Source: Paenibacillus aceti (GTDB taxonomy: Bacteria > Bacillota > Bacilli > Paenibacillales > Paenibacillaceae). From it: a DNA stretch of 64,000 nucleotides. The first letter of the stretch is position 1. Each line of letters starts with the position of its first letter. Below, piece by piece: positions 1 to 64,000 of the stretch. Where the stretch lies: positions 2,085,360-2,149,359 of the forward strand of contig NZ_KZ987724.1 in the NCBI RefSeq assembly GCF_003614185.1, read 5' to 3'. The notes under the pieces were generated by a model. The model did not search any database. It was not told the DNA's origin and was given only the letters and a program-made list of their open reading frames with translations. Both the position numbers and the translations under genes were made by a program.

Positions 1-193
1 TTATAAACAGCGAGGCGAAGCGAAAAATAAATGCCCCTGCCAATCCGTAAAATAATGCCTTCTTCCGCACATCCTCATCCAGATGCTTCACCATAATCGC
101 CAGGACCAGCGCATTATCTGCAGCAAGCAATCCTTCCAGCACCACCAGCACAATGAGCACCCAACCATACTCCATAAGCAAGCCGATATCCAT
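1..193 (-). CDS. TerC family integral membrane protein (5' part only, cut by left edge)
   Basis: Only the first 64 codons are in the window. The reading begins MDIGLLMEYGWVLIVLVVLE and continues GLLAADNALVLAIMVKHL, the start of the first membrane helices of TerC/YkoY proteins; the acidic residue in the ADNA motif lies in the membrane. The family is linked to metal-ion export, notably manganese, often at the site of protein secretion. The ATG at 193 follows a GGGGG Shine-Dalgarno-like run. A manganese riboswitch lies directly upstream, which fits a manganese-export role. The family is clear; the substrate is inferred from the riboswitch. Confidence 0.82.
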   Translation of the reverse strand, partial: MDIGLLMEYGWVLIVLVVLEGLLAADNALVLAIMVKHLDEDVRKKALFYGLAGAFIFRFASLFI

Positions 194-244
194 CTTTTTT
201 CCCCCAATTAGTTTAGTGTTGTTGTTATTTTGGCTTATTGTTAA

Positions 245-280
245 GAAAAAAAGACCTTTACCGATTGCGGTAAAGGTCTT
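245..280 (-). terminator. Riboswitch expression-platform terminator
   Basis: On the minus strand AAGACCTTTACC and GGTAAAGGTCTT form a near-perfect stem with a short loop, followed by a run of T. It lies between the aptamer and the TerC start codon, so it would stop transcription when manganese is low. Confidence 0.8.
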
Positions 281-400
281 CAATGGATAAACCTTTACCC
301 TGCAATGGTAAAGGTCTCGCTAACAACCGTAAGTTGCCAATAAAGCCGGAGATGGTAATCTCGTAATGACGACTTTACTGAAAGCAGCTACTCCCCTTTA
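251..400 (-). ncRNA. yybP-ykoY manganese riboswitch with intrinsic terminator
   Basis: Read on the minus strand, the leader has the two conserved blocks of the yybP-ykoY class: AAAGGGGAGTAGC near its 5' end (about 387-399) and GCGAGACCTTTACC near its 3' end (about 306-319). A hairpin with ACCTTTACC arms follows, then a second hairpin with the same arms and a T run. Sharing the ACCTTTACC arms gives a natural switch between aptamer pairing and termination. The class binds Mn2+ and normally turns on TerC-type exporters. Assignment rests on motif recognition, not a covariance model. Confidence 0.82.
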
Positions 401-434
401 ATCATTCAAACCAACATATGTTGTATTTCATAAT

Positions 435-461
435 ATTATAGGATATAAATTTGCCTGTCAA
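435..461 (-). promoter_or_regulatory. Sigma-A promoter for the riboswitch/TerC transcript
   Basis: Minus strand TTGACA (456-461) and TATAAT (435-440), both perfect hexamers, are separated by 15 bp. Transcription would start near 428, just before the aptamer. The short spacer is the only weakness. Confidence 0.6.
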
Positions 462-487
462 TATATAACTTCGGAAGCCATGTTTAT

Positions 488-515
488 TTCGAATTTTATC
501 TAAAAAAGTTATAAT
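488..515 (+). promoter_or_regulatory. Probable sigma-A promoter of msrAB
   Basis: TTCGAA (488-493) and a perfect TATAAT (510-515) are 16 bp apart, about 50 bp upstream of the msrAB start. The -35 is weak. Confidence 0.5.
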
Positions 516-564
516 AAATATCGGAACAACGGATACTTACTATTATTGAAACGGAGGGAACTAC

Positions 565-1536
565 ATGAACCAAGCATCTAATCTGGAATTGGCTACTTTT
601 GCCGGCGGCTGCTTCTGGTGTATGGTATCCCCATTTGAAGAGCTTCCGGGTATTCACGGGATCATCTCGGGATATACCGGTGGCCATAAGGAAAATCCAA
701 CCTACGAGGAGGTATGCGCCGGGAGAACAGGGCATTACGAGGCTGTGCAAATTACTTTTGATCCGGCCGTCTTTCCATACCGGAAGCTGCTTACTCTATT
801 CTGGCAGCAGATCGATCCGACCGATGCTGGGGGACAATTCCATGACCGCGGGGAATCCTACCTTACGGCCATATTCTACCATAATGAACGCCAGCGCGAG
901 GAAGCGGAACAATCCAAGCTGGAGCTGGAACAGAGCGGACGCTTCGATAAACCGATCGCCACACAAATTCTTCCGGCTAAGCCCTTCTATCCAGCTGAAG
1001 ATTACCATCAGGGCTACCACAAGAAGAATCCGCTCCATTACAAGCGTTACCGGCTTGGCTCTGGCCGCGAAGACTTCATTGAACGCCATTGGTCCGGGCC
1101 TGCTGACCGTGAGCAATTGAAGCTGGCTCTGACACCGATCCAATATGAGGTTACCCAGAACAGCGCTACTGAAAGACCGTTCACCGGGGAATACTGGGAT
1201 CATACGGCGGATGGCATCTACGTGGATGTCGTCTCCGGCGAGCCTCTGTTCAGCTCACTCGATAAATATGATGCTGGCTGTGGCTGGCCGAGCTTCACGC
1301 GTCCACTGCAGTCCTATAATATCAAAGAGAAGCTGGATAAGAGCCATTCCATGGTCCGTACGGAAGTCAGAAGTCGGCAGGGCGACTCTCACCTGGGACA
1401 TGTATTCGATGATGGCCCTGGCCCGACTGGACACCGCTATTGTATCAACTCCGCTGCGCTCCGCTTCATACCGAAGGAGGAGCTGGAGAAGGAAGGTTAT
1501 GGAGAATATCTGCCGCTGTTTGAGGAGCAGAGCTAA
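565..1536 (+). CDS. msrAB: Bifunctional peptide methionine sulfoxide reductase MsrA/MsrB
   Basis: This 323-residue fusion repairs oxidised methionine in proteins: MsrA acts on the S-sulfoxide, MsrB on the R-sulfoxide. The MsrA domain (about residues 9-160) carries the catalytic GCFWC motif near residue 15. The MsrB domain (about 180-312) has GCGWPSF and the catalytic cysteine in [11 protein letters not shown]. The MsrB part lacks the CxxC pairs of zinc-binding forms as far as can be seen. ACGGAGGGAACT precedes the ATG at good spacing. A terminator follows, so the gene is probably monocistronic. Its neighbour hmp is also a stress-defence gene. Confidence 0.95.
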
Positions 1537-1562
1537 TTCAGAGTTAATCGCTTTTATATGGA

Positions 1563-1605
1563 AACGGCGGCGCCTTATTAGGATTAGGGCGGCGCCGTTT
1601 TTTAT
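1563..1605 (+). terminator. Intrinsic terminator after msrAB
   Basis: AACGGCGGCGCC and GGCGGCGCCGTT form a GC-rich stem about 25 bp after the msrAB stop, followed by TTTTTTA. Confidence 0.75.
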
Positions 1606-1666
1606 ATTTTTATATGTGACAAATTTAATTGCATATCCCGCAAGTTCACGGTTTGTAAATAATTGA

Positions 1667-1682
1667 AGTGACGGCAATCACA
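1667..1682 (+). promoter_or_regulatory. Crp/Fnr-type operator upstream of hmp
   Basis: AGTGA-CGGCAA-TCACA matches the Crp/Fnr palindrome TGTGA-N6-TCACA at all but one arm position. Its centre (1674.5) lies about 42 bp upstream of the start predicted from the TATACT -10 box at 1705-1710, the classic class II activator position. No good -35 is visible, as expected for an activated promoter. Two Crp/Fnr genes lie just downstream. Confidence 0.6.
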
Positions 1683-1704
1683 ATTAGCTCTATTTCGGTG
1701 CGCC

Positions 1705-1710
1705 TATACT
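1705..1710 (+). promoter_or_regulatory. -10 box of the hmp promoter
   Basis: TATACT sits 41 bp upstream of the chosen hmp ATG and 22 bp after the Crp/Fnr box. Start near 1717 is predicted. Confidence 0.5.
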
Positions 1711-1751
1711 TATAACTGTAAGATTTATCACACAGAGAGAAGGTGCCCCCT

Positions 1752-2954
1752 ATGCTAGATCCCAAGACAATTGAAATCATTAAATCAACGGTTCCTGTAC
1801 TAGAGGTTCATGGGCAGGCAATTACCCGGAAATTTTACGAGACCATGTTTAAAAATCATCCCGAATTACTCAATGTGTTCAACCACGCAAACCAGCGTCA
1901 AGGCAAACAGCCTACAGCTCTGGCCAACGCAGTCTATGCTGCCGCCGCCCATATCGATCATCTCGAAGAAATCCTCCCTGTCGTCCGAGGAATTGCCCAA
2001 AAGCACCGGGCGCTTGGCATTCTGCCTGAACAATATCCGATCGTCGGCGAGAATCTGCTCGCAGCGATCAAGATGGTGCTCGGCGATGCCGCGACCGATG
2101 AGATCATCGAGGCCTGGGGCAAAGCTTATGGCGTCATCGCTGATGTCTTCATCCGTGTTGAAGCGGAGATATACCAGGCGGCTGAACAAGAGCCCGGTGG
2201 CTGGCGCGGATTCCGCCGCTTCATCGTGGATCGCAAGGTTAAAGAGAGCGATGTTATCACCTCTTTTTACTTGAAACCGGAAGACGGCGAAGAAATCGCC
2301 AGTTACCTGCCCGGACAATACATCACGGTACGGGTTAAACCGGAAGGGCAAGCCTTCACCCATCTGCGCCACTATAGCCTGTCCACCTCACCCGGCCACG
2401 CTTATTACCGCATCTCCGTAAAACGTGAGGAGGCCGAAGGCGATAGACCAGCCGGGATCGTATCCACTTATCTGCATCACGATATTCAGGAAGGAGACAT
2501 TCTGGAGCTTAGTGCGCCAGCCGGTGAATTTACACTCGATCCTGCTGTCCAGCTTCCGGTTGTGCTCATTAGCGGCGGCGTAGGCCTGACACCGATGGTC
2601 AGCATGCTTGAGACCTTGCTAGAGCAGGACCCCGCCCATGATGTCGTCTATATCCACGCTGCTCGTGACGGCAGCCACCATGCGATGAGAGAGCATATTA
2701 TCCAATGGACGGAGGCGCATTCGTCCTTACGTTCCTACGTTGTCTATGAATCTCCAGCCGCAGGTGAAGAATGCGACAAGATCGGCTATATCGATCTTCC
2801 TTGGCTGCAAACCGTAGCTAGTGCCAACGCCGATTTCTATTTCTGCGGGCCTACTCCGTTCATGAGAGCCATTCATCAAGCGCTTAAGCAATGGAAGGTT
2901 CCTGAAGAGCGAATCCATTTCGAGTTCTTTGGGCCAGCCGATAGTTTGGATTAG
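1752..2954 (+). CDS. hmp: Flavohaemoprotein (nitric oxide dioxygenase)
   Basis: About 400 residues with the full Hmp plan. A globin domain (about 1-135) begins LDPKTIEIIKSTVPVLEVHG. An FAD-binding ferredoxin-reductase domain (about 150-255) has the RHYSLS motif, and an NAD-binding domain (about 265-395) has SGGVGLTPM and the C-terminal FEFFGP. It oxidises NO to nitrate using NAD(P)H, FAD and haem in the cytoplasm. A GTG at 1743 is in frame, but AGAGAAGGTG is correctly spaced for the ATG at 1752. Control by a Crp/Fnr protein is suggested by the upstream box. Confidence 0.95.
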   Translation: MLDPKTIEIIKSTVPVLEVHGQAITRKFYETMFKNHPELLNVFNHANQRQGKQPTALANAVYAAAAHIDHLEEILPVVRGIAQKHRALGILPEQYPIVGENLLAAIKMVLGDAATDEIIEAWGKAYGVIADVFIRVEAEIYQAAEQEPGGWRGFRRFIVDRKVKESDVITSFYLKPEDGEEIASYLPGQYITVRVKPEGQAFTHLRHYSLSTSPGHAYYRISVKREEAEGDRPAGIVSTYLHHDIQEGDILELSAPAGEFTLDPAVQLPVVLISGGVGLTPMVSMLETLLEQDPAHDVVYIHAARDGSHHAMREHIIQWTEAHSSLRSYVVYESPAAGEECDKIGYIDLPWLQTVASANADFYFCGPTPFMRAIHQALKQWKVPEERIHFEFFGPADSLD

Positions 2955-2994
2955 TTGTTGGACTAAAAGGCCTTGTATTATGGTGCCCGAGCAA

Positions 2995-3183
2995 CTCTAA
3001 CGAAACGTGGTAACGCTATTTGCACCAAAATGGGCCTCCGCCGATTTTAACGAAACTGGGTATCGCTATCGGGGCCATTTTGGCGTCTAAAGCCGGGAAT
3101 TCCCTGAAATAGCGATATGGTGTTTCGTTAGAATTTTTTGACCGCTGTTTTCGCGGAAATAGCGCTCTGGAGTTTCGTTAGAG
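2995..3183. repeat. Four-unit palindromic intergenic element, copy A
   Basis: The 189 bp element has perfect 12-bp inverted ends, CTCTAACGAAAC and GTTTCGTTAGAG. Two direct units of the form TAACGAAAC-N4-ATCGCTAT are followed by two inverted units ATAGCG-N6-GTTTCGTTA. It fills most of the gap between hmp and the first Crp/Fnr gene. Four further copies occur in the window; this one and copy C have the opposite orientation to B, D and E. No open reading frame is apparent. Confidence 0.88.
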
Positions 3184-3269
3184 CTAACTTCTGTCACGCC
3201 ACGCCCCTGCGGGACCAGGTCGGTGCTTCACACACACCACCAGATTCGTGGGGGTTTTATATTTTTAGA

Positions 3270-3776
3270 TTAATCCCTGTTCATCTCTCGTAGCAAGCGA
3301 TTGACCGTCTCACGCCGAATCCCGATCAGTTGACCGATCTCCTCCTGCGTCAGATAATCCGTCAACGGAACACCATTCGCATGCTGATTTAACCATTTAT
3401 TCAACAATTTCAACCGCTCAGCAGGCGTTCCTACCGTTAAATGATCCAGCCTTTCCTGCATAAACCTGATCTTCTCCTGCAATAGCTTGGCGATCTCAAG
3501 CGCCTTCTGCGGATCTTCCTCCAACTCGCGGTACCATCTCTGTGCAGGAATAATCTCTACTTCGCTGCGCACAAGCGCAATAGCCGTGCCATGCGTCTCC
3601 TTCGGAGAAATTAAGGAATGATGCGGAACCAGCTCCCCCGGATAAAGAATATTAAATAACACCAAATTCCCGTTCTCATGCAGCCGAGTTACCTTGAACA
3701 ATCCGCTCTTAACATGATATAGATTCAGGCCTTCATCCCCTTGATGAAACAGAACCTCCCCCTTATGTAAAATCAT
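3270..3776 (-). CDS. Crp/Fnr family transcriptional regulator (paralogue 1)
   Basis: About 168 residues: a short cyclic-nucleotide-type beta-barrel (about 1-85) beginning MILHKGEVLFHQGDEG, a long helix, and a C-terminal winged helix with TQEEIGQLIGIRRETVNRLL. The recognition helix RRETVNR resembles the RETVGR of E. coli CRP, which reads TGTGA. There are no cysteines, so no iron-sulphur cluster as in Fnr. A TTG nine codons upstream is in frame, but the ATG at 3776 has GGGGGG at correct spacing and matches the paralogue at 4901-5401. The signal sensed is unknown. It is a plausible regulator of hmp. Confidence 0.87.
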   Translation of the reverse strand: MILHKGEVLFHQGDEGLNLYHVKSGLFKVTRLHENGNLVLFNILYPGELVPHHSLISPKETHGTAIALVRSEVEIIPAQRWYRELEEDPQKALEIAKLLQEKIRFMQERLDHLTVGTPAERLKLLNKWLNQHANGVPLTDYLTQEEIGQLIGIRRETVNRLLREMNRD

Positions 3777-3814
3777 ATGTGATCCCCCCATTCCCGCGAA
3801 CAACTATATTCCAT

Positions 3815-3823
3815 ATTATAGCA
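3815..3823 (-). promoter_or_regulatory. Extended -10 promoter of the first Crp/Fnr gene
   Basis: TGCTATAAT on the minus strand, an extended -10, lies about 40 bp before the start codon. No good -35 is seen. The same nonamer precedes yitT and the second Crp/Fnr gene. Confidence 0.55.
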
Positions 3824-3872
3824 GAATCCCCCAGAGCCTGTACTCATTCACCAGCCTATAAGCCTTATAAAA

Positions 3873-3911
3873 AGAAAAACGGCGCTGCAGCCCGGGGGCT
3901 CACGCCGTTTT
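3873..3911 (-). terminator. Terminator overlapping the yitT stop codon
   Basis: On the minus strand AAAACGGCG and CGCCGTTTTT pair around an inner AGCCC/GGGCT stem, ending in T-rich sequence. The last yitT codons form the 5' arm. Confidence 0.75.
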
Positions 3912-4559
3912 CTGTTTCATGCCGTAAGAAACCTTGCGCGATGCCACATCTTCACGACCGTATTGAACCGTCCAGGTAATCATCTTACCCGCGATCAATA
4001 CCGCCATAATGGTGAACATCGTCTCTTTAAATGGCAGGTAGAACAAAGATACCATCAGCACGACCGCATCCATCAGGATGAACATCGTACCAATCTTGAT
4101 GCCTGACCACTCACTTAACATTAGTGCCAGAATATCGTCTCCGCCTGATGCTCCGCCAGCACGTAGAACAAGTCCGGCGCCAACCCCTGTCAACAGACCC
4201 GACAGCAACGCTGCCAGCGGCAGATTGCCCGTTAAATCCATCGTCAATGGGGAGAATTGCTCGAACAGCTCATAGAATGCCGAGAATAGCAACGAAGCGA
4301 ATAATGTATTTCCAATAAATTTCCAGCCTCTGAAAAATAAAGCCACAATCATCACGAGGACATCCAGCACGAGCATCGACAGCGCCGGGGACCAATTTAA
4401 TAAATACTTGCCCAACAGCGCCAGACCGACGAAGCCGCCCTCTGACAGACCATTCTGAAAATTAATATGATAATACGCAAATGCCAATATAAAAGAACCA
4501 AACATCAAAATTAATAACTGCTTACCTTCAAATTTCCTTCTTGCTGCTTTCTTCCTCAT
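3900..4559 (-). CDS. YitT family membrane protein
   Basis: The 219-residue protein has about five to six hydrophobic segments after a basic N-terminus (MRKKAARRKFEGKQL) and the family GGASGGDDI motif near residue 135. The cytoplasmic C-terminal part is short; many YitT proteins have a longer DUF2179 tail, which is missing here. Transport of an unknown substrate is suspected for the family but not shown. The gene lies between two paralogous Crp/Fnr regulators on the same strand and has its own promoter, a long leader and a terminator. Confidence 0.82.
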   Translation of the reverse strand: MRKKAARRKFEGKQLLILMFGSFILAFAYYHINFQNGLSEGGFVGLALLGKYLLNWSPALSMLVLDVLVMIVALFFRGWKFIGNTLFASLLFSAFYELFEQFSPLTMDLTGNLPLAALLSGLLTGVGAGLVLRAGGASGGDDILALMLSEWSGIKIGTMFILMDAVVLMVSLFYLPFKETMFTIMAVLIAGKMITWTVQYGREDVASRKVSYGMKQKTA

Positions 4560-4794
4560 AAAGAATCCCTCTTATCGCAGATTGGTTGACCTTACGCCAA
4601 CACCCTGCGAAGAAGATCCTGGAGGACTTCGTACTTCGCATCATCACTCGCTTCTTTCGTAGGGTATTGTCGTAAACCGACGTTCCACGTAAGAAGCTAA
4701 GTGTAAGAGAGATCACAACGTTTCCAAATCGTCCTTTGGGGATTCGTCCTTAAGGGACACATGGTATCCTGATCCTTTCTGTTTTTTTAATTCT
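4560..4794 (-). other. Long 5' leader of yitT, candidate regulatory RNA
   Basis: The transcript predicted from the -10 at 4801-4809 would have a leader of about 235 nt before the yitT ATG. It contains several possible stems, such as CCAAA-GGACGA-TTTGG and GAAG-TCCTCCAGGAT-CTTC. It lacks the T-box signature and the motifs of SAM, purine or yybP-ykoY riboswitches. A 62-codon frame (4528-4716) crosses it but has no convincing start. Confidence 0.35.
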
Positions 4795-4800
4795 ATAATT

Positions 4801-4809
4801 ATTATAGCA
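4801..4809 (-). promoter_or_regulatory. Extended -10 promoter of yitT
   Basis: TGCTATAAT on the minus strand, identical to the elements before both flanking Crp/Fnr genes. It defines the long yitT leader. Confidence 0.5.
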
Positions 4810-4900
4810 CAAATCCGTTCATGACAAAAAATGTTTTATGAACTAATGATTGTGTAAATAAAGGCAGCCAGGCAAAATAGTCCATTCACAAAAATGAACC

Positions 4901-5401
4901 TTAGCCTAGCGTCTTAAGCAGGCGATTGACCGTCTCGCGTCTAACTCCGATCAGCTGACCGATCTCCTCCTGCGTTAAATAATCGGTTAAATGCATGCCT
5001 TCGACATGCTGACTCAGCCAGTTCCCCAGCAGTTTCAGCCGTTCGGCTGGCGTACCGACAGACAGATGATCCAGCCGCTCCTGCATAAACCTCAGCTTCT
5101 CCTGCAGCAGCAGGGCGACCTCCAATGCCTTATCCGGATTATTCTGTAATTCCCGGTACCATACCTTCGCCGGAATGACCTCTACCTCGCTCTGAACGAG
5201 GGCAATCGCCGTTCCAAGCATTTCCTTTGGTGAAACCAGAGAATGGTGCGGAACGATCTCATCGGGATACAAAATATTAAACAATACCACATTTCCGTTC
5301 TCATGCAGTCGTATTACCTTAAATAATCCGCTTTTAATGCGATACAAGTTTACACATTCATCCCCTTGGTGAAATAAAACATCACCTTTGTGCAAGATCA
5401 T
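4901..5401 (-). CDS. Crp/Fnr family transcriptional regulator (paralogue 2)
   Basis: The 166-residue protein aligns over its whole length with the regulator at 3270-3776 (MILHKGDVLFHQGDEC at the start, TQEEIGQLIGVRRETVNRLL at the end) and clearly arose by local duplication. Most differences lie in the sensory barrel and the linker. One cysteine (residue 16) is present, too few for an Fnr-type cluster. The ATG at 5401 has GGGGAG upstream. The near-identical recognition helix predicts the same DNA site as paralogue 1, so the two may compete or respond to different signals. Confidence 0.87.
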   Translation of the reverse strand: MILHKGDVLFHQGDECVNLYRIKSGLFKVIRLHENGNVVLFNILYPDEIVPHHSLVSPKEMLGTAIALVQSEVEVIPAKVWYRELQNNPDKALEVALLLQEKLRFMQERLDHLSVGTPAERLKLLGNWLSQHVEGMHLTDYLTQEEIGQLIGVRRETVNRLLKTLG

Positions 5402-5440
5402 TAACTATCTCCCCATTCACTCCAAAATGCTGTAACCCAT

Positions 5441-5449
5441 ATTATAGCA
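5441..5449 (-). promoter_or_regulatory. Extended -10 promoter of the second Crp/Fnr gene
   Basis: TGCTATAAT on the minus strand, about 40 bp before the start codon, in the same setting as at 3815-3823. Confidence 0.5.
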
Positions 5450-5503
5450 TAATATGCCTGCAGCACCATGGGACGACCTTACCATACTTCAACTGGAAAT
5501 TCG

Positions 5504-5863
5504 TCATTCCCCTCCATATTCTTCCGCGCATTCAGCGCTAACAATATCACGCCACAAAACCCATATCTGTTCGGAGCCCGCCCGCAGACAAATCCGCCGC
5601 CGACCAGAATCTACACGGATCACCGTTCCGCGAAGCTCCTGATCTTCATACTCCCCAAATAAAAGGAGCTTCACCTCTCTTCCTTCCTCCAGAGATTCCA
5701 TTAAAATCCGCGAGACTCTCTCCAGCTCCTGCTCATCCAGCTCTGCCCGCAGCTTCTTCTTCAGAACGCGATTGCTGCTCAGAATCGCTTCCTTATGCTC
5801 CGGCAGCATCATTCGCGAGGATTCCCACAGCCCGTTACCATATAACTTTCCTGTTCTCGTCAT
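5504..5863 (-). CDS. YolD-like protein
   Basis: The 119-residue protein has the YolD-like pattern: a basic N-terminus with GNGLWESSRMMLPEHKEAI, a charged helical middle, then a beta-rich end with GTVIRVDSGRRRICLR. YolD-like proteins are found next to Y-family polymerases in Firmicutes (YqjX beside YqjW in Bacillus) and are thought to be functional counterparts of UmuD. The start overlaps the polymerase stop by 4 nt (ATGA), so the two are translationally coupled. It is the last gene of the SOS operon. Confidence 0.82.
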   Translation of the reverse strand: MTRTGKLYGNGLWESSRMMLPEHKEAILSSNRVLKKKLRAELDEQELERVSRILMESLEEGREVKLLLFGEYEDQELRGTVIRVDSGRRRICLRAGSEQIWVLWRDIVSAECAEEYGGE

Positions 5864-7098
5864 CTATAATGTCCTCCAATCTTGCCGGCCCGGTCTCTGG
5901 CCTGACCCGAAGCTGTCACTGAAGCTGCTCTAAGGATCGCGGATTCTCCGTACCTCCGCTTGATCTCATCCGTCGCACGCTCTAAGGCCTGATATTTGGG
6001 GCGCTCATCGAACAGAGTCAGTTGATATTCATCCGCCCGGGTCAGGTCCGACAGGCTCACCCCCACTTTACGTACAGGCAGATCATCCCAATGCTTGCGG
6101 AACAGCGTCATCACCGCATCATACACTTGATTAGTCACATTCGTTGGATCAGCCAGCTTCCATTGCCGCGAAAATCCGCTAGGACGGTCAAAATCGGCTC
6201 CCCGGCAGCTTACATGGACCACACTGCCCATAACCCCTTTATCCCGGCAGCGGCGGCAGACGAGTTCGGTCAACTCTAGAAGCGGGATCGCAATCGTCTC
6301 CAGAGAATAGTAGTCGCGCGGCAAGGTCATTTCATGGCCGATCGACTTAAGCCCCTGATGACTGTTCGGGTTCACAGGGGAAGGATCGATCCCGTTGGCC
6401 AGCCGCCATAGTACCTCTCCATTCACGCCAAAGCGGGCTTTGAGCCTGGACAGCGGCGTATTGGCCAGATGACCAATCGTCGGCAGGCCCATGTTGAGCA
6501 GATGCCGCTCCATCTGGGAACCGACCATTAGCAAGCTGCGGATCGGCAGCGGCCAGAGCGCCTCCTCCAGCTTCTCTCTCGGCAGCAGATAAATGCCGTC
6601 GGCATTCTTTTTCGCGTAATTATCGCAGGCCATCTTACTGACCGCCTTGTTATAACTGACACCGAAGCGGCAATATACTCCCGTCTTACGTGAAATCTCG
6701 GCCTGAATCATACGGGCCAATGTATCCGGGTCCCCGAACAAGGACAGACTACCGGTCACATCCAAATGCTGCTCATCGATACTATAAGGCTCCACCAGAT
6801 CGGTAAACTGCCTCATAATATTCGTAATCTGCATCGACACATGAATGTATTTCTCCATTCTGGGCCGCATCACAATAAGCTCCGGGCATTTCGCCAGCGC
6901 CGTACCTACGTTCTCCGCCGTCGTCACCCCGTACCGCTTCGCTATCGGGCAAGCTGCCAGCACAATGCCGGAGCGGCGTTCAGGATCACCAGCAACGATT
7001 AACGGACGGTCTTCATACTGCGGATAATCCGCCTTCTCCACACTGGCGTAGAACGACTGGCAATCCCCCATCATAATGACACGCTCTCTCTGCTTCAT
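5860..7098 (-). CDS. Y-family (UmuC/YqjW-type) translesion DNA polymerase
   Basis: This 412-residue protein carries the Y-family catalytic motifs MMGDCQSFYASVE (about residues 9-21) and YSIDEQHLDV (about 104-113), a thumb with helix-hairpin-helix, and a little-finger domain. QLTLF near residue 365 fits the beta-clamp binding motif. The relatives YqjW/UvrX/UmuC replace damaged template bases during SOS. Its start overlaps the preceding gene by 4 nt and its end overlaps the YolD gene by 4 nt. A LexA box controls the operon. It is distinct from ordinary Pol IV (DinB), to judge by the N-terminal MGDCQSFYASVE and by the YolD partner. Confidence 0.92.
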   Translation of the reverse strand: MKQRERVIMMGDCQSFYASVEKADYPQYEDRPLIVAGDPERRSGIVLAACPIAKRYGVTTAENVGTALAKCPELIVMRPRMEKYIHVSMQITNIMRQFTDLVEPYSIDEQHLDVTGSLSLFGDPDTLARMIQAEISRKTGVYCRFGVSYNKAVSKMACDNYAKKNADGIYLLPREKLEEALWPLPIRSLLMVGSQMERHLLNMGLPTIGHLANTPLSRLKARFGVNGEVLWRLANGIDPSPVNPNSHQGLKSIGHEMTLPRDYYSLETIAIPLLELTELVCRRCRDKGVMGSVVHVSCRGADFDRPSGFSRQWKLADPTNVTNQVYDAVMTLFRKHWDDLPVRKVGVSLSDLTRADEYQLTLFDERPKYQALERATDEIKRRYGESAILRAASVTASGQARDRAGKIGGHYR

Positions 7099-7481
7099 GA
7101 GCGATTCCCTTCTTTCACAGGCTGGATCTTCAAGTACCTACGAAGCCGCTGCAGAATTTCCGCCTTGACGAGCCCCCATAGCATGGAGAATTCATAATGA
7201 TATCCGCGGCATAGATAACTGGCTTCAATACCAAGCGTCGTCCTACGTTCCTCATATACCTTCATGCCATGCTTACGCATCCTTTGACGAACCAAGGACA
7301 AATCCGCCGTCGCCCTATTCTGCAACACTTCAATCAGTTCGCCGTACAATTCAGGCAGCTTCAATTCCGCCCGAAGGATCGCCGCACGGTCTCTCTCCAG
7401 CACATCCAGCAGGATCGGAAGCAGGACGGATTCTTTAATGAACTCCGCCTCTTCCGGCGTCTGCCAAGGAATTGGATTCAT
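7095..7481 (-). CDS. Uncharacterised first gene of the SOS polymerase operon
   Basis: The 128-residue protein is not recognised. It looks soluble and largely helical, with a charged middle (RQRMRKHGMKVYEERRT) and aromatic-rich GYHYEFSMLWGLVKAEI near the C-terminus. There is no signal peptide or membrane segment. It is the promoter-proximal gene, directly downstream of two LexA-type boxes, and its stop overlaps the polymerase start by 4 nt, so it should be made together with the polymerase and the YolD protein. The ATG at 7481 lacks a clear Shine-Dalgarno. Confidence 0.7.
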   Translation of the reverse strand: MNPIPWQTPEEAEFIKESVLLPILLDVLERDRAAILRAELKLPELYGELIEVLQNRATADLSLVRQRMRKHGMKVYEERRTTLGIEASYLCRGYHYEFSMLWGLVKAEILQRLRRYLKIQPVKEGNRS

Positions 7482-7526
7482 ACCGGGTCACTTCGCAAGC
7501 TATAATTCATACACTCACCTTCTACA

Positions 7527-7540
7527 AGAACGTTTGTTCT
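7527..7540 (-). promoter_or_regulatory. LexA (SOS) box of the polymerase operon
   Basis: AGAACGTTTGTTCT contains GAAC-N4-GTTC, the core of the Bacillus LexA operator. It lies directly downstream of a TATAAT at 7542-7547 (minus strand), so bound LexA would block initiation. A weaker second site, CGAACAAATATTCC, lies at 7557-7570 upstream of the -10. Confidence 0.8.
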
Positions 7541-7541
7541 T

Positions 7542-7547
7542 ATTATA
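7542..7547 (-). promoter_or_regulatory. -10 box of the SOS operon
   Basis: Perfect TATAAT on the minus strand between the two LexA-type boxes. No strong -35 is evident. Confidence 0.55.
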
Positions 7548-7610
7548 TTCATAATACGAACAAATATTCCCCATGACAACAGGTGATTACTGGATATTCA
7601 GGCAAATTGA

Positions 7611-7650
7611 AAACCGGCCAGAGACCTGGAGGTCCCTAACCGGTTCAAGT
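7611..7650 (-). terminator. Terminator after the methionine aminopeptidase gene
   Basis: On the minus strand AACCGGTT and GGCCGGTT enclose a GACCT/AGGTC inner stem, followed by TTCAATTTG. The T tract is short. Confidence 0.55.
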
Positions 7651-7683
7651 TACCTATAGCGCTATATTAGCTTTGCAGCTATC

Positions 7684-8430
7684 TTAATGTGCTGTGAGAA
7701 TGATTGGCCCATCTGCGGTTAGCGCCAAAGTATGCTCGTATTGAGCAGAGAGCTTGCCGTCAGCTGTTCTGGCTGTCCATTGGTCATCATCGATCGTAAT
7801 CCGGAATGTACCTTGGTTAATCATCGGCTCGATCGTAAATACCATGCCCTCTCTGAGACGCAGGCCTTTGCCGGCCACGCCGATATGCTCGAAGTTCGGA
7901 TCTTCATGTAAGCTACGCCCGACTCCGTGCGCCAGCAAATCGCGTACCACCGAGTAACCATTTGATTCCGCATGCTGCTGAATAGCCGAGGTCACATCGC
8001 CAAGACGATTGCCAGGCAGCGCCTTACTAATGCCAATATCGAGGCATTCCTTCGTAACCCGCATCAGACGTTCCGCTTCTGGACTGATCTGGCCGATGGC
8101 ATAGCACCAGCAGGAGTCCCCGAACCAGCCTTCATATTCAGCGACGATATCCAGCTTCAGCAGATCCCCTTCCTTCAGCGGCTTCTTGTTAGGGAAGCCA
8201 TGGGCGACGACATCATTGACCGAGGCACAGGTTTCAGCCGGGAAACCGTTATATCCCTTAGTGAATTGTTTACCGCCAAGCTTGGTAATATGTCTGGCTA
8301 CGAAATCGTTAATCTCCTGGGTCGTGATCCCCGGCTCGATCAGCTTGGCAACCTCTCGGTGACAGTCAGCCACAATTTGACCAGCGGACTTCAATTCTTC
8401 AATTTCTCGCGCTGATTTCAGTATAATCAT
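7684..8430 (-). CDS. map: Methionine aminopeptidase, type I
   Basis: This 248-residue M24 peptidase removes the initiator methionine from new proteins. The five metal ligands are visible: Asp in LKLDIVAEYEG, Asp in WFGDSC, His in GVGRSLHED, Glu in FTIEPM and Glu in QYEHTLAL. The substrate-binding His is in DVVAHGFP. The ATG follows GGGTGGAAGTAAG. It stands apart from the secY-adk-map ribosomal cluster, so this may be a second copy, like YflG in Bacillus subtilis. That is inference, since the rest of the genome is not visible. Confidence 0.92.
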   Translation of the reverse strand: MIILKSAREIEELKSAGQIVADCHREVAKLIEPGITTQEINDFVARHITKLGGKQFTKGYNGFPAETCASVNDVVAHGFPNKKPLKEGDLLKLDIVAEYEGWFGDSCWCYAIGQISPEAERLMRVTKECLDIGISKALPGNRLGDVTSAIQQHAESNGYSVVRDLLAHGVGRSLHEDPNFEHIGVAGKGLRLREGMVFTIEPMINQGTFRITIDDDQWTARTADGKLSAQYEHTLALTADGPIILTAH

Positions 8431-8488
8431 CTTACTTCCACCCTTCTTTTCCTAAAAAAGCACATTTTTTAAAATTTCCAAACCCGGT

Positions 8489-9172
8489 TTACATCAGCCC
8501 TGCGCATAAAAAGCTGGCGATCCCCTCCGCCTCAGAGCGCAGCGTCCCCCGCCTAAGAGGCAACAACGTACATCCGCACATCGCAGATAGCAGCATTTGC
8601 GCCTTGTTCTCTGCATCTATAGTCATCATATCGGATGGCACTCCTGCTTCACCTTGCTCAAGCACAGTGGACAGAGGAGCGATAATATACTCCAGGTACA
8701 CCTTGGCCAGGGGAGAAGCCTGTTCCTCGGGCAGTTGACGGTAGGCCTCATTCCCCAGCTGACATACCAGATACGCGGCATGATCCTTTGACCAAGCCTT
8801 CAAAATACCGGAAACCAGCACCATCAGCTGCTGATTCTCCTGTTCACTTTCTATCGGTCGGTCTCCAGTTCCGGATACCCTAGCTTCCTCATAAGGAAGT
8901 TTGCCACCTGAGAGCCCCTGTGATTCATCAATCAACTGCTGCACGGTCATAGCCATCCGTTCCATCGCCTGCCACAACAGATCATGCAGCAAATCGATTT
9001 TGTTCTTATAGTAATGGTACACCGTCCCATACCCCAGTCCGGCCACGCGGGCAACATCGCGGATCTCCATCAGCATGCCCTTGTCTAAATACACATCCGC
9101 CGCCGCCGCGACGATTTGGGCAATTCGCCGATTTCGAATTTCTTCATTTTGCGCTTTCGTTCGTGGAGTCAT
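8489..9172 (-). CDS. TetR family transcriptional regulator
   Basis: The 227-residue protein has an N-terminal TetR helix-turn-helix (about residues 14-60, with MEIRDVARVAGLGYGTVYHY followed by YKNKIDLLHDLL) and a helical ligand-binding C-terminal domain. Ligand and targets are unknown. The neighbours, map and a transglutaminase-like gene, are on the same strand, so there is no divergent partner to point to a target. Confidence 0.85.
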   Translation of the reverse strand: MTPRTKAQNEEIRNRRIAQIVAAAADVYLDKGMLMEIRDVARVAGLGYGTVYHYYKNKIDLLHDLLWQAMERMAMTVQQLIDESQGLSGGKLPYEEARVSGTGDRPIESEQENQQLMVLVSGILKAWSKDHAAYLVCQLGNEAYRQLPEEQASPLAKVYLEYIIAPLSTVLEQGEAGVPSDMMTIDAENKAQMLLSAMCGCTLLPLRRGTLRSEAEGIASFLCAGLM

Positions 9173-9273
9173 GTCTGCCTCCTTTTTTGACCTACTATCA
9201 TGTCAATATAAAAATACAGCAATTTCTGTAAAAAAGCAAGCCGGAGAGGTAAGATGATGAAGCCCCATTTCCA

Positions 9274-9306
9274 TAAAAAAGAGGTCGCCTGTTGAACCAG
9301 GCTAAC
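9274..9306 (-). terminator. Terminator of the AraC-transglutaminase pair
   Basis: On the minus strand GCCTG-GTTCAA-CAGGC is followed by GACCTCTTTTTT. It overlaps the stop codon of the transglutaminase-like gene. Confidence 0.6.
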
Positions 9307-10009
9307 CCCTTATCCCTCCCCTGCGGATCACGTCCGTCTGCCGATTAATCCGTTTGCGGAGCAGATTTAACAAGAATTTTTTTACAGTGCCCTTAACATT
9401 GTTATGCTTGGCGAAGAATTCATCAGGATGGTCGAAATACCCTAAATCCTCGGTGATCGAGAAGCTCTGAATATAGGTGCTCTCACCGCGCCAGCATAGA
9501 TTGATGCTCCCCTTATCCTTAATGGCGATTCCGTAGCCGATATACCCTCCATTATAGCTACAGAGTCTATCCTGCACCTGCTTGAGATAAGGGTCATCGA
9601 TAATGACCCCCTCCAGAGCGACCCATTTCCCTTCGAACCATACTTCTGTCCACGCATGAACGATATTCGCAGGGGCAAAGGTATAGACGATACCGGTAAG
9701 CGCGCCCTTTTGCATTTTTTTATCGATATAAAAACCATGAATTCGGCACGGAATCCTCGTGCCCCGCAGCAGCGCCATCAACAGAATGCTCTTCGTGTTA
9801 CATTGCCCGTAGCCGTCAGCAAGCACCTCCGATGCAGCGATATCATCGCCGCGGTTGTATCCGAATTTGATCTGATTTCTTACGTAATCGTAGATTTGAC
9901 GGATTTTTTCGTAGTCGCTAAGCTTCTTCCAGCCCTTCTCCGCAATGAGCTGCTGAATCGATGGATGGTTATAGTCGACTAACGCTGTCGCTTGCAGGAA
10001 TGCTTCCAT
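9302..10009 (-). CDS. Transglutaminase-like (papain-fold) protein
   Basis: About 235 residues with the transglutaminase-core triad region: the Cys in GYGQCNTKSILLMALLR, the His in NIVHAWTEVWFEGKW and a following acidic region (VALEGVIIDD). The domain spans about residues 30-150; the C-terminal part is basic (RKRINRQTDVIRRGG). There is no signal peptide, so a cytoplasmic protease or cross-linking activity is possible. AAGGGG fits the ATG at 10009 better than the two upstream Met codons. Only about 45 bp separate it from the AraC gene upstream, so they form one operon. Confidence 0.75.
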   Translation of the reverse strand: MEAFLQATALVDYNHPSIQQLIAEKGWKKLSDYEKIRQIYDYVRNQIKFGYNRGDDIAASEVLADGYGQCNTKSILLMALLRGTRIPCRIHGFYIDKKMQKGALTGIVYTFAPANIVHAWTEVWFEGKWVALEGVIIDDPYLKQVQDRLCSYNGGYIGYGIAIKDKGSINLCWRGESTYIQSFSITEDLGYFDHPDEFFAKHNNVKGTVKKFLLNLLRKRINRQTDVIRRGGIRG

Positions 10010-10053
10010 GATCATCACCCCTTTTGCTTATAAGTATAAGGTAGAGGGGAGCG

Positions 10054-10869
10054 TTACACTTTCAAAAATCTGCTATTCTGCACGATCACACGCGCGGGCA
10101 TGCCCAGCTTATCTCGGACGGTTCTGGAGAAATGCGAGGAACTGCTGAAGCCAGCCTCCATCGCCGCCTCGGTCATCGACACCCCATTGAAGATCGCCTG
10201 GAACGCCGTTCTTAATTTATGATGCACGATGTAGCTTGCGAGGGATGTACCTACCTTTTGTTTGAAAATATGAGATAATCGGCTCTCTGAAATATACAGA
10301 TGCTGACTGAGCGCTCTCACGGTTAGTTCATGGGGCGGAAATCTCTCAATAGCAAGCAATACGTCACCAATGCGGTCATCCTCCGGGTCGGGCTCCAACT
10401 CATGCTCCTGTTCCTGCAGCCGTAGAATTCGCATAAACTGGCTCATGCTCTGATTGTAATTATCCTGGCTAAATACCGAATATAATTGCTGAGTAGCAAG
10501 CTGTCGAAGTTGATCGACCTGATCTTGTCCGAATAAAAAGACATTTGAATCCTGCAGGTACATCCGCTTCACTCGCTCACCCAAGCTGGATTCAGGATTG
10601 ATCAGCATATACCATTGCCACTGCTGGTTGCCCTGCAATTGATGGATGATGCTGGATTGAAGAATAAGGCCCGGAGCTTGTATGGGTCGGTCTTCTAGTG
10701 CAATACACACTGGTTGCTCCAATCCTACGGTAAACTGTATGTAGTAATGGCTGTGATCGGCGGCATCTACCTTGTTCGTCAGAAAAGAGATATGGTCCTC
10801 GCTAAAATACAATATAAGCTCATAGGGGGTACCCATCATGTGCAATTCCGGCCTCTCCTTCTCGTCCAT
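10054..10869 (-). CDS. AraC family transcriptional regulator
   Basis: The 271-residue protein has a C-terminal AraC DNA-binding domain (about 165-268) with two helix-turn-helix motifs (LTVRALSQHLYISESRLSHI and GVSMTEAAMEAGFSSSSHFS). The N-terminal half is a divergent sensory domain without a recognised ligand fold. The first ATG (10869) has a weak Shine-Dalgarno; Met codons at residues 11-12 have AAGGAG upstream but too distant. It is co-transcribed with the transglutaminase-like gene. Confidence 0.85.
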   Translation of the reverse strand: MDEKERPELHMMGTPYELILYFSEDHISFLTNKVDAADHSHYYIQFTVGLEQPVCIALEDRPIQAPGLILQSSIIHQLQGNQQWQWYMLINPESSLGERVKRMYLQDSNVFLFGQDQVDQLRQLATQQLYSVFSQDNYNQSMSQFMRILRLQEQEHELEPDPEDDRIGDVLLAIERFPPHELTVRALSQHLYISESRLSHIFKQKVGTSLASYIVHHKLRTAFQAIFNGVSMTEAAMEAGFSSSSHFSRTVRDKLGMPARVIVQNSRFLKV

Positions 10870-11051
10870 AGAGTAAATTATCCATATAAGTGCTCATTGG
10901 TTCGAATTATACCGATCGACCACTATGAAGTAAAGCCTGTACTAAAAGCGGAATATGCAGGTGTGAGTGTCACAGTTAAATGGCCTGGGTGCTCATTAAA
11001 TATGCAGTACCTCGTTCGGTGAAGGGCGGCGGTGGAGATACCCGTAATACG

Positions 11052-11092
11052 AAAAAAGGTGAAGGCTCTTTATGCAAGAACCCTCACTTTTT
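11052..11092 (-). terminator. Terminator of spoVIF
   Basis: AAAAAGTGAGGGTTCTT and AAGAGCCTTCACCTTTTTT on the minus strand form a long stem with a T run. Confidence 0.75.
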
Positions 11093-11125
11093 GTTCATAG
11101 ACTATGCTGAGGCTGCGGAAAACCG

Positions 11126-11413
11126 CTATCGGAACATGCCCCACAGTTTAATCAGGTGAAATGTATTGCGTGGATCAATCTTCTGAGCTATGACAAAATG
11201 TACGATCTGCTCCTCCTGTACCCCCGTCAAGCGCTCATTCAGAATACCTGCTGCCGATTTCACCAGTCGGCGTACCTTCGAGCGATCCTGCAAATCCGAT
11301 TTCGTTAAACCATCGACCAGAGCCTTGATCCGCTCTTTCGTCGCCGGATTTTTCATTTTATGCTTCACCCGCTCCACCAGCTGTGGGCTAATGCCAAACT
11401 GTTGGTAACTCAA
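11126..11413 (-). CDS. spoVIF: Stage VI sporulation protein F-like
   Basis: The 95-residue soluble, mostly helical protein resembles the small SpoVIF (YjcC) family: an N-terminal FGISPQLVERVKHKMKNPA segment, a middle DLQDRSKVRRLVKSAAGILN and a C-terminal IVHFVIAQKIDPRNTFHLIK. In Bacillus the protein acts in late spore coat assembly downstream of GerE. GGGAGGTG precedes the start closely. Similarity is judged by eye; the gene could instead be an uncharacterised relative. Confidence 0.65.
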   Translation of the reverse strand: MSYQQFGISPQLVERVKHKMKNPATKERIKALVDGLTKSDLQDRSKVRRLVKSAAGILNERLTGVQEEQIVHFVIAQKIDPRNTFHLIKLWGMFR

Positions 11414-11784
11414 ACGCTCATTGCACCTCCCTCATTCACACCTACTCTCTAGATATATGATGGGAGGCCTGTACAAGTGTCTCGAAAAATGAATTAAGGA
11501 CGCAGGCATTCGTTTATTCGTGCATATGGCGAAGGTTTTGGCTCGAACCCGTGCGCTAGTACATCCCCCGCCCCGCCCGCTAGTCCCTCTAGTACTGATA
11601 GTTCCGCTAGTACCTACCTAGTGTCGTACTAATCCTGTGCTTGGAAAGGACCCGTACCTCAGAAAAAGCCGCGCACCTCGAAATAAGCCTGCAATTTTGC
11701 AGAAATTTAGCCCATATTTCGGCCTGTGAGGATAATTCCTGCGAAAATCAGGCTACTGAAAACGCATTGAGAAGCCCTTCCGAG
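11414..11784. other. Gene-free stretch with a CTAGTAC cluster
   Basis: No gene is seen. CTAGTAC or close variants recur at about 11548, 11588 and 11604, with related CTAGT steps between them (11548-11625). No hairpin or promoter is convincing. Confidence 0.4.
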
Positions 11785-11971
11785 CTCTAACGAAACTCCA
11801 TATCGCTATTTCCCCGAAATCAGCCCCCATTCAAATCTAACGAAACACCATATCGTTATTCGGGTAAAAATCCGCCTTTTCGCCCCATATCTGCCCCAAT
11901 AACGATCCCCAGTTTCGTTAGATTCTGAAATGGCTCCTTTTGACGCAAATAGCGATCCCCAGTTTCGTTAC
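11785..11971. repeat. Four-unit palindromic intergenic element, copy B
   Basis: This 187 bp copy has the same plan as 2995-3183 but in opposite orientation: CTCTAACGAAACTCCATATC first unit, TAACGAAACACCATATCG second, then CGATCCCCAGTTTCGTTA twice. Its ends are CTCTAACGAAAC and GTTTCGTTAC. Confidence 0.88.
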
Positions 11972-12216
11972 AAAGTTAGGGCAGCTTAGATCAGCCTCTG
12001 TCTCGCGTTCTCCAAGTCATATCTTCATCAACAACCTGCATATTTGGAAAACCTGCATCGCTCTCCCGGCCACCACCATCGTAAAAACATATATTAAAAT
12101 AGGCCAACCCGAAATCTCTGGCTGACCTAATAGGAGATCCTGAATATTTGCAGCTTTGGAGCGGGCAGTGGTGGCGGTGGGCGGAGCTCAGCAAGCTTAC
12201 GGAGCTTGCAAGGCTA

Positions 12217-12312
12217 CACGGCCTGCGAGTACACGGCCTGCAGGGTGCATGGCCTGCGGGGCGCACGGCCTGCGAGTGCACGGCCCGCGGGGTACACGGC
12301 CCGCAGGCCGTG
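12217..12312. repeat. GC-rich minisatellite of six 15-18 bp units
   Basis: Six consecutive units begin CACGGCCTGC or a close variant: 12217, 12232, 12248, 12264, 12279 and 12295. The unit length is 15-16 bp, the last one 18. The tract is far richer in GC than its surroundings and ends beside the recG stop-codon hairpin. A long plus-strand frame across it is an artefact of the repeat. Confidence 0.8.
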
Positions 12313-12316
12313 CACC

Positions 12317-12350
12317 GATCGATTGCCCCCCGGCGGGGGGTCAATCGATC
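12317..12350 (-). terminator. Perfect hairpin over the recG stop codon
   Basis: GATCGATTG-CCCCCC and GGGGGG-T-CAATCGATC form a 15-bp stem with a 3-nt loop and a single bulge. The last recG codons and stop are inside one arm. There is no T run, so it may protect or pause the transcript rather than act as a standard terminator. Confidence 0.55.
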
Positions 12351-14395
12351 ACTTCGCCCTGCAGCACCTGCTCCCGCTGCAGGTAGCCGCGCAGCGGCCC
12401 ATACGCAGGCGAGGTCCAGAAGGCCTCGCCTGCGACCAGCCGGGCGGCGTCGTCACGCGCCGCCTCGAGCACCGCGAAATCGCTGACCATGTCCGCGATT
12501 CGGAATTCCGGCACGCCGCTCTGCTTCGTGCCGAAGAAATCCCCGGGACCGCGCAGCTCCAGGTCCCGGCGCGCCACTTCGAAGCCGTCGTCCGTCTCGG
12601 TCAGGACCTTCATTCGCTCCTGACCTACCTCCGTCTTCGGATCGGCGATGAGCACGCAGTAGGATGCGTGCTCCCCCCGCCCCACGCGGCCCCGCAGCTG
12701 ATGCAGCTGCGACAGGCCAAAACGGTCGGCGTCCATGATGATCATCAGCGTAGCATTAGGCACATCCACGCCGACCTCTACAACCGTGGTCGACACGAGT
12801 AGTTGCACCTCGTTCGCATAGAACGCCCGCATGACCTCATCCTTCTCGCCCGGGGTCATTCTGCCATGCAGCAATCCGACACGAAAATCCGGAAACGCCT
12901 GCTGCATCGACACATACAGATCAATCGCATTCTGAACGTCCAGCTTCTCCGATTCCTCAATCAGCGGCGTAATCAAATAAGCCTGTCTGCCCTGCATTAT
13001 TTCACGGGAAATAAAACCGAGCACGCGGTCCATCATCTCATGCTTCACCCAATAGGTCGAAATCGGCTTGCGGCCCTTCGGACGCTCCGAGAGCGTGGAG
13101 ACATCCATATCGCCGAAGGCGGTGATCGCCAGCGTTCGCGGAATCGGCGTGGCCGTCATCGTCAACACATCGGGATTGAACCCTTTTCTCCGCAGAACAC
13201 TACGCTGATTCACCCCAAAACGATGCTGCTCATCCGTAACTACGATGCTGAGCGAACGGAAGAACACGTCCTCCTGAATCAGGGCATGGGTACCGATAAT
13301 AACATCGGTCAAGCCCATTTGCAGCGAGGCGAGCAGATCCTTGCGCTTACGGCCCGTCACACTCCCGGTTAATAAGCCTGCCGAAATACCGAACGGCTCG
13401 AACATCGCCGCCAACGAACGGGCATGCTGCTCAGCCAAAATTTCAGTCGGCACCATGAACGCCCCTTGATGCCCTGACTTCACCGCAGCAAACAGCGCGA
13501 TCGCAGCAATGACGGTCTTCCCGGAGCCAACATCACCTTGCAGCAGCCGATTCATGCAATAAGGAGAGCGCATATCCTGCAGGATCTCCAGCTCTACCTT
13601 CTTCTGCGCATCTGTCAGCTCAAACGGAAGGCTGCGCACAAATTCCCGGATCGCAGAATTCTCAACGACATGGGCCACCCCATCCATCCGCTCATGATTA
13701 ATCGCGCGGTAAGCCTGCAGCTTCAGCTGGAATAGGAATAACTCTTCATATACCATGCGGCGACGAGCCTGCTGCCCTTCGGCCTGATCCTGTGGCAGAT
13801 GAATCCGTTGGATCGCCCGCTTCCTGGACATCAGATTATAATGCTTCAACAGCTCCTCAGGCAGAATTTCGGGAATCAATTCCCCGTATTGCTGCAAGGC
13901 CTGCTTGATCGTCTTGCGCATCCAGCTCTGCGTTATTTTGCCGCCAACCGAATAGACCGGCTGAACCGTACCGCTTCGCTGCACCCCTTTATCCGGGAAC
14001 TCTGAATCTGATACCGTGAGTTGATTACGCCTCAGATCCCATTTCCCGGTCAATATAATCTCCCGACCAGCCACCAGCTGGTCGCGCAGGAAATGACGAT
14101 TGAACCATGTCGCTGTGAACATCCACTCCTCGGCCACCATTTTGCAGGTCATTCTTGATTTGCGCCCATAACGCTGCAGAACAGGAACACCCATAATTTT
14201 GGCCTGAACCGTAATTTTGTCGCCGTCCTTGACCTCTGTCAGCGATTTAAGCCGATAATCTTCATAACGGAACGGGTAATATTCAATTAGATCATTCACC
14301 GTAAAGATGCCAAAGGCGTGAAGCTCTCCTGCCTTGAGAGCACTCACGCCGCTGACTTGTCTAACGGGGATTTCATGCAAATCCATCTGTTTCAA
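12341..14395 (-). CDS. recG: ATP-dependent DNA helicase RecG
   Basis: The 684-residue protein has the full RecG arrangement: an N-terminal wedge/OB domain (about 60-160), helicase motif I GDVGSGKTVIA near residue 290, the diagnostic DEQHRFG motif near 390, TATPIPRTLA, and the C-terminal QLRGRVGRG. It remodels stalled replication forks and Holliday junctions. In Bacillus it also lies downstream of the yloU-yloV genes, as here. The 3' end is overlapped by a perfect hairpin. Confidence 0.96.
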   Translation of the reverse strand: MKQMDLHEIPVRQVSGVSALKAGELHAFGIFTVNDLIEYYPFRYEDYRLKSLTEVKDGDKITVQAKIMGVPVLQRYGRKSRMTCKMVAEEWMFTATWFNRHFLRDQLVAGREIILTGKWDLRRNQLTVSDSEFPDKGVQRSGTVQPVYSVGGKITQSWMRKTIKQALQQYGELIPEILPEELLKHYNLMSRKRAIQRIHLPQDQAEGQQARRRMVYEELFLFQLKLQAYRAINHERMDGVAHVVENSAIREFVRSLPFELTDAQKKVELEILQDMRSPYCMNRLLQGDVGSGKTVIAAIALFAAVKSGHQGAFMVPTEILAEQHARSLAAMFEPFGISAGLLTGSVTGRKRKDLLASLQMGLTDVIIGTHALIQEDVFFRSLSIVVTDEQHRFGVNQRSVLRRKGFNPDVLTMTATPIPRTLAITAFGDMDVSTLSERPKGRKPISTYWVKHEMMDRVLGFISREIMQGRQAYLITPLIEESEKLDVQNAIDLYVSMQQAFPDFRVGLLHGRMTPGEKDEVMRAFYANEVQLLVSTTVVEVGVDVPNATLMIIMDADRFGLSQLHQLRGRVGRGEHASYCVLIADPKTEVGQERMKVLTETDDGFEVARRDLELRGPGDFFGTKQSGVPEFRIADMVSDFAVLEAARDDAARLVAGEAFWTSPAYGPLRGYLQREQVLQGEVID

Positions 14396-14416
14396 ACCCC
14401 TTATTTTAAGTACATA

Positions 14417-14527
14417 TTCAAAAAGTCAGCTTTTCATCATTCCAAGCAAAGCTTAACGATGTGTGTCCTCTAAGCAGCCTCAGCTCAGACTAAGGTGCTG
14501 CTTCATGATCAAAGGCGGACTTTTTAA
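14417..14527. repeat. TTCAAAAAG-family intergenic element
   Basis: About 110 bp between recG and degV. The left end TTCAAAAAGTCAGCTTTTC and the right end GGCGGACTTTTTAA are imperfect inverted repeats; ATGATCAAAG appears inside the right end. Related elements lie at 15451, 32580, 42133, 45223 and 45684. Confidence 0.65.
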
Positions 14528-14537
14528 AACGACTTCT

Positions 14538-15407
14538 TTAAGCAGGCCATACGAATATAGCCACGGTACCAGGTCCCACATGCGTCCCGACTACAGAACC
14601 GATGCTGTTACGGACGATCTCATGCAGGGTAAAATGCTCTGACAACAATTGAATAATCTCTTCCGCTCCTTCAGGATTCACACAATCGCATACAGCGACG
14701 TTCAGATCCTTGTGGTTCGGAAAATCATTCCTGAACAGTTCAATCACGCGGGATACCGCCTTCTTGCGGCCCCTAACCTTATCTACCGAATAGATAATGC
14801 CTTCATGGTCTACAGACAGAATCGGCTTGATGTTCAACAGTGTGCCAAGAATGGCCGCCGCTTTGCCGATCCGACCACCTTTCTGCAAATATTCCAATGT
14901 ATCGACCAGAAAATAAAGCCGGCGCCCCTGTCCGAGACGCTCTAACTCCGTGCGAATCTGCTCAACGGAAGCCCCTTGCTTCGCCAGTCTTGCCGCATGC
15001 ACGACCAGCATGCCAAAGCCGTAGCTGGCGCAGAGCGAGTCAATCACCGTGATATTCACCGGCTCCGCCGAATCCTCCTCGACCATCGACTTGGCCAGCA
15101 GAGCGGATTGATAGGTGCCGCTCATCCCCGAAGAAAGATGTATCGAGACGATAGGAGAACCGGGGTACTGCTTCATTAGATTCTGATATACCTCGACGTA
15201 CTGAGCAGGCGAGGTCTGCGAAGTCGTCGGCAGATCCTTGGACTTCGCCAGCCTGTCATAGAACTCTTCTACCGTGATGTCGATTCCTTCCAAGAAAGAC
15301 TCATCCCCAAAGGCAAGCCGCATCGGTATTATATGAATACCGTATTCAGCAACCAGCGCTGCAGGAACATCGCCCGTACTGTCTGCTACAATAACGATCT
15401 GACTCAT
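14538..15407 (-). CDS. DegV family fatty-acid-binding protein (FakB-like)
   Basis: About 289 residues with the DegV fold: IVIVADSTGDVPAAL at the N-terminus, TSQTSPAQYVEVY near residue 65 and HLSSGMSGTYQSA near 95, where conserved Thr/Ser residues hold the fatty acid. FakB proteins carry a fatty acid to FakA for phosphorylation. The frame extends upstream to 15464, but those codons lie in a repeat. AAGGGTGA fits the ATG at 15407. FakA is the next gene upstream on the same strand. Confidence 0.88.
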   Translation of the reverse strand: MSQIVIVADSTGDVPAALVAEYGIHIIPMRLAFGDESFLEGIDITVEEFYDRLAKSKDLPTTSQTSPAQYVEVYQNLMKQYPGSPIVSIHLSSGMSGTYQSALLAKSMVEEDSAEPVNITVIDSLCASYGFGMLVVHAARLAKQGASVEQIRTELERLGQGRRLYFLVDTLEYLQKGGRIGKAAAILGTLLNIKPILSVDHEGIIYSVDKVRGRKKAVSRVIELFRNDFPNHKDLNVAVCDCVNPEGAEEIIQLLSEHFTLHEIVRNSIGSVVGTHVGPGTVAIFVWPA

Positions 15408-15450
15408 AGGTATCTTCACCCTTTCATCATTCCTCTTTTGCAAGAGGTTG

Positions 15451-15521
15451 TTCAAAAAGCTCATTCCTGATTACGCAGTGAATCACGGAGTAACTCGGTA
15501 CTGAAAACCAAACTTTTTGAA
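15451..15521. repeat. TTCAAAAAG-family intergenic element
   Basis: A 71 bp element between fakA and degV has perfect 9-bp inverted ends, TTCAAAAAG (15451-15459) and CTTTTTGAA (15513-15521). Confidence 0.65.
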
Positions 15522-15538
15522 CTCAAACTATTAGACGA

Positions 15539-17311
15539 TCAGGATTCAACCGAGAATAAATAATAATAGATCGGTTGTCCGCCATCATGAGTCTCTACTT
15601 CGACATCTGGATAAGTCTCATTGAGCCAGTTCACCAAAGACTCGGTAGTCTCCTTGGCAGCGTCCTCTCCAATTAAAATAGTAACGATCTCATCTCCGCC
15701 AACCAGCATTTTGGTCAGCAGCGCCTGACTTGTCTCAAGCAAATGTTCTTCCGTAGCCACGATCTTGGAATTCTCGATCCCGATATAATGGCCTGCCTTG
15801 ATTTGCAGATCATCGAACATCGTATCGCGAATCGCATAGGTAACTTGTCCAGTTTTGACATGGGATACCGCGTTCAGCATATTCTCCGTATTAACCTCTG
15901 CGCTCTCATCTTCCTGGAAAGCAAAGGCAGCAGCAATCCCCTGCGGGATACTCTTGCTCGGGATTACCGTTACGCTTCGCTCGTCCTCCAGTAAATCACG
16001 AGCCTGCTGAGCGGCAAGCACGATATTCGAATTGTTCGGCAGCACGAATACATGCTGTGCAGAGATCGAATGGATCGCCTTCACGAAATCCTCCGTGCTT
16101 GGATTCATCGTCTGCCCACCGGACAGAACTACATCCACGCCGAGGCTCTTGAAAATATCAGCAATCCCTTGGCCGGAGGCTACAGCGATAAATCCATAAG
16201 GAGCCAGCTCATCCGCTGGAAGCTCAGCCGGATCTTCAGAGCGCGCCGGTTCAGCCGGGATATCAGCGAACAGTTCCGGCATCGGAGCGGCGTCCAGTCC
16301 GGTCGACAGCAATTCACGATGCTGTTCACGCATATTCAGAATATGAATCTGTGTAATCTCCCCATATCTCAGCGCCAGATTTAACACTTCACCCGGTGCT
16401 TTGGAATGCACATGAACCTTAACAATTTCATCATCTGCGATAACGATAATCGAGTCTCCATTCACTGATAACGCTTTCCGGAATTGATCCTCATCAAAAT
16501 TCGCATGCGGTACGCCGCCTAAAGTACGATTTATGAAAAATTCCATATCATACAGAAATTCAATATCCTCAGTAATCAGCTTGGCCTGAGCGGAGACATC
16601 ATGATGATCCTCTATATGAGGCACTGCGATCGCAGAGACGGCCCCTGTAGGAACCTGTGCTGGCTGTGCAGGCATCGAATCGAGCGGTTTGACTTTCCCC
16701 GTCAATTGCTCTACGAAGCCTTCGTAAATATAGACGAGCCCTTGGCCGCCGGAATCGACAACTCCGACCTGCTTCAATACAGGCAATTGCTCCGGTGTAT
16801 TCGCCAGAGCCTCCTTGGCCTTAGCTAATACATCCGTCATCAAATCTACGATATCTGTAGTGCGTCTGGCCTGATGAACCGCATGTTTGGCAGCTTCCTT
16901 CGCTACCGTAAGGATCGTGCCCTCTACCGGCTTCACAACCGCCTTATAAGCGGTGTCGACCCCGCTCTGCAGAGCGGCAGCGAACTGCATAGCATTCAGC
17001 TCTTCATACGAAGCAGAATAGCGGGCGAAGCCGCGGAATAATTGGGACAGAATAACGCCAGAGTTCCCTCTGGCCCCCATCAGCAATCCCTTCGACAGCG
17101 TATTTGCCCGGCTGCCAAGCCCGCCCGATCCGTTATTATTCAATTCGGCCACTCCGGCCGTCATCGTTAGATTCATATTCGTTCCGGTGTCTCCATCAGG
17201 AACCGGAAAGACATTCAGGGAGTTAACATGCTCGGCATGATCTCCTAATCGCTTCGCCCCGGCTAGTACCATGGCTGTAAAATCTGTTCCGTTAATAGAA
17301 CGCTTACTCAA
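15539..17311 (-). CDS. fakA: Fatty acid kinase catalytic subunit FakA (YloV, DAK-like)
   Basis: This 590-residue protein has a DhaL-like ATP-binding domain (about 8-200) with NVFPVPDGDTGTNM, whose Asp residues bind magnesium, and MGARGNSGVILSQLFRG. A middle domain and a C-terminal DegV-like domain (about 370-590) with LPNNSNIVLAAQQA follow. It phosphorylates fatty acids presented by FakB for phospholipid synthesis. The gene follows the Asp23-like gene by 15 bp and is followed by a DegV gene, so kinase and carrier are made together. Confidence 0.92.
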   Translation of the reverse strand: MSKRSINGTDFTAMVLAGAKRLGDHAEHVNSLNVFPVPDGDTGTNMNLTMTAGVAELNNNGSGGLGSRANTLSKGLLMGARGNSGVILSQLFRGFARYSASYEELNAMQFAAALQSGVDTAYKAVVKPVEGTILTVAKEAAKHAVHQARRTTDIVDLMTDVLAKAKEALANTPEQLPVLKQVGVVDSGGQGLVYIYEGFVEQLTGKVKPLDSMPAQPAQVPTGAVSAIAVPHIEDHHDVSAQAKLITEDIEFLYDMEFFINRTLGGVPHANFDEDQFRKALSVNGDSIIVIADDEIVKVHVHSKAPGEVLNLALRYGEITQIHILNMREQHRELLSTGLDAAPMPELFADIPAEPARSEDPAELPADELAPYGFIAVASGQGIADIFKSLGVDVVLSGGQTMNPSTEDFVKAIHSISAQHVFVLPNNSNIVLAAQQARDLLEDERSVTVIPSKSIPQGIAAAFAFQEDESAEVNTENMLNAVSHVKTGQVTYAIRDTMFDDLQIKAGHYIGIENSKIVATEEHLLETSQALLTKMLVGGDEIVTILIGEDAAKETTESLVNWLNETYPDVEVETHDGGQPIYYYLFSVES

Positions 17312-17326
17312 TGAGAATTCCCCTTC

Positions 17327-17686
17327 CTAGCTTGATACACGAACGCCTTGAACTACAACGTTGACCTGGGCCACCTCGAGTCCAACGACTTCATTTAATA
17401 CGTATTTTACTTTTCGCTGTATGTTGTAGGCAACCTCGGAAATTTTCGTACCATAACTGACTATGATATAAAGATGAATTGCCAATCGCTTATTATCGTG
17501 TCTCACTTCCACACCTCGGGCTAAATTCTCACGCCCCAGCAATTCAGCAATGCCGTCCTTGAATTGTTTCCGGCTTGCCATCCCTACCAGTCCATAACAT
17601 TCCATGGCGGCCGATCCGGCGATCACAGCTACTGTTTCCTCCGAAATATCGATTCTTCCATATTCGGTCTCCAGTTGTATAGTCAC
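17327..17686 (-). CDS. yloU: Asp23/Gls24 family envelope stress protein (YloU)
   Basis: About 119 residues with the Asp23 pattern: IQLETEYGRIDISEETVAVI, GSAAMECYGLVGMASRKQ, LYIIVSYGTKISEVAYNIQ and the final VNVVVQGVRV. The function is unknown; relatives are linked to envelope homeostasis. The frame extends 32 codons upstream, but AAGGGAG and family length favour the GTG at 17686. yloU-yloV(fakA) is the conserved pair seen in Bacillus. Confidence 0.88.
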   Translation of the reverse strand: MTIQLETEYGRIDISEETVAVIAGSAAMECYGLVGMASRKQFKDGIAELLGRENLARGVEVRHDNKRLAIHLYIIVSYGTKISEVAYNIQRKVKYVLNEVVGLEVAQVNVVVQGVRVSS

Positions 17687-17807
17687 GCCTACGCTCACTC
17701 CTCCCTTGAAATTATTATGGGCTAAACCATATTGTACTATAAGAACAAAGATAAATAAATAAACAAAGCGCAACAAGCACACTATAGAAATAAAGTTTGT
17801 CGATCGG

Positions 17808-17837
17808 TTGACGGACGTTTTTTTACTGTGATATTAT
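17808..17837 (+). promoter_or_regulatory. Probable promoter of rpmB
   Basis: TTGACG (17808-17813) and TATTAT (17832-17837) are 18 bp apart. The leader of about 140 nt that follows holds a CCGGC-TTAT-GCCGG hairpin near 17898-17911 and AATAACTG/CTGTTATT inverted segments. Confidence 0.5.
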
Positions 17838-17987
17838 ATGTAAGTATTGTTTTATGCGGTTTCCTATACATTTATAGGTTTACAAGAAGGAAATCGACCG
17901 GCTTATGCCGGCTTGAACAATAACTGTTAACTTCAATAATAAACTGTTATTTTCAAGACAGGTGTATTGGAACAGGAGGTGTAATGA

Positions 17988-18176
17988 ATGTCTCGCAAAT
18001 GCTATGTAACTGGCAAGAAACCAAGCAGCGGTAACCATGTATCCCACGCAAACAATCGCAATCGTCGTTCTTGGGGCGTAAACGTGCAAAAAGTCCGGAT
18101 CTTGGTAGACGGTAAACCAAAGCGCGTATACGTCAGCACTCGGGCTTTGAAATCCGGTAAAGTGACTCGCGCATAA
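17988..18176 (+). CDS. rpmB: 50S ribosomal protein L28
   Basis: The 62-residue protein has the L28 start [20 protein letters not shown], the basic NNRNRRSW segment and [20 protein letters not shown]. The strong Shine-Dalgarno AGGAGGTG precedes the ATG. L28 comes in zinc-binding and zinc-free forms; this one has a single Cys, so it is the zinc-free form. It is monocistronic and oriented against its neighbours, as in Bacillus. Confidence 0.96.
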
Positions 18177-18198
18177 TGGTGAGAATAAGCATATAGAC

Positions 18199-18233
18199 AA
18201 AAAGCACCTTTTCTTAAATAGAGGTGCTTTTTT
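18199..18233. terminator. Bidirectional terminator between rpmB and spoVM
   Basis: AAAAGCACCT and AGGTGCTTTTTT form a strong stem with T runs on both strands, serving rpmB on the plus strand and spoVM on the minus strand. Confidence 0.8.
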
Positions 18234-18351
18234 CGTATTCTTCCGCCGCTTTTCTGCAACCATGAAAACAGCTATTCGCCACAAACCGCGTGATGGAAGG
18301 CAGGATTTGCGTAGCGCCGTAATCCATGGTAGCGGCAGCAGTTGTCACTGC

Positions 18352-18432
18352 TTAGTTTTTGTGAAAAGTATTCAATACGGCCTTAACGAATCCTCCCAAA
18401 AACTTAGGCAGCTTGAATGTATAAAATTTCAT
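18352..18432 (-). CDS. spoVM: Stage V sporulation protein M
   Basis: This 26-codon gene reads MKFYTFKLPKFLGGFVKAVL followed by NTFHKN. It matches the amphipathic SpoVM peptide that recognises the convex forespore membrane and anchors SpoIVA during coat assembly; the conserved KLPKFLGG and the positive charges are intact. GAGGGTGA lies just before the ATG. Its place between rpe and rpmB is the same as in Bacillus, except that thiN is absent here. Confidence 0.93.
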   Translation of the reverse strand: MKFYTFKLPKFLGGFVKAVLNTFHKN

Positions 18433-18469
18433 CGTTCACCCTCCCCATCATTCTCATGCCCTCAACCAT

Positions 18470-18477
18470 ATTGTATG
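18470..18477 (-). promoter_or_regulatory. Sigma-E -10 element of spoVM
   Basis: CATACAAT on the minus strand is a full match to the sigma-E -10 consensus CATACA-T. It predicts a start about 30 nt before the spoVM ATG. The -35 is weak. SpoVM is a known sigma-E gene in Bacillus. Confidence 0.5.
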
Positions 18478-18511
18478 TTCTGCACCCTTTTCCTGTGTAT
18501 TCCCCGTCAAC

Positions 18512-18543
18512 AAAAAAAGGCCACATGAGAACCCGCTCATGTA
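18512..18543 (-). terminator. Terminator of the rlmN-prpC-prkC-rsgA-rpe operon
   Basis: ACATGAG-CGGGTT-CTCATGT followed by GGCC and seven T on the minus strand, about 100 bp after the rpe stop. Confidence 0.82.
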
Positions 18544-18639
18544 ACCCATTGTATGCGCCTTAGTGAATCACTATGCCAATCAGACAAGACGAAGCCATGC
18601 AAATATCCTGCTAACGTGCAAACTTTACTAGCAGGCCTA

Positions 18640-19302
18640 CTATTGTAAACTGCTGCGAATCTCTTGAATAGCCTCGCTCCGGTCACTGCGGCCGAATACC
18701 GCATTGCCCGCTACCAGCACATCCGCTCCTGCCTCCACGACAAGCGGCGCCGTAGCTGCCGAAATTCCACCATCTACCTCGATTCGAAGCTGCTTCAGTC
18801 CCAGCTCTTCCCGCAATTCCTTCAATTCCTTGATCTTCCGCAGCGTTGACGGAATGAAGGCCTGTCCTCCGAAACCCGGGTTCACCGTCATGACGAGCAC
18901 CAGATCTACATCCTCCAGCACCTCGCGAATGGCAGATACCGGAGTCGCCGGATTGATCGCTACGCCGGCCTTAACCCCATGCTCCTTGATCAGATGCACA
19001 ACGCGATGCAGATGGATGCAAGCCTCCTGATGCACTGTAATGAGATGTGCTCCCGCCTGAGCAAAGGCCGGAATATACTGTTCGGGATTCTCGATCATCA
19101 GATGGACATCCAGTGGCAGCTTGGTCAGAGGGGCAATCGCTCCCATCACCGCTGCTCCGAATGTAATATTAGGGACGAAATGACCGTCCATGACATCGAC
19201 ATGAAGCCAATCGGCGCCACTACGCTCTACCTCGACCACTTCTTCACCTAACTTGGCAAAATCAGCTGACAATATAGACGGTGCAATATAGATGTCGTTC
19301 AT
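18640..19302 (-). CDS. rpe: Ribulose-phosphate 3-epimerase
   Basis: This 220-residue TIM barrel has IAPSILSADFAKLGEE at the N-terminus, the metal-binding HVDVMDGHFVPNI, HLMIENP, TVNPGFGGQ and the phosphate-binding EVDGGI and GNAVFG. It interconverts ribulose-5-phosphate and xylulose-5-phosphate. The start is 4 bp after the rsgA stop; it is the last gene of the operon. Confidence 0.96.
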   Translation of the reverse strand: MNDIYIAPSILSADFAKLGEEVVEVERSGADWLHVDVMDGHFVPNITFGAAVMGAIAPLTKLPLDVHLMIENPEQYIPAFAQAGAHLITVHQEACIHLHRVVHLIKEHGVKAGVAINPATPVSAIREVLEDVDLVLVMTVNPGFGGQAFIPSTLRKIKELKELREELGLKQLRIEVDGGISAATAPLVVEAGADVLVAGNAVFGRSDRSEAIQEIRSSLQ

Positions 19303-19306
19303 GAAG

Positions 19307-20212
19307 TCAATACCTCCGTTTTTTCTCTTTCATTTCCTCATAAAATTGTACGTAGTGCTCATAGCGCCCTGCCGCAATAGTCCCCTCATCAAGCGCTTGC
19401 CTTACCTTACAGCCAGGCTCATGAAGATGGGTGCAGCCTCGGAATTTGCATCCTTCCGCGAAATCGCGGAACTCACGGAAGCAGGTGGAGAGCTCCTCGA
19501 CTCCAAGTTCCAGGAAATCAAGCTGGCTAAAGCCAGGAGTATCCGCCACATATCCGCCATTCTCAAGTTCGATCAGTTCCACATGACGAGTCGTATGTCT
19601 GCCGCGGCCCAGCTTCATGCTGATCTCGCTCGTCTCCAGCGACAAACCGGGGAACATCGCGTTCAGCAGTGTCGATTTGCCGACCCCGGATTGACCGGAT
19701 AACACACTGATCTCCCCAGCCAGCCGCGACTTCACCGCTCCCGTTCCTTTTCCAGTAATTGAACTGGTAATGAATACTTCGTATCCAATCTGTTCATATA
19801 GCCGGGCTACTTGCGCTGTGATGCTGGCCGCATCCTCTTCCTCGGCTTCGAGCAAGTCCTCTTTGGTCAGACAGATCAACGCTTGCAGCCCCGCATGTTC
19901 GATATGTACCAGGAACTTGTCCAGAAGCTGCAAATTCAGATCCGGCTCTTTCAGAGAGAAGAGCAGAACTGCCAGCCTGGCGTTGGCGATCGGCGGACGA
20001 ATCAATTCTGTCGTACGCGGCAGAATCTCATCCACCATCCCCTCGCCATTCTCGGTCGGGCTATACATTACCCGATCTCCAACTAGAGGTGTTATTCCCT
20101 TTTTCTTAAAAATACCGCGTCCCCGGCACTGGACAATCTCATCCAACGCCGGGTCAGCAGGTTTCACATAGTAATATCCGCTTAGCGCCTTAACGATCAA
20201 GCCTTTAGGCAT
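19307..20212 (-). CDS. rsgA: Ribosome small-subunit-dependent GTPase A
   Basis: This 301-residue circularly permuted GTPase has an N-terminal OB domain (about 1-65), G4 LTKEDLLE, G1 SGQSGVGKSTLLNAM, G3 DTPGFSQLD and a C-terminal zinc-binding segment with three Cys and one His (CKFRGCTHLHEPGCKV). It acts in late 30S subunit maturation. PrkC lies directly upstream, and in Bacillus RsgA (CpgA) is a PrkC substrate. Confidence 0.95.
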   Translation of the reverse strand: MPKGLIVKALSGYYYVKPADPALDEIVQCRGRGIFKKKGITPLVGDRVMYSPTENGEGMVDEILPRTTELIRPPIANARLAVLLFSLKEPDLNLQLLDKFLVHIEHAGLQALICLTKEDLLEAEEEDAASITAQVARLYEQIGYEVFITSSITGKGTGAVKSRLAGEISVLSGQSGVGKSTLLNAMFPGLSLETSEISMKLGRGRHTTRHVELIELENGGYVADTPGFSQLDFLELGVEELSTCFREFRDFAEGCKFRGCTHLHEPGCKVRQALDEGTIAAGRYEHYVQFYEEMKEKKRRY

Positions 20213-20273
20213 TCTTGGCAGGCCTCGCTTTCATATCTGTCTCTTGTATCGATTCAAGCTCTGCTGTTTATTT

Positions 20274-22472
20274 TTAACGATGTCTGGATCCTCTCATCTT
20301 GCTATTATCCAATTTCCCGTTAGCTAATTTCCCGGTATATTTAGAGGAATCTGACAGATTCGATCTAACTGAGCTATCATTCAACCCGGTATCAGGAACA
20401 CCCTGATCAGCATCCCCGTTGCCGTTATTGCCATCGTTAGAGTCCGTATTTGAATCATCCGGGTTCGGATTCGTTACAGGCATCGACGGTACCGGTACCG
20501 TCCCCTGCTTGGCGTCAATATACGAGATCGTGTAGTTCGTTAATGCCCCATCACAGTACACATTGACAAAGCCGTCCTTGTTCGGCGCCAGTACCAAATC
20601 TACCGACATATATTGCGGCTTGGAAATTGTCCTTGTGTCCCCTTCCCGATTCTCACCGCGGGCATCCGCGTAGATGATGCGAATCTTGCTCTTCTCACCA
20701 TCCGTTGCCGGAACTACCGGGAACTCGAAGGTATACTCTATCGCTTCCGGCGGATATCCTGAGCTGACGAATATCGTAACATCGGAGTTTGGCGCTACAT
20801 CATGGCCTTCAGGAAATGGCCACTGCTCCATAACTTCGCCCGCTTTAACCTCATAGCTCGATTTCTGCTTAATTCCATCCTTGGCGAGCTTCAGTCCCGC
20901 CCCCTCGATTGCCTTCAGCGCTTCGTCCTGAGTTAATCCGGTTAGCTTAGGCATCTTGATATTTTCCGGCCCCTTGCTCACCTTCAGGGTGATCTCAACC
21001 TTCTCTGGATCAAACGAAGAATTAGCGGCTGGATCTTGCGAGATGATTCTCTCTGCTTCCACCTCATTGGAGGGTTCATCAACCCTTTTAATCTTGTCCC
21101 GTGACACCCCGAGCTGCACTAGCTGATCCACAGCAACGTCATAGGTAATATTCGAATCCGTCAGCAATGGCATTTTCGCCAGCTCTTTCTCAATGCTTAC
21201 CGTTAAATCAATCGTTGAACCCTTTTTCACCAAGGTTCCCTCAGGCTTGCTCTGATCGTAGACGATTCCTTCATCCACGCCTTCTTTGTATTTCTGGATA
21301 ATCTCGCCGACAACAATGCCCACGTTAGAGAATTCCTCTGTCGCCTCTTCAATAGATTTATTAATGACATTTGGTACTGTAACCTCAGGCACTGTGACGA
21401 GCTTATTCACATACCAAGCGATACCCAGCATCGCGACCAGAACAATCAGTGTAATACCAACCCACATTTTAACTTTGCTGCTTGACGGCTTCTGACTCGC
21501 TTTCTTTTTCTGCCGTTCATCCGAGCCTTGATCATCACGGGACAGCTTCGAGCCCCCGCCAGACTGTCTGCCCTGAGGCTTAATGGCTGGAACGATGCGA
21601 GTGCTATCCTCATCATCATCCTCGGCAAAAATAAGCTTGGACTCCGTCCTCCGCTCCGGTAGCAGGCTAGTCTCCAGATCACGCCGCATTTCCTTGGCAG
21701 ATTCATATCTTTCCCCTGGATTCTTGCGCATAGATTTCAATATAATATTCTCTACGCTCTGAGGAATCATCGGATTCACGGAACGCGGCTCATCAAAATG
21801 CTCCTGCAGATGCTTCAGCGCAACGCTGATCGGGCTTTCTCCCAGGAATGGAAGACGTCCGGTTAGCATCTGATAGAGTACGATCCCGAGGGAATATAAA
21901 TCGGACTTCTCACCGGTGGCCACTCCTTTGGCGTGTTCAGGCGAGAAATAATGCACCGACCCGACGACCGAGCCTGTCTGCGTAATCGTGGTTGAGGTCA
22001 CAGCCCGCGCGATCCCAAAATCCGTTACCTTAACCCAGCCATTCCGGCCGATCAATATGTTATGCGGCTTAATATCGCGATGAATAATATGATTCATATG
22101 CGCATGATCCAAAGCATCGGCAATCTGCGAAGCGATCCGAACCGCCTCATCCACCTGCAGTGGGGCACGCTCTTTAATAATTTCATTCAGGTTACGGCCT
22201 TCAATATATTCCATCACAATATAATGCACATCGCCCTCTTGTCCTACATCATAGACGCTGACGATATTCGGATGTGATAGAGATGCAGCTGATTGTGCTT
22301 CACGGCGAAAGCGGCGAATGAATTCCTCATCATTCACAAATTGCTGACGCAGGACCTTGATAGCCACATTGCGGTTTAGCAGAATATCCTGTGCCCGGTA
22401 TACGAGGGCCATTCCTCCCCCGCCAATTCGTTCAATAATTTGGTAACGACCACCTAGCTCGTGACCGATCAT
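20274..22472 (-). CDS. prkC: Serine/threonine protein kinase with PASTA domains
   Basis: About 732 residues. The kinase domain (about 8-270) has GGGGMALVYRA, the catalytic HRDIKPHNIL and the DFGIA segment. After a charged linker, one membrane helix (about 345-370) leads to three PASTA repeats outside the cell. Then come a beta-rich domain and a disordered Asn/Asp/Gly-rich tail (about 675-715). PrkC senses muropeptides and controls cell-wall processes and germination. The ATG at 22472 overlaps the prpC stop (ATGA). The tail after the PASTA repeats is longer than in Bacillus subtilis PrkC. Confidence 0.94.
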   Translation of the reverse strand: MIGHELGGRYQIIERIGGGGMALVYRAQDILLNRNVAIKVLRQQFVNDEEFIRRFRREAQSAASLSHPNIVSVYDVGQEGDVHYIVMEYIEGRNLNEIIKERAPLQVDEAVRIASQIADALDHAHMNHIIHRDIKPHNILIGRNGWVKVTDFGIARAVTSTTITQTGSVVGSVHYFSPEHAKGVATGEKSDLYSLGIVLYQMLTGRLPFLGESPISVALKHLQEHFDEPRSVNPMIPQSVENIILKSMRKNPGERYESAKEMRRDLETSLLPERRTESKLIFAEDDDEDSTRIVPAIKPQGRQSGGGSKLSRDDQGSDERQKKKASQKPSSSKVKMWVGITLIVLVAMLGIAWYVNKLVTVPEVTVPNVINKSIEEATEEFSNVGIVVGEIIQKYKEGVDEGIVYDQSKPEGTLVKKGSTIDLTVSIEKELAKMPLLTDSNITYDVAVDQLVQLGVSRDKIKRVDEPSNEVEAERIISQDPAANSSFDPEKVEITLKVSKGPENIKMPKLTGLTQDEALKAIEGAGLKLAKDGIKQKSSYEVKAGEVMEQWPFPEGHDVAPNSDVTIFVSSGYPPEAIEYTFEFPVVPATDGEKSKIRIIYADARGENREGDTRTISKPQYMSVDLVLAPNKDGFVNVYCDGALTNYTISYIDAKQGTVPVPSMPVTNPNPDDSNTDSNDGNNGNGDADQGVPDTGLNDSSVRSNLSDSSKYTGKLANGKLDNSKMRGSRHR

Positions 22473-23242
22473 AAATTCCACCCCTTTGCGCTTGACTCAG
22501 ACTCATCATGATATTCCAATAATGCGACAGTAATATTGTCATCGCCCCCCGCATCCAGGGCAAATTGAAGTAACTGATTCGCACGATGGTCAAGAGGAAG
22601 CTCACTGGCTTCAAGCGTATGAATCATTTGTTCCGGGGTTACATAATTGCTGAGACCATCACTGCAGAGCAGCAATATATCCCCTTCATCCAATGTCACC
22701 GGATACATGTCGGCGGCAACCTGCTCATCTGTCCCCAATGCCCGGGTAACGATATTCCGATGCGGATGCACATTCGCTTCCTGCTCACTGATCTGATTAC
22801 TCTTAAGCAGTTCATTAACTAACGAATGATCCTCAGTAATCTGAGCAATATCGCTTTTTCGGAATTGATACACTCTGCTGTCGCCGATATGGCCAATTAC
22901 CCCTATCCGTTCCTGCAGGAGGACGGCTACGACCGTAGTGCCCATGTTGTAATATTCCACATGCTCCTTCGCCTCGCGAAATACGATTTCATTCGCATGC
23001 AGAATCGCCCGCTGCAATTCATCTCCGAACTCCTGCGGAGAGAGACCAGCAGGCAAGGACCGCAAATCCTGAACAATCGTCTCGACTGTCAGACGGCTGG
23101 CTGTATCTCCAGCTCGATGTCCTCCCATACCATCAGCAACGATAGCAAGCGTATATCCTTGTTCCAGACCTGCCACCCAACTGCTGTCTTCATTTACAGA
23201 GCGAACTCGCCCTACATCACTTACATAAGCCGTTTTTATCAA
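22469..23242 (-). CDS. prpC: PP2C-type protein phosphatase
   Basis: The 257-residue protein has the PP2C metal motifs RSVNEDSSW, VADGMGGHRAG, LCSDGLSNYV and GGDDNITVALL. It dephosphorylates PrkC and its substrates. It lies 6 bp after rlmN and overlaps prkC by 4 nt, so kinase and phosphatase are translationally coupled. Confidence 0.95.
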   Translation of the reverse strand: MIKTAYVSDVGRVRSVNEDSSWVAGLEQGYTLAIVADGMGGHRAGDTASRLTVETIVQDLRSLPAGLSPQEFGDELQRAILHANEIVFREAKEHVEYYNMGTTVVAVLLQERIGVIGHIGDSRVYQFRKSDIAQITEDHSLVNELLKSNQISEQEANVHPHRNIVTRALGTDEQVAADMYPVTLDEGDILLLCSDGLSNYVTPEQMIHTLEASELPLDHRANQLLQFALDAGGDDNITVALLEYHDESESSAKGWNL

Positions 23243-23248
23243 AACTTA

Positions 23249-24295
23249 TCACCTCGTACCAGACTGCATATGTTTGGCCCGCAGTTGTCCACAAGCCGCC
23301 GCAATATCATGTCCTTGCTCCCGGCGAATCGTCACATTGATGCCCTTATCCGCCAATGCGCGCTGAAACTGAAAAATATCGTTTCTTGAGGTTCTAACAT
23401 ACTTGCGTTCCGGAACATGGTTCACCGGAATCAGATTTACATGGCAGAGCATATCCTTGAGGACCTCCGCCAGTTCTTCCGCATGCTCCACCTGGTCATT
23501 AACCCCGCCAATCAGAGCGTATTCAAACGTTACCCGACGTCCAGTCTTGGCGATATAATATCGCAGCGCCTCAATAACATCGGCAAACGGAAACCGCCGG
23601 TTGACAGGCATTAGCTTGGAGCGAAGCGCATCATTCGGAGCGTGAATCGAAATCGCCAGATTGATCTGAGTATCCTCATCAGCAAATTTATATATATTGG
23701 GAACGATACCGCTCGTTGATACAGTAATATGCCGTTGTCCAATGTTCAAGCCCTTCTCATGAATCATAATTCGCAAAAATTTCATCGTTGCCTCATAATT
23801 CTCGAAAGGTTCACCTGTGCCCATGATCACAATGCTGCTGACGCGCTCGCCACGGTCATCAAGAATCTTCTGTGCTTGAACGACCTGAGCAACGATCTCG
23901 CCTGGAGTAAGATTACGCTTGAGCCCGCCCAAGGTAGACGCGCAGAACGTACAACCGACTCTGCAACCGACCTGCGTAGTAACACAGACACTGTTACCAT
24001 AGTTATGCTTCATGATGACCGTCTCGATCGCATGATCATCATGCAGACCGAACAGGAATTTGACCGTCCCATCCTTGGATTCGAACTTCGTAATTTCCTT
24101 CAAAGTGACGAAAGAGAACTGTTCGTCCAATTTTTGACGGAGCGTCTTAGACAAATTGGTCATCTCATCAAAAGAGTTTACGCGCTTCACATAAAGCCAG
24201 TCAAATATTTGCGCACCGCGAAAGGCAGGCTCCCCTTGCTCAACCACCCATTGCTGGAGCTCTTCCAAAGTAAGATCATATATAAAAGGTTTCAT
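23249..24295 (-). CDS. rlmN: 23S rRNA (adenine2503-C2)-methyltransferase
   Basis: About 348 residues. The radical-SAM cluster motif is CRVGCTFC, and the methyl-carrying cysteine is in [10 protein letters not shown] near the C-terminus; the SAM-binding GTGEPFENY is also present. It methylates A2503 of 23S rRNA and A37 of some tRNAs. The ATG at 24295 has AGGTG at good spacing. In Bacillus it directly follows rsmB; here about 5.3 kb including a CRISPR array lies between them. Confidence 0.95.
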
Positions 24296-24348
24296 CTTCA
24301 CACACCTATTCTTATAGTATCAATTACACCATCATACTCATTCCACCT

Positions 24349-24357
24349 ATTTTAGCA
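24349..24357 (-). promoter_or_regulatory. Probable extended -10 promoter of rlmN
   Basis: TGCTAAAAT on the minus strand about 55 bp before rlmN. Independent transcription is needed because a terminator and the CRISPR array separate rlmN from rsmB. Confidence 0.4.
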
Positions 24358-24361
24358 TAAA

Positions 24362-24721
24362 ATATAATAACACTAAAGAGGAAGCCCTTGACAAGGCTTA
24401 ACGTCTTAAAAAGATAGGACCAGGCCCTCATAAAACAGCTATTGCCCGGCATTAATCTTCAGATTGCTAAAAGCTAATGAGTCACCATCGATTGAAAACC
24501 ATCTTGGCTCGATTGGTCCGGATGGTAGAATACCACACCCCCGTCTAGTAATGCAAAATTACGTCCCTGCAGGTCTGTTAATCCTGCGCCGCGTCGGAAG
24601 CCCTTCATTTGCTGCCAATGGTCCATCAGCGGAGCATGGATATACGGTAGATGCGACTTGTCCATCTGTCCTGCACGGAACTTCTCCATATTAAAAATCA
24701 CGACAATATACCCCAATTATA
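24362..24721. other. Gene-poor stretch between rlmN and the VOC gene
   Basis: Nothing is convincing. A minus-strand frame of up to 80 codons (24474-24716) starts with TTG, has no ribosome-binding site and resembles nothing known. Confidence 0.4.
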
Positions 24722-25120
24722 TTATTTCTCTTTAGTTCCAAGAATCATCCTTATACGTTCTCGTTCTTCGTATTTATCCAGATACTCAAAAAATCCAAGA
24801 CGATTTCCCCAAAGATCTGTAAAAGTCCCCCATTTAACTGGAACCTCTGGTCTTGAGTAAATTTCAAAATCATCGATCTCTAACACTTCAACAAGTCTAA
24901 CTTTTTCAGCTTCAATATTCGTTGTTCCAAAACGTAATGGTCCATTGCCTTCAGTAGGCATTCCTTCTGCAATCTGTAACCAACATCCGGGAACCAGTTC
25001 CCACTCCGCAAAGCCTTCATGTGGTATAACATCAGGCTTTCTATTTAAAAGTGCCTCATACCATTTCTGCCCCTCTTCAATGTTTGATACCCGAACTTGA
25101 GTGGTCATTTCAAAAATCAT
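24722..25120 (-). CDS. VOC/glyoxalase superfamily protein
   Basis: The 132-residue protein has a single vicinal-oxygen-chelate domain: QVRVSNIEEGQKWYEALL, the LVPGCWLQIAEG strand and a C-terminal FTDLWGNRLGFFEYLDKY. Relatives include glyoxalases, dioxygenases and antibiotic-resistance proteins; the substrate cannot be told. GGAGGGGG precedes the ATG at 25120. It sits between rlmN and the CRISPR array, so it is part of the material inserted in the conserved gene order. Confidence 0.82.
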   Translation of the reverse strand: MIFEMTTQVRVSNIEEGQKWYEALLNRKPDVIPHEGFAEWELVPGCWLQIAEGMPTEGNGPLRFGTTNIEAEKVRLVEVLEIDDFEIYSRPEVPVKWGTFTDLWGNRLGFFEYLDKYEERERIRMILGTKEK

Positions 25121-25195
25121 TGCTATCCCCCTCCAGAATAAGTATGTTCTACTATTTTCTCATATAAACAGTAACTCCAATCCCTTATGTATACA

Positions 25196-25244
25196 AAAAA
25201 GCACACCCCTATTATCGCTTCACAATAGTAGAAGTGTGCTTCAC
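25196..25244 (-). terminator. Terminator of the CRISPR transcript
   Basis: On the minus strand GCACACTTCTACTATT pairs with AATAGGGGTGTGC, followed by TTTTTTG. It lies just beyond the leader-distal end of the array and would end the pre-crRNA. A closely similar terminator stands at 29562-29607 on the other side of the array. Confidence 0.72.
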
Positions 25245-25288
25245 CAAATTCCAGTATATAACATTTATAGATGTCTAGCAAAGGATGG

Positions 25289-25311
25289 CTTTAATCCACG
25301 TAGGATGCGAC
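25289..25311 (-). CRISPR. Truncated terminal CRISPR repeat
   Basis: The 23 bp CTTTAATCCAC-GTAGGATGCGAC is the array repeat with one base and an internal 8-bp segment removed. The 8-bp loss falls between two ATCCAC copies inside the repeat. A 33 bp spacer (25312-25344) separates it from the next repeat. Decay here marks the trailer end. Confidence 0.85.
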
Positions 25312-25344
25312 ATTAAATCGTCCAGAGAGCGAAACTGGTTTGCC

Positions 25345-28300
25345 ATTTCAATCCACGCATCCGCGTAGGATGCGACGCTCCAGCTATAAAGCTGATAGCC
25401 AGGGCTGGAACCTTTCAATCCACGCATCCACGTAGGATGCGACTACATACCCGATTCATTTCCATCCGTCTCCCCTATCTTTCAATCCACGCATCCACGT
25501 AGGATGCGACGACTTACATACTTCGGTTTCTGATCTGAATCTACTTTCAATCCACGCATCCACGTAGGATGCGACGACATTCCGTATTATGACAACGAAA
25601 TTATCGAGCACTTTCAATCCACGCATCCACGTAGGATGCGACCGTGTTGCCCGCGAAGACATCGTATTGATCGAGCTTTCAATCCACGCATCCACGTAGG
25701 ATGCGACGGTACAACGTCGGGACCACGATGACCCTCGCAAAGACTTTCAATCCACGCATCCACGTAGGATGCGACGATCTTTTTTATTATGTTTTACGGA
25801 GTCATTGCTTTTGCTTTCAATCCACGCATCCACGTAGGATGCGACCCGTAATCGTCTGGGCAGTGCGTCGGTGAAAATGCTTTCAATCCACGCATCCACG
25901 TAGGATGCGACGAGCGCAGTATACTAAAAAGGTTAAACGGTTCACTTTCAATCCACGCATCCACGTAGGATGCGACAAATAACTTATCGGCAAGACGGTT
26001 GGTGGATACATCTTTCAATCCACGCATCCACGTAGGATGCGACCTGATCCATCGTATTTTATTCCCCGCAATGATAAAGCTTTCAATCCACGCATCCACG
26101 TAGGATGCGACCAGGGGAGGAAAACGGTGTGTATGGCTAAAAAAACTTTCAATCCACGCATCCACGTAGGATGCGACGTAATGCTGGCTGCCAAAAAACA
26201 TTTAACCTAGAACTTTCAATCCACGCATCCACGTAGGATGCGACGTATTTTCCGAGTACCACGCGGCATCCTTGCGTCTTTCAATCCACGCATCCACGTA
26301 GGATGCGACATGAACAGGGCGATGACGTTTTAAACGGTGTTCATGCACTTTCAATCCACGCATCCACGTAGGATGCGACTCGGAAATTAAGACGAAGGTA
26401 TATTGTCATCCATCTTTCAATCCACGCATCCACGTAGGATGCGACCTTAGCCGCTAGTTGCGGGAAAGTATCGCTGCCTCTTTCAATCCACGCATCCACG
26501 TAGGATGCGACGATTCGATCAAGACGTTACACTGTCTAGACTACATCTTTCAATCCACGCATCCACGTAGGATGCGACTGCCAGCTGCGATTGAGCCAAA
26601 CATAGGTTTAAACTTTCAATCCACGCATCCACGTAGGATGCGACCTCAAAGCTCAGGAATACTTGAGCAAAGGGTACACTTTCAATCCACGCATCCACGT
26701 AGGATGCGACGAATAGGTATTCGCCAGAATCGACATCCTTATCACTTTCAATCCACGCATCCACGTAGGATGCGACTGTCAGTCAGCTCACGGATAAACC
26801 CGTCAGCGCGGCCTTTCAATCCACGCATCCACGTAGGATGCGACGGCCAGCTGCCTGGTATCCATCGCCAAAGTCATCCACTTTCAATCCACGCATCCAC
26901 GTAGGATGCGACTGTCGCTGTGCTGACTGATTGCATAGCAGCTCCAAACTTTCAATCCACGCATCCACGTAGGATGCGACTACGACGTGCGCCCTTTTCA
27001 AGTTGTTCATTAAACTTTCAATCCACGCATCCACGTAGGATGCGACAGTAGCAGCGACCGGGATTTCTTTGGACATATTGCCTTTCAATCCACGCATCCA
27101 CGTAGGATGCGACGAGATCACCATCTATGCCAGCCTTGTCTACGTAAAGGCTTTCAATCCACGCATCCACGTAGGATGCGACTGGTCATGATGACGATCA
27201 AGGAGATCGAAAAAAGCTTTCAATCCACGCATCCACGTAGGATGCGACGAGGTTGGTTTTATGACGAACCAGTTGAGGAGGTACTTTCAATCCACGCATC
27301 CACGTAGGATGCGACGGATCGCCGGATGGATCGCTAGAAGCTCTAGTATCTTTCAATCCACGCATCCACGTAGGATGCGACGCTAACGGATAACGAAAGA
27401 GACTGCTACAAAATCTTTCAATCCACGCATCCACGTAGGATGCGACGAAATGATCATTCTGGAGAGACCGGTTCATTTCAACTTTCAATCCACGCATCCA
27501 CGTAGGATGCGACGCCTGAAATGGCTCTCTAAGCGATTTTATGCATTAGAGCTTTCAATCCACGCATCCACGTAGGATGCGACGGCGCATGAAGGTGATG
27601 CTAAACCAACAGCAACTTCTTTCAATCCACGCATCCACGTAGGATGCGACCAGTCTGTGAACAAAACAGTATGCATTCACAACATCTTTCAATCCACGCA
27701 TCCACGTAGGATGCGACAAAGGACCTGACATATGCCGTAAATAAGGACGGACTTTCAATCCACGCATCCACGTAGGATGCGACGACTGGCAAGCAGAGAC
27801 GCTAATGGATATTGCTGACTTTCAATCCACGCATCCACGTAGGATGCGACAGTTCCAAAAATACAATGCAGCATCCACTTTCACACTTTCAATCCACGCA
27901 TCCACGTAGGATGCGACATCAAATATGTTTGTCTCTCCCGTTTCCTTGTTACTTTCAATCCACGCATCCACGTAGGATGCGACCGGATTGGGATTACGAA
28001 AACGGACGACCAAAAACCTTTCAATCCACGCATCCACGTAGGATGCGACTTGACTGCCCGGATTACACCTTCGAAGACCTTTTCGCTTTCAATCCACGCA
28101 TCCACGTAGGATGCGACTATTATGAGGATCATGACCGTTTCATGGAAAGTCTTTCAATCCACGCATCCACGTAGGATGCGACGGGAGACTTTGGGGCTGA
28201 TCTCGTTATTTCTAAAAACGGCTTTCAATCCACGCATCCACGTAGGATGCGACGTAAGGTGCTGTCATCTTTGCGTTAGCGTGTATCCTTTCAATCCACG

Positions 28301-28652
28301 CATCCACGTAGGATGCGACATGATTTCTCGTCGTGGTCTGGGCGCCATTTTTGGGCTTTCAATCCACGCATCCACGTAGGATGCGACGCGGAGGCAAACG
28401 AATAATTATGTACAGGGTAGAGCTTTCAATCCACGCATCCACGTAGGATGCGACTAGCAGGCATTTTGTCACGACCAATTGAAAAGGACTTTCAATCCAC
28501 GCATCCACGTAGGATGCGACAACGCGCTTTATTGCTATCACCGTTTGGATCACACTTTCAATCCACGCATCCACGTAGGATGCGACTGGTTCTTTTCCCT
28601 CCCTCTGCAGCCGGTGATGTCTTTCAATCCACGCATCCACGTAGGATGCGAC
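25345..28652 (-). CRISPR. CRISPR array, subtype I-C-like repeat, 50 repeats
   Basis: Fifty 32-bp repeats run from 25345 to 28652 with 49 spacers of 33-39 bp. The plus-strand repeat begins CTTTCAATCC and ends AGGATGCGAC. Read on the minus strand it begins GTCGCATCC, has a CGCATCC-TACGT-GGATGCG hairpin and ends GTGGATTGAAAG, the pattern of subtype I-C repeats. All repeats appear identical except the first (25345), which starts with A and has CCGCG for CCACG. The degenerate end at low coordinates and the AT-rich leader at high coordinates show transcription right to left. No cas gene lies in the window. No duplicated spacer was noticed. Confidence 0.97.
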
Positions 28653-28830
28653 TCCGAAATTAGGGCGGATAAGCCCAGAAATCGGTACTTTCTTACTGAA
28701 ATAAAAATATTGATAGTTTGAAAATATTCTTTATTTTCCATTTATGGATAAAAGCCAAGAGATTCTTGGTGCGAATCCCCCGGGGATTTCATGTTCGCTT
28801 GGGGTTCGCACCAATCAACGTTACAGTCTA
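28653..28830 (-). promoter_or_regulatory. CRISPR leader
   Basis: The AT-rich segment next to the newest repeat is followed by an inverted repeat TTGGTGCGAA (28766-28775) / TTCGCACCAA (28805-28814), whose loop has CCCCCGGGG and the GCGAACATG stretch on the minus strand. I recall this kind of GGTGCGAA stem from leaders of subtype I-C arrays. A TGCTAAAAT extended -10 on the minus strand near 28850-28860 may be the array promoter. Confidence 0.65.
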
Positions 28831-28918
28831 TATTACGTCCTTTGCTCTTATTTTAGCAAAATTTCCTCTTGAAATCCGAAAAATCTGCTGTCAGATGCCT
28901 ATGAATTTTATCAGCCAT

Positions 28919-29107
28919 CTCTAACGAAACGTCATGTCGCTATTCGCGTTCAAAAGGGCTGTTTCTAATTTTAATGAAACTGGGGATCGCTATTGGAGCT
29001 AGTTTGGGGACTAAAGTCGAGATTTCCAGCGAATAACGATATGGTGTTTCGTTAAAATTTTTTTACCGCTGTTTTTGGGAAAATAGCGATCTGTAGTTTC
29101 GTCAGAG
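28919..29107. repeat. Four-unit palindromic intergenic element, copy C
   Basis: This 189 bp copy has the same orientation as copy A. Its ends are CTCTAACGAAAC and GTTTCGTCAGAG, with one substitution. It lies immediately upstream of the CRISPR leader. Confidence 0.85.
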
Positions 29108-29561
29108 GTTCGGGGAACGATGGTTGATCCAAATGATTGGTTCAAACGTTGCAAAATTCCGCTAAGAAGAGCTCCGTAATTGCAGAAAGTACAGTTAAAC
29201 CCGCAGCAATCAGTATGAAAGCAGATTTTAATGCAGAACATGCAGTTAGAATAGCAGAGTCCCCCCAATTTACAGAAATGAGCTAGTTTAAGTGTACTAA
29301 ATACATTAGTAAAAGAAATTTACCTGCTACTTGAGACTTTAAATGTATATATTGCAATTACCCGATCATTAATCCATCTAACATGCCAAGAATGGCAGCT
29401 ATGATTGGGCACATTCGAACACTAACAACTTACAGTGAACTAACATGAACTAACTACAACTAACTACAATATTCAACCAATCCGCTCAATTCTCCTCTAT
29501 TTTAACCGATTAACAATGGAAATGGTCTCGATCCAACTAGTTCAATAATGCATGGTCACAA
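29108..29561. repeat. Gene-free stretch with TGCAGAAAGTACAGTTAA-type repeats
   Basis: No gene is seen. Degenerate units TGCAGAAAGTACAGTTAA (about 29182) and GCAGAACATGCAGTTAGAAT (about 29232) resemble, in inverse orientation, the units at 47700-47885. ACTAAC steps recur around 29420-29465. Confidence 0.45.
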
Positions 29562-29607
29562 AAAAGCACACCTCTACATCGCATAACTTTAAAGTAGAAG
29601 TGTGCCT
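29562..29607 (-). terminator. Terminator of the priA-def-fmt-rsmB operon
   Basis: GCACACTTCTAC and GTAGAGGTGTGC on the minus strand, followed by TTTTTTG, about 45 bp after the rsmB stop. It closely resembles the terminator at 25196-25244. Confidence 0.78.
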
Positions 29608-29650
29608 CATTCATCCAACGCATGGTAACGCTGACATGACCAATCATTAT

Positions 29651-31126
29651 TTACTTAGTTTGATCACTGGTCTTCTTCACAAGGCGGGCAATGTAAAAGC
29701 CATCGGAGTGAAAGTCCTGCGGCAAGATTTGCAGGCCCGTCTTCTCTCTGACATTTGCCTCCCTTAAGTTATCCCCGTCTTCCGGGAGATCATCAGCAAG
29801 GGAGAACTCTGGATGTCGCTGCAGGAAGGCTTCCACCATCCCGGCATTCTCGCTTCGCTCGATCGTACAGGTACTATAGACGAGAACCCCGCCCGGCTTG
29901 AGCAGCCCGCATACCGCATCCAACAGAGCATGTTGAATCGCGTTAATCTCTGAAATATCCCCAGGGGTTTTCGACCATTTTAAATCTGGTTTGCGACGGA
30001 TAACCCCCAGACCAGAACAAGGCGCATCCAGCAAAATACGATCGAACGACTCTGGAGCAAAATGCTCAGACAATGTGACAGCATCGCTGGTCATGGTCTC
30101 CACAATCTGAAGACCCAGACGCTGAGTCTGGTCTGCGATCAGCTTCGCTTTATGTGGATGGATGTCATTGGCAATCACTTGGCCACGCCCCTCCAGCCTC
30201 TCAGCGATATGGCAGGTCTTGCCTCCAGGAGCCGCGCAGCAATCCAGCACCTTCATCCCAGGGTGAGCATTGACCGCCGCACCAACGAGCATCGAGCTCT
30301 CATCCTGAATGGAGATCAGCCCCTTGCTATACCATTCAGTCAGCGCCATGTTACCGCCGCTCTGCACCAGAATGCCGTCCGTCGTTACAGGAGAGGGAGT
30401 AGCCTCCAGCCCCTGACCTTGCATAATTCCCAGCATTTCCTCCCGGCTGATCTTCGACCGATTCACTCGGACGCTGACCGAAGGCGGTTCATTGTTCGAC
30501 CGACATATGGCTTCAGCCACAGCTTCACCATACTGCTCAATCCAACGTGCGACCAGCCACTCCGGATGGGAATACGCTAGCGATATCCGGGCTGCCGCTG
30601 GCAAATCACTAGGCAGGATCAATTCCTCTTTGCGGCGGAGCACATTGCGAAGCACCCCGTTCACCATTCCAGAGATGCCTTGATGACCCCGCCGTTTCGC
30701 GATGTTTACCGCTTCATTCACTGCCGCATGAGCAGGGATTCGATCGAGATAATATAATTGGTAGAAGCTTAGCCGCAGTAAATTTCTGACCCACGGCTGC
30801 AGCTTGGCCAAGCCCTTGCTTACGAAAGACTCCAGGAAGTAGTCAATTGTATTTAAGCGGGATATCGTACCGTACACCAGTTCAGTAGCCAGTCCCGCAT
30901 CCGGGCCGCTCAATCCAGACTTCTGCAGTGCTCCGTTAAGCAGCAGATTGCTATATGCCCCTTCCTGCTCAACAGCGGTCAGCACATCCAGTGCAGTATC
31001 CCGCGCCGTAGGGTGCGTCTTCTTGCCTCTTTGTCCTGCGTTCGCACCTCTACCCGCTCCTGCCTTATCCCCTTGTCGTCCCTTGCTGCTGCCAGCCTGA
31101 CTGGAACTACCTTTCTTGTCACTCAT
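29651..31126 (-). CDS. rsmB: 16S rRNA (cytosine967-C5)-methyltransferase
   Basis: About 491 residues. A Ser/Gly/Lys-rich, probably disordered N-terminus (about 1-40) is followed by a NusB-like domain (about 42-175) and a SAM methyltransferase domain with DCCAAPGGKTCHIAE, LLDAPCSGLG and the catalytic Cys in YSTCTIERSEN. It makes m5C967 in 16S rRNA. The ATG at 31126 overlaps the fmt stop (ATGA). The frame extends upstream into fmt, but the overlap start is preferred. Confidence 0.94.
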   Translation of the reverse strand: MSDKKGSSSQAGSSKGRQGDKAGAGRGANAGQRGKKTHPTARDTALDVLTAVEQEGAYSNLLLNGALQKSGLSGPDAGLATELVYGTISRLNTIDYFLESFVSKGLAKLQPWVRNLLRLSFYQLYYLDRIPAHAAVNEAVNIAKRRGHQGISGMVNGVLRNVLRRKEELILPSDLPAAARISLAYSHPEWLVARWIEQYGEAVAEAICRSNNEPPSVSVRVNRSKISREEMLGIMQGQGLEATPSPVTTDGILVQSGGNMALTEWYSKGLISIQDESSMLVGAAVNAHPGMKVLDCCAAPGGKTCHIAERLEGRGQVIANDIHPHKAKLIADQTQRLGLQIVETMTSDAVTLSEHFAPESFDRILLDAPCSGLGVIRRKPDLKWSKTPGDISEINAIQHALLDAVCGLLKPGGVLVYSTCTIERSENAGMVEAFLQRHPEFSLADDLPEDGDNLREANVREKTGLQILPQDFHSDGFYIARLVKKTSDQTK

Positions 31127-32061
31127 GACAATACCGTACCTTTCTTCATCACGCCGCCGCGAATAAATTCGGAAGCTTCCATTGCTTTTTTGCCGGCGGG
31201 CTGCACGCGAGTCAGCCAAACCGACCCATCGCCAGTCTTCACTTCGATCCCTTGCGCGGACAGGTCAAGCACCGTTCCAGGAGCCACATCAGAGCTCGAA
31301 GCCGAACCAGATGGCTTGGCTATAGACCATATTTTGAACACTTCATCATTCCACAGTGTAAATGCACCCGAGAAAGGAACTAACCCTCTAACCCGATTAA
31401 AAATATCCCGGGAAGAAGCCGTCCAATCGATCCGTTCATCCTCGCGCGATAAGTTAGGAGCATACGAAGCCTCCGCATCATTCTGCGGAATCCGTTTGGC
31501 GGTGCCGTTCAGAATCAGCGGCAGCTGCTCCATCAGCAGCTTTGCCCCAGCTACGCTTAATTTCTCGAACATCGTTCCTGAATTGTCTTCATCCTCAATC
31601 GGAACTACTACTTTCTCAATCATATCGCCCGTATCCAGGCCTTCAGCCATATACATCAGCGTGACACCCGTTTCCTTCTCGCCGTTGATGATCGAACGCT
31701 GGATCGGCGCTCCACCGCGATAAGTTGGCAGCAGGGATCCATGCACATTCAAGCAGCCAAGCTTCGGCAGATCAAGCACCGCCTTCGGCAAGATCTGTCC
31801 GTAGGCCGCGGTTACAATGAGATCCGGACACAGCGCAGCCAGTTCCTCCACAGCTTCCGGCGCGCGCATCTTCTGCGGCTGCAGCACAGGTAGCCCATGA
31901 CGTAAAGCCGCTTCCTTTACAGGAGTCGGGGTTAGTATTCTTTTTCGCCCTTGCGGACGATCCGGTTGTGTTATTACACCTACTACTTTATAGCCTCCTG
32001 CAAGCAACGCCTCCAGAGATGGTACGGCAAAAGCGGGCGTGCCCATAAATACGATATTCAC
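31123..32061 (-). CDS. fmt: Methionyl-tRNA formyltransferase
   Basis: About 312 residues with IVFMGTPAFAVPSLEAL at the start, the catalytic NVHGSLLPTYRGGAPIQ and the folate-site TGVTLMYMAEGLDTGDM. It formylates initiator Met-tRNA. Although the frame continues upstream into def, the GTG at 32061 gives the family start VNIVFMGTP and has AAAGGTG at good spacing inside the end of def. Confidence 0.95.
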   Translation of the reverse strand: MNIVFMGTPAFAVPSLEALLAGGYKVVGVITQPDRPQGRKRILTPTPVKEAALRHGLPVLQPQKMRAPEAVEELAALCPDLIVTAAYGQILPKAVLDLPKLGCLNVHGSLLPTYRGGAPIQRSIINGEKETGVTLMYMAEGLDTGDMIEKVVVPIEDEDNSGTMFEKLSVAGAKLLMEQLPLILNGTAKRIPQNDAEASYAPNLSREDERIDWTASSRDIFNRVRGLVPFSGAFTLWNDEVFKIWSIAKPSGSASSSDVAPGTVLDLSAQGIEVKTGDGSVWLTRVQPAGKKAMEASEFIRGGVMKKGTVLS

Positions 32062-32068
32062 CCTATAC

Positions 32069-32551
32069 TCACACCTTTTCTTCACCCTCAGGGGTAATTT
32101 CATATACTCTTTCTGCAACATCCGTATATAGAACACCATTCAGATGGTCAATTTCATGCTGAAAAGCTCTTGCCAGCAGATCCGTTCCTGTATAAGTAAC
32201 TTCATTACCGTTGCGGTCGAGACCTTTTACAGTTACCTTCTGGGCACGACGCACATCACCGCGCAGCCCCTGAATGCTCAGGCAGCCCTCGGCTCCGAAT
32301 TGCTCTCCTTCCTTGCTGACAATCTCAGGGTTGATCAATTCAATCAAGCCATGCTCATCCCCAACATCCACCACGATGGCACGCTTAAGAATGCCAACCT
32401 GGGGAGCCGCAAGTCCGACTCCTTCGGCGTCATACATTGTATCCGCCATATCTGTAAGCAATTTTTTCACGTTAGGGGTTATTTTCTTGATCTCTTTTGC
32501 TACCTGATGCAGCACTTCGTCCGGTTCTTGGACGATAATCCGCAACGCCAT
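32069..32551 (-). CDS. def: Peptide deformylase
   Basis: The 160-residue enzyme has all three motifs: GVGLAAPQVG, EGCLS and HEIDHLNG with the Cys and two His metal ligands. It removes the formyl group from new peptides, undoing the step made by its operon partner Fmt. Family start MALRIIVQEPDEVL fits the first ATG. Confidence 0.96.
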   Translation of the reverse strand: MALRIIVQEPDEVLHQVAKEIKKITPNVKKLLTDMADTMYDAEGVGLAAPQVGILKRAIVVDVGDEHGLIELINPEIVSKEGEQFGAEGCLSIQGLRGDVRRAQKVTVKGLDRNGNEVTYTGTDLLARAFQHEIDHLNGVLYTDVAERVYEITPEGEEKV

Positions 32552-32579
32552 ACTTCACACCATCCTTTTATAGAGGTAA

Positions 32580-32737
32580 TTCAAAAAACCCACTTTTGAT
32601 CACGAAGTAAATCAAGGGAGCATATTCGACTTCGAATCTTCTTTCAATTGGTAATTCAATAATTTCACTTTGGAGCTCGAACCAAACCAAGGAGCGTTCT
32701 CGACATAGAATCTTGAATTCAGCCGGATCCTCTGGCG
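32580..32737. repeat. TTCAAAAAG-family element joined to copy D
   Basis: TTCAAAAAACCCACTTTTGA followed by TCACGAAGTAA opens the element. A second partial start (AATTCAATAATTTCACTTTG) lies at about 32653. It ends TTGAATTCAGCCGG at about 32712-32726, directly before the four-unit element. The same junction, inverted, is at 45474-45500. Confidence 0.6.
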
Positions 32738-32924
32738 CTCTAACGAAACTCCATATCGTTATTGCCACGAAATCAGCACCCATGTAAATCTAACGAAACA
32801 CCATATCGTTATATGAGTGAAAACCCGTCATTTAGTCGCTTTTTGGGCCCAATAGCGATGCCCAGTTTCGTTAGATTTTGAAATCGCCCTTTTTGGTGCA
32901 AATAGCGATACCACGTTTCGTTAC
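32738..32924. repeat. Four-unit palindromic intergenic element, copy D
   Basis: This 187 bp copy has the same orientation as B. Ends CTCTAACGAAAC and GTTTCGTTAC; unit order and internal asymmetry (AACTCCATAT, AACACCATAT, then CGATGCCCAG, CGATACCACG) are kept. Confidence 0.88.
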
Positions 32925-33176
32925 AATTTAGGGCATCCGAAAAATCCCCTGTTTCGCACCCTTCAAGTCACATATTTATCAAAAACCTGCACTTCTTCTG
33001 CAGGTATTTCGCATTGCTTAGGTTTCTGAGAGTTAAAGCCTGCACTTTTGCTCGCTTTTTCTCACTCTTGCTCACTTTAGCAGCTTTTCACTATACTCGC
33101 TCCTGGCATCCATACCATACTTACCATACTCACCATACTTATGCCACCCAAGTTACTACCACTCGTCCCCCGCATA
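32925..33176. other. Gene-free stretch with a short tandem repeat
   Basis: No gene is seen between copy D and priA. About 33111-33142 holds an ACCATACTT/ACCATACTC-type tandem repeat of roughly 9-10 bp in four units. Confidence 0.4.
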
Positions 33177-35723
33177 TTACATTAGCATCTGCGGGTCGAC
33201 ATCGATACTGATCTGAAACGACGAGTCGCGCATATCGTTCAGCATGGTCTCGGCTACACTGCGTACCAGCTCGGACGCGTCCAGCGAGCCGCGATACTTC
33301 ACCATACATTGGAATCTGTAACGGTTCTTGATGCGGGGGATCGGCGAAGCGACAGGCCCTAGAATGTCCAGGACATCCCTCGTAAAACGGTCCATATTGC
33401 CGAACCATCCCAACTGCTGAGCCTTGCCACGCAGGTTCGCCGTGAAATTCTCGGCCATGCGCAGCAATAAAGGCAGCTTCTCATGGGACAGTGTTACGAG
33501 AATCAGGCGGCTGTATGGCGGATAATGCAGCGCCTTGCGATGCTGTAATTCCTCACGCACGAATGAATTATAATCATGCTGACTCGCATGGATGATCGAA
33601 TAATGATCCGGTATATACGTCTGGATCACCACTTCACCCGGAAGCTGGTGACGGCCAGCCCGCCCGGCGACCTGTGTCAACAGCTGAAAGGTCTTCTCCG
33701 CAGAGCGGAAATCCGGAAAATTAAGCGATGTATCCGCCGCAATGACGCCTACTAATGTAACATCCGGGAAATCAAGTCCCTTAGCCACCATTTGCGTGCC
33801 CAGCAGCACATCCGCCTTCTTGTCGCGAAAAGCCTTCAGCAGCTTCTCATGGGAGCCCTTCTCTGTCGTCGTATCCACATCCATGCGGATGACCCGAATG
33901 CCCGGGAAGAGCTTGGAAAGCTCACTCTCCACCCGCTGGGTGCCGGTGCCAAAATAACGGATATGCTCGCTGCCGCACTCCGGGCATACCGAAGGCGCGG
34001 GAACGGCATAGCCGCAATAATGGCAGCGCAAATTATTCGATTTCTGATGATAAGTCAACGAAATATCACAGTCCGGGCAGCCGGCCACATAACCGCAGGT
34101 GCGGCACATGACAAAGGTCGAGAACCCGCGCCGGTTCAAGAATAGTACGCTCTGCTCTCCGCGTTCGAGCCTGGCGGCGATTCCGGCATGAAGATCCCGG
34201 CTGAACATCGAACGGTTCCCTTCCCGCAATTCTTCCCGCATATCTACGATCTGTATACCTGGCAGCTTACTGCCTGAAGCTCTGGCATTCATTTCAAGCA
34301 GCATCGGCGCATATTGCTCATTATTCAGGGATCTGGCAGCGTGATAGCTCTCCAGCGATGGCGTGGCCGAACCGAGAATCACAGCAGCATGATGCTGCTT
34401 AGCCCGGCGAATCGCTACATCCCTTGCATGATATTTAGGAGTCTCCTCCTGCTTATAGGAGGTCTCATGCTCCTCATCCATGACGATCAAGCCGAGATCC
34501 GAGAAAGGGGCGAAGACAGCGGATCGGGCACCGATCGCAACCTGTACACGTCCCTCCCTGATTTTGCGCCATTCATCATAGCGTTCCCCGGTTGACAGTC
34601 GGCTGTGCATAACAGCCACCTTATTGCCAAACCGTCCTTTGAACCGCTCTACCATCTGCGGGGTAAGGGAAATCTCCGGCACCAGTACAATAGCCTGGCG
34701 ACCCAGCGAGATACACCGCTCGATCGTCTGCATATAGACCTCTGTCTTCCCGCTCCCGGTAACCCCATGCAATAAAAAAGCGCCATAGGCCCGGTTATCC
34801 AGCACTTCGCTGATCTTGCCATAGACCCATTCCTGTTCCGGGGTCCGCGGCAGCGGGTCCGTCCGTTTGAAGCGTCTATCCTGATAAGGATCACGGAATA
34901 CCTCCGCATCCTCCATCACGACAAATCCCTTCTCCACCAGCTTCTTGACCGTTCCTGCTGTGACATGCAGAGTCGACAGCACCTCCTGCAAAGAGAGCGT
35001 AACGCCGACCTCAAGCAGAAACTGCAGAACCTCCTTCTGTCTCCGCGCCTGGGCGCTGAAGGAAGCGAGCACCGCCTCAGCCTGCTCTCCGCTCACTGCT
35101 GCGGTGACGGTCTTGACCGTCTTCTTGCGAACCTTGTCCTTGATCATCTGCGTCTCCGTCAGGACACCCGTCCGCAGCAAGCCCTTGATCGTCTCTCCCT
35201 GTCCCGGAAAATGAGCACTCAAATGAGCGGTCGTCATCAGCATAGAACCATTCGCTTTAATGTAATCGACGATCCTCTCTTCCTCTCCGGTCAATAGCGG
35301 AGGCGCCGCATACACAGCTTCCTCCGTCTGCTCGGGATCCGTCGTCGATTCAGAAGGCTCATTGAGCTGAATATACCTCTCCGCCTTGCCTTTTAGCGCA
35401 GTTGGAATCATCGCCTGCAGCGCGGAAATCATGCTGCAGGCATACCTGTGGCTCATCCACTCGGCAAGCTTGACGAGATCCATCGGAAGCGGAGGAATAA
35501 GGTCAAGCAGCTCCTGGATCGGCTTCATACGAGCAAAATTCAACTCGGAATCAGGACGTAAATCGATGACGAACCCCTGCACCGTCCGATGTCCGAAGGG
35601 GACACCTACCCGGCTGCCGATCTCAATCCAATCGCGCATCTCATCTGGAATAATATAATCGAAGGGCCGATCCGTCTGACGGCTCGGAACGTCAACGATG
35701 ACCCTGGCGATTTTGAAGTTCAT
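33177..35723 (-). CDS. priA: Primosomal protein N' (replication restart helicase PriA)
   Basis: The 848-residue protein has an N-terminal 3'-end-binding domain, Walker A GVTGSGKTEVY, DEEHETSYKQ and a zinc-binding insert with paired cysteines (CRTCGYVAGCPDC and CHYCGYAVP, then CPECG). GRAGRHQLPGEV is helicase motif VI. It reloads the replisome at stalled forks. The start overlaps the coaBC stop by 4 nt. Confidence 0.96.
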   Translation of the reverse strand: MNFKIARVIVDVPSRQTDRPFDYIIPDEMRDWIEIGSRVGVPFGHRTVQGFVIDLRPDSELNFARMKPIQELLDLIPPLPMDLVKLAEWMSHRYACSMISALQAMIPTALKGKAERYIQLNEPSESTTDPEQTEEAVYAAPPLLTGEEERIVDYIKANGSMLMTTAHLSAHFPGQGETIKGLLRTGVLTETQMIKDKVRKKTVKTVTAAVSGEQAEAVLASFSAQARRQKEVLQFLLEVGVTLSLQEVLSTLHVTAGTVKKLVEKGFVVMEDAEVFRDPYQDRRFKRTDPLPRTPEQEWVYGKISEVLDNRAYGAFLLHGVTGSGKTEVYMQTIERCISLGRQAIVLVPEISLTPQMVERFKGRFGNKVAVMHSRLSTGERYDEWRKIREGRVQVAIGARSAVFAPFSDLGLIVMDEEHETSYKQEETPKYHARDVAIRRAKQHHAAVILGSATPSLESYHAARSLNNEQYAPMLLEMNARASGSKLPGIQIVDMREELREGNRSMFSRDLHAGIAARLERGEQSVLFLNRRGFSTFVMCRTCGYVAGCPDCDISLTYHQKSNNLRCHYCGYAVPAPSVCPECGSEHIRYFGTGTQRVESELSKLFPGIRVIRMDVDTTTEKGSHEKLLKAFRDKKADVLLGTQMVAKGLDFPDVTLVGVIAADTSLNFPDFRSAEKTFQLLTQVAGRAGRHQLPGEVVIQTYIPDHYSIIHASQHDYNSFVREELQHRKALHYPPYSRLILVTLSHEKLPLLLRMAENFTANLRGKAQQLGWFGNMDRFTRDVLDILGPVASPIPRIKNRYRFQCMVKYRGSLDASELVRSVAETMLNDMRDSSFQISIDVDPQMLM

Positions 35724-36940
35724 TTGCCAGCTCCCGCCAGTCGTTCAGCGGCCAGCTCCATAATGCGAAGCCCCGCCTCCTCCTTAGTGATCATAGGCAG
35801 GGATTGTACCAGCCCCGCTGCGTCATAGATATTGACTATATTCGTATCGGTTCCGAATCCAGCCCCCGTCTGTGTCACATCATTCGCCACCAAGAGATCG
35901 CAGTTTTTGCGCTTCAGCTTATCCTTCGCATACTGCTCCAGATGATCGGTCTCTGCTGCGAATCCAATCAGGAACTGCGTTGTCTTCTGCTCACCTAGCG
36001 TCTGCAAAATATCGATATTCTTGACCAATTCCAGCTGTAGCTCGTCGCCTGATTTTTTTATTTTATGCTGCGCAGGGCTCTTAGGTCGGTAGTCCGCCAC
36101 AGCGGCCGCTTTCACAAGAATATCTGTCTCCCGCCATCGAGCAGACACAGCCTCGTACATTTCCACAGCTGATTCAACATGGACCGCATTGATCTGAACC
36201 GGAGGGTCCACCTGAGTACGGGCAACAATCAGCGTTACATCCGCCCCCAGCTCCTGTGCGGCCTTCGCTACAGCGAAGCCCATCTTGCCCGATGAATCAT
36301 TCGTAATATAACGGACCGGATCGATACGCTCTATAGTACCTCCGGCGGTAACGACAACCTTCTTGCCAGCAAGCGGCAGAGCAGCCCGTTTCGCCTGACG
36401 TGCAAAAAAGAGCTTCGCCTCTTCCACAATCGCTTCCGGCTCCTCCATTCTCCCCTTACCGGTATACCCGCAGGCTAGCAAGCCTACACCCGGTTCAATC
36501 ATATGAACCCCGCGTGATCTCAGTTCAGCCATATTCCGGGTTACTGCCGGATGGGTATACATATGCACATTCATAGCTGGAGCAAGCATAATTGGGGCCG
36601 TAACAGCCAGAAGCGTCGTCGAGAGCATATCATCGCCGATCCCGGCAGCCATTTTACCGATCATATTCGCCGTAGCCGGAGCGACCAATACCAGATCAGC
36701 CCAGTCGGCTAATTCGATATGAGCGACTTTCTCAGGTATTTTCTCGTCAAAAGTATCCGTATATACCGCGTTCTTGGACAAGGCCTGCAATGTCAACTCA
36801 CTGATGAACTTCGTAGCGGATTCGGTCATGATGACCCGAACCTCCGCCCCTTCCTTCACTAGCTTGCTACACAGAGACGCCGCTTTGAACGCTGCGATCC
36901 CTCCCGTTACGCCGAGCAATATTTTTTTGCCGATTAACAT
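35720..36940 (-). CDS. coaBC: Phosphopantothenoylcysteine decarboxylase / phosphopantothenate-cysteine ligase
   Basis: About 406 residues. The CoaC part (about 1-185) has GVTGGIAAFKAASLC, PAMNVHMYTHPA and the catalytic CGYTGKGRM. The CoaB part (about 190-400) has VTAGGTIERIDPVRYI with SSGKMG and VKAAAVADYRP. Together they convert phosphopantothenate to phosphopantetheine for CoA. Two starts exist; MLIGKKILLG at 36940 matches the family. The gene starts a new unit after the rpoZ terminator. Confidence 0.95.
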   Translation of the reverse strand: MLIGKKILLGVTGGIAAFKAASLCSKLVKEGAEVRVIMTESATKFISELTLQALSKNAVYTDTFDEKIPEKVAHIELADWADLVLVAPATANMIGKMAAGIGDDMLSTTLLAVTAPIMLAPAMNVHMYTHPAVTRNMAELRSRGVHMIEPGVGLLACGYTGKGRMEEPEAIVEEAKLFFARQAKRAALPLAGKKVVVTAGGTIERIDPVRYITNDSSGKMGFAVAKAAQELGADVTLIVARTQVDPPVQINAVHVESAVEMYEAVSARWRETDILVKAAAVADYRPKSPAQHKIKKSGDELQLELVKNIDILQTLGEQKTTQFLIGFAAETDHLEQYAKDKLKRKNCDLLVANDVTQTGAGFGTDTNIVNIYDAAGLVQSLPMITKEEAGLRIMELAAERLAGAGK

Positions 36941-37037
36941 CGTCTTATCCCCCGCTTTCAAGTTATCACGAAGTCAGATTTTATCCTGCTGCGCCTTCAT
37001 GATCGAAGTAACAGCCCACCGCAGACGAAACTTGCAG

Positions 37038-37066
37038 AAAAAAATAACAACCTCGCGGTTGTTTCT
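37038..37066 (-). terminator. Terminator after rpoZ
   Basis: AACAACC-GCGA-GGTTGTT followed by ATTTTTTT on the minus strand, between rpoZ and coaBC. Confidence 0.82.
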
Positions 37067-37111
37067 AAAGAGGTTGTTCAAAGTCAACAATGACCACGAG
37101 GTCGATCTATT

Positions 37112-37333
37112 TTATTTCTCGATTGTTTCCGGCTCTTCTGTGACCGGTTTAAGCTTGATGTAACCGCCATAAATCTCTTCCAGAGCAAGCCCTACTTGCT
37201 TATGGGATCTTGGATGCTCCAGTTCGCTCTTGGAGCCCTCTCTAAGCTGTCTAGCTCTGCGGGAAGCAGCTACCACGAGAGAATACTTACTACCGACAAT
37301 ACCTAGCATCTTGTCAATGGATGGATATAGCAT
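37112..37333 (-). CDS. rpoZ: DNA-directed RNA polymerase subunit omega
   Basis: The 73-residue protein has the omega pattern MLYPSIDKMLGIVGSKYSLV, ASRRARQL and VGLALEEIYGGYI. It helps RNA polymerase assembly. It follows gmk by about 40 bp and is closed by a terminator. Confidence 0.95.
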   Translation of the reverse strand: MLYPSIDKMLGIVGSKYSLVVAASRRARQLREGSKSELEHPRSHKQVGLALEEIYGGYIKLKPVTEEPETIEK

Positions 37334-37372
37334 GAAGCAACACCTCTTCTATTAGACTCATTCACCGAATGT

Positions 37373-37957
37373 TTATACTTCGGCAGGTTTTCTTATTTTG
37401 CAATGTTCCGCCGTAATGATCGCCTGGATTCTCTGACATGCCAGATCGATCTCATCATTAACTACAGCGTAATCATACTGTTCGAGCAAGTTTATCTCAT
37501 CGGCTGCCACTGACATCCGGTGATCGATCGTCGCCTGGCTCTCCGTACCCCGGCCTTGAATCCGGTCCTTCAGCTCATCCAGGGATGGGGGAAGCATGAA
37601 CACGAATACACCCTCCGGGAACTTCTCCTTCACCTTGAGCGCACCTTGCACCTCGATCTCAAGAATGATATCGCGACCGCTCTCAATCGTCTTCTCAACG
37701 AAGTCACGCGGGGTACCGTAGAAGTTACCCACATATTCCGCATATTCGAGCAGTTGATCCTTCTCGATCATATCGAGAAATTGTTCACGTGTCTTGAAAA
37801 AATAATTAACCCCGTTCTCTTCCCCTAACCGGGGCTGGCGCGTCGTAGCAGAAACAGAGTATACAAGCTCTGGCATACGTGCCCGTAATTCATTACAGAC
37901 CGTCCCTTTGCCTACACCGGACGGCCCTGATAAAACAATTAATAACCCTTTAGCCAT
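37373..37957 (-). CDS. gmk: Guanylate kinase
   Basis: About 194 residues with the P-loop [13 protein letters not shown], the GMP-binding [20 protein letters not shown] and the lid SQATIDHRM. It converts GMP to GDP. The frame runs upstream through remA, but GGAGAG before the ATG at 37957 and family length fix the start. The start lies 13 bp inside the end of remA's neighbourhood, so they are coupled. Confidence 0.95.
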
Positions 37958-37970
37958 AGTTCTCTCCATT

Positions 37971-38231
37971 TTACTCGTCGTTGTCATCATCTTTGGTGGA
38001 TAAGCGATGCGCAACCGTCTCCGGCTGCACCGCCGACAATATGACATGATCACTGTCGGTAATGATTACCGCGCGCGTACGACGTCCATAGGTCGCATCG
38101 ATCAGCATATGCCGGTCTCTTGCCTCCTGAATAATCCGCTTGATTGGAGCAGACTCAGGACTCACGATTGAAATGATTCGGTTGGCTGACACGATATTAC
38201 CAAAGCCAATGTTAATAAGTTTGATTGCCAT
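37971..38231 (-). CDS. remA: Extracellular matrix regulator RemA
   Basis: The 86-residue DUF370 protein reads [20 protein letters not shown] and contains [20 protein letters not shown]. RemA binds DNA and activates matrix and osmoprotection genes in Bacillus. The position between yicC and gmk is the same as there. Confidence 0.93.
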
Positions 38232-38272
38232 ATTCAGGTACTTCCCCCTAATTTACTTGACTCTAAGTTTCG

Positions 38273-39160
38273 TTATTCGAGATTGGCCGCCTGTTCACGA
38301 ATTTTCTCCAGTTCTGCTTTCATCTCGACAACATGGTTGACCAGAGCCAGGTGATTGGCCTTAGAACCAATCGTATTCGTCTCCCGGTTCATTTCCTGTA
38401 TCAAAAAATCCAGCTTCCGTCCAACCGGCCCTTCCGATTGCAATAATCCGCGGCACTGCTCGAAGTGACTCTTCAATCTAATTAGCTCTTCGTCGATATT
38501 GGACCGATCCGCAAATACGGCGACCTCCATCGCGAATCTCTGTTCATCAAAAGCCCCCTCCAACAGTTCGGCGAGTCGCCCTCGGAGCCGGTTGCGATAG
38601 TCCACGACTACTTCCGGCGCCAATCTGACGAGGTCTGCGTGAATCTCCTGCAGCCTGGACAATCGCTGTTCCAGATCAGAGACCAGATGAAGACCTTCTC
38701 GCGCCCGCATAGCGATCATGCCGTCTAAGGCTTCTGCAAGACCTTCCATGAGAACCGTCTCCCACTCTTGATCCGTTGCAGCTCCGTCCATTAGAGGGTC
38801 CGGAGAAATCACCGCCTCCGGTAGCGAGAGCAAATCCTTGGCGCTGAGTGAGGAGTCAAGTCCATAATTCTGCTTCAGCTCTTCATTCGCCCGTAAATAA
38901 GCTTCAATGACCGGACGATTTAGTACGAAGGGTGAGGAGGTGTCATCTTCCTTCTCCTTACCTATGAACACGTCAATTCTACCACGCTTGACATGTTCCT
39001 GTACTAATCGTCGCAGTTTATCCTCATAGCACGTCCACTCTCGGGGCATCCGAAGTACAACCTCAGAATACCGATGATTGACAGATTTGATTTCAAATTG
39101 AATGTTATAGCCGCCGTAATGTCTGGCGGAACCACCGTACCCAGTCATACTGTGAGACAT
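38273..39160 (-). CDS. YicC family endoribonuclease
   Basis: About 295 residues with the YicC N-terminus MSHSMTGYGGSAR, the SVNHRYSEVVLRMPRE segment, and the conserved C-terminus GRKLDFLIQEMNRETNTIGS. The family (YloC in Bacillus) degrades RNA. It precedes remA and gmk as in Bacillus. The ATG at 39160 is preferred over the two codons before it by family match. Confidence 0.92.
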   Translation of the reverse strand: MSHSMTGYGGSARHYGGYNIQFEIKSVNHRYSEVVLRMPREWTCYEDKLRRLVQEHVKRGRIDVFIGKEKEDDTSSPFVLNRPVIEAYLRANEELKQNYGLDSSLSAKDLLSLPEAVISPDPLMDGAATDQEWETVLMEGLAEALDGMIAMRAREGLHLVSDLEQRLSRLQEIHADLVRLAPEVVVDYRNRLRGRLAELLEGAFDEQRFAMEVAVFADRSNIDEELIRLKSHFEQCRGLLQSEGPVGRKLDFLIQEMNRETNTIGSKANHLALVNHVVEMKAELEKIREQAANLE

Positions 39161-39181
39161 GAACATCACATCCGTTACCCT

Positions 39182-39210
39182 ATTGTAATTGATAATTATG
39201 AACGAGACAA
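39182..39210 (-). promoter_or_regulatory. Promoter of yicC-remA-gmk-rpoZ
   Basis: TTGTCT (39205-39210) and TACAAT (39182-39187) on the minus strand are 17 bp apart. The -35 lies in the last codons of the gene upstream. Confidence 0.6.
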
Positions 39211-41094
39211 GTGGGAAGCCCGGTGTAATGACTTCTCATGAACATAATTTGTGAGAGCTACCGTCATTTCATAGAACATGAACGGAGTCATCAGATAAAT
39301 ACCATTAAAATGCTGCAGCGCCGTATCCAACAGTTCCTTGGCTATCTCAACGCCCATGGCGCGTCCTTCCGCTCCCTGCAGGCCTTCCATCCGCTTGAGG
39401 ATCGACTCAGGCAAGGTAATGCCCGGGACCTCATTATGGAGATATTCAGCGTTCTTGCCACTCGCAAGCGGCATAATGCCAAGGAAGATCGGAATATCCA
39501 AATGAGCGGTCGCCTCGCGAATCGCCACGATCAGCTCAGGATTATAGACCGGCTGAGTCATGATGTAATCCGCACCAGAAGCGATCTTCTTCTCCAACCG
39601 CTCCACCGCCTTGTTCAGATGCTTCACGTTCGGGTTGAAGGCGGCGCCGATGATGAAATTGGCCCGATGCTTCAGCGGCTTGCCCGAGAAGGCAATCCCT
39701 TCATTAAGCTGCTTGATCATGCGTATAATTTCAAAGGAAGTAAGATCATAAACCGAGCTTGCTCCGGGCAGATCCCCGAAGCGGGCCGGATCTCCGGTCA
39801 CGGCAAGGATATGATCGATGCCGAGTGCGTCGAAGCCCATCATATGCGACTGTGTACCGATCAGATTGCGATCCCGGCAAGCGATATGAATCAGCGGTCT
39901 TAGGCCCAAATCGGAATGTACCTTGGAGCCCAGCGCCATGTTGCTCATCCGTGTTACAGCCAATGAGTTGTCCGCCAGCGTCAACGCATCGATCCCCGCC
40001 TCCTTAAGAGCCGCTGCGCCTGTCATGAACTTGCCAATATCGAGATCCCGCGGAGGGTCGAGCTCGACAATGACCGTATGGCGCTCCTTCACCAGCTCCA
40101 CAATGTTCTGAGCCTTGCGTGCCTGCTGGCAGTCACAACGGTCATTCTCATTCTTTGGCCCATATTCAAGCGCCTGTATTGATTCACGGATTGCCGGAAG
40201 GGGGTGACCTTCATCCAGTGGCACAGGATCGTACTCTTCGAGCGCCCTGGCTACAGCTGCAATATGCTCCGGTGTTGTCCCGCAGCAGCCTCCGATAAAT
40301 CTTGCGCCCAAATCAGCAAAAGTTACCGCACATTCCCCAAAGTAAGCGGGAGTGGCCCCATATACATATTCTCCATCTACATAATCCGCCAAACCTGCAT
40401 TTGGAAATACGGACAATGGGATATTCAGCGGACCGTTCAATTTCTCCATGACACTCATGATACCCTTCGGACCGGAATGGCAATTGAAGCCGAGCACATC
40501 GGCACCTTCCGCCTGGAGAATCCCGAAGGCTTCTTCAATGGAATACCCGTCCAATGTTCTGCCCAGATGATCCACCGCAAATTGGCAAAAGACCGGAAGC
40601 TGTGTCAAATGACGAGCCCGTCCCAGCGCCAGACGCATCTCTTGCAAATCATAGAATGTCTCCAGAATGAGCGCATCCACATCCTCTGTCAGAAGGGCGG
40701 ACATCTGCTCCTCGAAATAGTTCGCCAATTCCTGGTTGGTCACGTTAATCCGCTTCCCGCCCCGGATTGTACCTACGGCACCGGCGACAAAGCGATCAGC
40801 TCCGGCAGCCTGCCTGGCAATCCGCACGGCAGCACGATTGATATCCGCTACCTGCTCCTCCAGACCAAATTTGGATAATTTATAGTAATTGGCGGAGAAT
40901 GTATTCGTCTCTATTAAGCTCGCACCTGCATCAATATAGCGGCGGTGTACATCCTGAATTACCTCAGGACGGGTCAAATTCATCTCTTCATAGGAAATGC
41001 CGACAGAGAAGCCTAGCTGGTACATATACGTACCGAGGGCTCCATCGCCGATCAGAACTTCATTCTGCCAAGCTTGACGCAGATCTGGCCTCAT
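39196..41094 (-). CDS. yitJ: Bifunctional homocysteine S-methyltransferase / methylenetetrahydrofolate reductase
   Basis: This 632-residue fusion has an N-terminal homocysteine methyltransferase barrel (about 1-300) with GDGALGTYMYQLG, the zinc-binding GFNCHSGP and FIGGCCGTTPEH, and a C-terminal MetF domain (about 330-620) with IVELDPPRDLD, DNSLAVTRM and YIMTQPVYNPE. It would make methyl-THF and pass a methyl group to homocysteine. AAGGAGGT precedes the ATG. Bacillus yitJ has a SAM riboswitch; the 170 bp upstream here is too short and shows none. Confidence 0.93.
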   Translation of the reverse strand: MRPDLRQAWQNEVLIGDGALGTYMYQLGFSVGISYEEMNLTRPEVIQDVHRRYIDAGASLIETNTFSANYYKLSKFGLEEQVADINRAAVRIARQAAGADRFVAGAVGTIRGGKRINVTNQELANYFEEQMSALLTEDVDALILETFYDLQEMRLALGRARHLTQLPVFCQFAVDHLGRTLDGYSIEEAFGILQAEGADVLGFNCHSGPKGIMSVMEKLNGPLNIPLSVFPNAGLADYVDGEYVYGATPAYFGECAVTFADLGARFIGGCCGTTPEHIAAVARALEEYDPVPLDEGHPLPAIRESIQALEYGPKNENDRCDCQQARKAQNIVELVKERHTVIVELDPPRDLDIGKFMTGAAALKEAGIDALTLADNSLAVTRMSNMALGSKVHSDLGLRPLIHIACRDRNLIGTQSHMMGFDALGIDHILAVTGDPARFGDLPGASSVYDLTSFEIIRMIKQLNEGIAFSGKPLKHRANFIIGAAFNPNVKHLNKAVERLEKKIASGADYIMTQPVYNPELIVAIREATAHLDIPIFLGIMPLASGKNAEYLHNEVPGITLPESILKRMEGLQGAEGRAMGVEIAKELLDTALQHFNGIYLMTPFMFYEMTVALTNYVHEKSLHRASHLSRS

Positions 41095-41220
41095 AAGAGT
41101 ACCTCCTTATTGTAAGATAATAGAACGAATAACGAATGGTATATATGAACTACCTATCTAATCTTCGCCTTAGTTTCATATTAATTTAACATAATTTCCG
41201 CCAATTGATAAGGAGAAGGC

Positions 41221-41246
41221 AAAAAAGGCCCGAAGGCCTTTTTCAG
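41221..41246 (-). terminator. Terminator of dapF
   Basis: AAAAAGGCC-TTCG-GGCCTTTTTT on the minus strand, with T runs on both strands. Confidence 0.85.
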
Positions 41247-41263
41247 TACATCATCCAATTAAA

Positions 41264-42097
41264 TTATTCAACCGCGCCATGGTACACGATTTCCGCCGGG
41301 CCCGTCATATACACATGATTATCGCTGGGGTCCCATTCGATATAGAGATCTCCGCCTTGCAAGCCGACCCAAGCCTTACGCCCGGTATAACCGTTCAACA
41401 CGGAGGATACCAAGGTGGCACAGGCTCCGCTGCCACAGGCCAGCGTTGGGCCAGCACCACGCTCCCATACCCTCATCTCAATCCGTTCAGGTGAAGTCAC
41501 AGTCGCGAACTCTACATTCGTTTTTCTCGGAAAATAAGGATGTGCCTCCAGCTGCGGCCCCCACTTCTCCAGCTCAAAGCGCGGCGCATCATCCACATAA
41601 ATGACGCAGTGCGGATTCCCCATGGATACCGCCGTGAAGCTGAACCTGCGCCCGGTAGTCTCGATTGGATGGCCTATAACGGCTTCTCCCTCCAATGTGG
41701 TCGGAACCCTCCTCCCCTCCAGAATCGGTTCGCCCATATCGACTCGCACATTTTTCACAACTCCATCCTCTATCTGAAGCCGAACCTCCTGCACCCCTGC
41801 GCCGAGAGTCTCGAACGTCATCACTTGCTTATCCGTATGGCCTGCTTCATAGACATATTTGGAGACACAGCGGATCGCATTCCCGCATTGCTCAGCCTCC
41901 GTGCCGTCCGAATTAATAATCCTCATTCTATAATCGGCCCGATCCGACGGCAGTATGAACACCAGACCATCCGCCCCGACGCCAAAATATCTGTTGCACC
42001 ATCTTATAGCTAACTCCGAAACGTTCTGCGGCAATTCCTTCTCCCCATAGAACACCAGGAAGTCATTGCCCAGCCCGTGCATTTTCGTAAATTCCAT
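41264..42097 (-). CDS. dapF: Diaminopimelate epimerase
   Basis: The 277-residue enzyme carries its two catalytic cysteines in EQCGNAIRC and LACGSGACAT, and starts FTKMHGLGNDFLVF. It converts LL- to meso-diaminopimelate for lysine and peptidoglycan. It stands between the P-type ATPase and the yitJ-type gene with its own terminator. Confidence 0.96.
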   Translation of the reverse strand: MEFTKMHGLGNDFLVFYGEKELPQNVSELAIRWCNRYFGVGADGLVFILPSDRADYRMRIINSDGTEAEQCGNAIRCVSKYVYEAGHTDKQVMTFETLGAGVQEVRLQIEDGVVKNVRVDMGEPILEGRRVPTTLEGEAVIGHPIETTGRRFSFTAVSMGNPHCVIYVDDAPRFELEKWGPQLEAHPYFPRKTNVEFATVTSPERIEMRVWERGAGPTLACGSGACATLVSSVLNGYTGRKAWVGLQGGDLYIEWDPSDNHVYMTGPAEIVYHGAVE

Positions 42098-42132
42098 CTA
42101 ACCCCACTCCACTCCCTAGAACTTGATGTACA

Positions 42133-42205
42133 TCCAAAAAGGCGAGTTGGTCTTCAGCACAGAAGCTTGTGCTTCTTCGTGATCAAACACGGACTTTTTG
42201 AACTA
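42133..42205. repeat. TTCAAAAAG-family intergenic element
   Basis: A 73 bp element with ends TCCAAAAAGGC and GACTTTTTGAA and an inner CACAGAAGC/GCTTCTTCGTG hairpin, between the ATPase gene and dapF. GATCAAACACGGACTTTTTG matches the right ends of other copies. Confidence 0.6.
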
Positions 42206-42255
42206 ACTCTGTATGGGGTTAGTCTATATTTCACGGGGAGCAAAGGGTATTGATT

Positions 42256-45057
42256 TTATGCACGAATATTTGTACTTTTCGCCGAGATCATCTGTCTTGG
42301 GCCATTATACTTGCGGCGGCGCCCCGACCAGACACTACCCGCTCCGAGCAGGAAGGTAGGAATGCCGGCAGCGACCAGACTCAGCGCCCATTCTCTGGCT
42401 CCCAGCGGAACCGTCTTGAAGATCGGCTGCAACGCCTCAATATACATAACGCCGAGCAGCAGCAGTATAGAGGATAGCACCGCGACTACCAGATAACGGT
42501 TCTGCAGGATGTTACGGTGGAAGATGGAGCGTGAGCTGCGGCAATCGAACACATGGATAAGCTGAGCCATGACCAGGGTTACAAAGGCAACCGACTGCGC
42601 CTTGGCAAGCTGCGCCGGATCATCCGGCGCAAGACGCAGCGTCAGCCAGAAAGCCCCGAGTGTGCAGAAGCCGATGAGCAGGCCGCGGCTAATGATCTTC
42701 CAGCCCAGCCTGCGGGCGAATATGTTCTCCCTCGCTCCGCGCGGCTTATGCTCCATCAAATCCTTCTCCGGCTGATCCACGCCCAGCGCCATGGCCGGGA
42801 GCCCGTCTGTGACGAGGTTCACCCACAGAATCTGAATCGGCAATAGCGGTAGCGGCAGTCCAGCCAGCATGGCGAAGAGCATCGTCAATATTTCACCTAC
42901 ATTAGAAGCGAGTAAATAACGGATAAATTTCCGGATGTTCTCATAAATATTGCGGCCCTCTTCAATCGCAGACACGATGGAGGAGAAATTATCATCGCTT
43001 AGAACCAGAGACGAGGCTTCTTTGGTTACATCCGTCCCCGTAATTCCCATCGCGATCCCGATGTCCGCCGCCTTAATTGCGGGCGCATCATTCACCCCAT
43101 CGCCCGTCATCGCAACGACATGGCCTTTACGCTGCAATGATTTCACGATCCGCAGCTTATGCTCGGGGGCAACCCGGGAGTAGACATAGATCTGGTCGAC
43201 TTGGCGATCCAGTTCGTCGTCGCTTAGCGCAGCCAGCTGCTTCCCTGACATAGATTGTCCGCCCCGGGGGATAATGCCCAGATCGGCAGCGATCGCTTCG
43301 GCAGTCAATCCATGGTCGCCCGTAATCATCACGGTCTTGATGCCGGCGCGGCGGCAGACAGAGATCGCTTCGCGCGCTTCACGGCGCGGCGGATCGATCA
43401 TCCCAGCCAATCCGATGAAGATGAGCTGACATTCGACATCATCTTCATGATCTGCCGGATCATCCGGCCGCAAGTCGCGATAGGCCATTCCGAGCACCCG
43501 CAGCGCACTCCTGGCCATCCCTTCGTTAGCAGCCTGCACACGCTGGCGGAAGGTTCCTGTAAACGGGACGACCTTGCCATCCCATAGAATATACGCACAC
43601 TTCTCCATCAGCATATCAGGCGCTCCCTTGACCAGCGCCATCTTGCCGCCCTGGTGAGATACAATCACTGACATCCGTTTGCGATCCGAATCAAAGGGCA
43701 TTTCCTTAACCCGGGTATACATGCTACCGAGCGTTCCGGGTGACAATCCCATCTTCGCAGCCAGTGTTACAAGTGCACCTTCCGTCGGATCACCTTTTAG
43801 CTTCCATCCTGATCCTAAGTTCTCTTCCCGATCCTTGCCTTTGCTCTTCGCCTGCTGCTCACTATCATCTTCATAGATGACTGCATTTCCACACAGAGAG
43901 CTGACCTGGAGCATGCGACGCAAGGTCTGATCCTTCTTAAGATCGACCGCTTGACCCTGCTCTAATATATGACCGACCGGTTCATAACCGTCTCCGGTCA
44001 CCTCCAGCGTTCTACCTTCAAGCCAAATTTGGGTCACCGTCATTTTGTTCTGCGTCAAGGTTCCCGTCTTATCCGAGCAAATGACGGAAGCGCAGCCGAG
44101 CGTCTCTACGGACGGCAGCTTGCGGACGATCGCTTTGCGCTTGATCATTCGCTGCACCCCTAGCGCCAGCGCAATGGTTACGATGGCAGGCAATCCTTCC
44201 GGAATAGCGGCTACTGCCAGACTCACCCCGGCGAGGAACATCGACCCCATCGGCTGCCCATGCATAATGCCGACAAGGACAACCAATATAGTTAGTCCCA
44301 AAGAAAGGTAAATTAAAATTTTGCCCAATTGCTCCAGGCGCCGCTGTAGTGGGGTTTCCTGTGAATCGGTGTTCTGAATCAGATCGGCTATTTTACCCAT
44401 TTCAGTGTTCATGCCTGTACGTATAACAATCCCTCGTCCACTGCCACGGGTCACCATCGTTCCCATGAAGCCCAGGTTTTTCTGATCTCCCAGCGGTACC
44501 TCCGCTTCCCGGAGTACCCCGGCATGCTTGCCCACAGGATGCGATTCTCCGGTCAATGCGGACTCCTCAACATCCAGGCTGTTCGCGGACAGCCATCGCA
44601 CATCTGCAGGAATGCGGTCGCCGCTCTCGACCATAATAATGTCGCCGGGGACAAGTTCCTTAGCTGGAATATGCTCGACAGACCCATTGCGCAAGGCTTT
44701 GGCGCTGGGGGCAGATAACTGCTTCAGTGCGCGCAGCGAGCGCTCGGCCCGGAATTCCTGAATGAATCCGAGCACCCCGTTCAGGATCACAATAGCAATA
44801 ATGGTAATGGCGTCTAAATATTCGCCGAGAATTCCTGATATGAGCGTCGCGCCCATCAATACGAGCATCATAAAATCCTTAAACTGGTTCAGAAATAGCA
44901 GCAGCGGAGAGATTCGTTTCCCCTCTGACAGTTCATTCCAGCCGCTCTGCTCCCGTCTCCTCTGCGCCTCATCCCGGGTCAGGCCCTGCTCGCGCTTCAC
45001 ATTCAACAGCTCCAGAAGCTCTTCCCCATTCCACTGGTGCCAGTTTTTTTGTTCCAT
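42256..45057 (-). CDS. yloB: Calcium-transporting P-type ATPase
   Basis: The 933-residue P2A-type pump has the TGES actuator motif ([10 protein letters not shown]), the phosphorylation motif [36 protein letters not shown] and [17 protein letters not shown], plus about ten membrane helices including the calcium-binding [10 protein letters not shown]. YloB of Bacillus is the close counterpart and is linked to spores. Its position upstream of yloC (yicC) agrees, although yitJ- and dapF-type genes lie between. Charged insertion [18 protein letters not shown] near residue 400 is in the nucleotide domain. Confidence 0.93.
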
Positions 45058-45222
45058 CTCCTTCTTCCCCTCCCGTATTTTGTGCGATAAACAGCGTGAG
45101 GCTTTTCCACCTAGGGTAAATGTATTCCGGCTAGTCCCGAATTATCACAGAAGAAGCTCTTAAGTTTTTCACACAAGTATGGCATCATAGAAGAAGCAAG
45201 ATATCGAAGAGATGAGGATATG

Positions 45223-45664
45223 CTCAAAAAGTCGCTGTTCAGCGTTGAAGCTGATGCATTCGATATGCGTTTTAATGCGTTTTTTGTCTAACGAAACTAC
45301 ATATCGCTATTTCCGCGTAAACAGTGGCAAATTGAATCTAACGAAACACCATATCGCTATTCAGAGGAAATGAGGGCGTTTAGCCTTTAATTTGCTTCAA
45401 TAACGATACCCAGTTTCGTTAAAATTTCTGTCAGCCCATTTTGGCCCAAATAGCGATACCACGTTTCGTTAGCGGAAGGCCCGGCTGAATTCAAGATTCG
45501 ATGTCGAATAGGCTTCCTGATTGACCTCGTGTTAGATATAGAATTTATTCGTTATCAGCGGAGGCTGATGAAATTCTATATCGCAAGAAAGCCTACCTTT
45601 GAACCGCGGTCGCTCATCCTTGAATTGCTTCGATTGGTTTTCTTATCAAAAGTGGCTTTTTGAA
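45223..45664. repeat. Composite repeat: TTCAAAAAG-family ends around copy E
   Basis: The left end CTCAAAAAGTC (45223) and the right end GGCTTTTTGAA (ending 45664) belong to the TTCAAAAAG family. The four-unit element occupies 45286-45473 inside. After it comes GGCCCGGCTGAATTCAAG, the inverse of the sequence before copy D. A GATATAGAATTTATTC/GAAATTCTATATC inverted pair lies at 45535-45583. Confidence 0.65.
45286..45473. repeat. Four-unit palindromic intergenic element, copy E
   Basis: About 188 bp, same orientation as B and D. Starts GTCTAACGAAAC and ends GTTTCGTTAG. Confidence 0.87.
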
Positions 45665-45683
45665 CTACCTATTTCGATGAATG

Positions 45684-45848
45684 TTCAAAAAGCCAGTTTT
45701 CAGCACCGAGAAGGTTGGATGAAGCTAGGGACTGAGGAGCGGAGCGTACGTAGTGGGTACGTGAGCACCGGTAGGCCCGGCTGAATTCAACCTTCGACGC
45801 CGAATACACTTGCCTGAGTTACTTCGGGATCAAAAGTGGCTTTTTGAA
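45684..45848. repeat. TTCAAAAAG-family element, full-length copy
   Basis: A 165 bp copy with perfect 9-bp inverted ends TTCAAAAAG and CTTTTTGAA. The middle contains GTACGTAGTGGGTACGTGAG and AGGCCCGGCTGAATTCAA. It ends 30 bp before rqcH. Confidence 0.7.
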
Positions 45849-45878
45849 CTACCTTATTAGACAGGAGAATAGATTTGT

Positions 45879-47645
45879 ATGGCACTTGACGGAATAGTAA
45901 CCCACTCCATCGTCCACGAGCTGCAGATTTGCGTCGGTGGACGCATCAATAAAATACATCAGCCTACCGATAACGACATCATTATTCAATTACGCTCCAG
46001 AGAAGGGACCCGGCGCTTGCTGTTGTCAGCTAACCCGACTTATCCGCGCGTGCAGTTCACCGAGCAGTCCTTCCCGAATCCGCTGGAGGCCCCCATGTTC
46101 TGCATGCTGCTGCGCAAGTATTGTGAAGGTGGCGTTATCGAAACGGTTACGCAGCAAGGGATGGAACGGATCATTCATATCGATGTGCGGCATCGTGATG
46201 AGCTTGGAGACATATCTTTAAAAAGAATCATCATCGAATTGATGGGACGGCACAGCAACATTATTCTGATTGACCCAGCGACAGGAACCCAGTTGGACGG
46301 AATTCACCATGTAACCCCGGCGATCAGCAGCTACCGGGTCGTCATGCCCGGATTCGCTTATACAGAGCCGCCGCAGCAGCATAAGCTGCATCCGCTCGAA
46401 GCTACACAGGAGCAATTTAGGGAGGCTTACCGGCAAGCGGAGATTGGAACAGAGGACAAAGGCTGGTTAGTCTCTACCTTCAGTGGGCTAAGCCCGCTGA
46501 TTGCCGAAGAAATTTGTCTGCGGGCGGACGAAGCAAAGGGTAAGGATGCCTCTGCTCTGACAGACGCACCCGACAGGGCGACTACCCTCTGGCATTCCTT
46601 CGCCGATTTGATGCAGCAAATCCGCGAGCATCGCTACGAACCGGTTACCGGCGAAAATGCCAAGGGCAAGAGCGTGTTCTCAGCCATCAAGTTGACCTTG
46701 ATCAAAAATGGCCTTCGCACCTATGATTCCATCAGCGACTGTATGGAGGAGTATTACGGGGACAAAGCGCTGAGAGACACGGTCAAACAGAAGACCAGCG
46801 ACCTGCTGCGCTTCCTGCACAATGAATTACACAAGAATGTGAAGAAAATGTCCAAGCTGGAAGAGGACCTGGCCGAAGCCGGGGATGCGGAGCAATACCG
46901 CATCTGGGGCGAGTTGCTGCTCTCCTCCCTGCATCTCGTTCATAAGGGAGACAAGACGGCAGAATTGGTGAATTACTATGACGAGAACCAAGGAACCGAG
47001 ACGATTGCCCTCGATCCGCTGCTGACTCCGTCCGAGAATGCCCAGCGTTTTTTCAAAAAATACAATAAGTACAAGAACAGCCTGGCGGTCATCGATGAGC
47101 AAATGACGATCACCCGCGAGGAGATCAGCTATATGGAGCAGTTGCTACAACAGCTCAATCACGCTACCCTTGACGATATCGACGAAATCCGTGAGGAGCT
47201 GGTTCAGCAGGGGTATCTACGGGACCGGAGCAAGAAAGGCAAAAAGAAGAAGAAAAACGACAAGCCGACCCTGCATGTCTATACTTCTTCCGAAGGGATT
47301 GAAATCTATGTAGGCAAGAACAATCTGCAGAATGATTACGTGACGAATCGGATCGGCAAGCCGAACGATACTTGGCTGCATACGAAGGATATCCCTGGCT
47401 CGCACGTGCTGATTCGCAGCGACTCCTACGGCGAGGCGACCTTGAACGAAGCGTCGCAATTGGCTGCCTATTACAGTCAGGCCAAGGAATCCAGCAGTGT
47501 ACCGGTCGATTATACGCTCATCCGTTATGTCCGCAAGCCGAGCGGGGCCAAGCCAGGATTTGTGATCTATGACCATCAGAAGACTCTTTTTGTTACTCCA
47601 GACGAGCCAATGATCAAGAACATGCCGAATGTGGTGAGAAGCTAG
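45879..47645 (+). CDS. rqcH: Rqc2-type ribosome quality control factor RqcH
   Basis: This 588-residue protein has an N-terminal NFACT-N domain (MALDGIVTHSIVHELQ), an internal helix-hairpin-helix and coiled coil (about 300-450), a Lys-rich stretch, and an NFACT-R domain with TWLHTKDIPGSHVLIRS. It binds stalled 50S subunits and adds C-terminal alanine tails. It was formerly called a fibronectin-binding protein (FbpA, YloA). It is one of the few plus-strand genes of the ylo block. Confidence 0.95.
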   Translation: MALDGIVTHSIVHELQICVGGRINKIHQPTDNDIIIQLRSREGTRRLLLSANPTYPRVQFTEQSFPNPLEAPMFCMLLRKYCEGGVIETVTQQGMERIIHIDVRHRDELGDISLKRIIIELMGRHSNIILIDPATGTQLDGIHHVTPAISSYRVVMPGFAYTEPPQQHKLHPLEATQEQFREAYRQAEIGTEDKGWLVSTFSGLSPLIAEEICLRADEAKGKDASALTDAPDRATTLWHSFADLMQQIREHRYEPVTGENAKGKSVFSAIKLTLIKNGLRTYDSISDCMEEYYGDKALRDTVKQKTSDLLRFLHNELHKNVKKMSKLEEDLAEAGDAEQYRIWGELLLSSLHLVHKGDKTAELVNYYDENQGTETIALDPLLTPSENAQRFFKKYNKYKNSLAVIDEQMTITREEISYMEQLLQQLNHATLDDIDEIREELVQQGYLRDRSKKGKKKKKNDKPTLHVYTSSEGIEIYVGKNNLQNDYVTNRIGKPNDTWLHTKDIPGSHVLIRSDSYGEATLNEASQLAAYYSQAKESSSVPVDYTLIRYVRKPSGAKPGFVIYDHQKTLFVTPDEPMIKNMPNVVRS

Positions 47646-47689
47646 CTCGCTAGCTTCCTTTCGAATTTACGAGTAACACGGCTGGCCTA

Positions 47690-47895
47690 GCAAAATAACT
47701 GCATAAAATACACTTAGAAACGCAAATAAGCGGACCTTATGGAAAATAAGTGTATTTTGTACATTTAATCATCCGCGAAATCGTAAAATGGGCAAAAACA
47801 GAAAATATAAGTGTACTTTCTGCAACTAAATCGCCACCTTCAGAGATTGCTGCGCAATTAACTGTACTTTGTGCAATTAAATCGCACTATGTTGT
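47690..47895. repeat. Degenerate repeat family TGTACTTTNTGCAATTAAATCG
   Basis: Units ATAAGTGTATTTTGTACATT (about 47743), AAGTGTACTTTCTGCAACTA (about 47807) and AACTGTACTTTGTGCAATTA (about 47858), with an inverted unit AAATACACTTAGAAACG (about 47705), form an array with variable spacing. Related units occur at 29180-29300. Confidence 0.55.
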
Positions 47896-47908
47896 ACACA
47901 GCTGTAGA

Positions 47909-47948
47909 CAAGAAGAGGACTCTCGAATAGAGAGCCCTCTTCTTGTCT
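47909..47948. terminator. Bidirectional terminator between rqcH and the sugar cluster
   Basis: CAAGAAGAGGACTCTC and GAGAGCCCTCTTCTTG form a 15-bp stem. It serves converging transcripts; T runs are short. Confidence 0.65.
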
Positions 47949-47962
47949 TATTTATTCCAGAA

Positions 47963-49582
47963 TTAGTCCAGCTTCTTCTCATTAGCCTCGATTTGTTTGT
48001 TTCTCTCTTCTACCAATTTGTCGTAGCCATTGTCCTGGCGATATTTAATGAATTCATTCATCGCCTGATCGACTTCCCTATCCGATTTGGCGTCCAGAAT
48101 CTTGGCGATGGTCTGAGACCAGTTCTGATTGATTTTCTCTGCGTTTCTCGAAGATTCCTTGGACAGATAGACGTCCAGGCTCGCTAATTCGAATTGTGGC
48201 ATCACGTAATCCAAGGTCCACTGCTTCGCTTGCTGCAATGCCTTCGGGAATTGATCAAGTCCCATTTGACGAGAGAGCAGAGCGCTATCCTGTACCCACA
48301 GATGCGTTGTCAAGCCGATCTCCTTCTCGAAGCCAGCCGGATCGGTCTGCTTGAACTCTAGCAAATCTGCATTCAGTACAGGTTTGCCGTCCACCATCGT
48401 ATAGGTTTCACCCTCACGTCCATAATTCATCACTGTGTTGCCATACTCACTCACCATATAGCTCAGGAACTCCATCGCTTTTTGTGGGTTTTTGCAGTCC
48501 TTAGTAATAAAAGTCTGCGTCCAGCCTTCGATCGATGTGCCTGGCAGGGCTGTCTTATTCCCTGTCGTTGAAGACGGTCCATTAACAGCGATATATTCCT
48601 TGCCCGGATTCTCATTCGCCCATAAGGTCAGCGTATCCGTCTCACTGTTCAGATCTGAAGCGAAGTAGACGAAGTAGCTGCCGTTCGTGACCCGCGCATC
48701 CTTGTCGTCCTTCGTCATCGTAATCATGTCACGGTCGGTCAGCCCTTTCTGGCGGGCATCGACGAACACTTTAAGCCATTTCTGAAAGTCTGCATCGGTA
48801 TAACGATCATAATATTTGCCGTCTTCCGTCAGCATAGGAACTCCGATAAAATCGGCCAGCGTCCTATTGAATACTCCATTTGGTTCCGAGCCCTCATTAA
48901 ATGGAGAGACCCCAATCGGAATAACCGCTTTGCCCAGTTCATCCTTCGCGTCCAGTTTTTGCGCGGCTTCCAAAGCGGAGATGAAGCCTTCCGGCGTGGT
49001 CATATCCGGCTTGCCGAGCTGCTCATAAATATCTTTGCGCACCAGAAAGCCCTGGTTCGCATAAATGCCGCCCTTCTCATAATCCGACTTCGTATTCGAG
49101 AAGTTAGGATACCCGTAAATATGACCGTCATCTCTGGTGAAGAACTTAAGCGTCTCCGGCTTGGCTGACTTTTCCAGGAAATACGGGTCATACTTCTCGG
49201 CCAGCACGTCCAGCGGAAGAGCGAACTTATCCGCATCCTTCACAAAAGGATTGCTTCCATCTACCGTAATGATATCCGGTAGCTCTCCAGAAGCCATCAT
49301 CGTATTGAGCTTGTCGTCGCTGCCGCCCAAGTAAGTGATGCTGACTCCGGTATCCTCCGTAATATATTGTGAAGATACATCATTGCCCCAGGTCTGGGCG
49401 AACCAATCGAAGTTAATATACCAGTCAAGCTCAGCCGTAGCTTTGTCATTCTTCCAGCTTGGAGTATCTTTATCCACTTCAATCGTTGAATCCGGCAATT
49501 CTGCGCTTGTATTCTTACCGCCGCAGCCAGACAATGCGACTACGAATGCAACCAAAGTCAGAAGTATGATCGATTTTTTCAT
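47963..49582 (-). CDS. Extracellular sugar-binding lipoprotein of an ABC transporter
   Basis: About 539 residues. The signal peptide MKKSIILLTLVAFVVAL ends in the lipobox LSGC, giving a lipid-anchored protein. Length and content (DWYINFDWFAQTWGNDVSSQ, NGSYFVYFASDLN) fit the large LplA/YtcQ-like solute-binding proteins of Paenibacillus, which bind oligosaccharides. The frame extends 8 codons upstream, but the signal peptide starts at 49582. It is the last gene of a unit with two permeases and no ATPase; a shared MsmX-type ATPase elsewhere is presumed. Confidence 0.9.
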   Translation of the reverse strand: MKKSIILLTLVAFVVALSGCGGKNTSAELPDSTIEVDKDTPSWKNDKATAELDWYINFDWFAQTWGNDVSSQYITEDTGVSITYLGGSDDKLNTMMASGELPDIITVDGSNPFVKDADKFALPLDVLAEKYDPYFLEKSAKPETLKFFTRDDGHIYGYPNFSNTKSDYEKGGIYANQGFLVRKDIYEQLGKPDMTTPEGFISALEAAQKLDAKDELGKAVIPIGVSPFNEGSEPNGVFNRTLADFIGVPMLTEDGKYYDRYTDADFQKWLKVFVDARQKGLTDRDMITMTKDDKDARVTNGSYFVYFASDLNSETDTLTLWANENPGKEYIAVNGPSSTTGNKTALPGTSIEGWTQTFITKDCKNPQKAMEFLSYMVSEYGNTVMNYGREGETYTMVDGKPVLNADLLEFKQTDPAGFEKEIGLTTHLWVQDSALLSRQMGLDQFPKALQQAKQWTLDYVMPQFELASLDVYLSKESSRNAEKINQNWSQTIAKILDAKSDREVDQAMNEFIKYRQDNGYDKLVEERNKQIEANEKKLD

Positions 49583-49605
49583 AATGTGCTCCCTCGCTTT
49601 TATCA

Positions 49606-50478
49606 TTATTCTTTAACGCCTCCGACAAGCATGCCGCTAATAAAGTATTTCTGAAGGAAAGGGTAAATCAGCATAATAGGTAAGGTCGTAACGATCATCG
49701 TCGCTTGTTGCAAAGACTGGGTCGTAAACGCCTTGGAGATATATACCCCTGCTTTGGCCGTGTTCGCAGCGCCAGCGCTCGTTAACAGCTGATACAAATA
49801 ATATTGAATCGGATACAAGGTCTTATCTGTCACATAGAGCTTGGCCACGAAGAAATCATTCCACTGGTACACTCCATGGAACAAGGCGATGGTCGCCAGC
49901 ACCGGGAAAGACAGCGGGATAATAATTTTGAAGAACACCTGAAATACGTTAGCCCCGTCAATCTTGGCCGATTCCTCAATCGATTCCGGCAGACTTCTGA
50001 AGAAGTTCATCAAGATGATCATGTCATAGAAGCTGAATAGCACAGGGATGATGTACACCCAGAAACTATTCGCCAGACCGAGCGATTTGACGACCAGAAA
50101 AGTCGGGATCATTCCGCCGTAGAAGAACATCGTGATGACGCCCATGCGGATGAATATCTTTCTGCCCAGCAGATAAGGCTTGCTCATGGCATAGGCGGCA
50201 GCCCCGGTGATGACCAAGTGTCCGATGACCCCGATCACGGTCTTGGCCGCCGTAACACCAAACGCCCGATAAATCGTCGAATCCTTCAAGATCGTCTCAT
50301 AGTTGACGAGCGTGAATTTTCGCGGAAACAGGTAGATGCCCCCTTTCATCGCGTCATACCCGTCGTTGAATGAAAGTGCGATGATATTGATCAAGGGAAA
50401 TACGATGATGGAAATGAAGAATAGCATGAATAGCGCATTGAATACGTTAAATATTTTCTCGCCTTTATCCAGCCCCAT
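49606..50478 (-). CDS. ABC transporter permease (LplC/YtcP type)
   Basis: The 290-residue protein has six hydrophobic segments and the cytoplasmic EAA loop ESAKIDGANVFQVFFKIIIP near residue 190. The CUT1 sugar-transporter C-terminus ends GMLVGGVKE, typical of LplC-like permeases. It forms the membrane channel with the permease encoded just upstream (16 bp away). Confidence 0.92.
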   Translation of the reverse strand: MGLDKGEKIFNVFNALFMLFFISIIVFPLINIIALSFNDGYDAMKGGIYLFPRKFTLVNYETILKDSTIYRAFGVTAAKTVIGVIGHLVITGAAAYAMSKPYLLGRKIFIRMGVITMFFYGGMIPTFLVVKSLGLANSFWVYIIPVLFSFYDMIILMNFFRSLPESIEESAKIDGANVFQVFFKIIIPLSFPVLATIALFHGVYQWNDFFVAKLYVTDKTLYPIQYYLYQLLTSAGAANTAKAGVYISKAFTTQSLQQATMIVTTLPIMLIYPFLQKYFISGMLVGGVKE

Positions 50479-50493
50479 ATAGCTCCCTCCCTT

Positions 50494-51405
50494 CTAGAAA
50501 ATTGAACTGTCGCTAAGCTTCTTGGTCAAGACGTTGGCGATCATCAGCAGTGTGACGGAGACGACGGACGAGAAGATCCCGACCGCAGTCGCGAAGGAGA
50601 AGTCTCCTTGTGTCAGACCCAAATGATAGACATAAGAATCAATCACTTCACTGCGCAGCATATTCGAAGAATTTTGCAGGACGAGAGTCTGCTCCAGATT
50701 CGCACCCAGCACAGAACCTACGCGCAGTACAAACATCAGGACGATAATATTTTTGATGCCAGGGAGCGTGATATACCAGATTCTCTTTAGAATTTTCGCC
50801 CCGTCGACCTTGGCTGCCTCATATAACGAAGGATCAATCCCCGCGATAGCTGCAAGATAGAGAATCGTGCCCCAGCCTACCTCTTTCCATATATCCGACA
50901 GCGTCGCAATCCACCAATAGGCATCGGGATTGGACAGGAAGGAGAGCGGTTCAGATATGAGGTGCATCGACAGCAGGAAGCTATTCACCAGCCCTGTCGA
51001 ACCGAGCCAGGAGATAATCATGCCGCCAAGAATAACCCAGGACAGAAAGTGCGGCAAATAAGATATCGTCTGCGTAAATTTCTTAAATATACCTAATCGG
51101 ATCTGATTGATTAATATAGCCAGGACGATCTCCAGCGGGAAACCGATCAACAATTTCATCAGGCTGATCGCTAGCGTATTCGTCAGCACATTATAGAAAT
51201 CTTTGTCTCCCAAAAAGGCTTTGAAATTGTCCAGACCTACAAATTCCGAGCCCGTAAAACCGGATAACGGAGAATAGTCCTGAAACGCGATGATCAATCC
51301 GAACATCGGCACGAAGCAGAAAATAATCATCAAGATGATGCTCGGCCAGACCATGGCCTGAAGCTCCCACTGTGACAGAAACTTATGTTTAAACTTGGAC
51401 TTCAT
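50494..51405 (-). CDS. ABC transporter permease (LplB/YteP type)
   Basis: About 303 residues with six membrane segments and the EAA loop YEAAKVDGAKILKRIWYITL near residue 195. It starts MKSKFKHKFLSQWELQAMVW, the family start, with AGGAGG at good spacing. The frame extends 17 codons further up, across a cre-like site, so the upstream start is rejected. First gene of the transporter unit. Confidence 0.92.
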   Translation of the reverse strand: MKSKFKHKFLSQWELQAMVWPSIILMIIFCFVPMFGLIIAFQDYSPLSGFTGSEFVGLDNFKAFLGDKDFYNVLTNTLAISLMKLLIGFPLEIVLAILINQIRLGIFKKFTQTISYLPHFLSWVILGGMIISWLGSTGLVNSFLLSMHLISEPLSFLSNPDAYWWIATLSDIWKEVGWGTILYLAAIAGIDPSLYEAAKVDGAKILKRIWYITLPGIKNIIVLMFVLRVGSVLGANLEQTLVLQNSSNMLRSEVIDSYVYHLGLTQGDFSFATAVGIFSSVVSVTLLMIANVLTKKLSDSSIF

Positions 51406-51455
51406 CCGTATACCTCCTCTCTTTTCAGGTACAGCATTGTCAGTTTTTTCGAGCA

Positions 51456-51469
51456 TGAAAGCGTTATCC
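51456..51469. promoter_or_regulatory. cre-like site (CcpA) before the transporter genes
   Basis: TGAAAGCGTTATCC agrees with the consensus TGWAANCGNTNWCA at 13 of 14 positions. It lies 51 bp before the permease start, where CcpA could repress when glucose is plentiful. Confidence 0.6.
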
Positions 51470-51526
51470 CAAAATCTGCTAGGCTCCCTCCAATATTTCG
51501 AATTTGTACCATGGATAAATTTTACA

Positions 51527-51553
51527 CAATTAATTAATTTAATTTAATAATTG
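51527..51553. promoter_or_regulatory. AT-rich palindrome, candidate ROK repressor operator 1
   Basis: The 27 bp imperfect palindrome has ends CAATTAATTAAT and TTAATAATTG, built of TTAATT steps. It lies between the GH3 stop and the transporter genes. A similar TAATTAATTAA-N6-TAAATAATTAA motif stands before the ROK repressor gene. Confidence 0.45.
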
Positions 51554-51599
51554 GGCAAGCCTAGCGATCTTTTCGAATAAATGTGGTTATTCAGGAGAT

Positions 51600-53729
51600 T
51601 TATCGATACTCTATCGTGAACACAGGGCGGTCAAGATCATTGATATAAATATGAAATTTCCCCGGTTCAATCGAAGGCTGTAAGCTAGCGTCCAAGTATT
51701 GAAGATCCTCCAGAGCGAGTGTCATCTGAACGGCAACGGTCTGATGCGCCGGTACATCCACAACTTGATATTTCTTCATTTCGCGGATAGGACGAACCGC
51801 CTTGGAGACGAGATCCTCAATGTAGAGAATAGCGATTTCAGAATAATCGTATTCACTTGGATTGCTCACCTGAAAAGAGATAGTTAACTGCTGATCCGCA
51901 GCCAAATGATGACTCGATATTTGAAAATCAGAATACTGCGCACCAGTATAGGTCAGCCCGTGCCCGAACGGGAACAGCGGTCCTGCCTCGCAATCCTGAT
52001 ACCTGCTGCTGTAGCTCGATTCATTGGCCGGACGGCCTGTACTGTACTCGTTGTAATAAATCGGTGCCTGAGCCGAATGACGCGGGAACGACATCGTCAA
52101 TTTCCCTGACGGAGTGTCTTGGCCCGTGAGCAGCTCGGCAATTGCACGGCCAGCCTGAGTACCTGGATACCAGCACCATAAGAGCGCAGGGATATCATCG
52201 ATGATGTTCTGAAGCGCCAAGGGCCGTCCCGAGAAAAAGACGCAGGCATACGGTTTGTTCGTCTGCTTCACATCCCGGATCAGCTGCTGCTGATCGGCCA
52301 CAAGCTCGATGTTCACGCTGCTATGCCCTTCGCCGCTCAGTTGCCAATCCTCTCCGACCGCTACGACAATATAGTCGCATTGTTCCAGCGTAGCTTGAGG
52401 GCAATCCTCCAGGGATTCGTAGACATCCAGGTCGAATGAATCGTCCACCCGCTTCATCCCTTCCGCCAAAGTAACTACATCCTCGAAGCTTCCTTTGCAC
52501 TGCCAGTTACCCAGCAGCTGATTATTGTCAGCAAAAGGGCCAACGATGATGATCTTTTTGCAATCCTGGCGTATGGGCAGCATTTGTTCATTTTTCAACA
52601 GCACACAGCTTCGCTTGGCCGCTTCCTTGGTATGCTCCTGAAAGCTTGAATTTAGAATGACTTCATGCTCGACCGCTTCGTCCACATAGGGATTTTCAAA
52701 AAGACCGAGTTCATTTTTCAGCTGTAAAATTTTCAATACCGCCGCGTCAATATCTTGAAGCAGTTCCGGATTCTCTTGCACAATATGTTCGAAATGCTCC
52801 AGGTACAAGGTCGAGACCATCTCGATATCGATGCCCGCCTTCAAGGCCAATTCCGCAGCTTCCTTGCCATTGCCAGCCACACGATGATTCTGCAGCTCAG
52901 CTACAGCGCCCCAATCGGAAATGACGATATCTTTAAATTGGTAGTCGTCTCTTAGAATATCCTTCATCATCTGTTCGCTAGCGCTTACAGGAACCCCGTT
53001 GAACGTATTGAACGAACTCATCACGAATCTGGGCTTCTCTTGCAGCGCTATCTCATAAGGCTTGCCGTAACAGGCATAGAATTCTCTCCACGACATATCC
53101 ACCGTGTTGTAGTCCTTACCGCCAATGCCAGCGCCATATGCAGCAAAATGCTTCAGACAAGCTGCTACTCCCGACTCGGCGATCCTGCCATCCTCGCCTT
53201 TCTGATAGCCGCGGATCATCGCCCGGCCAAGCTGTCCCGACAATAGATGGTCCTCACCGAAAGACTCCATCACTCTGCCCCATCTGGAGTCGCGCACCAG
53301 ATCAACCATGGGCGAGAAATTAACATGGATGCCCGTAGCGCGCAGTTCCGAAGCGGTATCCTCGGCTACTTGCTGCACAATCCTCTCATCCCAAGTACAA
53401 GAGAGCCCTAAGGGGATCGGAAAAATCGTCCTATATCCGTGTATCGCATCATGCATGAACAGGAGCGGGATCTTCAGCCGTGATTTCTGCAAGTATTCAC
53501 TTTGAATCAGATTTGTGATCTTGGCGCTCGACACCCCGATGATGCTTCCTATCGTGTACAGCGTATTTCCCTCGAGCATATGAGCCGGGAAGCCGGGGCC
53601 GGTCTCTACCATCTCGCTGTCGATTTTGCCGACATAATGTTCTCCCGTCGTCTGAGAGAGCTGCCCGATCTTCTCAGCCAGCGTCATCTCCTGCAGCAGT
53701 TCAATGATCTTCTTGTTGTCCATATCCAC
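51600..53729 (-). CDS. Glycoside hydrolase family 3 (BglX-like beta-glycosidase)
   Basis: About 709 residues. The GH3 N-terminal barrel has MTLAEKIGQLSQ, FMHDAIHGYRTIFP, HVNFSPMVDLVRDSRWGR and the nucleophile Asp in IVISDWGAV. A C-terminal sandwich with FGHGLTYT and an FnIII-like domain follow. No signal peptide is visible, so it acts in the cytoplasm on imported sugar. Beta-glucosidase or related activity is expected; the sugar is not known. GTG at 53729 follows AAAGGGG; an ATG two codons later is possible. Confidence 0.92.
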   Translation of the reverse strand: MDMDNKKIIELLQEMTLAEKIGQLSQTTGEHYVGKIDSEMVETGPGFPAHMLEGNTLYTIGSIIGVSSAKITNLIQSEYLQKSRLKIPLLFMHDAIHGYRTIFPIPLGLSCTWDERIVQQVAEDTASELRATGIHVNFSPMVDLVRDSRWGRVMESFGEDHLLSGQLGRAMIRGYQKGEDGRIAESGVAACLKHFAAYGAGIGGKDYNTVDMSWREFYACYGKPYEIALQEKPRFVMSSFNTFNGVPVSASEQMMKDILRDDYQFKDIVISDWGAVAELQNHRVAGNGKEAAELALKAGIDIEMVSTLYLEHFEHIVQENPELLQDIDAAVLKILQLKNELGLFENPYVDEAVEHEVILNSSFQEHTKEAAKRSCVLLKNEQMLPIRQDCKKIIIVGPFADNNQLLGNWQCKGSFEDVVTLAEGMKRVDDSFDLDVYESLEDCPQATLEQCDYIVVAVGEDWQLSGEGHSSVNIELVADQQQLIRDVKQTNKPYACVFFSGRPLALQNIIDDIPALLWCWYPGTQAGRAIAELLTGQDTPSGKLTMSFPRHSAQAPIYYNEYSTGRPANESSYSSRYQDCEAGPLFPFGHGLTYTGAQYSDFQISSHHLAADQQLTISFQVSNPSEYDYSEIAILYIEDLVSKAVRPIREMKKYQVVDVPAHQTVAVQMTLALEDLQYLDASLQPSIEPGKFHIYINDLDRPVFTIEYR

Positions 53730-53740
53730 GATTAACCCCT

Positions 53741-55126
53741 TTATTTCCACTCCAGCTTAGGTAAAATATCCTTCTGCAGCTCGCACATCTCGTCGATCAT
53801 GGCACAGGCCTGGTAATAAGTCGGAGCCTGCGGATCCAATAGAATCGCCTGCAGCAGCTTCGTCTTGGACTGTTCCACATAAGCTTCGAGCAGCAATTTA
53901 TGAATCGTGCCCTGAATGTGAATCGTTCCGATAATCGCCGTTGGCAGTTCTACGGTCATCGGCTTCAGAGTAATTCCTCGGCCGTTAACAATCGCCTGCG
54001 TCTCAACGACCATATCATCCGGAAGACCCTTGATCGCTCCATGGTTCGGCAGGTTCACCGCGTTCAGCTCAATCTCATCATCGAAGAAGATCGCCTCAAT
54101 GATCGGAATTGCATATTCATTACTGCGGTTCACTTTCTCTTTATCGAAAATATAAGCCTCTTCCACCCACAGCTCCTGAGTCTGTACCTTCGAGAACAAG
54201 CCTTGATCCAGATTGTTGCCGCTGGCACAATATACGAAATCAGGCGTTCTTGAATCCTTCTCCCACAGCGTCTCGCGGATCGGATCATAACGGTACTGCA
54301 ACGACAGGCCAGCGTAGAAATCCTCCGCGTAGGAGACATACTCGCCGCAATGGTTGGTGCCGGGGTATGGGTAATAGCCATAAGTGCGATACATCGTTCT
54401 GGATAAGGCAACATGATCGAATTGCGCCAGACGATTGGCCTCCCGTTCCTTCTGATCGAATAACGGGTACAGATCCTCCCCCGTCTTCTTGTTCCATATC
54501 TTGGTGAAGAAGCCGAAGTGGTTCAAGCCGCCGCCTTCCATCCCGATATCTTCGATATCCATCTCCAGGAATTGGGACAGCTGTTCAATCCCCATATCGA
54601 GTCCATGGCACAGGCCGACGATTTTGATCGAGGTCAGCTTCGAGATCGCTTCGACCAATTTCGCCTCCGGGTTTGTATAGTTAATGAACCAGGCATCCGG
54701 GCAGACTCTCTCCATCGTACGGGCGATCTCGAGCATCGGACCGAGGTTGCGCAAGGTATGGAACATGGAGCCAGGACCGCCGTTCTCGCCATAAATTTGC
54801 TTGCTGCCAAAGCGGCGCGGAATATGGAAGTCCTGCGACCAGTAGAAGTAGCGGTTCACCTCAATCGCCACGATGACGAAATCCGCAGCTGTCATTGCAG
54901 CTTCAAGATCAGTCGTCTGCCAGATTTTCGCCGGATGTGAGAAAGCTGTAAACATATCTGTGGCATATTTGTAGGTTCTTGCCACATTCTCTTCCTCAAT
55001 GTCCATGAGCGCGATTTCCAGTTCAACTTGCGACTTCAAACGCTCAGACAACACCATATCCTGCAATGCCCCCAACGCAAAGGACACGCTCCCAGCTCCG
55101 ATTAACGCAACTTTCATTTTTTTCAT
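53741..55126 (-). CDS. Glycoside hydrolase family 4 (NAD-dependent glycosidase)
   Basis: The 461-residue protein has the NAD-binding GAGSVSFALGALQDM, NYTNPEAKLVEAI, the metal-binding Cys in LCHGLDMG and GLNHFGFFTKI. GH4 enzymes cleave through oxidation at C3 and elimination, using NAD and a divalent metal. The CHG motif, not CNxP, argues against phosphorylated substrates; from memory CHG types are alpha-glucuronidase-like and CHS types alpha-galactosidases. The start overlaps the ROK kinase stop by 4 nt. Confidence 0.9.
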   Translation of the reverse strand: MKKMKVALIGAGSVSFALGALQDMVLSERLKSQVELEIALMDIEEENVARTYKYATDMFTAFSHPAKIWQTTDLEAAMTAADFVIVAIEVNRYFYWSQDFHIPRRFGSKQIYGENGGPGSMFHTLRNLGPMLEIARTMERVCPDAWFINYTNPEAKLVEAISKLTSIKIVGLCHGLDMGIEQLSQFLEMDIEDIGMEGGGLNHFGFFTKIWNKKTGEDLYPLFDQKEREANRLAQFDHVALSRTMYRTYGYYPYPGTNHCGEYVSYAEDFYAGLSLQYRYDPIRETLWEKDSRTPDFVYCASGNNLDQGLFSKVQTQELWVEEAYIFDKEKVNRSNEYAIPIIEAIFFDDEIELNAVNLPNHGAIKGLPDDMVVETQAIVNGRGITLKPMTVELPTAIIGTIHIQGTIHKLLLEAYVEQSKTKLLQAILLDPQAPTYYQACAMIDEMCELQKDILPKLEWK

Positions 55127-56043
55127 GATGTTCTTACTCCTTTTTCGTTTTTTAAGGCCATGTACCCCGCCCCAATCACACCGGCATCAGGACCGAACTT
55201 TGACAGGACTACATTGACTTTGTCGCTTAAATGCTCAAACACCTTGGTTTTAGCGCTTTCAACAATTTTATCTATCAACCATTGGTTGTTATAGACGACC
55301 GCTCCGCCAATCACAAATATATCCGGGTCAATCGTCTGCATTAAGGAAGCAATCGCATTGGAGAAGTACTCAATCCAGGTGTTTACCACCCCTACCGCCT
55401 TCTCATCATGCTGCTTATACTTATCGAACAATAAATGGGCCGTAGCCTCGCTACCATACAGCTTCTTACTCTCTTGCTCCAGGGCCCGGCCGCTGCATAG
55501 AGCTTCGAGCGTACCGGGATGCAAGGTCGCATGGCTCTTGCCGTGATCAGATATCACCATGCTTCCGATCTCGCCAGCATAGCCATGGGCCCCGTGGACC
55601 ACCTCGTTGTTGAGCACAATTCCGCTGCCGATTCCCGTACTGACCGTTATATACATCGATTGTCCATACGCCTGAGAAGCGCCGCGCTCTGATTCAAGCA
55701 GAGTTACGACATTGACATCATTCTCGAAATGAACCTCATAACCGGGAAAAAAACACTTTATAAATTCGATATTGATGCCATCCAAGCAGGGAATATTGGT
55801 CGCATCATAGATAATCTCCGTCTGCTCCTTCCAGGGAACAGGCAAGGCAATACCAATCTTGTCAGCCGTCTTATGAGGGTCCACCTTCCCGATCATGCGC
55901 TGGACATATTCGAAAATCGCTTCGGCGTTGTGAAACTGGCTTGTTAATGCTGTCTCTTTTCGGACTAACTCCAACCGCTCATTTACTAATCCGACACGTA
56001 TGTTTGTTCCTCCAATATCTACTCCAATAACGCTGTTACTCAT
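55123..56043 (-). CDS. ROK family sugar kinase
   Basis: The 306-residue protein has phosphate-binding DIGGTNIRVGLV, the catalytic Asp in FENDVNVV, STGIGSGIVL and VIGGAVV. The usual ROK zinc motif CxCGxxGCxE is missing; its place holds HPGTLEALCSGRAL. It should phosphorylate a hexose freed by the glycosidases; glucose, GlcNAc and glucosamine are all possible. Confidence 0.88.
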   Translation of the reverse strand: MSNSVIGVDIGGTNIRVGLVNERLELVRKETALTSQFHNAEAIFEYVQRMIGKVDPHKTADKIGIALPVPWKEQTEIIYDATNIPCLDGINIEFIKCFFPGYEVHFENDVNVVTLLESERGASQAYGQSMYITVSTGIGSGIVLNNEVVHGAHGYAGEIGSMVISDHGKSHATLHPGTLEALCSGRALEQESKKLYGSEATAHLLFDKYKQHDEKAVGVVNTWIEYFSNAIASLMQTIDPDIFVIGGAVVYNNQWLIDKIVESAKTKVFEHLSDKVNVVLSKFGPDAGVIGAGYMALKNEKGVRTS

Positions 56044-56062
56044 GATTTGAACTCCTCAGTTA

Positions 56063-56782
56063 TTATCGCTGTTTGATATATTTCGCTGCCTCCGAATCCA
56101 GGAAGAAATCGATATGTTCGTAACCAAGCAGTTCCTGAGCCGGCAGCTTCGCTTCCGGGTTTGTAAATATCTCTCTGACGATCTCGGCTTTGCGTTCACC
56201 GGTAATCGCTACAATCACCCGCTTGCTTCCTGCTACCTGATTTAGCCCCAAGGTAATTCCCTTCTCCAATACCGTAGGCTGCCGGAAATACTTCTGAGCC
56301 ACCGTCCTGGTCGTCTCCGATAACTCTACGACACTGCTATGACCTAGCACCGGACAGCCTGGCTCATTCAGGCCGATATGGCCGTTCATCCCGACTCCCA
56401 TCAGACTGAATGTAATAGGATGCTGGGCAATAAACCGGTCGATCCTCTGGCACTCCTGCTCCAAATCCGCCGCCATCCCTTCAAAAAATTCGATCTGCTG
56501 AGGCTCCAACTTCACCAGGGAGAATAAATCCTGTTTCAGCATTTGATAGCAGCTTCCCTCGGACTCCCTGCTTATGCCGACCCACTCGTCCAGACTAACA
56601 ATGTTGAGCTGCTGAACTTTAGCTTGAATATCAGCGTCAGCAGCAAATTTCATATAGCTCTTCTGTGGCGTACTGCCCGACGCCAGGCAGAATACCGGGT
56701 GCTCATAGGCCAAATGCTCCTTCATCTCCCTAGCAATCGCCTCTGCCACTTCTTCTTCCGTTGCAAAAACTTGAATCATCAT
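56063..56782 (-). CDS. NagB-like glucosamine-6-phosphate deaminase family protein
   Basis: About 239 residues with FCLASGSTPQKSYM, VSLDEWVGI and MGVGMNGHIGLNEPG, the active-site segments of NagB and 6-phosphogluconolactonase relatives. NagB turns glucosamine-6-phosphate into fructose-6-phosphate and ammonia. The presence of GLNEPG favours deaminase over lactonase. No NagA deacetylase is in the cluster. Two ATG codons are adjacent; AGGAAG fits either. Confidence 0.85.
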   Translation of the reverse strand: MMIQVFATEEEVAEAIAREMKEHLAYEHPVFCLASGSTPQKSYMKFAADADIQAKVQQLNIVSLDEWVGISRESEGSCYQMLKQDLFSLVKLEPQQIEFFEGMAADLEQECQRIDRFIAQHPITFSLMGVGMNGHIGLNEPGCPVLGHSSVVELSETTRTVAQKYFRQPTVLEKGITLGLNQVAGSKRVIVAITGERKAEIVREIFTNPEAKLPAQELLGYEHIDFFLDSEAAKYIKQR

Positions 56783-56791
56783 GTCCACTTC

Positions 56792-57922
56792 CTATCCGGA
56801 AATTACTTTGATCATCTCATGCTGAAGCGATAATATCGCCGCGCCGACAGCCGCCGAGTGCTGCGAATCGCTGTAAGTGATCGTTGGGGTCCACTCCGCG
56901 TATTGCTCTACATAATAGCTTGTCCTATCCAGAATCCGCTCCGGGAACAGGGCGACCGTCTTGCCGCTGATAATAATCCGGTCAATGTCAAGCACACTGA
57001 TGATATTCACCATCGTCAGGGCCAGATGCTTGGCTACATAGTCCGCACAGGCTTCGATATCTGACTCGGAGTTAAGATCATAATGGCTTAGCAAATGCTG
57101 AATCCCCAGCTTGCTCTCCAGCCAGCCGACAGAGGAAGGCGTTCTTCGGTATTCCGGGTCAAAGCACATATACTCCAGCTCACCTGCGCTCGCATTGAAG
57201 CCTCTATGCAGCTCTTTATTAATGATCAAGCCGCCACCGATCCCGTCTCCCACGGCAATATGAACCAGATCGGCCGGCGATTGCCCGGCGTTCTCCAGAT
57301 TGCGGAATTCAGCAACGGTAGAAGCGTTTACATCGTTCTCCAGAAAAATCGGCAAATCCACCCGATGAATCAGATTCTCGATGATCGGCTCATAATTGTA
57401 ATCCTGCTCCTTATTGTCCTGAATCCTCATCCGGATCTTTTTCTTTCTGGTATTTATCGCGCCGTCAACCCCAATCCCGATCCCAAGGACGACACTATTC
57501 GTTCGCTTCGCTACTTCCTTCATCCGCGTAATAATGTCTTCAAAAATCGAGACAAACTGCTCGCTATAAAACGGAATGTCTGTCTCGATCGAGTACGAAT
57601 CGATGACCTTGCTGTATAGATTGATAAGCAGGGCGGTAATTCTGCTGCCTATGATCTGAATTCCGACGGTGACATAGCTGTTCTCATTAAAACGGTATAC
57701 CGTTCTTTTTCTCCCCAAGCCGCCAGAGCCTTCCCGACTTTCTCCGGTAGCGGTCAGCAGTCCGATCTCTTCAAAGAAATTGACGATTTTACTCACCGTT
57801 ACAAAGCTCATCGCCGTCTTCTCTGTAATTTCAACCTTGGCCAATTCCGGGTTCTGTATCACAATATCAAAAATGATCTTCCGATTCTCATCCTTAATGT
57901 CATTGGGCAAAAACGACTTCAT
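56792..57922 (-). CDS. ROK family transcriptional repressor (NagC/XylR type)
   Basis: The 376-residue protein has an N-terminal winged helix-turn-helix (about 10-65, VEITEKTAMSFVTVSKIVNF) and a ROK sugar-binding domain with IGIGVDGAIN and DGIGGGLII. The zinc CxCGxxGCxE motif is absent here too (FDPEYRRTPSSVGWLESKLG). AGGAG lies 7 bp before the ATG. As first gene of the operon it probably represses the cluster until the sugar or its phosphate is present. Confidence 0.9.
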   Translation of the reverse strand: MKSFLPNDIKDENRKIIFDIVIQNPELAKVEITEKTAMSFVTVSKIVNFFEEIGLLTATGESREGSGGLGRKRTVYRFNENSYVTVGIQIIGSRITALLINLYSKVIDSYSIETDIPFYSEQFVSIFEDIITRMKEVAKRTNSVVLGIGIGVDGAINTRKKKIRMRIQDNKEQDYNYEPIIENLIHRVDLPIFLENDVNASTVAEFRNLENAGQSPADLVHIAVGDGIGGGLIINKELHRGFNASAGELEYMCFDPEYRRTPSSVGWLESKLGIQHLLSHYDLNSESDIEACADYVAKHLALTMVNIISVLDIDRIIISGKTVALFPERILDRTSYYVEQYAEWTPTITYSDSQHSAAVGAAILSLQHEMIKVISG

Positions 57923-57949
57923 CCTGTCACTCCTCTCAATTTATTCAAT

Positions 57950-57980
57950 GTAATTAATTAATGTTCTTAAATAATTAAAG
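57950..57980. promoter_or_regulatory. AT-rich inverted motif, candidate ROK repressor operator 2
   Basis: TAATTAATTAA-TGTTCT-TAAATAATTAA, an imperfect inverted repeat, lies between the predicted transcription start (about 58009) and the ROK repressor gene, a position suited to repression. It resembles 51527-51553. Confidence 0.45.
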
Positions 57981-58015
57981 AAAAATATAAAGGCCTGATC
58001 TGACCTCTACAAATT

Positions 58016-58043
58016 ATTATATACATACTGGAATCTGTGTCAA
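58016..58043 (-). promoter_or_regulatory. Strong sigma-A promoter of the sugar-catabolic operon
   Basis: Perfect TTGACA (58038-58043) and TATAAT (58016-58021) on the minus strand, 16 bp apart. Confidence 0.75.
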
Positions 58044-58068
58044 TAGAATTTCTCTCACGGTACGCTGG

Positions 58069-58959
58069 TTAAATTTGCTTGTCCTCAATAATCTCCACGA
58101 ATTTCTTGGCCGCAATGGACAAGGGGACTCCCCGCAAAGAGCAGACACCGATACTTCTCGGCGGAATGGCTTCGAGCAGTTTCACTTCATGCAGAATTCC
58201 CTTATTTAGATAGTCTCGGGAGAACTCTCTGGTCACGCAGGCGACCCCCAGATTGGTCTTGGCGAATTCCAATAACAGATCATGCGAGCCCAATTCAAAC
58301 TCGGGAGCAATGGCGATCCCTCTCGACAGCAAATAATCCTCGACATATCTTCGTGAATTGGCTTTTTTCTCCAGCAATATCAACGGCTGCTTCACGACCT
58401 CATCCAAACCCACCGGGCCGGATAATAGCTGCCTGTACTTCTCGCCACACACGAAAATATCATGGATATCCATGCAGGGCCTTAACTCCAGAGTAGAATC
58501 ATCCAGCGGGAAATTGCAGACCGCGATATCGACCTCGCCGGATTTTAGGATCGAGCATAGCTCCCGGGTCGTCCCGTTGATAATTTTGAATTTAATATTA
58601 GGATACTGATTATGAAAAGCCTCCAATTTAGGCAGCAAAAAATATCTCGAGATCGTATCCCCCACACCTACTTTTAATTCGCCTACCGTCAAATTTTTGA
58701 ATCCCAGAATTTTCTCCTCTCCGACCTGAATCAGATTGATTGCGGAGTTGACATATTCAAACAGCAGACTGCCTTCATTCGTTAAAGAAACCCCTTTGGG
58801 CGATCTGTTGAATAAACGGATGTCCAGTTCGCCCTCCAGTTGCATAATCGCCTGACTGACCGCCGGCTGTGTCATATAGAGATCCTTAGCCGCTTGGGAG
58901 AAGCTTTCACTCTTTCCGACCTTGCAAAATATTTTGTATAAATCCAGTTTGCTTGACAT
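58069..58959 (-). CDS. LysR family transcriptional regulator
   Basis: About 296 residues: winged helix-turn-helix (about 1-60, SFSQAAKDLYMTQPAVSQAI and LEGELDIRLFNRSPKGVSLT) and a periplasmic-binding-like effector domain (about 90-290). AAGGAATGG fits the ATG at 58959. It is divergent from the CofE-like gene, with about 105 bp between, the usual setting for a LysR protein that controls its neighbour. Confidence 0.9.
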   Translation of the reverse strand: MSSKLDLYKIFCKVGKSESFSQAAKDLYMTQPAVSQAIMQLEGELDIRLFNRSPKGVSLTNEGSLLFEYVNSAINLIQVGEEKILGFKNLTVGELKVGVGDTISRYFLLPKLEAFHNQYPNIKFKIINGTTRELCSILKSGEVDIAVCNFPLDDSTLELRPCMDIHDIFVCGEKYRQLLSGPVGLDEVVKQPLILLEKKANSRRYVEDYLLSRGIAIAPEFELGSHDLLLEFAKTNLGVACVTREFSRDYLNKGILHEVKLLEAIPPRSIGVCSLRGVPLSIAAKKFVEIIEDKQI

Positions 58960-59065
58960 ATAACCATTCCTTATACCCGACATATGATATATTAATTTTA
59001 CTTATATCACTAATGCGATGTATATTACAAGTGTAGGATTTCAACTTATACAAGGAGCGATTATT

Positions 59066-60256
59066 TTGGAAAGAGTAGTTGGAACTGTTGTTAGAGGCCT
59101 GCGCTGCCCGATCATCAATCAGGGCGATAGCATCGAAGAGATCGTAGTGGACAGTGTGCTGAAGGCTTCTGAAATCGAAGGCTTTGAAATTGGTGATAAA
59201 GATATCGTAACTATAACTGAATCGATCGTAGCCCGCGCCCAAGGCAACTACGCCACGATTGACCATATTGCGCAAGATGTTAGCTCTAAATTTGGTGATG
59301 ACACCATCGGGGTTATTTTTCCTATCCTGAGCCGTAACCGCTTTGCAATCTGCCTCCGCGGCATCGCCAAAGGAGCCAAAAAGGTCGTTCTGATGCTTAG
59401 CTACCCTTCTGATGAAGTGGGCAACCACTTGGTAGATCTGGATCAGCTTGATGAGAAAGGCGTTAATCCTTGGACTGATGTGCTGACTGAGGAGCAATTC
59501 CGCAATCTATTTGGATATAAGAAACATACCTTTACTGGTGTGGATTACATCGATTATTATAAATCGCTGATCGAAGAGTATGGCGTTGAATGTGAAGTCG
59601 TCTTCTCCAACAATCCGAAGACCATTCTGAACTATACGAAGAGCGTTCTGACCTGCGATATTCATACTAGACTCAGAACGAAGCGGATCTTGAAGGCGAA
59701 CGGCGCAGAGAAGGTGTACAGCCTCGATAACATCCTGGCCGAGTCCGTAGACGGTAGTGGGTTCAACGAAGCCTATGGTTTGCTTGGCTCGAATAAATCG
59801 ACCGAGAACAGCGTGAAGCTCTTCCCTCGTAACTGCCAGCCGATCGTGGATAAGATCCAATCCGTACTAAAGGAGAAGACTGGCAAACAAGTCGAGGTCA
59901 TGATTTATGGGGACGGAGCATTTAAAGATCCAGTGGGTAAAATTTGGGAGCTGGCTGACCCGGTTGTATCTCCGGCTTACACCGCGGGACTGGATGGCAC
60001 GCCGAATGAAGTTAAATTGAAGTATTTGGCCGATAATAACTTCTCTCATCTGAGAGGGGAAGAGCTGCAGCAAGCGGTCGCCGAATACATTAACAATAAA
60101 GATGCTGATCTTGTAGGTGCGATGGAATCGCAAGGGACTACACCTCGGAAGCTTACAGACCTGATCGGCTCCTTGTCCGACCTGACCTCAGGTAGCGGCG
60201 ACAAAGGTACGCCTGTCATCTACATTCAAGGCTACTTCGACAATTACACGAAATAA
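59066..60256 (+). CDS. CofE-like (coenzyme F420-0:L-glutamate ligase family) protein
   Basis: About 396 residues, larger than archaeal CofE (near 250). The N-terminal half resembles the F420 ligase fold: VVGTVVRGLRCPIINQGDSI, DIVTITESIVARAQG and FPILSRNRFAICLRGIAKGA. The C-terminal half includes IYGDGAFKDPVGKIWELADP. AAGGAG points to a TTG start at 59066. No other F420 gene is present and Firmicutes of this type are not known to make F420, so an amide-ligase role on another substrate is likely. A LysR gene is divergent. Confidence 0.75.
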   Translation: MERVVGTVVRGLRCPIINQGDSIEEIVVDSVLKASEIEGFEIGDKDIVTITESIVARAQGNYATIDHIAQDVSSKFGDDTIGVIFPILSRNRFAICLRGIAKGAKKVVLMLSYPSDEVGNHLVDLDQLDEKGVNPWTDVLTEEQFRNLFGYKKHTFTGVDYIDYYKSLIEEYGVECEVVFSNNPKTILNYTKSVLTCDIHTRLRTKRILKANGAEKVYSLDNILAESVDGSGFNEAYGLLGSNKSTENSVKLFPRNCQPIVDKIQSVLKEKTGKQVEVMIYGDGAFKDPVGKIWELADPVVSPAYTAGLDGTPNEVKLKYLADNNFSHLRGEELQQAVAEYINNKDADLVGAMESQGTTPRKLTDLIGSLSDLTSGSGDKGTPVIYIQGYFDNYTK

Positions 60257-60262
60257 TTATAT

Positions 60263-60300
60263 GGAAAACCGCCCGGCGATGTATGCCGGACGGTTTTTTT
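60263..60300 (+). terminator. Terminator of the CofE-like gene
   Basis: AAAACCGCCCGGC-GATGTAT-GCCGGACGGTTTTTTT, strong stem with a T run. Confidence 0.85.
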
Positions 60301-61213
60301 ATGTGATGGATGGTCGATATGTGTCTAAACTCTTCTCCAGCAGTTCCCTCACCAGCTCCCGTAATGGCTCTGGCTGGACAACCTCCGCTTCCGGACCGTA
60401 AGCGATCAGTCTGCGGGCCATGAACGGGAACTCCTCCGGCGGAACCTGCCCCTTCCATTCATGATCCTTCACCGACTTGAAATGCATATCTGATTGCGCA
60501 AGTCTTGTCCCGAAATCAGTAAACCGCACCGTCACTTCTGTCCTCTCTCTATCATCTGTTGAGGTTAGCCATTCCTTCAGTGTGGGGACGGAAGTATCCG
60601 TATAGTGAAGGATTGCCAGCTCCTGCATTCGATCAAGCCGATATAACAGCACCCGCTCCCCCTTCTGAGCCGGCATATACCAGTAACCATGCTCATAATA
60701 AATGCCAATCGGGTAAGCCTCTACATCCTTCCGTCCGCTGCGTGATGCGTAAGTGAATCTAATCTGTTTTTTCTCGATGGCCGCATTGATGATCTGCGTT
60801 GTCAAGGCTTCCGATTGTTCGGAGTGATTCTGTAAAAAGGCAATATGCTCGCTCATTCCGCTAATCCGATCCTGGACGTCGCTTGGCAAGCTGGAGAAAT
60901 AGTGATCCGACAGCTGATCGCGTATGGAACCGTAAGGAAAGTCGGGAACCTGCTGCAAATATTCCATCATCATGAACAGACCGAACGCCTCATGCTCGGT
61001 AAGCTGCAAAGGTGGCAATATCCGGTTTGGCAGAACCCTATAGCCGCCGTTGGCACCCACCTCGGTGTATAAGGGAAAGCCCAGCTGCTGTAAATAATCG
61101 AGATCCCGCTGAATGGTACGAACTGATACGTCAAATCGTTCAGCCAGTTCGCGTGCTGTGAATTTCTTTCTGGCGTCGAGTAGGCGCATAATCATTAGTC
61201 TGCGTTGATTCAT
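60299..61213 (-). CDS. HTH and WYL domain transcriptional regulator (YafY/YobV type)
   Basis: About 304 residues: an N-terminal HTH-11 domain (RRLMIMRLLDARKKFTAREL, FDVSVRTIQRDLDYLQ), a middle region, and a WYL domain (about 140-225) in which GIYYEHGYWYMPAQ carries the core. Ligand unknown. It is divergent from the reductase gene at 61287, which is probably its target. AGGTGAGG precedes the ATG at 61213. Confidence 0.9.
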   Translation of the reverse strand: MNQRRLMIMRLLDARKKFTARELAERFDVSVRTIQRDLDYLQQLGFPLYTEVGANGGYRVLPNRILPPLQLTEHEAFGLFMMMEYLQQVPDFPYGSIRDQLSDHYFSSLPSDVQDRISGMSEHIAFLQNHSEQSEALTTQIINAAIEKKQIRFTYASRSGRKDVEAYPIGIYYEHGYWYMPAQKGERVLLYRLDRMQELAILHYTDTSVPTLKEWLTSTDDRERTEVTVRFTDFGTRLAQSDMHFKSVKDHEWKGQVPPEEFPFMARRLIAYGPEAEVVQPEPLRELVRELLEKSLDTYRPSIT

Positions 61214-61286
61214 TCGCCTCACCTAATTACGTCAAGTTTTGTCATAATTATAATGTAACATAGTCCATAGAAAGGAGCGATAGCAA

Positions 61287-61808
61287 ATGAAAAACAAAGT
61301 CGTGTTATACCTCGCGGTGAGCTTGGACGGTTATATTGCCCGAAATGATGGTGCTGTCGATTGGCTGTTTGATGTGGAAGGAGACGGAGGCGATAACGGG
61401 TATAGCAAGTTTTACGGAACAGTGGGCACGCTGGTAATGGGACGGCTTACGTATGACGAAGTACTCAAGCTGGCCGATGAGTTCCCTTATGCAGATAAAC
61501 CATGCTATGTCTTGTCCCGGGCAGAGCAGCCTCCGGCCCCACACGTCACATTTACGAATGAGGCCCTGGACACTCTGATCCCACGCTTAAAGGCCGATTC
61601 GGAAGGCGATATCTGGCTTGTCGGTGGCGGACAGCTTGTTGCGGCTTTCCTGGAAGCCGGGTTACTGGATGAACTCCGCATTACCGTTACCCCAAAGATC
61701 CTCGGGGAGGGCATCCCGCTGTTTCCCCGGGGAACGGTGCCAAGCACTTTTCACTTAAAGCATATAGAACAAATGGGACAATTCGTCTCGTTAATCTATA
61801 CAGCCTAA
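61287..61808 (+). CDS. RibD C-terminal/dihydrofolate reductase-like protein
   Basis: The 173-residue protein has the fold's usual segments: LYLAVSLDGYIARNDGAVDW, GTLVMGRLTYDEVL, WLVGGGQLVAAFLEAGLLDE and LRITVTPKILGEGIPLFP. It is like YyaP/YwjB proteins, NAD(P)H-dependent reductases of unknown substrate. AAAGGAGCG precedes the ATG. Divergent from the WYL regulator. Confidence 0.9.
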   Translation: MKNKVVLYLAVSLDGYIARNDGAVDWLFDVEGDGGDNGYSKFYGTVGTLVMGRLTYDEVLKLADEFPYADKPCYVLSRAEQPPAPHVTFTNEALDTLIPRLKADSEGDIWLVGGGQLVAAFLEAGLLDELRITVTPKILGEGIPLFPRGTVPSTFHLKHIEQMGQFVSLIYTA

Positions 61809-62252
61809 GCAGGTTCGCCTTAGAATCAGAAAAATGGGGCTGTCCAATCAGCCTCTAAACTCATTATTTAATCGCGTCGGCTTCGATCCTTGTACCATCT
61901 ATTAAGCTTACGTGGCGCAAGAGACAAACACGGATAGTGAGGACTCTCCACGGATCTAGCGGTCAAAAATGTCCGTTAGAGCATGGAAACAACAACTACG
62001 CTCCTCTAACGGACACTTTTGACCCTTAGAAGCGAAAAATGCCATTTTTCGCGGCCATTTCCCTTGTAACGGACAATGATGTCCATTACAAGGGCGGGGT
62101 GCCACAGAATCAACGCTAACGGACAATGATGTCCGTGTCCGAATGATCCGCCCAGAACAGGGGGATGTTCACATTTTTGGGCACGCAAAAGGGGCGTCTT
62201 CAAGTCGGAAGATCGACTATAGGACAGCCCCATCTGCATATGTTGGTATGGT
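61809..62252. repeat. Gene-free stretch with GGACA-type inverted repeats
   Basis: TAACGGACAATGATGTCC and close variants recur at about 62078 and 62119, with CTAACGGACACTTTTGACC at 61998 and GGTCAAAAATGTCCGTTAGA at 61959 in inverse orientation. The pattern resembles the four-unit element in design (TAACG at each end) but not in sequence. No gene is supported. Confidence 0.6.
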
Positions 62253-63080
62253 TTATGCTGTTGGGATCAGATCTCTCAGAATAAATGATTCCACAACCTG
62301 GGCTACACCATCATTCATATTCGTGTCGGTGACATAATCGGCCAGCTGCTTGATCTCCTCCGGCGCATTGCCCATGGCAACGCCCAGACCTGCAAATTCA
62401 AGCATCGCTACATCGTTATATCCGTCGCCCATGGCGATCACTTCGGAGCGTTCGATTCCCAGCTGATCGATCAAGTGCTGTAAGCTGGTTCCTTTATTGA
62501 CGCCATTCTCCGTGAACTCGAGGAAGAACGGCTTCGAGCGCATCACGTTCAGTTTACCGGCCAACTCCACTTTCAGCTTCTCTTCAACCCGTACCAGCCT
62601 GTCCGGGTCTTCGACCATTAACACCTTCACGACCGGAATTTGAACCGCTTCGATGAAGCTAGGCACCTCGGCAATCTTCATGCCTGTAATTTGCGCTTCA
62701 ATATGGGTATACTGATTCGCCTGCTCTGTCACAATGTCGTCGCCAACATAGGTCAGCGCGGATACGCCCTCCTGAATGCTCATCTCGTAAAGAGCATGGG
62801 CTGTCTCTGGGGTCAAAGTACTGCTGAACGGCTCCTCTCGCGTCTTCCAATTGATAATCTTCGCTCCGTTGAACGATAGAATATAGCTTCCGAACCGCTC
62901 CAGTTCCAATTCATCGGCCAATGCCTTCATGGCATACGTAGGTCTCCCCGATGCCAGCACAACCTTTACGCCAGCCTCCTGTGCAGCCATTAGCGCTTGC
63001 TTGTTGCGGGGCGAGATCGTCCCGTCATCACGAAGTAGAGTATCATCTAAATCTAGTACTATCATTTTATATGTCATCAT
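62253..63080 (-). CDS. Cof-type HAD hydrolase
   Basis: About 275 residues with the HAD motifs IVLDLDDTLL, LASGRPT, a Lys near residue 195 (NGVNKGTSLQHLI) and MGDGYNDVAMLEFAGLGVAM. The C2B cap fits sugar-phosphate or FMN phosphatases. AAGGATGG supports the ATG at 63080; the upstream extension of the frame is rejected. Confidence 0.93.
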   Translation of the reverse strand: MMTYKMIVLDLDDTLLRDDGTISPRNKQALMAAQEAGVKVVLASGRPTYAMKALADELELERFGSYILSFNGAKIINWKTREEPFSSTLTPETAHALYEMSIQEGVSALTYVGDDIVTEQANQYTHIEAQITGMKIAEVPSFIEAVQIPVVKVLMVEDPDRLVRVEEKLKVELAGKLNVMRSKPFFLEFTENGVNKGTSLQHLIDQLGIERSEVIAMGDGYNDVAMLEFAGLGVAMGNAPEEIKQLADYVTDTNMNDGVAQVVESFILRDLIPTA

Positions 63081-63214
63081 ACAGCCATCCTTTATAGAGA
63101 AATAGAGAAAATTCGAAAAGTCCGCTTTGGCTAGAAAATCCATCGGGGCCAATGCATGAATGAGGCTCTAGCACACGATTCTGTCATTTCTACTATATCA
63201 GATATTTCTGGCGA

Positions 63215-64000
63215 TTACCCTCTCAATTGTTGGGCAACTTGCCTTATTCGTTCCACGGTCTCTCCTGTAACGTAGCAGCTGCCTAGGTCGCCATGGAATA
63301 CGACGCCCTGTCTCACGCCATGATAATCCGAGCCCCCGGTTGGAATCAGATGATATTCATCGGCGATCGCTAAATATCGTTGTTCCTCCGCGGGTCCATG
63401 GTCCGAGTGATATACTTCGATTCCGGCAGGCTGGCCCGCTTCGATAATCGTACGGACTAGGTCGTCATCCCCGTACAAGCCAGGATGGGCGATCACCGGA
63501 GCGCCGCCCGCTTCGCGAATCCACTCCATCGCCTGCTGCGGCGATATTCTCGGCTGGGCTGCATAGCCCGGCTTGCCCTCCGCCAAGTAACGGTCGAAGG
63601 CGTCGCGCAGATCGCGAACATAACCTTTGCGCACCAGTGCATCTGCTATATGCGGGCGCCCCAGGCTCTCATCTGGACGCAGCGAACGTCCCAGACCGTC
63701 GATCACCTCTTGGAGCGTAATCGACAAGCCCAAGCCCTGGAGCTTCCGGATAATCTGCTCATTACGGGCATCACGTGTTGCACGAAGTCCGGCTAACCGC
63801 TCCAGCAGAGCGAAGTCCTCATAATTCAGATAATAGCCGAGCACATGAATGTCCTTACCGCCAGCTTGAGTGCTGATCTCCACGCCCGGTATGACGTGAA
63901 TACCTGCTTTTTCCCCTTCTGCCAAAGCGGAAGCTATTCCGGCCACGGTATCGTGGTCAGTCACCGCAAGTCCGGTCAGCCCCTTCTCCTTCGCTAATCT
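63215..64000 (-). CDS. PHP domain metal-dependent phosphoesterase (N-terminus beyond right edge)
   Basis: At least 261 residues are present; the frame is open to the edge (RLAKEKGLTGLAVTDHDTVA). Metal-binding motifs VTDHDT, PGVEIS, HVLGYYL, VIAHPGLY and GGSDYHG are all seen. Relatives hydrolyse nucleoside 3',5'-bisphosphates or short RNA ends (YciV/RNase AM type). The missing part should hold the first HxHT motif. Confidence 0.88.
   Translation of the reverse strand, partial: RLAKEKGLTGLAVTDHDTVAGIASALAEGEKAGIHVIPGVEISTQAGGKDIHVLGYYLNYEDFALLERLAGLRATRDARNEQIIRKLQGLGLSITLQEVIDGLGRSLRPDESLGRPHIADALVRKGYVRDLRDAFDRYLAEGKPGYAAQPRISPQQAMEWIREAGGAPVIAHPGLYGDDDLVRTIIEAGQPAGIEVYHSDHGPAEEQRYLAIADEYHLIPTGGSDYHGVRQGVVFHGDLGSCYVTGETVERIRQVAQQLRG

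Follow-up and report, generated by a model that had tools for sequence, protein, structure and literature searches.

A dispersed four-unit palindromic element of Paenibacillaceae as a possible docking array for a predicted dimeric protein

Introduction

REP-like repeats are for the most part sorted by their stem and tag, and a link to RAYT transposases exists for many of them. In the part of one published account used here, most REPs carry a constant GTAG or CGTC tag, untagged REP-like families are also mentioned, and bcr1, RUP, NEMIS and ERIC are placed among the MITEs (PMC3733652). The ends of the IS21-type element IS5376 are described, in the portion of the source concerned, as having 23 bp between direct repeats and complete terminal sequences of 55 bp (PMC10122671).

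The element considered here, the tetrad, was studied in a window of 64,000 nucleotides of Paenibacillus aceti, the window being the whole stretch of DNA analysed. A published description of the element was not found among the matches listed from the open-licence PubMed Central literature, and Paenibacillus and Cohnella are not named in the main text of the REP literature searched by term.

Results

Layout of the element in the window

Five intergenic copies of a four-unit palindromic element had been proposed in the original prediction. All five are present where it placed them, were recovered independently by repeat finding (families D4 and D6, inverted pairs I1-I7) and belong to a larger family than it noted. 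The copies are 187-189 bp long (n = 5), and each comprises four 22-bp units, two forward and then two reversed, with unit starts spaced 50, 61 and 50 bp apart in 5/5 copies. This is the predicted order of two forward and two inverted units, but TAACGAAAC and TATCGCTAT, taken then for two direct units, are halves of one 22-bp unit. Copies 1 and 3 are oriented opposite to the remaining three. The coordinates are given in Table 1.

Table 1. Tetrad copies and their units in the window
Feature	Position	Strand	Remark
Tetrad copy 1	2995..3183	-	CCA-type arms on minus strand
Copy 1 unit 1	2998..3019	+	0 mismatches
Copy 1 unit 2	3048..3069	+	0 mismatches
Copy 1 unit 3	3109..3130	-	0 mismatches
Copy 1 unit 4	3159..3180	-	1 mismatch
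Tetrad copy 2	11785..11971	+	repeat finding and unit match
Copy 2 unit 1	11788..11809	+	unit match
Copy 2 unit 2	11838..11859	+	unit match
Copy 2 unit 3	11899..11920	-	1 mismatch
Copy 2 unit 4	11949..11970	-	1 mismatch
Tetrad copy 3	28919..29107	-	adjoins CRISPR array
Copy 3 unit 1	28922..28943	+	1 mismatch
Copy 3 unit 2	28972..28993	+	2 mismatches
Copy 3 unit 3	29033..29054	-	unit match
Copy 3 unit 4	29083..29104	-	2 mismatches
Tetrad copy 4	32738..32924	+	repeat finding and unit match
Copy 4 unit 1	32741..32762	+	unit match
Copy 4 unit 2	32791..32812	+	unit match
Copy 4 unit 3	32852..32873	-	1 mismatch
Copy 4 unit 4	32902..32923	-	unit match
Tetrad copy 5	45286..45473	+	repeat finding and unit match
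Copy 5 unit 1	45289..45310	+	unit match
Copy 5 unit 2	45339..45360	+	unit match
Copy 5 unit 3	45400..45421	-	unit match
Copy 5 unit 4	45450..45471	-	unit match

The family in the source genome and in other genomes

A lack of copies elsewhere had been named beforehand as one of the outcomes that would speak against the element; copies are in fact abundant both in the genome and in relatives. The genome of origin is estimated to hold 150 or more tetrads. Its 22-bp unit has 579 matches at ≤1 mismatch and 674 at ≤2, and this abundance is not due to chance, because the matches at ≤2 mismatches (339 + 335) compare with 0 + 6 for the reversed pattern. BLAST matches of copy 5 are mostly full-length and spread round the chromosome (best 40 of 210 candidates scored).

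The unit has the form TAACG-N11-CGYTA and a length of 21-22 bp. Two units face in from each side, the inverted outer units form terminal inverted repeats, and all units start and finish in TA. Unit centres lie 50, 62 and 50 bp apart. Exact 50/61/50 unit starts occur in 38 of the 43 parsed four-unit elements of the genome, the other five being off by 1-2 bp; the count leaves out a few elements that were incomplete at the loci retrieved. The consensus of the flanks is weak (cTC / gA around TAACG..CGTTA, 38 elements). Any two of these 38 copies differ on average by 7.7% in their unit cores and by 40% in their spacers. The A/T tracts recur in phase every 10.0 bp; 13 of 2000 rotations of the spacers do as well within the 9.75-11 bp band, and 106 of 2000 if the period is left free. 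None of the 51 distinct contexts lies within an ORF of at least 90 aa (56 rows, five of them duplicates). The ends of a few elements reach into a predicted ORF, by 53 bp at most.

A relaxed two-unit pattern matches 191 of 395 Paenibacillaceae genomes, in 16 of 19 genera, compared with one genome among the 395 for the reversed control. The unit consensus varies by species. The same ladder of centres is present in other species groups, including ones with different units, and in Ammoniphilus; the named loci there were fetched via the ~50-bp pair, so the 62-bp step is the independent part of this agreement.

Conservation in place, mobility and transposases

Three sites, a small number, could be followed into relatives via their flanks. 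Between species the cores differ by 0-10% and the spacers by 16-38%, lengths being kept; only exact 50/61/50 elements were extracted, but all the elements that relatives carry at these sites are of that kind. Ten aligned orthologous pairs, mutually non-independent, show 298 substitutions and no gap in the element, compared with 466 substitutions and 80 gaps in the 120-bp flanks. The earlier proposal that the arms are under selection while the loops drift is supported.

For many copies the corresponding position in relatives is empty, which means that many individual sites are dispensable. At the site of copy 1, three relatives have no element between the aligned flanks, and the copy looks inserted at a TA in CTCTAGAG of genome G011. 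G032 and G031 lack copy 2 in the region that aligns; at the place matching copy 4, no unit with fewer than 4 mismatches was found in G032, G031 or G011. Copy 5 has a counterpart at the same place in G011 and a tandem array there in G032, and is absent in G031. No reproducible target-site duplication was seen between these flanks, which are too diverged to show one reliably; the units themselves begin and end in TA.

In the genome of origin the closest non-local copies are 14.7% apart in their spacers (42 places, a sample of all copies). In Paenibacillus sp. GM2, where tandem amplification of whole elements is seen, copies in two arrays 20 kb from each other differ by as little as 8.4%; among copies separated by more than 50 kb, the smallest spacer difference is 27.4% (61 places, a sample). 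One pair in MAG Fux382 is 9.5% apart and the closest pair in D2_2 is 36.8% apart (8 elements each). The sampled copies show little sign of recent long-range spread, and some of the spread is fairly young.

The RAYT (Y1 transposase) domain PF01797 was not found in G011, G031 and G032, three of the four genomes in the genus that carry the most copies; a RAYT-driven REPIN was rejected on this ground. G000, the fourth, has 14 PF01797 matches of equal score, and the 1.5 kb around each of them is free of complete tetrads. Single units lie near some of these matches, two in L084 and one in L082. IS630-type elements insert at CTAG with duplication of TA. An IS630-type MITE, suggested by copy 1, was rejected since PF13358 is absent from all four of these high-copy genomes (G000, G011, G031 and G032). 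The tetrad family is explained by neither RAYT nor IS630 transposases. No recurrent transposase neighbour was obvious by eye. A cognate gene beside the elements was sought among 599 flanking ORFs and rejected, and no binding protein emerged; the ORFs gave multi-genome clusters that look generic (sensor kinases, ABC ATPases), as judged by eye from the first residues.

These data bear on the reading of the tetrad as a non-autonomous transposon (MITE), with two transposase-binding sites per end, no gene between them, movement in trans and unit variants that track changes of the transposase. Dispersed intergenic copies with inverted ends, differences in presence between species at matching places, the apparent TA insertion of copy 1 and the similar copies of GM2 and Fux382 are in line with it, as is the fact that a subfamily change switches all four units together. 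Against it stand the distances of the closest long-range copies in the samples from GM2 and the genome of origin, the absence of the two domains from the genomes named, and the lack of any match of copy 5 to plasmid and phage collections at E 0.001. Decaying insertions would also not keep their units conserved at orthologous sites, as the tetrads do. We regard this reading as unlikely, and the earlier suggestion of a mobile element, taken as one that still moves, is not supported, given the scarcity of young copies, the absence of the two transposase families tested and the lack of a reproducible target duplication.

Palindromic arms and covariation

Compensatory change was sought at two levels. 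Between units 1 and 4 and units 2 and 3 none was found among 145 elements: core complementarity is 0.887 within elements and 0.878 (random) or 0.893 (nearest) between elements, and spacer complementarity 0.416 compared with 0.422 and 0.421. A long-range hairpin kept by compensation was rejected, complementarity within elements not exceeding the between-element level. Covariation of the arms, put forward earlier as a check, was instead clear within each unit, in Cohnella (genus g2).

In Cohnella the units are palindromic: the TAACG/CGYTA ends are invariant, and the inner arms change yet remain complementary. Of 112 distinct units, 76% are complementary at inner pair 6-16, 79% at 7-15 and 73% at 8-14; shuffling gives 47, 31 and 36%, and none of 2000 shuffles attains any of the three observed values. 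All three positions are paired in 65 of the 112 (shuffles: mean 6.3, maximum 15), and nine different inner arms occur among these 65. With one unit per genome and arm, 17 of 41 are fully paired (mean 1.7, maximum 6), and in a hand-picked set 26 of 54 (mean 2.5, maximum 9). Pairs 9-13 and 10-12 are unremarkable in the 112 units, and pair 3-19 is A-C in 59 of them. Units of the window's own lineage are only imperfectly palindromic, an A-A mismatch being nearly fixed in them, and the argument for hairpins therefore draws on another genus.

The compensatory changes in Cohnella would also suit an RNA element, i.e., transcribed hairpins acting in untranslated regions. Copy 5 is predicted to fold strongly as RNA on either strand (z -6.4 and -6.1), which points the same way and agrees with the proposal that unit 1 can pair with unit 4 and unit 2 with unit 3. 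However, the exact spacing is unexpected for RNA loops and is left unexplained by a purely RNA reading, one of the possibilities raised originally. Tandem, convergent and divergent gene contexts are all occupied (36, 12 and 8 of 56, five counted twice), chromosomal orientation is even (19 and 19 of 38 elements), and the pair types of the units carry no consistent G-U strand signature. Rfam gave 0 matches at the curated threshold for the window and four loci of a relative, and no named family was found, in line with the earlier remark that none was known to match. An RNA element is distinctly improbable.

An ordinary double-stranded operator array, in which TAACG-N11-CGYTA is bound, with no hairpin, by a regulator whose inner contacts differ by lineage, would agree with the fixed spacing, the species-dependent unit consensus and the lack of within-element compensation in the window's lineage. 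It is weakened by G050, G055 and G062 (3 of 20 genomes), each of which has different fully paired inner arms at different places; these would not be expected of one protein reading the inner bases. We give this explanation a small probability. Palindromes perfected by template switching at quasi-palindromes and otherwise neutral are very improbable: complementary arms would arise without selection, and the whole-element tandem amplification in GM2 fits, but invariant TAACG/CGYTA ends and gap-free spacers are left unexplained and the conserved units and drifting spacers of the orthologues count strongly against it.

Discussion

The reading that we prefer, tentatively and at somewhat less than an even chance, is that the dispersed intergenic elements are docking arrays for a predicted dimeric protein, dispersed long ago and then kept. 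Of the three guesses of the original prediction (a mobile element, an RNA structure, a binding array for a chromosomal protein) the last comes closest, and the original interpretation is supported in part. Each unit would be presented, as a palindrome or an extruded DNA hairpin, to the putative dimeric protein, which would read TAACG/CGYTA at the stem base. Four docks on a rigid ladder could then form one closed, two-fold symmetric complex that may bend, wrap or bridge the DNA between genes, with chromosome organisation or insulation of neighbours as the possible outcome. The elements would have been dispersed long ago and afterwards retained. The exact ladder, the contrast between cores and spacers, the gap-free orthologues, the covariation in Cohnella and the phasing of the A/T tracts speak for this reading. 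The generic look of the neighbouring gene clusters, the imperfect palindromes and missing compensation in the window's lineage, the many dispensable sites, the small number of constrained ones and the fairly young copies in GM2 and Fux382 speak against it.

A wider reading, which we consider rather doubtful, is a family-wide nucleoprotein ladder whose sites would be read by structure and not by inner sequence. The 50-62-50 bp geometry would have been kept across genera while the intervening DNA drifted beyond recognition, forming a chromosome-organising particle of an undescribed putative protein.

The unit ends and spacing are kept and three sites are conserved in place, so the old question of whether interspersed palindromes are retained for a local role can now be tested in soil bacteria. 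Annotators gain a pattern that matches about half of the Paenibacillaceae genomes searched.

Comparison with known systems

The IS21-type ends resemble the tetrad in having two direct protein-binding repeats per end, so that joined ends would read in-in-out-out. IS21-like ends were rejected in view of the terminal dimensions given in the portion of the source concerned: the unit centres of the tetrad are 50 bp apart, and the element contains no gene. An integron attC-like site, considered from its box motifs in general terms only, was dropped because the units are too short. With MITEs the tetrad shares a non-coding nature, intergenic position, inverted-repeat ends and dispersal. It differs from bcr1, RUP, NEMIS and ERIC in its four internal palindromic units, the few young copies in the sample and conservation in place at shared sites.

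The closest likeness is to REP, BIME and REPIN sequences, with imperfect palindromes of about 21 bp, very high copy number, intergenic position, regular composite arrays and stems that differ between loci or species. The 21-22 bp units, numerous and intergenic, fall within the 20-40 bp of REP/BIME palindromic units. Unlike REPs, the tetrad has no GTAG or CGTC tag and bears constant TAACG/CGYTA ends on both sides instead; it mostly lacks a RAYT-type gene in its genomes (three of the four with most copies in the genus), and it has a fixed 50-62-50 layout and is retained at orthologous sites. We therefore describe the family as a retained REP/BIME-like array of palindromic candidate docking sites, for which we infer the protein, the hairpin extrusion and the outcome; without the REP tag, and mostly without a RAYT-type gene, it has nevertheless kept its unit ends and spacing across genera.

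Anatomy and genomic context of the tetrads

The five copies of a 187–189 bp four-unit palindromic intergenic element (tetrad) named in the original prediction are present in the window (see table); the two direct "units" described there are the two halves of one single unit. The unit of the window copies is 22 bp long (TAACGAAAC-NNNN-TATCGYTAT, with some mismatches). Each of the five copies contains four units, of which the first two run forward and the last two in reverse; their starts are 50, 61 and 50 bp apart. The CCA-type arms come first on the plus strand in three copies and on the minus strand in two.

Tetrad copies and other features in the window of Paenibacillus aceti NZ_KZ987724.1
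Feature	Position	Strand	Neighbours or location
Tetrad copy 1	2995–3183	−	flavohaemoglobin-like protein; Crp-like regulator
Tetrad copy 2	11785–11971	+	RecG (one side)
Tetrad copy 3	28919–29107	−	RsmB (one side)
Tetrad copy 4	32738–32924	+	peptide deformylase; PriA
Tetrad copy 5	45286–45473	+	cation ATPase; NFACT protein
Second repeat family	32569–32740		adjoins copy 4
Second repeat family	42166–42213
Second repeat family	45473–45855		adjoins copy 5
CRISPR array	25335 to at least 28454		kinase and PP2C phosphatase; RsmB and deformylase (other side)
Short tandem repeat, ~16 bp (CACGGCCTGCGGGG type)	12217–12310		between copy 2 and RecG gene
Stretch 75% identical to the next	3292–3591		within Crp-like regulator ORF
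Stretch 75% identical to the previous	4917–5216		within ORF 4901–5401

Unit matches in the window's genome number 579 at ≤1 mismatch and 674 at ≤2 mismatches, versus 6 for the reversed pattern. Division of unit matches by four gives an estimate of about 150–170 elements, with positions listed for part of them. The sample studied in detail comprised 43 elements, mainly best BLAST matches to copy 5, with a few incomplete elements left out; exact 50/61/50 spacing was found in 38, and the remainder were off by 1–2 bp. The 38 elements are oriented 19 each way. None of 56 contexts (five counted twice in overlapping loci) places the element within a predicted gene of ≥90 residues, and the surrounding genes are arranged in tandem (36), convergently (12) or divergently (8). 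The genes checked beside the window copies are of housekeeping type.

The second repeat family, ~200 bp long with GGAAGGCCCGGCTGAATTC and GAGGAGCGGAGCGTAC..GTACGTGAGCACC, has dozens of matches at 75–92% identity in three relatives (G011, G031 and G032). The CRISPR array, with 47 matching copies of a reference stretch, is set in a region of housekeeping genes; the four genes checked there, which lie beyond the ORFs nearest the array, include no cas gene.

Distribution and spacing

Of 41 genomes from the genus, 14 have at least one match to the window's own unit, the high-copy genomes being the window's own (579), Paenibacillus sp. GM2 (G032, 579), G011 (265) and D2_2 (G031, 179). Among 395 genomes from the family, a looser two-unit pattern is present in 43. 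The loosest pattern, two TAACG-N11-CGNTA motifs set 49–51 bp apart, is present in 191 genomes belonging to 16 of 19 genera, and its reversed control in one genome. Carriers among the named-genome matches listed are Paenibacillus, Cohnella and Ammoniphilus species. The unit consensus varies between species; in Ammoniphilus and several species of both Cohnella and Paenibacillus the unit is a 21-bp near-palindrome, e.g., TAACGGAAC-nnn-GTTCCGCTA.

Adjacent centres lie 50 and 62 bp apart, at about 2:1, in the window's genome, D2_2, GM2, one Paenibacillus genome from a metagenome and species whose units are of other types. The steps are 50 and mainly 61 bp in genome G008, and 51 and 62 bp in the palindromic-unit group including Ammoniphilus; named loci were retrieved through a ~50-bp unit pair, so only the 62 step is independent there. 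Spacer A/T tracts are phased at 10.0 bp, with equal strength in 13 of 2000 rotations within the tested band and 106 of 2000 over all periods; because of the latter, the phasing is suggestive only.

A multicopy sequence in G008 begins exactly at the unit end (..ATTCGTT/GCTATGAACG, slash at the junction, few small variants) at 23 of 23 near-identical places (loci L049–L057, L068, L072, L238–L266), and a diverged copy with the same junction occurs in L258. It looks like an insertion using the tetrad repeat as a target.

Unit structure and covariation

Covariation was studied in 112 distinct units (78 rows among the loosest-pattern matches listed) from 20 genomes of one genus, Cohnella, including Cohnella lubricantis. 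Watson-Crick complementarity was seen in 76% of units at inner pair 6-16, in 79% at 7-15 and in 73% at 8-14, vs 47, 31 and 36% after shuffling, and none of 2000 shuffles matched the observed pairing at any of them. All three pairs are formed in 65 of 112 units (shuffles: mean 6.3, maximum 15), with nine different inner arms among them; when each arm was counted once per genome, leaving 41 units, 17 are fully paired (mean 1.7, maximum 6). Two different fully paired arms occur at separate places within one genome in 3 of 20 genomes. Pairs 9-13 and 10-12 showed no excess pairing in the 112 units, and pair 3-19 is A-C in 59. These results indicate that in Cohnella the TAACG/CGYTA ends and self-complementarity are kept and the inner sequence is not.

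Units of the window's lineage are palindromic only imperfectly. In subfamily variants, unit position 6 switches in all four units together (A 135, G 9, C 1), the pattern predicted if the whole set is read by a single partner, and position 15 changes nearly in step. A whole tetrad (copy 5) is predicted to be foldable into a single long hairpin. Such a long-range fold was rejected as a selected feature, arms of the same element being no more complementary than arms of different elements (145 elements).

Conservation and movement

The 38 own copies differ on average by 7.7% in unit cores and 40% in spacers (nearest neighbours, 6.7% and 26%). Shared sites were located by flanking homology because decayed units might be missed by a unit search. 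At three sites common to relatives (L128:11443, L128:17299 and copy 5), cores differ by 0–10% and spacers by 16–38%. Ten aligned orthologous pairs, which have branches in common and some flanks with coding sequence, contain 298 substitutions and 0 gaps in the element and 466 substitutions and 80 gaps in the flanks.

The element is absent at the matching site in 3/3 relatives for copy 1, 2/2 read for copy 2 and 3/3 for copy 4, and also in D2_2 for copy 5 and L129:11800, in G011 for L128:9353 and in GM2 for L129:18536. G011 carries a variant with TAACGGAA units at L129:11800. Intact elements, of putative orthology, occur at L128:9353 in GM2 and at L129:2503 in 3/3 relatives.

The closest non-local pair in the window's genome differs by 14.7% in spacers (42 places sampled). 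Two tandem arrays 20 kb apart in GM2 have copies 8.4% different in common; a non-local neighbour <15% different was found at 8 of 61 sampled places, and the smallest difference between copies more than 50 kb apart is 27.4%. The closest pair in D2_2 differs by 36.8%, and one pair in MAG Fux382 by 9.5% (eight elements sampled in each). Whole tetrads are locally tandem-amplified with regular periods in GM2 (L106, L114, L124, L137, L182), including at sites orthologous to copy 5 and L128:17299.

DDE_3 (PF13358) is absent from all four high-copy genomes of the genus and Y1 transposase (PF01797) from three of them; copy 5 had zero matches in plasmid and phage collections. The window's genome harbors 14 IS200-like Y1 transposase genes of equal score and length (157 aa; L065–L084).

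Interpretation

The simplest reading of the family is a DNA-level docking array, preferred because it accounts for units that are palindromes, their exact spacing, the conserved ends and the persistence of elements in place. A partner protein would dock on the array, the units may extrude as hairpins, and docking would presumably have a biological outcome. An old MITE family is the main alternative; less probability is given to a function as RNA or as a plain operator array. As a docking array, the tetrad family can be compared with REP/BIME repeats: the usual REP/BIME tag and RAYT are missing from it, but the anatomy is alike.
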